A stretch of DNA of 42,505 nt from Deltaproteobacteria bacterium (lineage in GTDB: Bacteria > Myxococcota_A > UBA9042 > DTJE01 > S145-11). Shown here one piece after another: positions 1 to 42,505 of the stretch (its first letter is position 1; each line of letters starts with the position of its first letter). The translations under genes and the position numbers were made by a program. Location: NCBI GenBank assembly GCA_015493765.1, contig WGCQ01000248.1, positions 1 to 42,505 on the forward strand. The letters are read 5' to 3'. The notes beneath the pieces are model-generated. The model was not told the origin of the DNA and searched no databases. It saw only the letters and a list, made by a program, of their open reading frames with translations.

Positions 1-2
1 CG

Positions 3-803
3 CTACTCCTGCCTCCGGACCGTCTCCATCACCTGTATTCCGAACATGGCCGACAGGGTTACGGGTACGAGCCCACGTTCCCGTAAACCCCGGATTATCC
101 GCCTGGTTTCATCCAGCCATTCATCCTTTGTGTATGGCATGGCGGGCCTGCGGTCATGCAGCAGCATGATGTCCCCCGGCCTGACCCTGGACAAAACCCT
201 CTTGGCAAGCCCGCGGATGCGCCGGTTTCCGAAATCAGCAGGCCTCAGGCTGAACAACACGCATGTCATACCCCTTTGGGCCAGTAATGGCCCCAGTTTC
301 GGATTGACTATGCCTGCGGGTGGCCTGAAACAAAGGGGCTTCACACCCAAGTCCCCCAGCACCTCCTGGCAGGCGTCTATTTCCCGGGCCAGCCGCTTAC
401 CAGTACGCAGCATCAGCAAGGGGTCGTGTGTGCCTGAATGGTTCCCTATCTCGTGTCCCCTCTCCAGGATCCGCTGTACCAGGTCGGGATTTTGCCGCGC
501 CTTTTCACCGATCACGAAAAAACAGGCCTTTACGCCCTCTGTGTCCAGCAGGTCCAGCAGTGCCGGTGTGGTTTCAGGGTCCGGACCATCGTCAAAGGTC
601 AGCACCACGTTGTGTCCGGCACGCGGACCGTGGCTGATTGCCGGAAAAAACAGGCCCCATTGCGGTTTGAATGGCGCAACAATGCACAGGGCAATGAAAA
701 ACAACAGGGGAACCCATGTCCAGCCCCACCCAAAGGCCCACATGACGGCTGCCACAGCAAGTGATGCTGCACCCAGCCACAAGGCTGGCGATGGCCTTTT
801 CAT
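3..803 (-). CDS. Polysaccharide deacetylase (NodB-like) with N-terminal transmembrane segments
   Basis: Motifs VVLTFDDGPDPETTPALLDLL, HEIGNHSGTHD, FRPPAGIVNP; start MKRPSPALW at 803, overlapping the upstream stop by ATGA. Confidence 0.88.
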   Translation of the reverse strand: MKRPSPALWLGAASLAVAAVMWAFGWGWTWVPLLFFIALCIVAPFKPQWGLFFPAISHGPRAGHNVVLTFDDGPDPETTPALLDLLDTEGVKACFFVIGEKARQNPDLVQRILERGHEIGNHSGTHDPLLMLRTGKRLAREIDACQEVLGDLGVKPLCFRPPAGIVNPKLGPLLAQRGMTCVLFSLRPADFGNRRIRGLAKRVLSRVRPGDIMLLHDRRPAMPYTKDEWLDETRRIIRGLRERGLVPVTLSAMFGIQVMETVRRQE

Positions 804-2152
804 CGGGTCAAATCCTCCCACAAAGGGCCTGTGCGTCCCTTTCTGTACATCATGGCCATCACCCGGGCAATGCGTTTTTCACCACCCCCCACAATCCAGT
901 TGGTCCTGCCTTTCGCGGCACGTATCACTTCCGCCTCGATATCTACTGTTTCCATGCCAGGTGACCTGTAAAACACGGGCTGCAACAGGGAACTTGTCGG
1001 GTCCACCAGGCCTTCCTTCACGGCCCGGGTGTAAAGCCCGGTCCCTGGATACACCCTGACACCGCAAAAGAAAAAAATCACCGTACGTTCGAGTTTTTCC
1101 ACGTTTCTCAGTGTTTCATGCAATGTGTCCAATGTTTCACCCGGTCCCCCGAGCATAAAGTAATGGGCCACGTTCAGACCCGCGCCCAGCGCCTGGGTGT
1201 GCGCCTCGAACACCTGTTTCGTGTTAAAACGCTTGCCGTATGCCCGGAGTGTCTTGTCGGACAGGGACTCGGTACCGAATTCCACGTGGGTCAGGCCGCA
1301 TGCGGCGAGTTCCTGGAAATAGCCGTCCCTGGCAGGCACGGGCGTGAAAAATGCACCCCATGGCAGCGTCACACCGGCACGGCGCATGGCATGGGCAATC
1401 CTGATATTGTGCTCCGGATGGGTGTTGAACACGGCATCCGCGATGAACAGGAATTTCGCGCCTTTGTCCTGCAGGATGCGCGCAGCCCTGGCCACGTCCT
1501 TAGGCGGAAACAACCTGACCCTGTGTCCTTCTATGGATGGATAGGTGCAGTAAACGCAGTGAAACGGGCACCCGCGCTTGGTCTGGATATTCGCCATGCC
1601 GCCTGTACGCAGGTAGAAATCCAAAGGGAGCACTCCCTGTTCGATCCCGCGCACAAACGGCCCCTTCCATGGTGCTGGCAAGACCGCATCAGTACCTCGG
1701 GTCAAGAGCCCCGGCACATCGGAAACATCCTGGCCCTCTTGCAGGCGATCCGCCAGTTCCGCCATGTACTCGCCTTCACCGTAAAAACCGAAATCCGCAT
1801 TCAGCAGGTCCATCAATTCCCTGGCAAACAGCGTGAATCCCGCACCCCCGAGCACCACCGGGGCCTTCGTGGCCAGGCGTATTTCATGCATAATTTCCCG
1901 GTATTCATCGATGAACCAGCGTGTATCAGTGATGTCCGTGTTGTCTATGTTACGCAGTGACAGTCCTACCAGGTCCGGGCCGAAGGATTTGATTACCGAT
2001 GCAATGCCTGCGTTGGAGCGCGTGCCAATCAGGTCCAGAACCTGAACCTCGTGGTCGTGTCTTAACAGTATGCCAGCCACGTGGTCTATGCCCAGGGGAT
2101 ACACGGGATAGGGAAAACTCAACCTGTTGGCCGACACCAGGAGTATTTTCAT
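800..2152 (-). CDS. B12-binding-domain radical SAM protein
   Basis: N-term MKILLVSANRLSFPYPVYPLGIDHVAGIL cobalamin-binding-like domain; CPFHCVYC (CxxxCxxC) radical SAM motif; start at 2152 with ATGA overlap; the longer ORF to 2356 is an upstream read-through. Confidence 0.88.
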   Translation of the reverse strand: MKILLVSANRLSFPYPVYPLGIDHVAGILLRHDHEVQVLDLIGTRSNAGIASVIKSFGPDLVGLSLRNIDNTDITDTRWFIDEYREIMHEIRLATKAPVVLGGAGFTLFARELMDLLNADFGFYGEGEYMAELADRLQEGQDVSDVPGLLTRGTDAVLPAPWKGPFVRGIEQGVLPLDFYLRTGGMANIQTKRGCPFHCVYCTYPSIEGHRVRLFPPKDVARAARILQDKGAKFLFIADAVFNTHPEHNIRIAHAMRRAGVTLPWGAFFTPVPARDGYFQELAACGLTHVEFGTESLSDKTLRAYGKRFNTKQVFEAHTQALGAGLNVAHYFMLGGPGETLDTLHETLRNVEKLERTVIFFFCGVRVYPGTGLYTRAVKEGLVDPTSSLLQPVFYRSPGMETVDIEAEVIRAAKGRTNWIVGGGEKRIARVMAMMYRKGRTGPLWEDLTR

Positions 2153-2781
2153 CTGGCACGTCCCTTTGCGGAGACCAGGGTAAAAACCATCTTGTAACCC
2201 AGCAGGCCCCGGGTTTGCAGCACCATCCTGTGGGCAAAACCGCCTTTGAACGGTCCCCGGTACCTGATGACCAGCCGTAGTCTTTTGTGCCTGTACTCGC
2301 GCACCACCAACGGGTCGCCCGGTGTCACGTCCACCACCCTGCCAGGCATGACCCAACGGCAGATGATGCGCTTTTGTGCCCGGCCAACCAGTGCGGGACC
2401 TTGCCCGGGCGGGAAAAACAGACGGCGTATGTCGTTGAACATCCTGCGCTGGAATTCCGGGTCGTCCATGGGGTGCACGGCACGCTGGACGTGTATTTTG
2501 CCACCCGTCAAGTCACCCTGAAACAACACCATACCTTCCGGGGACATCAACACGCTGTGCAGGCCATGCGCCGTGCGTGACGTCACGCCCAGCATCATGC
2601 TGTGTCCCCCGCCGGGCAGGGTGATATCGATGCTGTGCACTGCGGTCCATTGGCCCCCGGGATACGCCTTCATGCAGGTAGAGGTAATCCCGGTCCTCAT
2701 ACTTAGGGGGACCTGACGTATTACGGGCAGGTCGCTGCATGCCGACAGCATCAAGACAATGATCACCAAGCCCCTTTTCAC
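2149..2781 (-). CDS. DUF3261-like lipoprotein of aryl polyene-type clusters
   Basis: GTG start VKRGLVIIVLMLSACSD with lipobox; located next to LolA/FabG/KS as in aryl polyene clusters; family call from context and sequence feel. Confidence 0.6.
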   Translation of the reverse strand: MKRGLVIIVLMLSACSDLPVIRQVPLSMRTGITSTCMKAYPGGQWTAVHSIDITLPGGGHSMMLGVTSRTAHGLHSVLMSPEGMVLFQGDLTGGKIHVQRAVHPMDDPEFQRRMFNDIRRLFFPPGQGPALVGRAQKRIICRWVMPGRVVDVTPGDPLVVREYRHKRLRLVIRYRGPFKGGFAHRMVLQTRGLLGYKMVFTLVSAKGRAR

Positions 2782-3398
2782 TGCACCACCCTGAAACGGG
2801 TATTGGGAATCGGTTTGTTGAGCCTCACGTTTTCGAACCTGATCCGGGTGGTATTGTCCGCACCTTCCCGGATCACGATTTCCCGGAGCACACCTGGTAT
2901 GTCCGAAAACACCAGGTCCACGCCCGAGATTATCGCTGATAGGTGCCTGTCCTTGGGTGTCAGCACGACCCTGGCCGGCGGCCCTGCCCGGTACGTTGCC
3001 TCGAACATTGCATCCTGGTTGAACCGCCCGGTCAGCCATCCGATGATCCTATGCATTACCATCCTGATGGCCTGGAGGCTGTTACTGCTGTCCGGCACCC
3101 ATTTCCCCGCCTCCGTAAACACGTATCGCCTTACCGTGTCACCGTGAACCAGGGACACCACCCGCACAGGTGATTTGTATTCCCAACGAATCATGTCAGG
3201 GGCCTTGAACAAAAAAATTCCCTTTGAAATCAATGGGTTTTGCAGTATTTTTAATGTTTTTTCCTGGACAAAATCGGCCCGGATCGAACGGATGCCCTGC
3301 ATCTGGCCGCGCAATTTTTGCCACGTATCAGCCGCGCAATCGGATGCGGCCCATGTCAGGACCACTGTCAGGCACAGGATTTTAACGGTCTTCATCAA
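2778..3398 (-). CDS. LolA-family outer-membrane lipoprotein carrier-like protein
   Basis: Signal peptide; IRSIRADFVQEKTLKILQNPLISKGIFLFKAPDMIRWEY is LolA-like. Confidence 0.85.
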   Translation of the reverse strand: MMKTVKILCLTVVLTWAASDCAADTWQKLRGQMQGIRSIRADFVQEKTLKILQNPLISKGIFLFKAPDMIRWEYKSPVRVVSLVHGDTVRRYVFTEAGKWVPDSSNSLQAIRMVMHRIIGWLTGRFNQDAMFEATYRAGPPARVVLTPKDRHLSAIISGVDLVFSDIPGVLREIVIREGADNTTRIRFENVRLNKPIPNTRFRVVQ

Positions 3399-4120
3399 AA
3401 CATGCCCCCGTTTACTGACAACACCTGTCCCGTGATGTACGACGCATCATCGGAACACAAAAACGCCACCGCCTTTGCCACCTCCTCGGGTTTGCCAATC
3501 CTGCCCATGGGGATCATCTTTTTCATGATGTCCACTGGTGCGTCTGACAGCATCTCGGTTTCAACGGGGCCTGGCGCCACCACGTTCACCCGGATCCCAA
3601 TCCTGGCCACCTCCTGGGCCAATGCCCTGGATGCACCGATCACACCGGCCTTGGCAGCCGAATAATTCGCCTGGCCCCGGTTGCCCATGAGCCCGGAAAC
3701 CGAGGAAATCGTGACAATACTGCCCGCCTTGTTGCGGATCATCCTGCGCAGCACGGGCTTGGTAACGTTGTAAAAGCCGTCCAGTGATGTCCTGACCACC
3801 GCATCCCACGCGTCATAGGACATCATGGCCAGCAAAGAATCCCTGACCACACCCGCATTATTCACCAGCACGCTGATGTCGCGGTGTGCGTCCGCGATCC
3901 CTGCAACCTTGTCAGGCGCCTCCCCGACATCGGCCACGTCGAAACCCACGATTTCCCCGTCACCACCCGCCTCGCGCACCATTGCCAGCGTCTGTTGCGC
4001 CGCCTCCTGCCTGGTGTGATAATTGATAACCACGTAATACCCCCGGGCCGCCAGTTCCACGCAGATCGCCCTGCCGATCCCGCGGCTCCCGCCCGTGACA
4101 AGTGCAGTCCCCTTTGACAT
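3395..4120 (-). CDS. fabG: 3-oxoacyl-ACP reductase (SDR, FabG-like)
   Basis: TGGSRGIG, NNAG, YSAAKAG, VNVVAPGPVETEM. Confidence 0.93.
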   Translation of the reverse strand: MSKGTALVTGGSRGIGRAICVELAARGYYVVINYHTRQEAAQQTLAMVREAGGDGEIVGFDVADVGEAPDKVAGIADAHRDISVLVNNAGVVRDSLLAMMSYDAWDAVVRTSLDGFYNVTKPVLRRMIRNKAGSIVTISSVSGLMGNRGQANYSAAKAGVIGASRALAQEVARIGIRVNVVAPGPVETEMLSDAPVDIMKKMIPMGRIGKPEEVAKAVAFLCSDDASYITGQVLSVNGGMF

Positions 4121-4134
4121 ACCGCCTCCTTTGG

Positions 4135-5364
4135 CTACACCTTGAATATCAACGACGTGTTGATCCCGCCGAACGCAAAATTGTTGTTCATTGCGATGTT
4201 CACCTTCTGGTCCCTGACCTCGCCCATGATGTGCTGGATTGGTGCCGTTTTGGGGTCCGGTTCCTCAAGGTTTTTCGTGGGTGCCAGAAAGCCCTTGTGC
4301 ATCATGATAATCGTCGCGGCGGATTCAATGGCGCCGCACGCCCCCAACGTATGCCCCATCAGGCCCTTCAGTGCGGACACAGGGACCCGGTCCTTGAACA
4401 CGTCCCAGGTTGCCTTGGACTCCGCGATGTCGCCGGCAATGGTGGCCGTGGCATGGGCATTGATATGCCCTATTGCATCAGGTGCCAGCCCCGCGTCCTT
4501 CAACGCGGCTCGCATTGCACCGGCCATTCCCTCTGCACTGGGATTGGTCAGGTGCATGCCGTCACAGTTCGTGCCGTAACCCAGGACCTCGGCCCAAATC
4601 CTGGCCCCGCGCTTCCTGGCGTGCTGTGCCTCTTCCAGGATAAAACACCCCGCACCCTCGCCCACCACCAGGCCGTCCCGGTTCACATCAAATGGCCTGG
4701 GCGTGGCATGGGGGGTGTCGTTGTACTTCGTGGAGGATGCCCGCATGATGTCAAATATCGCTGCGTTCATGAAGTGCATCTCCTCGGCACCACCGCAGAT
4801 CATGGCCGTTGCCTTGCCGGCCTTGATTTGCTCGTAGCCATAGCCAATGCCCTGGGAACCGGAAACGCATGCCGCGCACGTGGAGACCACAGGCCCCTTG
4901 GTGTGAAACATCATGGAGATGTTTGCGGCGCAGGTATGGCTCATGAACTGCAGGTATGCGGATGAGGGCAGTCCCTTGATACTGTTGGTTCTGGCAATTT
5001 TGCCCATAAACGTTTCCATTGTGGTTGTACTGCCCGCTGTCGAGCCAAACGAGACCCCACAGTCCGGCGATGCAATGAAATCCTCGTCCAGGCCGGATTC
5101 CGCCACCGCGTCCTTGGCAGCCAGCGCAGCCAGTATGGAGACACGCCCCATGGTGCGGCGATAACGATGGGGGATTTCCGATTCGTCGATCCCGTGACAG
5201 ACCCCGCCAACGCGTGTCTTTAAATTGCCAATGGACTCCCATTCGTCCATCCGGACAATCCCGCTTCTGCCTTTCAGCAGGGATTCGCCCAGTTCCTCCA
5301 TGCTGTTACCAATCGGCGTCCTCAAGCCGATCCCGGTGACTACTACCCTGATTTCATTCGACAT
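4135..5364 (-). CDS. Beta-ketoacyl-ACP synthase (FabF-like)
   Basis: STCAACVSGSQGIGYG active-site Cys region, NAHATAT and LMGHTLGACGAIES His motifs. Confidence 0.9.
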   Translation of the reverse strand: MSNEIRVVVTGIGLRTPIGNSMEELGESLLKGRSGIVRMDEWESIGNLKTRVGGVCHGIDESEIPHRYRRTMGRVSILAALAAKDAVAESGLDEDFIASPDCGVSFGSTAGSTTTMETFMGKIARTNSIKGLPSSAYLQFMSHTCAANISMMFHTKGPVVSTCAACVSGSQGIGYGYEQIKAGKATAMICGGAEEMHFMNAAIFDIMRASSTKYNDTPHATPRPFDVNRDGLVVGEGAGCFILEEAQHARKRGARIWAEVLGYGTNCDGMHLTNPSAEGMAGAMRAALKDAGLAPDAIGHINAHATATIAGDIAESKATWDVFKDRVPVSALKGLMGHTLGACGAIESAATIIMMHKGFLAPTKNLEEPDPKTAPIQHIMGEVRDQKVNIAMNNNFAFGGINTSLIFKV

Positions 5365-5367
5365 GTC

Positions 5368-6177
5368 TTACCTCTTTGTTAGATCATCAACCATTGACAA
5401 ATCCCTTGCAGGGCCAGCCGCATCAATGTCCAATTCCTGCCTGAACATGGCCTCAACCCGGGCCGCCACCTCCCGTTCAGTGCCGGCCTTGGGCGGTGGC
5501 AACGGCTCCAGGAAACGGATGCGCAATGGCGAGCGCACCGCCAAAGGCAGGTACCACCGGTCCTCGTGCGGTAAAAAAGGCGGCCTGTTGTCGATCAACA
5601 CGGGCTGAATCGGCACCTTTGCACGGCTGGCCAGTTTAAAGGCACCAACCTGAAACGGATGCAGACCACCCTTTGGCGAGCGCGTCCCCTCGGGAAACAT
5701 CATAAAATGGTAGCCCGCACTCAAAACGGTCCTGGCCCTGTCAAAAAAGTGCTTGATTTCCCACAGATTTCCACCCACGGGTGCATACACGTAACCCGCA
5801 CTCCACAGGATGGGACCGAGGGGCAGTTTCCTGACCAGGCTGCGTTTTACCATCACCGACATCTTCGGGACCCTGGTGATCAATACAATCACGTCGAACA
5901 ACCCCGGGTGGTTTGCAACGATCACTGACGGTGGAGCCACTGGCTTGCCTTCGACCCCATCCACTTTTAACAACCCGCCCGCTTCAAGCCCCTTCAGCCA
6001 CCAGCCCATCCACTTGCGGTTGACTGCCTGCATGCGGTCCGGGTTGTGGCCCTTGAAAACCGCAACCAACATGAATGCCGGGACCAGGAAAAATACACCC
6101 CACAGGATCACCAGCCCGAATACCATGAACATCAGGCCCATGTAGAGCCCTTTTAATATGCGCAAGGTCAATATCAT
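5368..6177 (-). CDS. Lysophospholipid acyltransferase-family (PlsC-like) protein
   Basis: VIVANHPGLFDVIVL (NHx4D variant), MFPEGTRSP; start MILTLRILKG at 6177 with ATGA overlap. Confidence 0.88.
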   Translation of the reverse strand: MILTLRILKGLYMGLMFMVFGLVILWGVFFLVPAFMLVAVFKGHNPDRMQAVNRKWMGWWLKGLEAGGLLKVDGVEGKPVAPPSVIVANHPGLFDVIVLITRVPKMSVMVKRSLVRKLPLGPILWSAGYVYAPVGGNLWEIKHFFDRARTVLSAGYHFMMFPEGTRSPKGGLHPFQVGAFKLASRAKVPIQPVLIDNRPPFLPHEDRWYLPLAVRSPLRIRFLEPLPPPKAGTEREVAARVEAMFRQELDIDAAGPARDLSMVDDLTKR

Positions 6178-7895
6178 GCCCCCTTTCCCAGTCCCACAAA
6201 GGCCAGCCCCCACGCCCCGGGCCCTATGTGCACGCCAGTGGTCAGTGAAAACGGCTGGACCCTGACAAAAATGTCAGACCTGATGGACGTGAATACCTCC
6301 CTGGCCAGGGTGCGCACCCATTGCTCGTTGTCCGTGTACTCCAGCATCACCATTACAGGCCCTTCAGGCAGGTCCTGTTTCAGGTGCTCGGCCGCCCATT
6401 TTACCTGCTCCTTCCGGTCATGCAGCACAGCCAGTTTGCGAACCCCGTCCGCAAAGGGCGCAACCACGGGCTTTTTGTGTAACATGTCGCCGAAAAAGGC
6501 CTTGGTTTTTGACAACCTGCCACCACGGGCCAGGAAAACCAGCCGGTCCAGGAATATGTATTCCCGGCTGTGTTTGACCGCGTGAGCGGCAAACGCAATC
6601 ACATCGGTTGCATTTTTTGCCTTCAGGCTGAATTCGGCCGTGGCCAGGGCAATCACACCAAGCCTGCCTGACGCCGCACCCGTGTCAATGACCCGCAATC
6701 GGTCGTCCGGGTCGTGTTCGCTCTTCCAGTCCATTACGGTCTGAAAATTTCCGGTGTAAACCGAGCCAACGCACAGGTACAAGGCATTACCGTACAGGGA
6801 GGCCACCTTTTCGTAATGCTGGCGGCGTTCGAACACGGATGCCTGGGCCGTGGATGCCGCTACACCGCGGCGCATTTTTTCGTACAGGTCCTGATGGTCA
6901 GCCAGTGTTTCCGGGATCGACTGCCTCGCGATGTTCACGTAACTGTTCAGCAAGGTCATGCCCAGTTTCATGGCGTCATCACGGGTGACGGAGCCAGCCG
7001 CATCGGTCATTACGTGCAGGATGGGCCTGGGGCGATCACCATCGGGGCCTTTCGACTCCGTTGGCTCCGTGGAAAATGCCAGCACATTGCCCAGGGTCCG
7101 CAATTTCTTGTTTACCTCGTCCGGGTCTGTTGTGTGCAGGTGTAGTTTGACCCGGTTTGCCTGCCTGGTCATTACCACGCTGTGGCCCATTGACTGCAAG
7201 CCGTCATGGACAGTCTGCGCCTGTGTATCCTGCCCCACCTCCAGCACCGCATTCACGCACTCCCCGTCCGCGCCCCCATTGCCCTGCCAATCACCACTGA
7301 GTCGCAGGTAGTCGCCAAAGGCCTCATGTACCGGCACGAATCCATCCCTCCTGCCTGCCAGGTCGTTCAGAAAGCCCTCCAGGAACAAAAACATGCCCAG
7401 GGCCCCCGAATCAACGACCCCAGCCTCCTTCAGCACTGGCAATTGTTTGGGTGTATCCAGCACGGCCTGTTTCATGCGCTCGATCAAAAGGCCCGTGGTA
7501 TTGTCATCAAGCGTGCTGACATGGTCCAGGGCATCGCAAAGCGCGTCCAGGATGCTCAGCATGGTCCCAGGCTTGGGGTCAGCCACTGCCCCCCACGCCA
7601 AGGCCCGGCCCGTGTGCATCCCCTGTTTCAGGCCGTCAGTATCCTCGACCTTCAGCAGGCCGGACAAAAAGGCGGCCGCGATATTCCCCGAGTTTCCCCT
7701 GGCTGCAAACATCACGGCCCGGACCATGGATGCCTGGTCGCTGTCTGCCTGGATCAATGGTGCCACGGTGAGGTATAAATTGCGCCCGGTATCGCCATCG
7801 GCCACGGGAAAGACATTGATGCGGTCCAGCACGTCCACCCAGCCCGCCAGGCGTTCTGCCCCGGTTCCCAAAGCCCTGTACATCCCCGTCATCAT
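6174..7895 (-). CDS. DAK2-DegV fusion protein (FakA-FakB-like, putative fatty-acid kinase)
   Basis: N-term DRINVFPVADGDTGRNLYLT ... ARGNSGNI DAK2 signatures; C-term DegV-like LDRLVFLARGGRLSKTKAFFGDMLHKKPVV; start MMTGMYRALG at 7895. Confidence 0.88.
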   Translation of the reverse strand: MMTGMYRALGTGAERLAGWVDVLDRINVFPVADGDTGRNLYLTVAPLIQADSDQASMVRAVMFAARGNSGNIAAAFLSGLLKVEDTDGLKQGMHTGRALAWGAVADPKPGTMLSILDALCDALDHVSTLDDNTTGLLIERMKQAVLDTPKQLPVLKEAGVVDSGALGMFLFLEGFLNDLAGRRDGFVPVHEAFGDYLRLSGDWQGNGGADGECVNAVLEVGQDTQAQTVHDGLQSMGHSVVMTRQANRVKLHLHTTDPDEVNKKLRTLGNVLAFSTEPTESKGPDGDRPRPILHVMTDAAGSVTRDDAMKLGMTLLNSYVNIARQSIPETLADHQDLYEKMRRGVAASTAQASVFERRQHYEKVASLYGNALYLCVGSVYTGNFQTVMDWKSEHDPDDRLRVIDTGAASGRLGVIALATAEFSLKAKNATDVIAFAAHAVKHSREYIFLDRLVFLARGGRLSKTKAFFGDMLHKKPVVAPFADGVRKLAVLHDRKEQVKWAAEHLKQDLPEGPVMVMLEYTDNEQWVRTLAREVFTSIRSDIFVRVQPFSLTTGVHIGPGAWGLAFVGLGKGA

Positions 7896-8314
7896 TTCGC
7901 CCGTAAAACCGCCTGAATTTCCCCTGGGATCTCGAATTCCATTTTGAAATCCCGTGTACGCACAGCCACCTGCTCGGTACGGCCGCTTACGCACAAGGCG
8001 TTGTCGGATTTCCTGCGGATTTCGTAATCCGCCACGATCCTGCGCTTGCACTCCACTATATCGACCCGACAGGTGAAAACATCATTGAACATCAAGGGCA
8101 TGTGGTGCCTGGTCGCAGTCCGGGTGATGGGAAACACGTAGCCCGATTCCGCGTAGTATTTGTGCAGGTCAAACCCGGATTTGCGGAACATGTCGGTCAT
8201 GGCGGCCTCGAAGTACTTCAGGTAATTGCCATGCCAAACCACCTGCATGGCATCAGTATCGTGGAACTGTACCACCATTTCCATGGTATGCGTCCGGAAT
8301 ACGTCTCTTTTCAT
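7892..8314 (-). CDS. Acyl-CoA thioesterase (4HBT hot-dog family)
   Basis: VQFHDTDAMQVVWHGNYLKYFEAA hot-dog thioesterase motif. Confidence 0.9.
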   Translation of the reverse strand: MKRDVFRTHTMEMVVQFHDTDAMQVVWHGNYLKYFEAAMTDMFRKSGFDLHKYYAESGYVFPITRTATRHHMPLMFNDVFTCRVDIVECKRRIVADYEIRRKSDNALCVSGRTEQVAVRTRDFKMEFEIPGEIQAVLRAK

Positions 8315-9846
8315 CAGGATATGCCTTTGTCCAGGATCACGCCGGTTATTTTTTGCAGGTCCGCATCCAGGGGGCGGTCCTCGCGCACCATGGGGACCAC
8401 GTTGCGTACCGCTGAAACCAGTCTTGCAATCCCGGGCCTGGTTTCCAATCCGCCACGCAGTTCCGCGGCCTGTGCAGCGGCCAGCACCTGGGCACCCACC
8501 ACGTGGGAGGCCAGCCCCATCACCCGGTCAGCATCCCTGGCAGCAATGGTCCCCAGGCTGACCTTGTCCTGGTTGTGGGACTCCGTACTGCGCGAAAACA
8601 CGGCAGCAGGCATGGTGTCCTTGGCCGCCTCCGCAGTGATTGCGGACGCCGTTATCTGTAATGCCTTGAATCCGTGGTGCAGCCCGGATTGAGGCCCATC
8701 CAGTCCAACCAGGTTTGACGGCAGTCCGCGGTTGAACCTGGTATCCACCAACAGGGCGAACTGGCGGTCCATCAGGTCGGCAGTGGATGCCAGGGCCGGT
8801 TTTATTGCATCCATGGCAAAGGCGATATGGCCGCCATAGAAATTCCCACCTGTCATGACCTCTCCGGTTTCGGGTTCCAGCAGCGGGTTGTCGCTGACCC
8901 CGTTCGCCTCGGTTTCCACCCATTTTTGTATCCAGTCCAACGCATCGTCCAGCACACCCAGCACGTGAGGCGTGCAGCGCAGCGAATACGGGTCCTGCAG
9001 GTGTTCGGGCCGTTCCGACTCCTGCGGCTGGCCAACGGCCTCCAGTAATGTCCATAGTTTTGCCGCCACCCTGGCCTGCCCAGGAAAGGGTTTGGCCGCA
9101 AAGATTTCCGGGCGGAAGTGGCGTCTGTGTCCTGCCATCCCGTGCACAGCCATGGCCGCGGCTGCAATGGCAGCATCCAGTACACGTCGGGCCGACTCCA
9201 CCACCACCACTGCAATGCCGGTCATAACAGAGGTCCCGTTGATCATGGCCAGCGGTTCCTTGGGCTTGAAGCGATACGGCCGAATGCCCGCCGCTTCCAA
9301 GGCCTCCGAGGCCGGCATCCTGCGTCCCCGGAAAAACACGTCGCGTTTGCCCTCCAGTGTGGCGGCCAGGTAGGACAAGGGTGTCAGGTCACCGGACGCG
9401 CCCACTGACCCGAGGGACGGCATCACCGGGGTGATCCCGTTGTTCAAAAACAGCACGATCCGGTCCAGCAGGTCCATGCTGACCCCGGAATAGCCCTTCA
9501 ACAGCGACATCAGCCTGCATACCATGGCCGCCCTGGTCTGGACTATGCCCAATGGTTCGCCACTGCCTGCCCCGTGGTAACGGATCAGGTTTTCGCCCAG
9601 TTCCGTGGACCGGTCAGCATCAACCCGGCTGCCACACGACCCGCCATAACCGGTGGTCACACCGTAAATCGGTTCACCGCGCTCCAGGGCCGCCTTTAGG
9701 TGACGCCTGGAACGTGCTATTTTTTCGGACACCTCCGGCAGGTCCACCGCGATCAAGGATTCGCCCCTGGCAATGGCATACACCTGGGCGGTACTCAATG
9801 GTGATTTGCCGATCTTGATTACGTGTTCTATGTCTTGTCTATGCAT
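8314..9846 (-). CDS. Aromatic amino acid / histidine ammonia-lyase family (MIO enzyme)
   Basis: GSVGASGDLTPLSYLA MIO (Ala-Ser-Gly) motif, YGVTTGYGGSC; first gene of the operon. Confidence 0.93.
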   Translation of the reverse strand: MHRQDIEHVIKIGKSPLSTAQVYAIARGESLIAVDLPEVSEKIARSRRHLKAALERGEPIYGVTTGYGGSCGSRVDADRSTELGENLIRYHGAGSGEPLGIVQTRAAMVCRLMSLLKGYSGVSMDLLDRIVLFLNNGITPVMPSLGSVGASGDLTPLSYLAATLEGKRDVFFRGRRMPASEALEAAGIRPYRFKPKEPLAMINGTSVMTGIAVVVVESARRVLDAAIAAAAMAVHGMAGHRRHFRPEIFAAKPFPGQARVAAKLWTLLEAVGQPQESERPEHLQDPYSLRCTPHVLGVLDDALDWIQKWVETEANGVSDNPLLEPETGEVMTGGNFYGGHIAFAMDAIKPALASTADLMDRQFALLVDTRFNRGLPSNLVGLDGPQSGLHHGFKALQITASAITAEAAKDTMPAAVFSRSTESHNQDKVSLGTIAARDADRVMGLASHVVGAQVLAAAQAAELRGGLETRPGIARLVSAVRNVVPMVREDRPLDADLQKITGVILDKGIS

Positions 9847-9901
9847 ATAAATCCATTGGCCCTTTCAATCGGGTAAAATATCGCAATTACTTAAGTCCTC
9901 G

Positions 9902-9934
9902 GGGATAATAATCCATGGAATTATCCCGTGTCAA
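9902..9934 (-). promoter_or_regulatory. Predicted promoter with overlapping dyad for the ammonia-lyase operon
   Basis: On minus strand TTGACA (9934-9929), 18-nt spacer, TATTAT (9910-9905); dyad GGGATAATAATCCATGGAATTATCCC at 9902-9927 overlaps it. Confidence 0.6.
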
Positions 9935-9994
9935 GCAATGATAAGCGCCCCGATTTCGATGGCAAATTTGAGGCTCTTCCGGAATTAGCCTGGG

Positions 9995-10181
9995 TGGCCG
10001 TGGACCGTTGACCGTGGCCGTGACCGTTGACCGAGACCGTGTGATCCCGGTGAAAACGAAAGCCGTGGAGCGCAGGCGGCCTCGCCTGCTTGGTTCGCGG
10101 GCGTCCCGCCGGCGATAATGTTTCATTACTTTTTCAAGCATTTACCTCGAATCATAAAAAGGGCGGGTTTGGAACCCGCCC
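9995..10181. repeat. Intergenic mosaic repeat, locus A (CCGTGR/CCGTTG hexamers + AGGCGGCCTCGCCTG + GGGCGGGTTTGGAACCCGCCC palindrome)
   Basis: ggccgtggaccgttgaccgtggccgtgaccgttgaccgagaccg; 45-nt module 10037-10081 shared with locus C; palindrome 10161-10181 shared with window end. Confidence 0.8.
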
Positions 10182-10254
10182 CTACGAATATTGTGTAAAT
10201 TCAGTGTGTTATGATACAAGACAAATTGTGTGTTGTGTAATATAACGACTTTGT

Positions 10255-10279
10255 CCCGAATTTAGTCAGGTAATTCGGG
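10255..10279 (+). promoter_or_regulatory. Promoter-associated dyad, copy 1
   Basis: CCCGAATT TAGTCAGGT AATTCGGG, perfect 8-bp arms, upstream of GatE-like gene. Confidence 0.65.
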
Positions 10280-10327
10280 TCAATACCCTCATATCGAAAA
10301 AAATCCAAAATATGTTACCATCAAGCG

Positions 10328-11968
10328 ATGTTTGAACACGTGATCAAATCGCAACATCTTCCGGATTTCCTGTGGAGCGAGGAAGAATACGAGTCGCTGG
10401 GCGTCAGGATCGAGTTGAAGGTACGCAGGCAGGTGGACAGGGGCGGCAAACTGCTGTGCAATTGCCCTGTCATGCCCCCGGACAGTGATTACGACGTGGA
10501 GGTATCCCGGCATCTGCGTCCGGCGGCTTACCACGGGGCAGGGCCTGCATCCATGCCCATGGCCGAAACCCGGTGTTTCCGCGAGGTGATTTATCGATTG
10601 ACCAGGAAAAGCTCGTGCACTTACGAAATGGACGACTCACCGCCGGTCAGAATAAACCGGGATGCATTGGCCGCTACAATTACAGTAGCCCGTTCAATGG
10701 GTTGTATCCTGCCTGAACAGTCCCAGATCATGCGGGAACGTTTTTTGGACGGCTCAATACCTTCCGGTTTCCAGCGCTCCATGCTGATTGGGTGGAATTG
10801 CAGCCTTCCGTTTCTAAAAAAATTATTGAACATTCAACGTGTTACATTGACAGAAGACTCGGCCAGGCTGGTCGAGGACTCCATGACCCGACGCGTGTTT
10901 ATGACGGATCGCCTGGGCGTGCCCGTGCTGGTCATAACCACTGCTCCTGAACTGCGCAATCCTGCACAGGCAGCGGCCGCCGCAACACTGCTGCGCATGG
11001 TAACCTCAAGGACACCGGGTGCCATGCACCGGCAATCGGCACTGAGGTTTGACCTGGGAATTGGCATCCGGGGGGCCGGTTTCGTGGAGGTCAGGGGGCT
11101 TGACAGCATCAATACACTGGTCCGTGTTGCCCATTACGAAGTCCTCCGTCAGAAACGCATGCTGGACCTGTCCGCGGAGGTCAACAGGCGGGGGATAGAT
11201 ATGCAACGCTTTGCCAGTCAGGACGTTACCCGGTGGTTCAAGAGCCTGAAAAAAACGCCACAGGACGTGGTTTACGCGGTGTTACTGCCTGGATTCAGGG
11301 GGCTCATGCGCCAGGCCATGGGTCCGAACCGCGAATTATTGGATGAATTCGTGGACCGGGTCCATCGTATTGCATGCCTGCCCCAAAACATGGTGCTATG
11401 CTCGGAGGGACCGGAGGACTTCGTGTTGTCCGAAGTATTTGCAAAGGCTGACAGACTGATGCAATCACGGCGTTCTGACGTCATCTTTTTACTCGTTGGC
11501 CCCGAGGAGTCGGTAAAATGGGGCGTAACGGCCTTGACTGAACAGGCGCGTGTGTTAACAGACGGCGGCAGCCCGGAGGTACGGCGTCCCTTGCGTAACG
11601 GTGAGACCACATTTCTTATGCCTGATACGGACAGCAGTTTGAGGCTGCCTGAAACCGACATGCCCGCGGTCCCCCTGCACAGCGACCTCAACACCATAGA
11701 CATGCCCTGGCAGATCGCAAGGGACATGCAGGCGCATGGGCTTTCCGCACAGCAGATCCGTGCCCTGATTGCAAAAAGGGCCGAGCATGTATTCAACCGC
11801 ATGTGCAACCTGGGCTACCAGCCGACACTCGCAGCCCAGTTGACCCTGCAATTCTGGAAACCGGAACTGGAAACGGCACTGATCGAGGCGGCAAAAGAGG
11901 CCTTGAATACATATTCAGAACCGTTACAACAAAAGGCCTTCATCAAGGGGAGGCTGAAGCATGGTTGA
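10328..11968 (+). CDS. gatE: Archaeal-type Glu-tRNA(Gln) amidotransferase subunit E-like (GatE family, divergent)
   Basis: Co-linear GatB/E landmarks: KLLCNCPVMP, RHLRP, YEMDDSPPVRINRDAL, FLDGSIPSGFQRSMLIG, DRLGVPVLVITTAPEL, SALRFDLGIGIRG, LPGFRGLM, SPEVRRPLRNGETTFLMPDT, LPETDMPAV. Confidence 0.85.
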   Translation: MFEHVIKSQHLPDFLWSEEEYESLGVRIELKVRRQVDRGGKLLCNCPVMPPDSDYDVEVSRHLRPAAYHGAGPASMPMAETRCFREVIYRLTRKSSCTYEMDDSPPVRINRDALAATITVARSMGCILPEQSQIMRERFLDGSIPSGFQRSMLIGWNCSLPFLKKLLNIQRVTLTEDSARLVEDSMTRRVFMTDRLGVPVLVITTAPELRNPAQAAAAATLLRMVTSRTPGAMHRQSALRFDLGIGIRGAGFVEVRGLDSINTLVRVAHYEVLRQKRMLDLSAEVNRRGIDMQRFASQDVTRWFKSLKKTPQDVVYAVLLPGFRGLMRQAMGPNRELLDEFVDRVHRIACLPQNMVLCSEGPEDFVLSEVFAKADRLMQSRRSDVIFLLVGPEESVKWGVTALTEQARVLTDGGSPEVRRPLRNGETTFLMPDTDSSLRLPETDMPAVPLHSDLNTIDMPWQIARDMQAHGLSAQQIRALIAKRAEHVFNRMCNLGYQPTLAAQLTLQFWKPELETALIEAAKEALNTYSEPLQQKAFIKGRLKHG

Positions 11969-13331
11969 TGCCGAGTACACCGGTAATATCGGGAACCTGT
12001 TTCGCAAACTGGGAATCCACGCGGGCGACCCAATCGAGTTGGATGTTGATGGCCGCAGGTTTGCCTGTGTCGTGTTGCCAGCCCATGGCCTGGCCGACAT
12101 GGTACGCCTCCGCATGCCGGATGGCTATATCATCGGCATTGAATGGCAACGCATAAAAAATGTACGGAAACTGGAGGCCTCAAGCCGCCAGGTTGCAACA
12201 GCAAACCAGCCGGTACCGCCTGCCCCAACCGGGCCTGACGTGGTGTTACTGGCAACCGGTGGTACGATTGCAGGCAGGCCTGACCCGGTTACGGGGGGCC
12301 TGGTCGCTGGCCGAGGTGCATCAGAACTCTATGCCCTGGTGCCCGAGCTGGCCGGACTTGCAAGGCTCAAAATGATAGACCTGTTCAGCGTCCTGTCCGA
12401 AAACATGCAACCGGCACACTGGGTGCGTATTGCCAGGGCGGTGCTGGAGGCGATCGACAGCGGGGCCCGTGGCGTCGTGGTGTCTCATGGGACGGATACC
12501 CTGCATTACACGGCCTCTGCACTTTCCTTCATGATTCAAAACCCACCGGTGCCAATCGTGCTGGTGGGCAGCCAGAAGTCCATCGACCGCCCGTCATCGG
12601 ATGCCGCATTGAACCTGATACATGCCGTGCAGGTGGCGTCAACTTCAGATATAGCAGAGGTCGTGGTGACCATGTTCGGCCCTACCAGCGACCAGTACGG
12701 CATCATCCACCGGGGGACCCGGGTCCGCAAGATGCATACATCGGCACGTTCCACCTTCAGGACCATTGGTGATGTGCCCTTGGGACTCGTGGATCACAAT
12801 GGAATCCGGATGTTACGCACTGATTACGCCAGGGTCGGTCAGACCCCACCGGTTCAACCCAGGATCGGTGTTTGCGACCGGGCTGCACTGCTGTATTACC
12901 ACCCTGGCATGTCACCTGAGGTTATCGATTTTTACGCAGCCAGCAAATTTCGGGGCCTGGTAATGGCCGGTACGGGCATGGGGCATTGCAGCGACGATGT
13001 GATTAATGGCTTAAAGCGGGCCGTGGACCAGGGATTGCAAGTCTTTATGACATCACAGACCTTGTGGGGTACAACAAATCCCTATGCCTACCAGACCGGT
13101 CGCCGCCTGATCGATGCAGGTGTCACCTTCCTGGCCAACATGCTGCCGGAAACCGCACTGGCGAAATTGTACTGGGCCCTGTCCCAAACCAAAGACCCCG
13201 AATCAGTCACCGCGTTGATGACTCAAAACATTGCAAACGAAATCGTACCGAGGGAACCACCGGACGGCTATCTGGTTTACCAGGGGGGAATACCTGAAGT
13301 GGCTGAATTCTTGCGAAAGGAACGCCTGTAA
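11961..13331 (+). CDS. gatD: GatD-like asparaginase-type subunit of Glu-tRNA(Gln) amidotransferase
   Basis: N-term GatD-like domain (GDPIELDVDGRRFACVVLP ... IGIEWQRI); ATGGTIAGRPDPVTGGLVAG; SHGTDTLHYTASALSFM; GSQKSIDRPSSDAALNL; HRGTRVRKMHTSARSTF. Confidence 0.93.
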   Translation: MVDAEYTGNIGNLFRKLGIHAGDPIELDVDGRRFACVVLPAHGLADMVRLRMPDGYIIGIEWQRIKNVRKLEASSRQVATANQPVPPAPTGPDVVLLATGGTIAGRPDPVTGGLVAGRGASELYALVPELAGLARLKMIDLFSVLSENMQPAHWVRIARAVLEAIDSGARGVVVSHGTDTLHYTASALSFMIQNPPVPIVLVGSQKSIDRPSSDAALNLIHAVQVASTSDIAEVVVTMFGPTSDQYGIIHRGTRVRKMHTSARSTFRTIGDVPLGLVDHNGIRMLRTDYARVGQTPPVQPRIGVCDRAALLYYHPGMSPEVIDFYAASKFRGLVMAGTGMGHCSDDVINGLKRAVDQGLQVFMTSQTLWGTTNPYAYQTGRRLIDAGVTFLANMLPETALAKLYWALSQTKDPESVTALMTQNIANEIVPREPPDGYLVYQGGIPEVAEFLRKERL

Positions 13332-13757
13332 TCAGGCAGGCTCGAAACCCACCAGTTCGATGTCGAATGTCAGCGTGTGTCCAGCAAGCGGATGATTTGC
13401 ATCCAGGGTTGCCGTATCACCATTGATTTCGACCACGGACAGGATGATCTGCTGCCCCTGGATCTCACCGGACAACAGGTCGCCCACCTGCACACCTTTC
13501 GGCAGGTCAGATACGGGTACTGATTGTTCCAGTCCGGCCACCCTGTCGCCATAGGCCTCCCCCGGGCTAAGGGTGATCGTCTTTTTATCCCCTACGGCCA
13601 TGCCGATCACACCATTACTGATGCCAGCCAGGATTTCATCGGTCCCAGCCTCGAACTCCAAGGGTTCGTCCTTTTCCGATTTATCAAAAATCGTCTTGTC
13701 TTCCAATAGTCCAACGTACTGTATGCTGACCTTGTCGCCTTTTTTTACCGTGTCCAT
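13332..13757 (-). CDS. FKBP-type peptidyl-prolyl isomerase (SlyD-like)
   Basis: VKKGDKVSIQYVGLLEDKTIFDKSEKDEPLEFEAGTDEILAGISNGVIGMAVGDKKTITLSPGEAYGDR. Confidence 0.92.
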   Translation of the reverse strand: MDTVKKGDKVSIQYVGLLEDKTIFDKSEKDEPLEFEAGTDEILAGISNGVIGMAVGDKKTITLSPGEAYGDRVAGLEQSVPVSDLPKGVQVGDLLSGEIQGQQIILSVVEINGDTATLDANHPLAGHTLTFDIELVGFEPA

Positions 13758-13886
13758 TAATTACTCCCAAGTCAAGTTATGTCGAGGAATTTGCGGAGAC
13801 AGTAACCAGCAAAGGCCAGGCACACTCCACCCCAACAGGTTTAAGTTAATCAAAATTCAATATGTTTGTCAATACCCAAATTATCT

Positions 13887-13911
13887 CCCAAATTACCTGA
13901 CTAAATCCATA
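13887..13911 (-). promoter_or_regulatory. Promoter-associated dyad, copy 2 (upstream of FKBP gene)
   Basis: Minus strand TATGGATT TAGTCAGGT AATTTGGG, followed by a second AATTTGGG then TTGACA(17)TTAACT. Confidence 0.6.
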
Positions 13912-13944
13912 GATTTATTACTTACCAAAAAATTTTTATTTCGA

Positions 13945-14018
13945 TGAGCTCGGTGGGAATCGAACCCACAACCGACGGATTAAGAGTCCGGTGCTCTACC
14001 TAATTGAGCTACGAGCCC
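13945..14018 (-). tRNA. tRNA-Lys(CTT)
   Basis: Cloverleaf: acceptor GGGCTCG/CGAGCTC, anticodon loop CTCTTAA, T arm GGTTCGATTCC. Confidence 0.93.
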
Positions 14019-14072
14019 ACAATACAAGGTTGATCGTCAGGCAGGCCTGCCACTACCGGCAGTAACTACCGG

Positions 14073-14147
14073 GGTGAGTAGAGGGACTTGAACCCTCAAC
14101 CCCCGGGACCACAACCCGGTGCTCTGACCAATTGAGCTATACTCACC
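14073..14147 (-). tRNA. tRNA-His(GTG)
   Basis: G-1:C73 extended acceptor GGTGAGTA/TACTCACC, anticodon loop TTGTGGT. Confidence 0.93.
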
Positions 14148-14170
14148 ATTTCAACCCGCCGCGGACCTCG

Positions 14171-14244
14171 TACGCCTGAGAGGATTCGAACCTCCGACCT
14201 GCGGATTAGAAGTCCGCTGCTCTATCCAACTGAGCTACAGGCGC
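14171..14244 (-). tRNA. tRNA-Arg(TCT)
   Basis: Cloverleaf with anticodon loop CTTCTAA, T arm GGTTCGAATCC. Confidence 0.93.
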
Positions 14245-14270
14245 CTTTCCAAAGAACCGCAACGGACATC

Positions 14271-14333
14271 TTAATACAATGTCGTATGCTGAATGTCAAG
14301 ACCCTGCTCCCAAATTACCTGACCAAATTCGGT
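14271..14333 (-). promoter_or_regulatory. tRNA operon promoter with dyad, copy 3
   Basis: Minus strand ACCGAATT TGGTCAGGT AATTTGGG (14333-14309), then TTGACA (14299-14294), 17-nt spacer, TATTAA (14276-14271), upstream of tRNA-Arg. Confidence 0.75.
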
Positions 14334-14370
14334 AGTCTGTTGCAGCAAACGGCCTTGCCTGCCGGTTTTT

Positions 14371-14500
14371 CCGTTGGCCGTGACCGTGGCCGTTGACCGT
14401 GGCCGTGGCCGTGACCGTTGACCGTTGGCCGTTGTCCGTGACCGTGTGGATCGTGGTAGTAACGAAGGCCATGGAGCGCAGGCGGCCTCGCCTGCTTGTA
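14371..14500. repeat. Intergenic mosaic repeat, locus B
   Basis: ccgttggccgtgaccgtggccgttgaccgtggccgtggccgtgaccgttgaccgttggcc followed by ggagcgcaggcggcctcgcctgctt. Confidence 0.8.
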
Positions 14501-14657
14501 ACCCAGGCGGCTCGCCTGGTCGTGGTGACCGTGAGAGTTGATTTAATGAAAATTATCGGGTCGTAGGGGCAGACCTATGAGCCTGTCCTGGGATTGCAAC
14601 GTGAAAAATTCTATAACAACTTGAAAATAAAAATATTTTTATGATACCCGTAAGCCA

Positions 14658-15857
14658 TTACAGGTCCGTCCCGTAAGGCAGGACCACACTGACCATAGTT
14701 CCTTCGCCCTTTTTACTGTGAATATCCAGGAAACCACCGTGTGCCTTGATGACTGCATCCACCATGTACATTCCCATGCCCAGGCCGCTGGATTCCTTGG
14801 TAGAAAACAGGGGCTCCACAACATGTTGAAGGACTTCCTCGTCCATACCAATTCCATTGTCCTTTACCGTTATATTAAGCCACCCATCCTTTGCAGCGGC
14901 TTCGATAAGTATTTGGTCATGCGGTTTGGTGGCGTCGATTGCATTGTTGATAATGTTTACAAGTGCCTGTATGACCCTCTGGCGGTCAAGTATGACCGGT
15001 GGTAAATCAGCCCCTGTCCGCAGTTTTATATCACGCAGCCGGCCCTCCTTGTTCAGCCGGGCCAGTTTTACCGCATCCTGAAGCAATGCACGCACATTCG
15101 TTTCTTTTTTGTAAAGTCGCCCCACCACTCCATTATTACGAATCAAAGCCATTATATCCTGCAAGGTCCTGTGCAGGCTCTCGAGACCTTGTATACTCAG
15201 CTCAAAAATGTCATGCAGGTCCTTTGTGCAATCCAGGCGTTGCAGTTCCTGTCCGATAAACATCAAACTGGACAGGGCATTACCCATTTCGTGGACGATA
15301 CCAGACGTCATTCGTCCCACCGTGCTAAAGCGCTCGGCCTGTATAAACCGGTGTTGCATCTGTTGGAGTTCCAGGTTTTTCTGTTCCAGGGAATCGATTT
15401 TGTGGTCCAGTTTCCCGACCAGTTGACGGATTGCCCTGGCATACATGGTCCTTTCCATGGCCTCCCGTACCGCAGCGAGTAATTGAGGCGTATCCAGGGG
15501 TTTTATCAGAAATTTGAATGCATTACCCTGGTTGATCGCATCCATGATCGCCTGGTACTCCGTGAACGCAGTGACCACGATGCCGGTTATGTCACGATCA
15601 AGTTGATTTATCCTGTCCAGTAACTGAACTCCGGTCATACCAGGCATCCTCTGGTCAACGATCACCACATCGCAATCCTTGCTCTTTAGTGTCTCGTAAG
15701 CCTCCTGGCCCGAATTCGCAGTCAACACCTTGAAATATTTGCCCATAAAAAGGCTCATTACCTCCACGTTTTCTATTTCGTCATCTACCACCATAACCGT
15801 GTTACTGACGAGCCCGGAAATCTGGTATTTTCTTATGAGTTCTTCGATCTTCATCAT
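14658..15857 (-). CDS. Response regulator receiver-histidine kinase hybrid
   Basis: N-term receiver VMVVDDEIENVEVM ... VIVDQRMPGMTGVQLL; C-term IVHEMGNALSSL H-box, DNGIGMDEEVLQHVVEPLFSTKESSGLGMGM ATPase. Confidence 0.92.
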   Translation of the reverse strand: MMKIEELIRKYQISGLVSNTVMVVDDEIENVEVMSLFMGKYFKVLTANSGQEAYETLKSKDCDVVIVDQRMPGMTGVQLLDRINQLDRDITGIVVTAFTEYQAIMDAINQGNAFKFLIKPLDTPQLLAAVREAMERTMYARAIRQLVGKLDHKIDSLEQKNLELQQMQHRFIQAERFSTVGRMTSGIVHEMGNALSSLMFIGQELQRLDCTKDLHDIFELSIQGLESLHRTLQDIMALIRNNGVVGRLYKKETNVRALLQDAVKLARLNKEGRLRDIKLRTGADLPPVILDRQRVIQALVNIINNAIDATKPHDQILIEAAAKDGWLNITVKDNGIGMDEEVLQHVVEPLFSTKESSGLGMGMYMVDAVIKAHGGFLDIHSKKGEGTMVSVVLPYGTDL

Positions 15858-15918
15858 GGGAAGTTTAATTTGTTTTTGGAAAAAAGCAAGGTAAAAAATA
15901 AGAACGAGTAATATTTAT

Positions 15919-15966
15919 GCTAAATTTAGTCAGGTAATTGCAATGTCTCCAAAGGGGAGATAAAAT
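15919..15966 (+). promoter_or_regulatory. Promoter-associated dyad copy 4 plus predicted promoter
   Basis: AAATT TAGTCAGGT AATT; overlapping TTGCAA (15938-15943), 17-nt spacer, TAAAAT (15961-15966). Confidence 0.6.
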
Positions 15967-15980
15967 CCTTCCGGGGTGTT

Positions 15981-17045
15981 ATGTTCGATAGTATATCCGT
16001 TTTGGCAGGGGACCGGGCCTTTGAAATCATAAAGGACGAGGGACTGGACCTGGCCAGGGTAAAAGTGTTTGCCGGGGCATCCGGTGCGGCAAAATTTCTA
16101 ATACTTACAGGTATCGACCGTGTGCTGATGCCATTACTGAAACACAGGAAAGACCCTTTACACCTCATCGGCAGTTCAATCGGGGCATTTCGGATGGCGG
16201 CCTATGCCCACAAGGAGCCCATAAAGGCAATAAATACCATGGAATACGGCTATATCCACCAGTTTTATCCATCCAAACGACCGGGCAAAGACGCCATTAC
16301 GGATAAATCCATAGAGATTATGAATTCCTATATCAAGGACGGAGATATTGACTATATTTTGAACAATCCGGACATGACAATTTCTTTTCTGGCTGCCAAA
16401 TCCAGGCACCTCGCAAAATCTGAAAACAACATCATGCAAACACTTAATCTTGCTGTCGCAGCCACTGCAAATTACATTAACAGGAGGTATCTGGGTTACT
16501 TTTTCGAAAGGGCAGTGTTCAGTTCCGTCAATGACATAAACTTCCGGTTCAGCGATACATTCAGAACACACAGGTACTTGCTAACCAAGGAAAATTTCAA
16601 AAAGGCCCTCATGGCATCCGGTTCCATTCCCGTTATGATGCGTGGTGTCCCGGATATCGCTGGTGCGCCCGGGATGTTCAGGGACGGAGGGATGATCGAT
16701 TATCACCTGGATATACCATTCCTGGATGACCGGGACAGGGACCGGCTGGTGTTGTTTCCACATTTTTACGAATACGTAATCCCAGGCTGGCTCGACAAAT
16801 ATACGAACAGGAGGGCGCGGGTCGAGAACCTCAAAAACACCGTGATAATCGCTCCATCAAGGGATTTTGTACATTCACTGCCGTATCACAAGATACCTGA
16901 CCGAAAGGATTTCAACAGGCTTTCGGATGAGGAAAGGGTACGGTATTGGAACACGGTGGTGAATAAAAACCATCAATTGGGTGATGAACTGCACGAGGCA
17001 ATCGAATCGGGCAGGATCAGGAAAATCGTCAAGAAAATTCAGTAA
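15981..17045 (+). CDS. Patatin-like phospholipase family protein
   Basis: GASGAAKF oxyanion-like segment, GSSIGAF (GxSxG), FRDGGMIDYH (DGG) motif. Confidence 0.78.
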   Translation: MFDSISVLAGDRAFEIIKDEGLDLARVKVFAGASGAAKFLILTGIDRVLMPLLKHRKDPLHLIGSSIGAFRMAAYAHKEPIKAINTMEYGYIHQFYPSKRPGKDAITDKSIEIMNSYIKDGDIDYILNNPDMTISFLAAKSRHLAKSENNIMQTLNLAVAATANYINRRYLGYFFERAVFSSVNDINFRFSDTFRTHRYLLTKENFKKALMASGSIPVMMRGVPDIAGAPGMFRDGGMIDYHLDIPFLDDRDRDRLVLFPHFYEYVIPGWLDKYTNRRARVENLKNTVIIAPSRDFVHSLPYHKIPDRKDFNRLSDEERVRYWNTVVNKNHQLGDELHEAIESGRIRKIVKKIQ

Positions 17046-17150
17046 ACGACAAGGGACAAGAATACATGTAATGCCTGGCGGCCTTTTTGTGTGCTTCAAC
17101 CGCCATACGTGTATTTGGACAAGTATCCATAAATTTGGAATAATACCACT

Positions 17151-19170
17151 GTGTCCAGAAACCTTTACAGATACAAACAAGTAGTATTCATAATTCTTTT
17201 CCTTGTAGCGTTTTTTTTTGTGGACCAGATTTGTGGCGTTTTCAAACCACACTGGGAGACCGCGCCTCGTGTGTGACGAGATGTCACCTCTTGCATCAGG
17301 CCAATGGGGCCCCTGCATGGGAAACGGATTGAAATGTGGCACTTGGGGGATGTTTATAACATTTGATTGCCCCAACGGGAAGGTCAGTATCCACGTGAAT
17401 ACCCTGGGACAGGTAGATGTATCGAAAGGTAAAATAGACCCTGTTGGACGAAGGCGCTTGCTGGGAGATGTCAGGACCTTCATTAAAGGTACTTTTGAAC
17501 GCCTGGATCAGGGTAAAACCCCGCTTGTAAAAGCGCCATTGTATATAAACGGCCGCAAGATCCTGGCCACGGTTGTCCATCGGATTGCTAAATCCCGCAG
17601 GCTTGCCGTGGTATGGGGACTCGGGATATTGTTGCTTTTACTCTATATGTCCTTTGGCGCCGGTATATTTGGCTTCGGGGAGTGGCGTCGTCCTGACATC
17701 CATGTGGTGTGGGTATTGTCATTGGCCTTGCTTTTAAGGGTGTTACTGGCCCCCTGGCAAATCCACGACCTGTCTTTGTACGTACCGCAATACAACGCTC
17801 AAATTGCAACGATCTTTAAAGATAGCACGTCCTCATGGTACAGGCTTTTGCAGTCCCTCTTCGTATCCCTGGCAGGTCCGTCCGATAAGGCCTGGTTTTT
17901 ATTTAATGCCCTGGTGTCAGGCCTTACGATCCCGGCCTTCTACCTGGTCATCCGCAATCTTACCGAATCGCGTATAGTGGCCCTGGCCGCGAGCATTCTG
18001 CTAACAGTACAACCCGACGTAATAAGATATGCCCCCACGGATTGTCACCATAACCTGCTGTTGTTTAACCTGTTTTGGGGTATGGCATTGTTGCAATCCT
18101 ACCGTGTAAAAGGTCTCGTTGCCGGTATTATCCTGTTAGGCTTTGCAGCCTTCCTTCGTCCTGAAGGTATTGTGTTCGTACTGGCCGCCTTGCTGGTAAT
18201 GGATCGCAGGTTAATAACAAGTATCAAGGCGCACCCGTGGGTTTTGACATCTTTTGCATTCCTGCTGCTGTTCATTCCCCTGGGTTTGTTTTCCGAAACA
18301 TCCAAGGTGGAATATTTCCTGGCAAATTGGCATAGACATTTTAACTGGTCGTCTTTTTTTATGACCAACTTTGCCACCAGGCTGTTAATGGTGGTCCTGC
18401 CCTTGAGGGATACATACCTTCCTGTCTGGAGATTTTCGCTCAGTGGATTGCTTATGAGGATACTTATCGGCTTTGGATTGTTTGCAGCGGTCCCAACCTT
18501 GCGTTCTTCTGCAAGGCGTCTGTTTATGGCCGGGCTGATGGCAGCCGCTCCGGTGTATCTGTTGTGTGAGCCTTATATTGCCATCTATGCGGGGGACAAC
18601 CTTCCGGCCATCACGTTTATGACCGGAGTGGCCGGGATCGGATTGTACGATATATCCCGGCGCCTCAAGCCAGTGTCGCGGCCTTTGGTAGTGTTGTTTG
18701 CATTACTTGCAGGGGTGTTGATGATTTCGGAAAATCTGGGTTGGATCAGGAAACACCTGTGTTTTCAGACGGAGTATTCGATTTTGGTTTCCCACCGGGG
18801 TCTATTCCGGGGGCATTGTGTATTGTTGACATGGGACAAGCAGGATCAGGACCTGGGACTGTATAGTTATCCAGACCTTGACGGCTGCAGGGTGATGAAT
18901 TGTTACGGCAGGTCTTGCAAAATCCCCGAACCATCGACCATGTCCGTATTTTACTTTCGCGACACCAGTTGCCTGATTCGCAGGGCCGGGGTTTTCCCAT
19001 CAAAAAATACGCCTGATGTACGCGGGCCTGTTCCGGCATGTGCCATATTTGAACGGCACATGGTACTGAAGCCCGTGGATGTACGCCAGGTTGGCATTGA
19101 CCTGAACCGCTATGTGATACCTCGAAGCGGTAAAATAGGTCTGTTCAGGGTCACTGACCTGAGGCACTAA
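17151..19170 (+). CDS. Multi-pass membrane glycosyltransferase-like protein (GT39/ArnT-like); apparent frameshift near 17270
   Basis: ORF 17218-19170 with many TM segments; an overlapping frame from GTG 17151 supplies an N-terminal TM (VSRNLYRYKQVVFIILFLVAFFFVDQICGVFKPHWETAPRV) and stops at GTGTGTGA. Confidence 0.6.
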
Positions 19171-19214
19171 GCGTTCACTTGACCCGATCTCCACCGTTGT
19201 CAATGTTATATGGC

Positions 19215-20048
19215 TCATAATCCGCACGCGGAACCACAGTTATCCTGATAGCAATTCTGGATGTCTTGTATCCCATTGACAGCAGACTGGTATTGCTGGA
19301 CACATTGTTTTAAGCAGTCCTGATCATCTTTGCAGTCCTCGATGCATAGTAGCAATTTTACGCATTCCAGGTTCTTATAGCAGGCGGCCAACGGGTTATA
19401 ACACTTATTAGTGATACATTCGGAACAAGGATCGGGCTTAGAGTTTTTACAAGGAATTGTACAATATCTGTCCACACACAGTTGCAAGAGCATGAAATCG
19501 CCAGCACTATCCAGGTTTTCTTTCATACAATCATTATTGCAGGATGTCTCATTAGGCGGGCAATTCCGGACACACATCGAAATCTCGGTGCATCCGGGGT
19601 CAGGCTGGCACGCACGTATCTCAGAGGGGCAGTTATCCGTTACGCAGGATTGGCAAACTTCGGTAGTTCCACCGTTGTCTATCCCGCTGTCGATGCCCAC
19701 GCCCAGGTCAAAAATCACGGCTGTATCACCGTCATTGCCCGTATCCACGCCCGGATCAGAAGTCACGGTGCTATCAGTACCAGGGTCCGGGTCCACGCCC
19801 AGGTCAAAAATCTCGGTGCTATCAGCACCAGGGCCCGGGTCCACGCCCGGGTCAAAAATCACGGCTGTATCACCGTCACTGCCCGTATCCACGCTCATGT
19901 CCGCGTCTGTGTTCGTATCACCACCATTTTTATCCGTGCCAGCAAACGAATCCTTCTGACCTGGTGCGTTAACCACAAAAGTGCTGCATCCTGCTGTCAC
20001 CATAAGTATGAAGATACCCTCGACTATCAAAAGTATTGTTCGTTTCAC
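19215..20048 (-). CDS. Cys-rich lipoprotein with Asp/Pro/Gly tandem repeats
   Basis: Lipobox region MVTAGCS; 16-aa repeats (DPGVDxGxDGDTAVIF); C-term with many paired Cys. Confidence 0.85.
   Translation of the reverse strand: MKRTILLIVEGIFILMVTAGCSTFVVNAPGQKDSFAGTDKNGGDTNTDADMSVDTGSDGDTAVIFDPGVDPGPGADSTEIFDLGVDPDPGTDSTVTSDPGVDTGNDGDTAVIFDLGVGIDSGIDNGGTTEVCQSCVTDNCPSEIRACQPDPGCTEISMCVRNCPPNETSCNNDCMKENLDSAGDFMLLQLCVDRYCTIPCKNSKPDPCSECITNKCYNPLAACYKNLECVKLLLCIEDCKDDQDCLKQCVQQYQSAVNGIQDIQNCYQDNCGSACGL
19698..19889. repeat. Four 48-bp in-frame tandem repeats
   Basis: cacgcccaggtcaaaaatcacggctgtatcaccgtcattgcccgtatc and three variants in A-B-B-A order. Confidence 0.88.
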
Positions 20049-20070
20049 CCCTGCCTCCTTCTATTTTAAG

Positions 20071-20139
20071 GATAAGCCAGAATTGCCTGTTTTTGTCAAG
20101 TCCAGCCACAAAATCCCAAATTACCTGTCAAATTTGAGG
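20071..20139 (-). promoter_or_regulatory. Promoter-associated dyad copy 5 plus predicted promoter of lipoprotein gene
   Basis: Minus strand CCTCAAAT TTGACAGGT AATTTGGG (20139-20115), TTGACA (20099-20094), 17-nt spacer, CTTATC. Confidence 0.6.
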
Positions 20140-20178
20140 ACAAAGGTTGCAGAAAGTGGTTTAGATGCAAGTCGTTGA

Positions 20179-20227
20179 ACCAATTTGAGCGCAGGCGTAC
20201 TATCGGTACGTTGAGCCTCAAATTGGT
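20179..20227. repeat. Nested inverted repeat between divergent promoters
   Basis: ACCAATTTGAG ... CGTAC TATCG GTACG ... CTCAAATTGGT. Confidence 0.75.
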
Positions 20228-20267
20228 GAAAACGGCGAAGCAGATGGGCCGCTTGCTGCAACCGACT

Positions 20268-20335
20268 CCCGAATTTAGTCAGGTAATTTGGGAAAAACCC
20301 AAATTCGTTGACTTATCCGGTGTTTTTGTTAAATT
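20268..20335 (+). promoter_or_regulatory. Promoter-associated dyad copy 6 plus ileS promoter
   Basis: CCCGAATT TAGTCAGGT AATTTGGG (20268-20292), TTGACT (20308-20313), 16-nt spacer, TAAATT (20330-20335). Confidence 0.7.
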
Positions 20336-20353
20336 GTTGCGGGTTTTATACCC

Positions 20354-23155
20354 ATGACAAAACGAGGAGGCATTGTGGGTACCACGAATTACAAGGATAC
20401 GCTGAAACTGCCGAAAACCGCATTCCCGATGAAGGCCAACCTGCCCAAACGTGAGCCTGACATGCTGCGTTGGTGGGAAGAACACGACATCTACCACAAA
20501 ATGGTGGAGCACCGTGACGGGGCGCCGCGTTATATCATGCACGACGGTCCGCCCTATGCAAACGGACACATACACCACGGCCATATCCTGAACAAGGTGC
20601 TCAAGGACATCGTGGTGAAATACAAAAACATGTCCGGTTTCAGTGCGCCCTTCGTGCCTGGCTGGGACTGCCATGGCCTGCCCATCGAGCGGACCGTGGA
20701 GGACAACCTGTCCAAGGCCGGTGTACATGCCACGCCTCAACAATTACGCAAAAAGTGCAGGACCTTCGCCGCGGAGTTCGTCGGCATACAGAAAGAGGAA
20801 TTCAAGCGCCTGGGCGTGCTGGCGGACTGGGACGACCCGTATTTGACCATGAATTATCACTACGAGGCCCGAATAGCACGCGAATTCGGCACCTTTGTGG
20901 CAAAGGACCTGGTTTACCAGGGGCAAAAACCCGTGTACTGGTGTCCTGTGTGCAAGACCGCCCTGGCCGAGGCCGAGGTCGAATACAAGGACGTGAAGAG
21001 CCCGTCGATCTACGTAAAATTTCCGTTCACCCGGGACGTGTACGAACGTTTTCCCAAACTAAAGGGCAAAAACGGGTTCGTGGTGATATGGACAACCACT
21101 CCGTGGACCCTGCCGTCAAACCTGGCTATCAGTCTGCACCCGGACTTTACCTACGTGGCCGAGCAAGTGGGTGACGAGGTGTTGATCCTGGCCGAGGACC
21201 TGACCGCCGGTTTCCACCAGGCAACTGGCGTGCCAACGGGCGAGGTGTTGATGCGGGCAAAGGGCAAGGAATTCGAGGGCCTGCATTGCCGCCACCCGTT
21301 TCTGGACCAGGATTCCCTGTTGATCGTGGGCGAACATGTAACCCTGGATGCGGGCACGGGCTGTGTGCATACGGCCCCGGGTCACGGCCAGGAGGACTAC
21401 GAGGTGGGCATCAGGTACGGACTTAAGCCCTACGCACCCGTGGACGAGGAAGGCCGGTTTACCAGGGACGTGCCCATGTTCGAGGGCAGGTTCGTATTCG
21501 ATTGTGACAAGGACGTGATCGCCCTGCTAAAGGAACGGGACATGTTGATCAAGGCCTCCCAGGTGGAACACTCGTATCCCCATTGTTGGCGCAGCCACGA
21601 CCCGGTAATTTTCAGGGCAACGCCGCAGTGGTTCATCGGCGTGGACCGCAAGAACCTGCGCCAGGACGCCATTTCCGCGATCCAGGACGTAAAATTCATA
21701 CCGCCGCAGGGCAAGACCAGGCTCACCGCCATGCTGGAGGGCCGGCCTGACTGGTGCATATCCCGCCAGCGCCACTGGGGCGTGCCAATCATTGCATTCA
21801 AGTGCAAGACGTGCGGACACACGCTGCTGGATGCGTCAGTCGTGGCACACGTGGCCGATATATTCGAGGAACACAGCGCGGATGCCTGGTTCGAGATGTC
21901 CGAGGCCGAACTGCTGCCTGCGGGCACGAAGTGTCCCGAGTGCGGTGGCACGGCCTTTGAAAAGGACTCGGCGATCCTGGATGTCTGGTTTGATTCCGGG
22001 GTCAGCCATGCAGCGGTGGTGAAGCGTCGCTACGGCGCGGATGCACGGGCCGATTTGTACCTGGAAGGCAGCGACCAGCACCGGGGATGGTTCCAGTCCA
22101 GCCTGCTGGCATCCGTAGGCGCCAGGGGCGAGGCCCCGTATAAATCCGTGGTCACGCATGGCTTCGTGGTGGATGGCGAGGGCAAGAAACTGTCCAAGAG
22201 CGCCAGGAATTTCGTGGCCCCGCAAAAGACGATTGACCGCCAGGGTGCCGAGATCTTCCGGCTGTGGGTGGCGGCGGAAAACTACAAGGAAGACATCCGT
22301 ATATCGGACCAGATCCTGCGCACACTGGTGGATTCATACAGGAAATTCCGCAACACGTTCAGGTTCATGCTGGGCAACCTGGGGGATTTTGACCCGTCCA
22401 GGGACATGGTGCCGGACGGGGAACTGCTGCCCGTGGACCGTTATGCGCTGGCGAATTTCGGCAGGCTTGTGCAGAGGGTGCTGGATGCATACGATGCGTT
22501 CGATTTGCACGTGATCTACCAGAACCTGGTGAATTATACATTCACCGAATTGTCGGCCTTCTACCTGGACATCACCAAGGACAGGTTGTATTGCGAGGCC
22601 GGTGCGTCGCCAAAGAGGCGCTCCGCCCAGACCGGCTTGTACAGGATCCTGCGCGGCATGCTGTTGATGCTGGCGCCTGTGCTATCGTTTACAGCGGAGG
22701 AGGCATACCAGCAAATGCCCAAACTGCCCGAGGCACCGGAAAGCATATTTTTGTGCGACATGGTGAGGCCGCAGGACTTCCCGGTGGACGAACAGTTGGA
22801 CTCAAAATTCGGGCTCCTGCGCGAGGTCAGGACAAGGGTGCTGGCCGTACTGGAACAGGCCCGTGGAGACGGACAAATCGGTCACCCGCTGGAGGCATCG
22901 ATCGCACTGAAGGCACGCAAGGGTTCCCCTTACCTGTCCGTGCTGCACGAATTCGGGGCGTTTCTGCCGGAGCTGTTCGTTGTGAGCGCCGTGACGGTTG
23001 AGGAATTCGATGGCCCGGATGCCTTTGACGTGGCATTCGCACATGCGCCTGGTGGCAAGTGCCAGCGGTGCTGGAATTATTCCACCACGGTAGGGTCAGA
23101 CCCCGATTTCCCTGATGTCTGTGCACGGTGTGCAGGCGTGTTGAGGCAGGAATGA
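20354..23155 (+). CDS. ileS: Isoleucyl-tRNA synthetase
   Basis: HDGPPYANGHIHHGH, DWDDPYLTM, KLSKSARNF (KMSKS-like), C-term CxxC ... CxxC zinc site. Confidence 0.97.
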   Translation: MTKRGGIVGTTNYKDTLKLPKTAFPMKANLPKREPDMLRWWEEHDIYHKMVEHRDGAPRYIMHDGPPYANGHIHHGHILNKVLKDIVVKYKNMSGFSAPFVPGWDCHGLPIERTVEDNLSKAGVHATPQQLRKKCRTFAAEFVGIQKEEFKRLGVLADWDDPYLTMNYHYEARIAREFGTFVAKDLVYQGQKPVYWCPVCKTALAEAEVEYKDVKSPSIYVKFPFTRDVYERFPKLKGKNGFVVIWTTTPWTLPSNLAISLHPDFTYVAEQVGDEVLILAEDLTAGFHQATGVPTGEVLMRAKGKEFEGLHCRHPFLDQDSLLIVGEHVTLDAGTGCVHTAPGHGQEDYEVGIRYGLKPYAPVDEEGRFTRDVPMFEGRFVFDCDKDVIALLKERDMLIKASQVEHSYPHCWRSHDPVIFRATPQWFIGVDRKNLRQDAISAIQDVKFIPPQGKTRLTAMLEGRPDWCISRQRHWGVPIIAFKCKTCGHTLLDASVVAHVADIFEEHSADAWFEMSEAELLPAGTKCPECGGTAFEKDSAILDVWFDSGVSHAAVVKRRYGADARADLYLEGSDQHRGWFQSSLLASVGARGEAPYKSVVTHGFVVDGEGKKLSKSARNFVAPQKTIDRQGAEIFRLWVAAENYKEDIRISDQILRTLVDSYRKFRNTFRFMLGNLGDFDPSRDMVPDGELLPVDRYALANFGRLVQRVLDAYDAFDLHVIYQNLVNYTFTELSAFYLDITKDRLYCEAGASPKRRSAQTGLYRILRGMLLMLAPVLSFTAEEAYQQMPKLPEAPESIFLCDMVRPQDFPVDEQLDSKFGLLREVRTRVLAVLEQARGDGQIGHPLEASIALKARKGSPYLSVLHEFGAFLPELFVVSAVTVEEFDGPDAFDVAFAHAPGGKCQRCWNYSTTVGSDPDFPDVCARCAGVLRQE

Positions 23156-24054
23156 AAAAATCCCTGGTTATTACAATCATCCTTTTGATGGGCGTGGTAT
23201 GGGCGGCCGCTGACCTGGCCAGCAAGCGGTGGGTCCAATTGCACCTGGCCACACCTGTCCACCTGTTGCCGGTCACTGCTGCGGATGGCGAGACCGTGTG
23301 CAAGGCCCTCCAGCACAAACTGGGTATAAAATCGTGCAGGGGCATGAATAACAGCATTTACCAGGTGGAAGGCCCCTTGAAACTGACTGCCACAACACCA
23401 CTGAAGCAGGTCCTGGTGGACCACCCGTTGCTGTTTGCGTGGTTAAAGGACAAGGGCTTTGCCGTGAGGCTGCGTACGTGGCAGGAAAAGGGCAAGGCCA
23501 GGGTCGATACGGTGGGCCAGGCACTCAAGGTCAGCCTGCACGGGCACGTAAAGGACATCAAAAAAGTACTGGAGCATGAAATCTACGGCATGCCCAGGGG
23601 CAAGGGCTCGGTAGTGCCGGGCAAGGTAATGGAAAAAGGCGACGTATATTTACTGGCGTCCAGGCGGATCGTGTTGATTCCGGGCTTGCTGGACCTATCA
23701 TACGTGGAAAACCCGGCCGGCGCGTGGGGAATACTGCACAATATCGCCCCATCGACCCGCAAATGGGTGTTTTACGTGTTTTCATTTATTGCGCTGCTGG
23801 TTATCATATACCTGATCGTGTTTCCACCTTCCCATTCCTGGTGGATCATCTTTGCCCTCGGTGGTATCCTGGGCGGCGCCATAGGCAACCTGGTTGACCG
23901 TATGTCCAGCGGCGCTGTGGTGGACTTCATCCACATGTTCTGGGGACGCTTCAACTGGCCTAACTATAACGTGGCCGACATAGGCATCACCGTGGGCCTG
24001 GTAATCCTGCTGATACACTCGTTTTTCGCCAAACCCACGCATCCGAAGTCATAG
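23152..24054 (+). CDS. lspA: Signal peptidase II with long insertion after TM1
   Basis: DLASKRWVQ, PGLLDLSYVENPAGAWGIL, GNLVDRMSSGAVVDFI, FNWPNYNVADIGIT; insertion of roughly 120-130 aa. Confidence 0.92.
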   Translation: MKKSLVITIILLMGVVWAAADLASKRWVQLHLATPVHLLPVTAADGETVCKALQHKLGIKSCRGMNNSIYQVEGPLKLTATTPLKQVLVDHPLLFAWLKDKGFAVRLRTWQEKGKARVDTVGQALKVSLHGHVKDIKKVLEHEIYGMPRGKGSVVPGKVMEKGDVYLLASRRIVLIPGLLDLSYVENPAGAWGILHNIAPSTRKWVFYVFSFIALLVIIYLIVFPPSHSWWIIFALGGILGGAIGNLVDRMSSGAVVDFIHMFWGRFNWPNYNVADIGITVGLVILLIHSFFAKPTHPKS

Positions 24055-24082
24055 GAAACGGCAAGGTAATTCGTGGCCACAT

Positions 24083-24694
24083 TCATGCAAGGCGCAGAAA
24101 CAGCAACAAAAGCCCCAGCAGGCCTATGGAACCCACAACCGTCAGCCCGAGGCGTGTCCACCTGACAGTGCCGTCCCTGGTGACGCTGTAAAAAAATCCC
24201 CACCCACTGAAAAACAACCATGACAAAAATGTCAGTACTGCGAGCAGCGAGAACCATGGATTTGGCTGGATATGATTACGCAACTGGGCCAGGTAGTGCT
24301 GTCGGGCCTGGGCATCCCCTTTCGACATAAGCGTTGCAATGTGCTGTTCGCACAGGGAAAGTATGCGCTTGTGAGGGGTGTAGAGGCTGCGGGATACCAG
24401 GATCGACGCCCGGATTTCACGAAACAGGGCCAGGGCCGAGGTCCTTTTCCCTTGGTGCAACAGGGTGTTGGCCGTCCGGTACAGCGCATCGATTGCACGT
24501 CCGTCAGCGCCGAACAGGGGAAAATACCAACGTGCCGCCCGAGTCAGGTGCATCACGGCCTGTGCCTGCCTGTGTTGCCTTTGCAGGCGCATACCCACGT
24601 GGTACTCGTGCCAGCCCTCGTAGAGGGTACGGGCCGAGGCAAAGGCCAAAAACAGGCCGAACAGGACGACCGCAAATGTAAGCCAGCGTCTCAC
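24083..24694 (-). CDS. Membrane-anchored hypothetical protein, possibly TPR-like
   Basis: N- and C-terminal hydrophobic segments flanking a helical region; stop/start overlap with ABC permease gene. Confidence 0.6.
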   Translation of the reverse strand: MRRWLTFAVVLFGLFLAFASARTLYEGWHEYHVGMRLQRQHRQAQAVMHLTRAARWYFPLFGADGRAIDALYRTANTLLHQGKRTSALALFREIRASILVSRSLYTPHKRILSLCEQHIATLMSKGDAQARQHYLAQLRNHIQPNPWFSLLAVLTFLSWLFFSGWGFFYSVTRDGTVRWTRLGLTVVGSIGLLGLLLLFLRLA

Positions 24695-25479
24695 AGGAAC
24701 TGCCTGCGTTCAAACAGGATCATACCCAGGGCCACGAACAGCACGCACCATGCAAGCGCGTAACCCGTTGCTGACAACACGTACTGCGCAGGTATGTTAA
24801 TGCCCAGCAGCAACTGCCGGCTGACGTGAAACACGGAAAAGTCGGGAAACGCAGCCAGGGTGGCCTTGGCAATAAGTTTTGTTGCCGGGTAGTGCTGAAA
24901 AAATCCCTTTGGTGACGACAGCAGGTCACTGAGGATGTACTGAATCCGGCCGATGACCAGGATTGACAGGGCAAAGATCCCGGAAATTATCGGTGTGGCG
25001 AAGGTGGAAAAAAACAGGGCCACAGCCAGTACCACCATGACCTCCAGCAGCACGAGGTAGGAGGCCTTTACCAGTTCGATGTTGATAGTCACACCCCTGG
25101 TATGCAGCACGCCAAACCACACGGCAATAAATATCAGGGCCGACATCAGGATCACACTGGCCAGGCCGATGAATTTACCCGCAACGATCTCGGAGCGTCG
25201 CACCGGTTTGGGGACAACCAGGTAAAAGGTCTTGCGGTCCACCTCCTTGTGTATGAGTATCACGCCCAGGACCACGGCAATCAGGTTCGATGCCAGGGAC
25301 AGGGAAAACAGGCCGAAGTCAATCAAAACCCTGATACGCTGGTCCTCGATGGACAACTGGGATATGGCCAGTGAACTAACGATGAACAACACGGCTATGA
25401 TCGCCATGGCAACAAAGGCCTTGTTACGGGAGGCCTCAATAAACGTATTGACCACCACGGCCCATATTCGTCTAATCAT
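24691..25479 (-). CDS. ABC-2 type transporter permease
   Basis: Six-TM permease profile; downstream of its ATPase. Confidence 0.85.
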   Translation of the reverse strand: MIRRIWAVVVNTFIEASRNKAFVAMAIIAVLFIVSSLAISQLSIEDQRIRVLIDFGLFSLSLASNLIAVVLGVILIHKEVDRKTFYLVVPKPVRRSEIVAGKFIGLASVILMSALIFIAVWFGVLHTRGVTINIELVKASYLVLLEVMVVLAVALFFSTFATPIISGIFALSILVIGRIQYILSDLLSSPKGFFQHYPATKLIAKATLAAFPDFSVFHVSRQLLLGINIPAQYVLSATGYALAWCVLFVALGMILFERRQFL

Positions 25480-26419
25480 CCCTGGAATCCTCCTGAAACG
25501 CCTTGGAAACGATCAGGTCCTCAAGCGACATCCGTGCCTCGGTCACGGATTTGATGTGAAATCCCCGTTGCATGAGCGTCTGTATGGTGCTGTCCACCTC
25601 GTCCGGGCTGCATTGCAGTCGCAGGAATCCCGGTTTTCCCTCCATGCTAACGGCCTTGCCAGGCAGCGCTTCCACGTCACCCGGTCCCTGGGCCACTATC
25701 TCGGACATCACCCGGCCCGGATGCAAAAGGCTATCCAGTGGACCGGCCGCCACGTTGCGTCCCCGGTTCAGCACCACCACCTCGTCGCAGATCATCTCGA
25801 TGTCCGACAGGATATGCGAGGAAAAGAATACGGTACGGCCCTTTTGTTTCAGCGAGGCGATGATGTCCCTTACCTCCTTGCGGCCAATGGGGTCCAGTCC
25901 TGACATGGGCTCGTCCAGGATCACCAGTTCCGGGTCGCCGATCAATGCCTGTGCAATGCCAATGCGTTGCAGCATGCCCTTGGAAAATTTACGCAATTTT
26001 CGTTTGGCGGCATAGGTCATACCAACCAGTTCCAGCATTTCGTCCACCCGCTTGCGCCTGGTCCTGCCGCCCAGCCCGTAAAATCGGGCCATGATATCCA
26101 GAAACTCGCGGGCACTCAGGTAATCGTAAAAATTGGGCATTTCCGGCAAAAATCCGGTCTTTAGCCGTACGTGCAGGTCGGACGGGCTGCCCCCCAGCAC
26201 GCTTACCTTGCCTGATGAGGGCCGGATCAGGTTGGTCAGGACCTTGATCGTCGTGGTCTTGCCCGCACCGTTCGGCCCCAGAAAACCGAATATCTGGCCG
26301 CGGCTCACCCGGAAAGACACGTCCTGCACGGCACGCACCTTCCGCAGCGCCAGCGGCGTCAAAAAGGTCTTGCTGAGGTGCTGTACATCAATCACTGCCG
26401 CGGCCGAACTCATCGACAA
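25472..26419 (-). CDS. ABC transporter ATP-binding protein
   Basis: Walker A GPNGAGKTT, LSKGMLQRIGIAQALIGDPELVILDEPMSGLDP. Confidence 0.95.
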   Translation of the reverse strand: MSMSSAAAVIDVQHLSKTFLTPLALRKVRAVQDVSFRVSRGQIFGFLGPNGAGKTTTIKVLTNLIRPSSGKVSVLGGSPSDLHVRLKTGFLPEMPNFYDYLSAREFLDIMARFYGLGGRTRRKRVDEMLELVGMTYAAKRKLRKFSKGMLQRIGIAQALIGDPELVILDEPMSGLDPIGRKEVRDIIASLKQKGRTVFFSSHILSDIEMICDEVVVLNRGRNVAAGPLDSLLHPGRVMSEIVAQGPGDVEALPGKAVSMEGKPGFLRLQCSPDEVDSTIQTLMQRGFHIKSVTEARMSLEDLIVSKAFQEDSRDD

Positions 26420-27506
26420 CCTCCTGCAAAGTACTCACCACGCGCCGTACCTGGTCGGTGCTCATGGACGCCCACAAAGGCAGGGCCACCAGGTGACTGG
26501 CCAGGTCCCGGGCCCTGGGGCAATCGAAATGCATGCCCAGTTTATCCCATAAACCTGTAAAAAACGGTTGTTCCGTAAGGTCGTGGGCAGCGGCCGAAAC
26601 CTCGATCCCCCTGTCGGCCATACGCCCTACCAGTTCTGGCCCCGGGACCGGGGTTTTCACCGCCATGGTCTGAAAGGCCTGGCCATGGTCCGACAAACCT
26701 GCCGGAACCGTCACCGCATCCACGTGCTCCAGTAATCCGAGGTATTCTTTTACCACCTTCCGACGTGCCTCCCTGAAATGTGACAGGCCGGACAACTGCG
26801 ACCTGGCAACAGCGGCCAGTATATCATTAAACCTGAAATTGAAGCCAAAGCCATCGAAAACCGGACCGAATCCCTTGTGCTGCAAGCCAAAATTACGGAC
26901 CCCGCGCGCCTTTTCGGCCAGAACCGGGTCCCGCGTTACCAAAAGGCCGCCTTCGCCGGATGTAATCACCTTCCTGGGATGCAGGGAAAACGTGGCCATA
27001 TCGGCAAAACGCCCGACACCGGGTATGCCCATGCCACAGGCCGCATCCTCGATGATTGTAATCTTGCGGTGCCCCAGCACCTCACGCAGTCTGCTTACAG
27101 GCGCCCTGGCCCCAAGGCCGTCCACGATGACCACCGCCTTTGTCGTGCTGGTCAGCGAGGCCCAGGCCTGGTCCAGGTCCAGGCTCAAGGTATCCGGGTC
27201 CGCATCCACGGGCACCGGGATGCCACCGGCCAGGACTACGGCATAGGCGGGTGCAGGGTGGCTGAACGCAGGGACCAGTACCTCGTCACCCCGGCCTACG
27301 CCCGCACTGCGCAATGCCACATACAACGCCGCACTACCGCTGGACACGGCTACGGCCATGCTGCCTTCACCCAGCATCCGTGCCGCCTCGGCCTCGAACC
27401 TGGCCGACTCAGGCCCCTGGGCCACGAACCCGGACGCCAGCACCCTTTGTAGATTTGCCAAGGCCTGGTCCGTAAACACGGGTCTGGTCAAGGGGATCCT
27501 ATCCAT
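26388..27506 (-). CDS. DegT/DnrJ/EryC1/StrS-family aminotransferase
   Basis: VSSGSAALYVALRSAGVGRGDEVLVPAFSHPAPAYAV, IEDAACGMG, SLHPRKVITSGEGG. Confidence 0.93.
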   Translation of the reverse strand: MDRIPLTRPVFTDQALANLQRVLASGFVAQGPESARFEAEAARMLGEGSMAVAVSSGSAALYVALRSAGVGRGDEVLVPAFSHPAPAYAVVLAGGIPVPVDADPDTLSLDLDQAWASLTSTTKAVVIVDGLGARAPVSRLREVLGHRKITIIEDAACGMGIPGVGRFADMATFSLHPRKVITSGEGGLLVTRDPVLAEKARGVRNFGLQHKGFGPVFDGFGFNFRFNDILAAVARSQLSGLSHFREARRKVVKEYLGLLEHVDAVTVPAGLSDHGQAFQTMAVKTPVPGPELVGRMADRGIEVSAAAHDLTEQPFFTGLWDKLGMHFDCPRARDLASHLVALPLWASMSTDQVRRVVSTLQEVVDEFGRGSD

Positions 27507-28464
27507 TGTGCACCTGACTGCGATACCAGTGAATCGTCCTCAGCAATCCCTCCTCCAGGTCCACCATGGGTTCAAATGTCAGCAGTGCCCTGGCCTTGTC
27601 GATATTGGGTATGCGCAGGTCCACGTCCGCAAAATCCCATTTCACGAATTTGATCCTTGATGCGGAACTGGACAACCTGGTTACCTCCCTGGCCAGGTTG
27701 TATATGGTCAATGTGCTGCGCGGATTACCTATGTTGAATGCCTCGCCCACGGCCTGTTCCTTTTCCATGGCCAGCAGCACGCCGTTTACGATATCGTCGA
27801 TATAGCACCACGAGCGGATCTGGCTGCCGTCGTTGTGTACCAACAGGTCTTCGCCTTTCAACGCGCGCACGATAAAATGGTGTATGGCACCCTCGCCTAC
27901 CTGGTGAGGCCCGTATATGTTGAACGGGCGGATACTGACCGCCGGCAGGCCGTATTGCTTGTAAAAACTCAAAGCCAGGTGTTCTGTTGCCAGTTTACTG
28001 ACCGCATAGGTCCACCTGGCCTCACCCACGGCACCCAGGCTGGACACGTCGCCCTCGGTCACGTTGTAGGCGTAACGCCCGAACACCTCGCTGGTGGAAA
28101 AATCCACGAAACGTTGCAGGTTCTTTTGTTCCGACGCTGCCTGCAGGCAGTTAATCGTGCCCTGCAACGCGACCATCATTGTCTTTACGGGCATGTGCAT
28201 CACCGTGTCCACACCCGCAATGGCTGCCATGTGCACCACGATGTCAGCCCCATCCACAGCGCGTCGCACAGTGTCCATGTCCAGGACATCCCCCCGGATT
28301 AACTTCAGGTTTGGGTGCTTTATCAAATCCGTGTTGCTGAGTGCGTCCCGGTGCAGGTTATCCAGTATCACCACCTCGTTATCGTCAACCAGACGCCTGG
28401 CCAGGGACGAACCGATGAACCCCGCCCCACCCGTGATTGTGACCTTCTTGCCCCGTATCATCAA
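27499..28464 (-). CDS. NAD-dependent epimerase/dehydratase
   Basis: ITGGAGFIGSSLARRL; YAVSKLATEHL; IRPFNIYGP. Confidence 0.93.
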   Translation of the reverse strand: MMIRGKKVTITGGAGFIGSSLARRLVDDNEVVILDNLHRDALSNTDLIKHPNLKLIRGDVLDMDTVRRAVDGADIVVHMAAIAGVDTVMHMPVKTMMVALQGTINCLQAASEQKNLQRFVDFSTSEVFGRYAYNVTEGDVSSLGAVGEARWTYAVSKLATEHLALSFYKQYGLPAVSIRPFNIYGPHQVGEGAIHHFIVRALKGEDLLVHNDGSQIRSWCYIDDIVNGVLLAMEKEQAVGEAFNIGNPRSTLTIYNLAREVTRLSSSASRIKFVKWDFADVDLRIPNIDKARALLTFEPMVDLEEGLLRTIHWYRSQVHNG

Positions 28465-29390
28465 CGTCCCCCTTTCGTATTGATGTATTTCAGCAGTCCA
28501 ATGGGCGGGCGCAGTTTGTCGTTCAATATGGCAAACAAGTTGACGTCCACAAACGGCATCACCTGTTTCCAGTGGTTCTCAAATCGCTTCAGGTTTACCG
28601 CCATATCCCCTTTCAGCCTCGATATGCGGTATAACAACTGGCGCCTCTGGTACGCGGATGCATCGAAATACTTACTGAGTGCATAATACAAGGCCAGCCT
28701 GTCATCCTTTTTTTCGCTGTACAACTGGGCCACAAAATTCGGGTCTATGTGTGACCCGGGCAGTGATGCCGCCTTGGTGAAGTACTCCCTGGCACGTATC
28801 CGCATCAATTCACGGTCCACCGGGTCCCGGGCGTGGTACTCGAAATACAGGTTAAAACCCAGTTCCTTGTACAGCCTGGGGTCGTTTGGGAAGTACTTCA
28901 GCCCCTCTTTCAGGAAACGGTTTGCCTTTAATATGACGCGATTGTCCAGGTTCTGGCCGTATTTCAACACCTGGGCAGCCCAAAGGTACAGCCTTGCATC
29001 GAAGGGGTCCAGGGCCTGGATAGCATTGAAATAGGCATCCAGCCACGGGAATCGCCGGTCATAGAAAAAATGACTCAGGAAGTAGGAACGGGCACGTATA
29101 AACAGGATGTCCGCAAAAAAGGTATTCCAGCCAAGGGCACCCAGTCGCAACACGGTTTTACCGGGCAGGTAGAGGGTTTCGGCCATCTCCATGTCGCGGC
29201 CGTGCAGTATGGCGTTTACCCTTGGATCGCCGGTTTGTTTTTTCAGGACCTTTTCCAGCAGGGACCTGTCCCTGATCGGCCGGTGGGCAGCATACTTGAG
29301 GGACAGGTATGTGTCCTTGGTATAAAAAAATGCCACTGCTGCAATCGCCAGCATCAACACGGTAAACAATATGTTTCTGACGGTTTTCAT
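28461..29390 (-). CDS. Membrane-anchored TPR-like hypothetical protein
   Basis: MKTVRNILFTVLMLAIAAVAFFY anchor; repeated helical segments. Confidence 0.6.
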   Translation of the reverse strand: MKTVRNILFTVLMLAIAAVAFFYTKDTYLSLKYAAHRPIRDRSLLEKVLKKQTGDPRVNAILHGRDMEMAETLYLPGKTVLRLGALGWNTFFADILFIRARSYFLSHFFYDRRFPWLDAYFNAIQALDPFDARLYLWAAQVLKYGQNLDNRVILKANRFLKEGLKYFPNDPRLYKELGFNLYFEYHARDPVDRELMRIRAREYFTKAASLPGSHIDPNFVAQLYSEKKDDRLALYYALSKYFDASAYQRRQLLYRISRLKGDMAVNLKRFENHWKQVMPFVDVNLFAILNDKLRPPIGLLKYINTKGGR

Positions 29391-29590
29391 CGCCTCCTGC
29401 GAACGAAAAGCCACGCCTTACTTTACATTGCCCTGGAAAAGGGATCAACCGTGAATTTCACTCGAGGAATCTTCGATACAGGTTATTTTTAGAACACGTT
29501 CTTTATCTAACCGTTACAAAATCAAGGGTCAAAATCAGCAATTCTGACAAAACGCATGTACCTGAAATTACCATCAAATCAACACCCTAC

Positions 29591-29727
29591 GGCCGCCTGT
29601 GCTCCACGGCTTTCGTTTTCACCGGGATCACACGGCCACGGTCAACGGCCACGGTCTCGGCCAACAGTCACGGAAAAGGCCGGCAGGATGCCGGCACCAC
29701 ACGGTCACGGCCACGGTCTCGGTCACG
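29591..29727. repeat. Intergenic mosaic repeat, locus C (inverted orientation)
   Basis: 45-nt module 29591-29635 is 44/45 identical (reverse complement) to 10037-10081; hexamers and CCGGCAGGATGCCGG palindrome. Confidence 0.85.
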
Positions 29728-29763
29728 AAAAGGCGGGCGAGGACGGAAAGCCGCAAGGGACTT

Positions 29764-30789
29764 TTAGATTTCTGTTTCCCGCATGAACCTGGCCGCATCC
29801 TCCGGCGGGGTAGGGTTGATATAAAAACCGGTCCCCCATTCAAACCCTGCCTGCTTGGTCAAACGCGGCAGGACCTCGATATGCCAGTGCCAGTCCTGTT
29901 CGATGGTGGTCCAGTAGCCAGGCCGCTTGGACTGCAAATGATAGGAAGGCGCCGTATGGAAAACCAGGTTGTAGGGCGGGTTGTTCAGGGCCTTGCGCAT
30001 CCTCAACAGGACCTCTTTCATGTGACGGGCCAGGTTGTCGAGTTGGGTATCGGGTTCCTGGGCAAAATCATGGCTGTGATACCTGGGGATGATCGTCATT
30101 TCGAATGGGAATCGGGAAGCATACGGGCAGAAAGTCAGAAAATCCTTGTCCGCACTGACCAGCCTGGAGCGCGTCTGTAGTTCCTGTACAATGATGTCAC
30201 AAAAGATGCAGCGTTCCTTCAACGTGTAGTGGGCCCTTGCGCTCTCCAGTTCAATGGCCACTATACGCGGTGTGACCGGAGTGGCAATCAACTGTGAATG
30301 CGGATGGCTCAAACTGGCCCCTGCGGTCAGGCCGTGGTTGCGAAATACCAGGATATACCTGAAACGAGGGTCCTTGCGCAGGTCGTTTATCCGTTCCTTG
30401 TAGGTCTTCAGTATCAGTGCAATGTGGTCCACGGGCAAATCCGATATGTCGAATACGTGCTGCGGACTCTCCACCACGACCTCGTGGGCACCGATCCCGT
30501 TCATCTTGTCGTATATGCCCACACCGGCACGTCCCAGGTCACCCTCTATGCGTAACGCCGGAAATTTATTGGGGATTACCCTGACCTTCCAACCCGGCTC
30601 GTTGGGGCCACCATGGTCACGTACAGCATAGATTTCGGGCGGGGTGTACGCCTCTTTGCCCTCGCAAAATGGACACTTGTCCGATGTGCTGGGTGGATTC
30701 GATACGGAAAAATCCGATGGCCTGCGTGCCCTTTCCGTGGCAATAATCACCCACCTGCGTTGTATAGGGTCATGTCTGAGTTCCGGCAT
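29764..30789 (-). CDS. galT: Galactose-1-phosphate uridylyltransferase
   Basis: PELRHDPIQRRWVIIATERARRPSDF, CPFCEG, SHPHSQLIATP, HWHIEVLPR. Confidence 0.93.
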   Translation of the reverse strand: MPELRHDPIQRRWVIIATERARRPSDFSVSNPPSTSDKCPFCEGKEAYTPPEIYAVRDHGGPNEPGWKVRVIPNKFPALRIEGDLGRAGVGIYDKMNGIGAHEVVVESPQHVFDISDLPVDHIALILKTYKERINDLRKDPRFRYILVFRNHGLTAGASLSHPHSQLIATPVTPRIVAIELESARAHYTLKERCIFCDIIVQELQTRSRLVSADKDFLTFCPYASRFPFEMTIIPRYHSHDFAQEPDTQLDNLARHMKEVLLRMRKALNNPPYNLVFHTAPSYHLQSKRPGYWTTIEQDWHWHIEVLPRLTKQAGFEWGTGFYINPTPPEDAARFMRETEI

Positions 30790-30802
30790 TGTATTCCTCC
30801 TG

Positions 30803-32923
30803 TTATACTGTCCAGTTTTCCAGGTCGAAGTCCTGGGGATTGAAGTCGAATTCCAGGTTAAATGACCAGGGTACCCGTTCGATTTCCAGTCCGTTTTTCA
30901 GCAAAACAAAAAAGCACTCCACCCGGGTCCTGCCCTGTGTAATCGAGGGGCCGCCCACTGCTGTTACGGGCAGTTTCACCTCGAGGCATTCCCTGTAGGC
31001 CGCCTCGGCATCCTTTACCACATCGCCTTCAAAAAGTACCTGTATGCGTCCGTCGGTTTTTTGCAGGGTAAACACCTTTTTGATGGGCGAAACCATGTGC
31101 AACTGCACCACGCTGTCCCCGTTTATCAGCCGTTCATCCCCCTTGCTGCATGGTTGCAGCCTGAAAAAGAAATGCCCCTGGTCAAAACCAAAACTTACGG
31201 TTTTTACCATGGGCTTCAGCCTGTGGATCGCGCCCTGGGCCACGTGGTACACCCCGGCACCTGTCCACTTGTAAAAGGAATCAGGCATACCCGTGATCTC
31301 CGGTGAAATGTAGTCTGTTGGCAGGCTTACAGGGGTCAGCAATTCCCGTTCCTCCACCGGACTGTGCAGGTAGTCCGGTACCGGCAGGCCGAGCGAACTG
31401 TAAACGGCCTGCAGGTTTTCCCTGAATGCCAGGTCAAACTGCGGCTCGTCGGGCGACGAGTGGCCCTCACCGAACCACCAGAACCAGTCCGATGCCTCGG
31501 CCCTCAACAGGTAAACATGGGCCTTTTGCGCGAGTTCGGGATTATCGAGTTTTGACTGTTCGTATGCCTTGTACGCCTCGGACAGGTACTCCCAGGCCCT
31601 GTTCTTGGTGGGATCGCCTATCCAGGTGCTGAAATTGCCGCCTATCCAGGAACCTGTGGCAACCACGTCCAGTTTTTCCCTGGCACCGTATTGCGACATA
31701 TAGTCCTTCAACAAAACCGGTTCGACCCACGCCTCGGTCTCTATGGCACCATAAAGGGCATCCAGGAAATCGTATCCACCCCTGGGATAGAATTCCCATG
31801 CGTTTTCGCCGTCCATGGCGATCAACACCAGTGCATTGTCAGGTGTATTGTCATTTATTTTGTGCAAGGCATCCATGAAGTTTGCCACAGCGTCCTTGAC
31901 AGGCCACCTGGCATACAGAAATCCGATTCGGTCAGACAGGTCCTTGTTACGGAAAAACAAGGCCAGGTTTTCACTGGAGTATGCAAAACACGGGGCACAT
32001 GGCGGCATTTCGCCACCCAGGGAACGCCTCAGCAATTCCTCGTCCGTTGCGATCCACCGGACCCCCATGTCCTTGAACAGCGGAAACAGGTGGTGACTGA
32101 TCGCGCCCTCCGGAGGCCACATGCCCACGGGCTTGCACCCAAACACGGATTCGTGTTTTTCCATGGCCAGCCGGATTTGTTCCTGTACCTCTTCAGGTGC
32201 ACGGATGACAGATGCCGGTAGTTTTACAAACGGGTCCGCCTCAAGCGCCAGGTGATTCGACCACAGCAGGGGTGTAAGCGGATGGTAGAATGGGCTGAAG
32301 GAAAGTTCCACCTGACCCTTTTCGGACAGGCTTTTGTAAAGGGGAAAAGTGCTTTCCATCAACTGCAACCCGGCTTTCAGGACCGCTGACTTGTCCTGCA
32401 TGGTATAACCCTTGAGTTTCTTGATCATGTGCTGGATCACCTCCTGCCTGCGCAGGGTCGGCCCCGTCCATGCCAGCACGAACAGTACCTGGATGTCCAG
32501 GAAATCCGAATCGGAAAACTTCATAGCGGCCTGGGTCGGCCCACCGAATGCCTGGATTGCCTCTTTGTACTGTTCTATGGCCGATATACCCCTGGACATA
32601 CCGGGCGTAAGTCCCAAAAAGCGATCCAGCAGGATTTCCTTGTCCGCCGGGGAAAGGGTTTTGGGTTCTGCATCTATGAGTTCGAAAAACGGGTCGTTCC
32701 AGCGTTGTGCGGTATAATTTTCCACCTGTTCCACCAGGCTGGGCGTGAAATTGAAATTCAGGCGCATGCCAGGGTGACCTTGTAGCAGGGCTGCCATGTC
32801 GTAGTAGTCCTTGAGCCCGTGCAGCCATACCCAGGGCAGGACAGCCTCCTCGAGTCTGCCCCTCTGGTATGGGGGTTGATGCATGTGCCACAAAAATGCG
32901 ATCTTGAGTTGTTTCATATCCAC
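30803..32923 (-). CDS. Glycoside hydrolase family 57 protein
   Basis: KIAFLWHMHQPPYQ, FTPSLVEQVENY, GMWPPEGAIS, ALVLIAMDGENAWEFYPRGGYDFL. Confidence 0.92.
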   Translation of the reverse strand: MDMKQLKIAFLWHMHQPPYQRGRLEEAVLPWVWLHGLKDYYDMAALLQGHPGMRLNFNFTPSLVEQVENYTAQRWNDPFFELIDAEPKTLSPADKEILLDRFLGLTPGMSRGISAIEQYKEAIQAFGGPTQAAMKFSDSDFLDIQVLFVLAWTGPTLRRQEVIQHMIKKLKGYTMQDKSAVLKAGLQLMESTFPLYKSLSEKGQVELSFSPFYHPLTPLLWSNHLALEADPFVKLPASVIRAPEEVQEQIRLAMEKHESVFGCKPVGMWPPEGAISHHLFPLFKDMGVRWIATDEELLRRSLGGEMPPCAPCFAYSSENLALFFRNKDLSDRIGFLYARWPVKDAVANFMDALHKINDNTPDNALVLIAMDGENAWEFYPRGGYDFLDALYGAIETEAWVEPVLLKDYMSQYGAREKLDVVATGSWIGGNFSTWIGDPTKNRAWEYLSEAYKAYEQSKLDNPELAQKAHVYLLRAEASDWFWWFGEGHSSPDEPQFDLAFRENLQAVYSSLGLPVPDYLHSPVEERELLTPVSLPTDYISPEITGMPDSFYKWTGAGVYHVAQGAIHRLKPMVKTVSFGFDQGHFFFRLQPCSKGDERLINGDSVVQLHMVSPIKKVFTLQKTDGRIQVLFEGDVVKDAEAAYRECLEVKLPVTAVGGPSITQGRTRVECFFVLLKNGLEIERVPWSFNLEFDFNPQDFDLENWTV

Positions 32924-32981
32924 ACCCCGGTCACACTATAAATAAGAAGGATGATTTATTCAAGTTCGAATGTAGAGCCCG

Positions 32982-33040
32982 CCTGCCGAATTTGGGAGAT
33001 AGATTCCGAACTTGTTACAACGAATCCTTTGCGGTACAAT
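32982..33040 (+). promoter_or_regulatory. Predicted promoter with degenerate dyad half-site
   Basis: CCGAATTTGGGAGATAG then TTGTTA (33012-33017), 17-nt spacer, TACAAT (33035-33040). Confidence 0.5.
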
Positions 33041-33053
33041 GCGCTGGGAGTGC

Positions 33054-34520
33054 ATGATGGATATACAAAAGATTCACGCGGCCGTAACGGCTGTTTCACA
33101 AGACCTTGGTGAGCGGGATATTGCGGTAAGGCTGACCATACTGGCCATCCTGTCAGGTGAACACATCCTTCTGCTGGGGCCACCTGGTACGGCAAAATCC
33201 ATGCTGGCCCGGCGGGTCTGCAACCTGTTCAAGGGATTCAACTATTTTGAATATCTCCTGACCCGCTTTACCGTGCCGGAGGAACTGTTCGGGCCTCTGT
33301 CCTTGACCGCACTCCAGCAGGACCGGTTTCACCGCAAGACTCAGGGTTACCTGCCCGCTGCGGACGTGGCCTTCCTGGACGAGATATTCAAGGCGAACAG
33401 TTCGATCCTGAACACCCTGCTGACGCTGATCAACGAGAGGATCTTTCACAACGGCATGGAACGGGTAAATGTCAGCCTGAGGACCGTGGTGGGGGCGTCC
33501 AACGAGGTCCCGGCCGAGGGCGAGGGCCTGGATGCCCTGTACGACCGCTTCCTGTTAAGGTACGTGGTGGAGCCCATAAATTCGGACCAGGCCTTTTTGG
33601 ACAAAATCCTGAGGGACCAGGATGCGGGCCAGGGGCCTGTGTTGGACCCGGATATACTGTGGGAGGTGGATGAGGCGATTCCCGGGATCATCCTGAAGCC
33701 CGAGGTCGAGGAGGGTGTGCTGAAACTGAGGTCCGTTTTGCGGACCAAGGACATTTATGTGTCTGACCGCCGGTGGAAAAAGGCAATGCGCGTGTTGCGG
33801 GTTGCGGCCCTGGCCTCGGGCAGGGAGGCGGTGGACCGTTTCGATGCCTTGTTGCTGGCACACATGTTGTGGTCCAGGCCCGAACACAGGGCAGAGGTGG
33901 ATGCAGTGGTGCGCAGCGTGTTTCTGGGTACCCAGGAGGAAGACCCAAGGCCCCAGCAGGTGGCCGCACTGTCAGCCAGGCTGAAGGACCTGAAGGACGA
34001 AATATCCGGTGCCACTGCGGGCCGCAGGGCCACCTGTCCCAACGACAGGGTGTGCCAAAATTTCCAGGAAGACCGCGACCTGCTGGGGGGGTGTGCACGA
34101 TTCGTCCCCAATAACCAGGGCGGATGCATGAATTTCCTGGCCGACAACGCCCAGGAGCGTCCCTGGTTTGCCCCGGCCCGATCCCAGGCCATGTACACCT
34201 TTGGCCGTACCAACGACAACGCCAAACAGGAAATCAAACGCTGGGTGTGCACCACCGAGCCTTGCAAACGCCTGCAGGAGGTGGTCCTGGAAATACAACA
34301 ACTAACAGCCGGCCTGAGAGATGACCTGGAGACCTTGAATCATGCGCTAATGGAAGACAAGGATGCGGGTACGCATTTCTTTACCATGGATACCGGGCTT
34401 GACGGGGCATCGACCCAGGTGCGTCAACATTCATTGAGCACGGCCCTGGCCGGGGCGGAGGCACTTCAGGCAAAGGCGGTCCGCATCTATCAGCAATTGT
34501 TCGGAGAGCCCTTGCCATGA
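33054..34520 (+). CDS. MoxR-family AAA ATPase, RavA-like, with Cys-rich C-terminal segment
   Basis: GPPGTAKSMLARRV, FEYLLTRFTVPEELFGPLSL, VAFLDEIFKANSSILNTLLTLINER; Cys-rich TCPNDRVC...GGC...GGC...VCTTEPC. Confidence 0.92.
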   Translation: MMDIQKIHAAVTAVSQDLGERDIAVRLTILAILSGEHILLLGPPGTAKSMLARRVCNLFKGFNYFEYLLTRFTVPEELFGPLSLTALQQDRFHRKTQGYLPAADVAFLDEIFKANSSILNTLLTLINERIFHNGMERVNVSLRTVVGASNEVPAEGEGLDALYDRFLLRYVVEPINSDQAFLDKILRDQDAGQGPVLDPDILWEVDEAIPGIILKPEVEEGVLKLRSVLRTKDIYVSDRRWKKAMRVLRVAALASGREAVDRFDALLLAHMLWSRPEHRAEVDAVVRSVFLGTQEEDPRPQQVAALSARLKDLKDEISGATAGRRATCPNDRVCQNFQEDRDLLGGCARFVPNNQGGCMNFLADNAQERPWFAPARSQAMYTFGRTNDNAKQEIKRWVCTTEPCKRLQEVVLEIQQLTAGLRDDLETLNHALMEDKDAGTHFFTMDTGLDGASTQVRQHSLSTALAGAEALQAKAVRIYQQLFGEPLP

Positions 34521-35884
34521 TCGTCCCTGTGACCACTGCCAGCAGGGCTGCATTCAAGGATGTACTTGCACGGCTGCCCTTCCTGGAGTTGGAACTACAG
34601 GGTACACCGTGGCTTGACAGGACAAGGGCCATGGAATTGGCGGGCGACTGTTTTGCCTGGTTTTACAGCGACCGGCAGCAGGTGGAACTCGGCGACCACG
34701 TGCCACTGGCCGGGGCAGCCGCAGCGGCATTACTGGCCCAGCCCGCGCTGTTGTCCGCAAGGGCCTTGACCAGGGGCGACAAGATGGTTTCAACCGCAGC
34801 ACTGAGGGAATTGTGGGCGGCATTAAACCGGCTGTTTCCACTGTTGGGTACAATGCAGGGCAGTGATGGTGAAAGTAGCGGCACCGGTTCGGGTGATGCA
34901 TTCGGCGGCGAATCCGAGGATGCGGTGGGCCAGGCTGGTGCGGAGGTTGCACAGAAGGTCATGGATACATCGGAGACGTTGAAGGATGCCGCCATGGTGA
35001 TCCCTGCCACCGGGTGGGACCTCAGCAAGGGGAAAATGGTTCGCATCCGGTTGGAAGATATACGGAACGTGGCAGAACTGGTACAGCAAAAGGCCTGGTT
35101 GAAGGCGTTGATCGCGGTGTTGGGCCGGATTGAGGAACTGGGTGCCGTATGGAATCCCCTGCCTGCGACCATGTCCAAGGGTGAGATCCACAGTGTTGGA
35201 CGCGGAGGGGATGTGGAAAACATGCTACCATCGGAGGCCATGCTGTTGCTGGGCCCTGCAACCAGGACCCTGTTTTTTGCCCGGCTTTACGAACGTTCAC
35301 TGCTGGCATACACAATGAAGGCAACGGCCAGGGAGGGCGGGGACAACCCGGGTGGTCCCATGATTGCACTGGTCGATACCAGCGGGTCCATGAAGGGACA
35401 AACCGAGATCGTGGCAAAGGGATTCGTTCTGGCTGCGGCCAGGTTGGCAAGGCTGCAAAATCGCAGGTTTTTGCTGGGGATATTCGGTTCCAAGGACGAG
35501 TACAAGGAATTCGAACTGGTGGGTAAAAATACGAATCCCGGGGAATTTCTGCGATTTCTGGCGTGGTCGTTTCATGGGGGGACAGACATCAATGGTCCGA
35601 TTAACCGGGTATGTGCGAAGATCGTGCAGGAGGGGTGGGAGGCGGCCGATTGCCTGGTAATCACGGACGGCATGGCCCTGCCTTCGGCCCATACAAAGGC
35701 CGTGGTGGATGCGGTACGCAAGCAGTTCAACACGTTTTTCATGGGGGTCATTGTTGGCAAGGCCAGGGCAAGAGGCCTGGACGGGTTGCTGGATTTCAGC
35801 GTGTTCACGGATGGCGATGACATAGAGGGGCTTGGTGAGGCTGTCAGGGCACTAAAAAAAAGGTTCCGGTCACAGGCCCTGTGA
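34517..35884 (+). CDS. VWA-domain protein (ViaA-like partner of the MoxR ATPase)
   Basis: ALVDTSGSMKG MIDAS motif near C-terminus; coupled to MoxR gene by ATGA overlap. Confidence 0.9.
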   Translation: MIVPVTTASRAAFKDVLARLPFLELELQGTPWLDRTRAMELAGDCFAWFYSDRQQVELGDHVPLAGAAAAALLAQPALLSARALTRGDKMVSTAALRELWAALNRLFPLLGTMQGSDGESSGTGSGDAFGGESEDAVGQAGAEVAQKVMDTSETLKDAAMVIPATGWDLSKGKMVRIRLEDIRNVAELVQQKAWLKALIAVLGRIEELGAVWNPLPATMSKGEIHSVGRGGDVENMLPSEAMLLLGPATRTLFFARLYERSLLAYTMKATAREGGDNPGGPMIALVDTSGSMKGQTEIVAKGFVLAAARLARLQNRRFLLGIFGSKDEYKEFELVGKNTNPGEFLRFLAWSFHGGTDINGPINRVCAKIVQEGWEAADCLVITDGMALPSAHTKAVVDAVRKQFNTFFMGVIVGKARARGLDGLLDFSVFTDGDDIEGLGEAVRALKKRFRSQAL

Positions 35885-35886
35885 TT

Positions 35887-37344
35887 CTATACGGCCCTGG
35901 CCACAACCAGGAATGACACCCCGGCAAAACGTCCAAGCATGCGTTCTATGGCGATTATAGCAGGTGACAACCATTGATATATATGCAACTGGCCTGTCGG
36001 CAGTTTGCCTCTGCCCAGTACGCGACCATTCAAAAACCAACCCGGAAGGCCCATGAAATTGAACGGCCTGAACAGTTCGATTTGAAACCCGGTATCCTTG
36101 AACAGGGCCTCCAACTGGTCCCTTTCGTAGCGCCTGTAATGCCCGAGGTTTTTATCCAGGTCCGAGTATAAGGCCTGGTGGGCAGGCACCAGCAGGATCA
36201 GACGCCCCTGTCCTTTTTTCAGCAATCTATGCATGTTTTTCATGCCCCGGACATCATCCCGGACATGCTCCAGGACGTTCAGACATACGGCACTATCGAA
36301 CCGGCGGTTTTGAAGGGACTTCGGTATGTCACCACCAAGGTCGAAATACTCTGCGGAAAAACCATACACCTCACCGAATCGCGTGGACAGATATGCAAGT
36401 GCATCCCTGTCGATATCCGTGGCCGTGACCTCCGTAACACCTGTAAGGTACTTCGTGATGTTACCCGTGCCCGCACCTGTCTCCAGGGTTTGTTCCCCCA
36501 GATACGGCCTGAAGGTCTCGAACATGTACCTGTTGAAGGATTCCAGTTCTGACATCTTGGCCAGGGTTTCCATGACCACATCGTGATTCAGGATGTTGTT
36601 ATCGAAAAGATTATATTTCACAATATAATACAGTGCATGCAGCCCATCTTTTACCCCGATTTTTTTGCCCTCTGCGTAACCTCTGCCATGGTATGAGATG
36701 GGGACCTCATAGATCCGGTAACCCAGTCGCGCAACCTTGGCCGTGATCTCGGGTTCCAGCCCGAAACCGCTGCTGGTTATGGTAATACCCTTTATTACCT
36801 CGCTGCGAAACGCCTTGTAACAGGTCTCCATATCCGTAAGATTGAGGTCGCTGAAGGCATTGGATAGCGTGGTCAGCACCTTGTTACCCAGCGAATGCCA
36901 GAACATCAGGACCTTGCGTTCTTCGCCCGTGAACCTGCTGCCATATACCACGTCGGCCTTGCCTTCAACGATGGGACGAAACAATTTTGGGTAATCCTGT
37001 GGGTCGTACTCAAGGTCGGCGTCCTGAAACAGGATGATATCACCCGTTGCCTCGGCTACACCCCGTTTGATTGCCGATGCCTTGCCCTCGTTTTGTTCCT
37101 TGTAAACAGGCCTGAACAGCAGTCCATCCAGGTCCTTTTTGCTAATACCGTAGGTACGCAGCGTGCTCACAGGTGCCCTGCTGACTTCGGCCAGCATTTG
37201 CCTGGAACCGTCCGTGGAACCGTCATCCACGGCCAGGACCTCCTTTTCCAACCCCAACGCAGGCGCCTTGAATACCTTGGCCAGCAGGGCCAAAAGGGTA
37301 CGACGTTCATTATACACGGGAATAATTATGCTAACTCTTTTCAT
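35887..37344 (-). CDS. GT2 glycosyltransferase fused to SAM-dependent methyltransferase
   Basis: [37 protein letters not shown]-term [17 protein letters not shown] ... CLNVLEHV. Confidence 0.93.
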
Positions 37345-37350
37345 GTCAGC

Positions 37351-38391
37351 CTAATCCTTTGGGGTTTCTTTTTTACTGACAGACACCCTGTTTCGTCCCA
37401 TTTTTTTCGCCTGGTACATCGCGGCATCCGCCCGGTTATCCAGTTCCTCGGAGGTCTCTTTCCCGTCCCAGGTGGCCACACCTATGGACACGGTTTGCCG
37501 AATTTCCTGGCCATCCGGCAGTTTTATGGTCATCGCGCCAATGGACTCGCGCAGCCTCTCGGCAACAGCCAACGCCTCGTCCTGGTCCGCATGCGGCATG
37601 ATCAGGATAAATTCCTCGCCGCCACGCCTGACCAGTATGTCCTCGCGCCTGACCGAACCGCGCACCATGTCCGCAATCGTCCGCAGCACCACGTCCCCGG
37701 CCGAATGTCCGTACGTATCATTCACACGCTTGAAATGGTCCAGGTCCAAAAACAGCAGGCTCAGGGAAAAGTGATGGCGCCTGGCCTTTTCCATTTCCTC
37801 GTGCATTCTGGGATAGAGGTAGCCCTTGTTATAGGCCTTGGTATTAGGGTCCGTCACCGCCATATGTTTCAGCCGCGCCTTGTCAATGGGTGAAACCGCG
37901 CAGTTTGCCAACAATTGCAACAGCAGTTCATCCTCCTGGTCGAATGCCCCTTTCTTTGTGGACGTAACGCCCAGGACGCCTATTACCTTGCCATTGGAAA
38001 ACAAGGGGGCTGCCATTATCGATGAAATCCTGAACCCCTGTTTTTTTGCCGTGACGAACCGATCGTCCCGTGACGTATCAGGGATATTCACGAGCCTGCC
38101 CATCTCGGCCACCCAGCCCACAACACCTTCACCACGCTGGAAGTGCATGGGCGTGGCCTTATTGCCACGACCTGACCTGGCCCCTGACAACAACTCGTGG
38201 CCGGATTCGTCCAGGACCCTGATCGAGGAATGTTCGCAGGGCAGCAGTTCCAGGGCCGTATCCGTCACCACCTGCAATGCACCGTCCAGTGCCAGGTCCT
38301 CCAGCAGGTACCTTGTCATGGTCCTCAGGGCCTTAAACGCCCGTGCATACCTGGCGAGTTCCTCATTCATGGTATTATTATCCGTGTCCAT
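37351..38391 (-). CDS. GAF-GGDEF diguanylate cyclase
   Basis: GAF-like N-terminus; LDLDHFKRVNDTYGH, RRGGEEF, RxxD (RRED) I-site. Confidence 0.93.
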   Translation of the reverse strand: MDTDNNTMNEELARYARAFKALRTMTRYLLEDLALDGALQVVTDTALELLPCEHSSIRVLDESGHELLSGARSGRGNKATPMHFQRGEGVVGWVAEMGRLVNIPDTSRDDRFVTAKKQGFRISSIMAAPLFSNGKVIGVLGVTSTKKGAFDQEDELLLQLLANCAVSPIDKARLKHMAVTDPNTKAYNKGYLYPRMHEEMEKARRHHFSLSLLFLDLDHFKRVNDTYGHSAGDVVLRTIADMVRGSVRREDILVRRGGEEFILIMPHADQDEALAVAERLRESIGAMTIKLPDGQEIRQTVSIGVATWDGKETSEELDNRADAAMYQAKKMGRNRVSVSKKETPKD

Positions 38392-38402
38392 GATACCCGG
38401 TT

Positions 38403-39161
38403 TTATGGATTATCAGGGTTGTCCGTGCCGAAATGTTCCACCTGCATCAATTCCTCGATATTAGGAACCAGGATGATGTCGATCCTGCGGTTTGCAGCCC
38501 GGCCTTCCGGAGTGTCGTTGGATTCAATCGGTGCATACTGGCCGTAACCGGCTGCACTGATTCGATCCGGTGGCATACCCTCGCCGATCATGAAAAACAC
38601 CACGTTTATGGCCCTGTCCAGTGACAAGCGCCAGTTGAAATCCGGCGAGCCCGTGTTGTCCGTGTGGCCTGCCACCTGGAAATTCCGGTTCTTCATCGCA
38701 GCCAGGATAGGCGTCAATTCCGTGAGCGCCAGTTTGCCCTCGGTGGTCAGTTTGCTTTTGCCCACGTCGAACAGGATTTTTTCGCCCATTTCGATCACCA
38801 GCATGCCCCTGAACGTCCGGATCTTCAGTTTCCCGGCATCCATCAATTTTTTCAGACTGGCCTTCATGGCGTCTATGGCTGCCTGGCGTTTCCTGGCCAT
38901 CTCCTGCAACTCCTGGACCTTGGCCAGGCTTTGCTGCAAACTCGATGACAGTTTCCCCTTTTCGCTGAGCACATCCTGTAACTGCTTGCTCAGGTCCTTG
39001 TTCTGTTGTTCCAGTGTCTGTCGTTTTTGAACCACCTCCGCCTTGGACGTCTCACAAGCCTCCACCTGGTGTTTCAGGTTCTGCATATCCTTTTGGTACA
39101 GGTCCTTGTCGATCCCGCAGGCAACCACGGGTAACAAAAATAACAATATCCAGCGTTTCAT
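38403..39161 (-). CDS. OmpA-family lipoprotein with coiled-coil
   Basis: MKRWILLFLLPVVACG lipobox-like; QVAGHTDNTGSPDFNWRLSLDRAINV ... GYGQYAPIESNDTPEGRAANRRIDI. Confidence 0.92.
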   Translation of the reverse strand: MKRWILLFLLPVVACGIDKDLYQKDMQNLKHQVEACETSKAEVVQKRQTLEQQNKDLSKQLQDVLSEKGKLSSSLQQSLAKVQELQEMARKRQAAIDAMKASLKKLMDAGKLKIRTFRGMLVIEMGEKILFDVGKSKLTTEGKLALTELTPILAAMKNRNFQVAGHTDNTGSPDFNWRLSLDRAINVVFFMIGEGMPPDRISAAGYGQYAPIESNDTPEGRAANRRIDIILVPNIEELMQVEHFGTDNPDNP

Positions 39162-39174
39162 TTGAGCCTCCTCC

Positions 39175-40836
39175 TCACTCCTTGAAAATCAAAGAATACA
39201 GCAGAAGTATAAAGAATCCTGCGGAAAACGCAAACCCACCGACGGTCCAGACATCGTAACCCAGGACTTGCACCCCGTACAATGCCAGTCCGCCGGAGCC
39301 GATGCTCATGAGCCCATAAAGCATGCGCCTGGAATGCAGTGCCTGCGAATGCATCATGGCCTCCAGCGACCCGGACTGGCAGTTCAACTGGATCTCGCCA
39401 CGCCTGAGTTTACGCAGCAATCGCCTGATATCGTACGGCCCGTCCCTGACAAGCCTCAACAGGTTGTTCACCGCCTTGTACGCCTGGGCAGCCTGACGCG
39501 TGGGGTCCGTGAGTCGCTCCGTGTATAGTTTTGTCAGGTAAGGTTTCATGTAGTCGATGGGGTTGAAATCCGGAAAGATCTTGCGACCTATGCCCTCCAG
39601 CGTGGCAACCGCCTTTCCAACCATCATCAAGTCAGCAGGCAGGGACACGTTGTGACGGCCCATCACCTCGTAAATCCGGCCCATGAACTGTCCGGTGTCA
39701 ATCGTACCTATGCTGGCGTTTTTGTATCGCACCAGCAGCCTGCCTATGTCGGTGCGCATGCGTCTAAGGTCAACACCATCCGGCACCAGGTCCAGTTCCA
39801 GCAGCAGGTTCACCATCGCGTCCGTATCGCCCGTGATGATCGACACCATAAAGGCGGCCATGTCATCGATCCTGGCGTCGTCAATCACGCCCATCATGCC
39901 AAAATCGATCAACGCAATGCTGCCGTCATCCTCCACAAAGAAATTTCCGGGGTGCGGGTCCGCATGAAAAAAGCCGAATTCAAATATTGAGCGCATCGTG
40001 ACCCTGAGCCCTGTGTCCAGCACCGCCTTCAGGTCGATTCCCTTTTGTTTCAAGGTAACAACATCGGTCACCTTGGTGCCTTTGACCTCTTCCATGACCA
40101 GCAGCCGACGTGAGCACAAATCCGGAAACGGCCTTGGTATGTGCAGTTGTTCCTCGTCCTTGAAGTTCTCTCGAAACCGTTGGAGGTTTTCCATTTCCCC
40201 GATGAAATCCATTTCCTCGGACAGACTATCCGTGAATTCCTGGATCAATTCCTTGGGTTTGTACCGGCGTACCTCCGGCACCTTTTCCTCGAGCCCTTGC
40301 GCGATAATCGACAACAGCCGCATGTCCGCGGTTACAATGGATTGGGCATCAGGCCTTTGCACCTTCAGCACCACGTCCTGGCCATCCAGCAACACGGCAC
40401 GGTGTACCTGGGCGATCGATGCCGCTGCAATCGGCTGTTCGTCAACCGATTTAAAGACCTCGGGTATGGGACGTCCCAGTTCCGACTCTATGACGACCTT
40501 GATGTGATCGAACGGGACAGGTGGGACCTTGTCCTGTAGTTTTTCCAGTTCCTGAATCAGGCTCATGGGCAGTATATCGGGACGACTGGCCATTACCTGG
40601 CCCAGTTTGATAAACGTGGGGCCCAGTTCCTCCAGCACGACCCTGACCCGACGTTCCATGGGCAGGTGCGACTGCTCGTCCGCCTTGTTTTTTGCCATCC
40701 AGCCCAGCCCCCTGATGCCGGACATACGGTAGGCAACATCCTGAAAACCATGCCTTCCCAGTACACCAAGGATCTGGCGCAGCCGGCGCAATTCCTTGAA
40801 ACGCAAAGGGACCTTAAGCCACCACAAAGCACCCAT
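39175..40836 (-). CDS. AarF/ABC1/UbiB kinase-family protein
   Basis: GPTFIKLGQVMASRPDILP, AAASIAQVHRA, FHADPHPGNFFVEDDGSIALIDFGMMG. Confidence 0.95.
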   Translation of the reverse strand: MGALWWLKVPLRFKELRRLRQILGVLGRHGFQDVAYRMSGIRGLGWMAKNKADEQSHLPMERRVRVVLEELGPTFIKLGQVMASRPDILPMSLIQELEKLQDKVPPVPFDHIKVVIESELGRPIPEVFKSVDEQPIAAASIAQVHRAVLLDGQDVVLKVQRPDAQSIVTADMRLLSIIAQGLEEKVPEVRRYKPKELIQEFTDSLSEEMDFIGEMENLQRFRENFKDEEQLHIPRPFPDLCSRRLLVMEEVKGTKVTDVVTLKQKGIDLKAVLDTGLRVTMRSIFEFGFFHADPHPGNFFVEDDGSIALIDFGMMGVIDDARIDDMAAFMVSIITGDTDAMVNLLLELDLVPDGVDLRRMRTDIGRLLVRYKNASIGTIDTGQFMGRIYEVMGRHNVSLPADLMMVGKAVATLEGIGRKIFPDFNPIDYMKPYLTKLYTERLTDPTRQAAQAYKAVNNLLRLVRDGPYDIRRLLRKLRRGEIQLNCQSGSLEAMMHSQALHSRRMLYGLMSIGSGGLALYGVQVLGYDVWTVGGFAFSAGFFILLLYSLIFKE

Positions 40837-40894
40837 AGAGCACCCCTTATCTGTGTATAAGTGTACAACAAACTGGTCACACGGACAAAAAAAC

Positions 40895-40930
40895 CCCGAA
40901 TTACCTGTCAAAATTGACCGATAATTTGGG
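40895..40930. promoter_or_regulatory. Two overlapping promoter-associated dyads in opposite orientation (copies 7 and 8)
   Basis: CCCGAATTACCTGTCAA (minus) immediately followed by TTGACCGATAATTTGGG (plus), between divergent genes. Confidence 0.65.
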
Positions 40931-40954
40931 TCAGACCAGTTCGTTTTTCCGGGC

Positions 40955-42232
40955 ATGCATGCTATGATTCGCCCGGTGGAAGGAACAGTTGCACACAAAT
41001 CCCTGATGCCGCCTGGCTGCAACAGGCATATGTCCCCGGCACAGGTCCTGGATTACCTGTCCGTGACGGCAAAACGCGCCCTGCTGGCCATGGGGCACGA
41101 GATACTGGCCGGCAAACTCATGGATGCATTGGATGCGGCCCGCAGCAGAATGGATACCGGCATTACTGTACTGGCAGAGGATGCGGGCATGTCACCTGCG
41201 ACCTTACAGGCAGGTATAAATGCCGCGTTCGACAGGCTGAATACGCAGGTACTGCTGGATATTATCAGGATGCCGGACAAGGCGTTTCATACATGGGCCT
41301 CGCCGGGTACCATGCTTGCCATAACCGGGGGCAGGCTGCCAGACCCGGCCCTGACCGTGCTTGTCACGGCATTGATGTTGCGGATACCCGTGCTAATCAA
41401 ACCACCGTCTGCCCACGCGGACTTTACCCGGGTCCTGGTGTCCGCTATCCAGGAGGCCGACCCTGACATCGGCGCATGTATCGGCATGCTTGACCTGTCC
41501 GGCCGCAGCCCCGAACTGCAGGAGTACATCCGTTTGTCACAGCAGGTCATGGTATTCGGTGACGACGAGACCGTAGCACGTGTCAGGGCTGCCAGGCCCG
41601 GACGTCCTGTGATTGGATTCGGCCACAGGGAGGCGGTCGAGGTGGTGATGGGCACATGTACGGACAAGGTATTCGATGCCATTGCCCGGGACATCTGCAT
41701 GTACGACCAGGCCGGCTGTTTGAGTCCCCATGTTGTAGCACTCCATCGGGATGCCATGCCGGTTGGCACCTTTTCCAGGCGGCTTTACAAGTCCATACGG
41801 GCATGGGAACAGCGGTTACCAACGGGCAAAATCACGCTGGATGACCTGGCCGGGGGTCGGATATTCATCCAGGACCTGAAAAAAAGGGGCGGGCACCTGG
41901 TTGAGCGGGACAATATATTTCCAAACGTCGCCTTTGACATTTCCAGGCCATTTCATTCCGGGCCAGGCAACCGTTTCGTCCAGGTTCTGACGTTTTCCGA
42001 TCCCGATGACCTGTACAGCCTGCTCGCACCCTTGCACGGACATATCCAGGCCTTTGCCGTACATCCTGACCCTGGTGACCTGGTCCCGTGGCTACGCCAA
42101 CACCCGGTGTGTGCCGGTGCCTGGCTTACGCGGCCAGGAACACTGCAATCACCGCCATTGACGTGGCCCGAGGACGGCAGTTTCATGGGACTCGAACTGG
42201 CCATTCCCCTGATGGTGGGGGATGGGGATTGA
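40955..42232 (+). CDS. LuxC-like acyl-CoA reductase family protein
   Basis: GTMLAITGGRLPDPALTVLVTALMLRIPVLIKPPSAHADF, MYDQAGCLSPHVV; true start uncertain (a predicted TATGAT lies within 40955-40980). Confidence 0.75.
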   Translation: MHAMIRPVEGTVAHKSLMPPGCNRHMSPAQVLDYLSVTAKRALLAMGHEILAGKLMDALDAARSRMDTGITVLAEDAGMSPATLQAGINAAFDRLNTQVLLDIIRMPDKAFHTWASPGTMLAITGGRLPDPALTVLVTALMLRIPVLIKPPSAHADFTRVLVSAIQEADPDIGACIGMLDLSGRSPELQEYIRLSQQVMVFGDDETVARVRAARPGRPVIGFGHREAVEVVMGTCTDKVFDAIARDICMYDQAGCLSPHVVALHRDAMPVGTFSRRLYKSIRAWEQRLPTGKITLDDLAGGRIFIQDLKKRGGHLVERDNIFPNVAFDISRPFHSGPGNRFVQVLTFSDPDDLYSLLAPLHGHIQAFAVHPDPGDLVPWLRQHPVCAGAWLTRPGTLQSPPLTWPEDGSFMGLELAIPLMVGDGD

Positions 42233-42505
42233 CCGTTGACCGAGGCCGAGGTCCGTTGGCCGTGACCGTGGCCGTGGCCGTGTGGGGCCGGCATCCTGCC
42301 GGCCTTTTCCGTGACCGTGGCAGTGTGCTTCCGGTTACGACGGAAGTTTCCCGAAAGGCCCGCAGGGCCGTCCCACAGCAGCCAAAGGCTGCGTCCCGAC
42401 GCCCGATGCCCGATGGCCGAGGCCGTTGGCCGTTGACCGAGACCGTTGGCCGTGGCCGTTGACCGTGGCTTGATGGCAAATTCAGGGCGGGTTTAGAACC
42501 CGCCC
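42230..42505. repeat. Intergenic mosaic repeat, locus D (hexamers, CCGGCATCCTGCCGG, terminal GGGCGGGTTTAGAACCCGCCC)
   Basis: Hexamers at both ends of the region; palindrome 42485-42505 differs by one base from 10161-10181. Confidence 0.85.

Follow-up and report, generated by a model that had tools for sequence, protein, structure and literature searches.

The 25-bp dyad that recurs between the genes of the window (by which we mean the whole analysed stretch of 42,505 nucleotides) is the terminal inverted repeat of a non-autonomous, MITE-like element of about 178 bp. The element belongs to a widespread and new MITE-like family that combines a conserved hairpin with promoter-spaced insertion, and the motif is the end of this family. 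Our best explanation of the data, held with a probability of roughly 0.78, is that a MITE-like hairpin element undergoes promoter-targeted insertion and that its ends are retained as upstream elements. Promoters are throughout consensus matches, i.e. predictions.

The consensus of the motif is CCCRAATTTAGTCAGGTAATTYGGG, with a layout of 8 + 9 + 8 bp. The 3.57-Mb source genome contains 538 copies with at most 3 mismatches and the reversed control gives none, hence the recurring dyad of the original prediction is real. Six sites in the window match the 21-bp core with 0–2 mismatches (10259+, 13887−, 14309−, 20115−, 20272+ and 40895−; 0 in 100 shuffles), and 15919+ and 40906+ are weak members according to the position weight matrix (PWM), with scores of 21–22 of 40. 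Two further positions that had been offered as weaker matches are not sites: 29561(−) has only the GGTAATTT-like core in common, 32982(+) is CCGAATTTGGG without the centre, and both fail the PWM. A motif common to other species or viruses was ruled out, as exact copies were absent both from 84,980 other species and from viral contigs. Among 90 genomes, including the source and its relatives, nine others carry 1–2 copies each, with 3 mismatches where listed.

For a closer analysis we used 60 stretches and the window, i.e. 61 stretches covering 801 kb or 22% of the genome, the first 20 stretches being mostly from contigs that bear exact matches; genes were called using a simple codon-score caller, which missed some of them. 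A PWM score above 16 gave 192 sites in this sample. Classified by their upstream flank, 54 belong to the R repeat family, 47 to the L repeat family, and 91 are solo sites (S), a class with no widely common flank.

The L and R ends pair facing outward and bound 65–266 bp, most commonly exactly 178 bp. There are 39 paired copies in the 801 kb; the covariance model finds 134 copies in the source genome, and loose ends number several hundred. The terminal inverted repeat consists of CCCAAATTACCTG.../...CAGGTAATTTGGG together with the neighbouring bases. Outside the paired ends, the flanking 5 bp resemble each other, which is a mark of transposition: flank identity is 0.574 in the genome's own pairs compared with 0.301 ± 0.034 after shuffling, and 0.557 compared with 0.260 ± 0.027 in relatives from the same order and class, the 4- and 6-bp signals being weaker in both sets. 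The element thus has the hallmarks of a MITE: it is short (178 bp), carries no gene, has inverted ends of 13 bp and longer, and shows a target duplication of constant length (5 bp) in its own and in related genomes. Ends common with an autonomous element of the same genome are usual for MITEs, yet not strictly required. A dif-like site for site-specific recombination, considered because of the asymmetric centre of the motif, was set aside, since the inverted L and R ends and the duplications point to transposition. Longer copies of 205–266 bp (L044, L033, L066, L050, L048 and others) have structured modules, e.g. CTAAGGCCGCAGGCCGTGACAACGAGCCGTCAGGCGAAGTTTCACT, inserted inside the hairpin.

The window holds one intact copy of 178 bp at 20115..20292 (+, left to right end), with paired outward ends and a covariance-model match of 195.5 bits. 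It sits between two divergently transcribed genes, 19215-20048(−) and ileS (20354-23155, +). The best match of the encoded IleRS, in a deltaproteobacterial MAG, reaches no more than 54% identity. The sites at 20115(−) and 20268(+), counted separately in the original prediction, are the two ends of this one copy, a pairing that had been overlooked. The left terminus, CCTCAAATTTGACAGGTAATTTGGG (20115..20139, −), belongs to the L-end repeat family and faces the gene 19215-20048(−); the right terminus, CCCGAATTTAGTCAGGTAATTTGGG (20268..20292, +), belongs to the R-end repeat family and faces ileS. Each is followed by a predicted promoter with its −35 box 15 nt past the end: on the left, 20071..20099 (−), composed of TTGACA (20094-20099), 17 nt and CTTATC (20071-20076); on the right, the predicted ileS promoter at 20308..20335 (+), composed of TTGACT, 16 nt and TAAATT. 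Only three copies have a promoter on both sides, the window element being one of them, and this element lacks a target duplication.

The remaining sites of the window are solo or joined ends. Upstream of the FKBP gene (13332-13757), a solo site at 13887..13911 (−; PWM score 33) is overlapped by a second half-site at 13875-13899 and has TTGACA at 13867-13872, 14 nt beyond. Another one, a core match at 14309..14333 (−) upstream of a tRNA-Arg/His/Lys cluster, has TTGACA at 14294-14299, 9 nt beyond and outside the main spacing peak. The solo 25-bp site at 10255..10279 (+), a match by both core and PWM with unrelated flanks, lies upstream of a GatE-like gene (10328-11968), and a clear −35 box at the usual spacing was not found there. 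The site at 15919..15943 (+) upstream of a patatin-like gene (15981) is a degenerate solo one (PWM score 21). Finally, the paired-site analysis resolved the sites reported at 40895(−) and 40906(+) into a 36-bp palindrome of two joined termini (40895..40930) between an AarF/ABC1 gene (−) and a LuxC-like gene (+); weak −35-like hexamers lie 13 nt past each of its sides, and it has no target duplication. Degenerate GGCCGTGACCGTTGACC tandem repeats (9990-10050 and 14370-14450) adjoin several of the sites. The GatE-like gene (GatB_N) adjoins a GatD-like one (asparaginase, weak GatD_N) at 10328-13331, apparently in a bacterial genome; the GatE/GatD amidotransferase pair is known chiefly from archaea.

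The sigma70-like boxes noticed earlier downstream of several sites proved to lie at a sharply fixed distance. The −35 hexamer starts 13–16 nt past the GGG end with a peak at 14–15 nt, and R, L and S sites behave alike. Such a hexamer follows 49 of the 117 gene-facing ends at 13–16 nt (4.5 expected), about ten times as often as at other offsets; TTG stands at 13–15 nt from 67 of 191 ends compared with 10 after shuffling, and TAnnnT then follows after 16–18 nt in 33 of the 67 (0 of 10 in the shuffled set). In relatives whose ends are unrelated to these, the spacing peaks at 14 nt, where 12 ends fall; 22 of 110 ends lie at 13–15 nt, compared with 0.3 per position in shuffled sequences. As the spacing is the same despite unrelated ends, it is a property of the element family and not of the DNA sequence.

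Several observations bear on how this spacing arose. A promoter is present on one side of 21 of the genome's own copies, on both sides of 3 and on neither side of 12; for related copies the numbers are 20, 0 and 34. About a third of the own copies, and most of the related ones, therefore lack a recognisable promoter at this distance. One-sidedness is expected if a single promoter fixed the point of insertion. Copies with perfect duplications occur at the promoter spacing as often as others (9 of 13 in the source genome and 9 of 19 in relatives), and the near-identical copies of the relative G013 (96% mean identity) already show it. From the one-sided promoters and the spacing of fresh copies we infer target choice near −50. 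In two places (L037 8667-8875 and L077 3821-4028) an element landed beside an existing site, and its new end inherits the −35 spacing of the old one. In the mechanism we propose, a transposase acting in trans, probably a member of the IS1380 family, would insert the element beside sigma70 promoters at about −50. This point would correspond to the upstream limit of the region covered by RNA polymerase, and insertion there would spare both the promoter core and coding DNA. Recognition of the promoter through RNA polymerase, or through the alpha C-terminal domain of the enzyme, is a guess made from position.

The distribution of sites is consistent with such sparing. Coding DNA is nearly free of them, with 5 in 620 kb compared with 1.0–1.8 per intergenic kb. 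The original prediction had made the promoter role depend on scarcity both within genes and in 3' regions: the former is borne out, but convergent intergenic regions are as dense in sites (1.05/kb) as tandem ones (1.03/kb). Similarly, the sites had been described as always oriented in the same way relative to the gene. The bias is real, with 117 facing a gene start and 55 of the 172 a gene end (p = 2.6e-6), but outside the window the rule does not hold.

The element also has a conserved structure. In the window copy, the L-to-R strand forms a fold that spans its whole length (−99 kcal/mol, z −14; −72 for the reverse strand). The L-to-R strand is the more stable one in 34 of 39 own and in all 56 related copies, and in 75 of 77 copies when DNA parameters are used. 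In an alignment of 60 own and related copies, which was fitted to the model and so leans toward structure, compensatory change is seen at 59 of 68 pairs, covariation is 0.44 compared with at most 0.08 for slid partners, and a G-U pair is conserved in 51 of 58 copies. Despite the fitted alignment, the size of the effect and the conserved G-U pair argue for a fold that is maintained, as RNA or as single-stranded DNA. Palindrome correction could contribute to the covariation, but leaves the strand bias unexplained. A known RNA family was ruled out, as Rfam gave zero matches in the window and in related loci.

Of 190 genomes from the phylum, 48 have matches to the covariance models R1 and R2. Related copies have different ends and the same hairpin fold: the ends are CCCAAATTACCTG in the source genome, CCCAAATCCACCG in relatives of the same order, and CCCG[GC]ATTATTCATGA with CTAG flanks in other relatives, and a single genome of the same class carries several end types. 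The length is nearly constant throughout the phylum (174–178 nt in most), and the apical sequence is conserved. Within a partial coverage of the literature, we found neither this element nor insertion at a set spacing from the −35 box described.

As to the mobilising enzyme, IS1380-family elements have ends that start with CC(C) and target duplications of 4–5 bp. Such an insertion sequence (L222), from a genome of the same class, is bounded by CCCGGATAATTCACGA ends with CTAG flanks and matches the CTAG subfamily of our elements, whose ends and targets are like those of an IS1380-family IS (G092, G115, G127, G180, G052 and JAADGT). Another one (L225) has ends CCCCAATCCCGCG and the duplication CCCAA, and the window's subfamily resembles it in general terms only, i.e. 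in CC-rich ends and a 5-bp duplication. An IS1380-type (PF13701) transposase was found neither in the source genome (assembly 96.75% complete, 279 contigs) nor in the closest element-bearing relatives, and so the enzyme is assigned by extension from the other subfamilies: the sequences support IS1380-type mobilisation for the family and suggest it for the window's subfamily. An autonomous copy in the source genome was also sought, but in the 801-kb sample the ends enclose no transposase gene; the checked genes between outward-facing sites are ordinary metabolic ones, and none of the four PF01609 genes of the genome is bounded by motif ends. One copy (L261 192-771) lies a few bases past a fragment of an IS4-type (PF01609) transposase gene.

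The solo sites account for about half of the total (91 of 192). Their identity is about 0.9 over most of the 25 bp and falls to about 0.27 past the adjoining 5 bp; they lack target duplications, and they face genes by 61 to 21. Simple neutral decay does not account for sites with such sharp edges. Since these 25-bp units with unrelated flanks are so numerous, some ends were probably kept as upstream promoter elements. Retention of promoter-facing ends in the source lineage is the likeliest origin, with small joined-end units as the alternative. According to our proposal, many promoter-facing ends would outlive the remainder of the element as putative upstream promoter elements centred near −62, and these survivors would give the dyad the regulator-like appearance that the original prediction had described. 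The alternative holds that the solo sites are minimal mobile units, two joined 8-bp outer ends moved by the same transposase. Short joined-end forms are indeed graded in size (65, 43, 41, 37 and 36 bp), and a sister genome (G014; L185 10412-10560) has three tandem joined-end mini units with two end types and TTGACA boxes flanking both sides, but strong solo sites show at best a faint likeness in their 5-bp flanks (0.323 compared with 0.266 ± 0.028), and we consider this origin unlikely. Random intergenic insertion followed by selection alone, with only those copies kept whose end lies at a distance that helps a promoter, would explain why solo sites are enriched toward genes and keep the spacing. 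It is very improbable, since the near-identical G013 copies and those with perfect duplications are already spaced, and it would implausibly require, in several lineages, tens of separate favourable insertions in each genome.

Two further readings place the function of the sequence before its mobility. A site for a global activator or architectural protein of the host, in a class I position near −62, might have come first and been copied by the ends of the element. The abundance of solo sites agrees with this, as do the 17 right-type ones that match at least 23 of 25 positions with upstream identity at chance, the sharp −35 spacing, the dyad nature of both end types in the source lineage, and the 36-bp double site between divergent promoters at 40895-40930. 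However, related genomes from the same order and class combine unrelated ends with identical spacing, the sister genomes G013 and G008 are nearly without solo sites (2 weak ones vs 29 element ends in 187 kb), and convergent regions are dense in sites; we regard this order of events as quite unlikely. A plain regulatory operator as origin was ruled out by the target duplications, the inverted pairing and the lineage-specific ends. Of the general promoter element proposed originally, the fixed promoter position (14–15 nt before the −35 box) stands, as does the conservation of about half of the sites as solo units, which a promoter element in use would lead one to expect; its origin as a global activator or UP site does not, given the 5-bp duplications, the sites in convergent regions and toward gene ends, and the spacing shared by relatives with other ends. 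A regulatory reading may hold secondarily. It is also conceivable, if rather unlikely, that the repeat is a conserved gene for a structured RNA whose multiplication is incidental, the functional object being the hairpin RNA rather than the DNA ends. The near-constant length, the conserved apical sequence, the strong covariation and the strand asymmetry of nearly all copies fit this, but the copies contain no consistent internal promoter for the hairpin strand, those between tandem gene pairs show no preferred orientation (6 vs 4), their number is high and they come with target duplications, and Rfam knows none of them. The structured-RNA reading is compatible with a transposon, as the element may need its transcript. 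A more ambitious version of the transposon reading, in which ~178-nt transposable hairpins, folded as RNA or single strands, insert throughout the phylum with near base-pair precision about 14 bp before the −35 box, probably guided by polymerase, and have had their ends adopted at hundreds of promoters, seems to us evenly balanced between right and wrong.

Among known systems, the element most resembles the IS1380 family (e.g. ISEcp1) and the MITEs derived from it, in its CC(C) ends and duplication size, and its sister elements carry CCCGGATTATTCATGA-type ends with CTAG flanks, as does L222 in the same class. It differs from them in having no transposase that we could find in the source genome and in the conserved fold of its interior; to the best of our knowledge, precise promoter spacing has been described for no IS1380 member. 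A fold conserved across the phylum in a non-autonomous element raises the question of the role of RNA or a single strand in transposition. Like REP/REPIN and ERIC sequences, the copies are palindromic, intergenic and present by the hundred. REPINs depend on RAYT enzymes for their movement and are not known to leave duplications of this kind, whereas 5-bp duplications and promoter spacing are found here. Correia elements (NEMIS) of Neisseria are likewise small intergenic inverted repeats close to gene starts and affect expression, according to a review (PMC10969869); they carry their own promoters, whereas the two hexamers in our case stand outside the element, at a constant spacing from it. 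The same review describes prokaryotic MITEs near or carrying promoters and, in the passages covered, none that keeps a constant distance to the −35 boxes of its host (PMC10969869). The position of about −50 to −75 from the start is that of class I activator sites and UP elements, from which the sites differ in originating as transposon ends and in a sequence that changes wholly between lineages while the spacing is constant. A genome can thus gain hundreds of identical-looking dyads upstream of promoters without a regulon, which can mislead motif discovery. If true, targeting of promoters with base-pair precision and in step with transcription would be unusual for a bacterial mini-transposon, to our knowledge new, and directly testable. 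Fixed, safe insertion upstream of promoters has a eukaryotic precedent in Ty1 and Ty3, yeast retrotransposons unrelated to the bacterial element, which enter a fixed window before the transcription starts of Pol III genes and spare the genes, although the likeness is one of analogy only.
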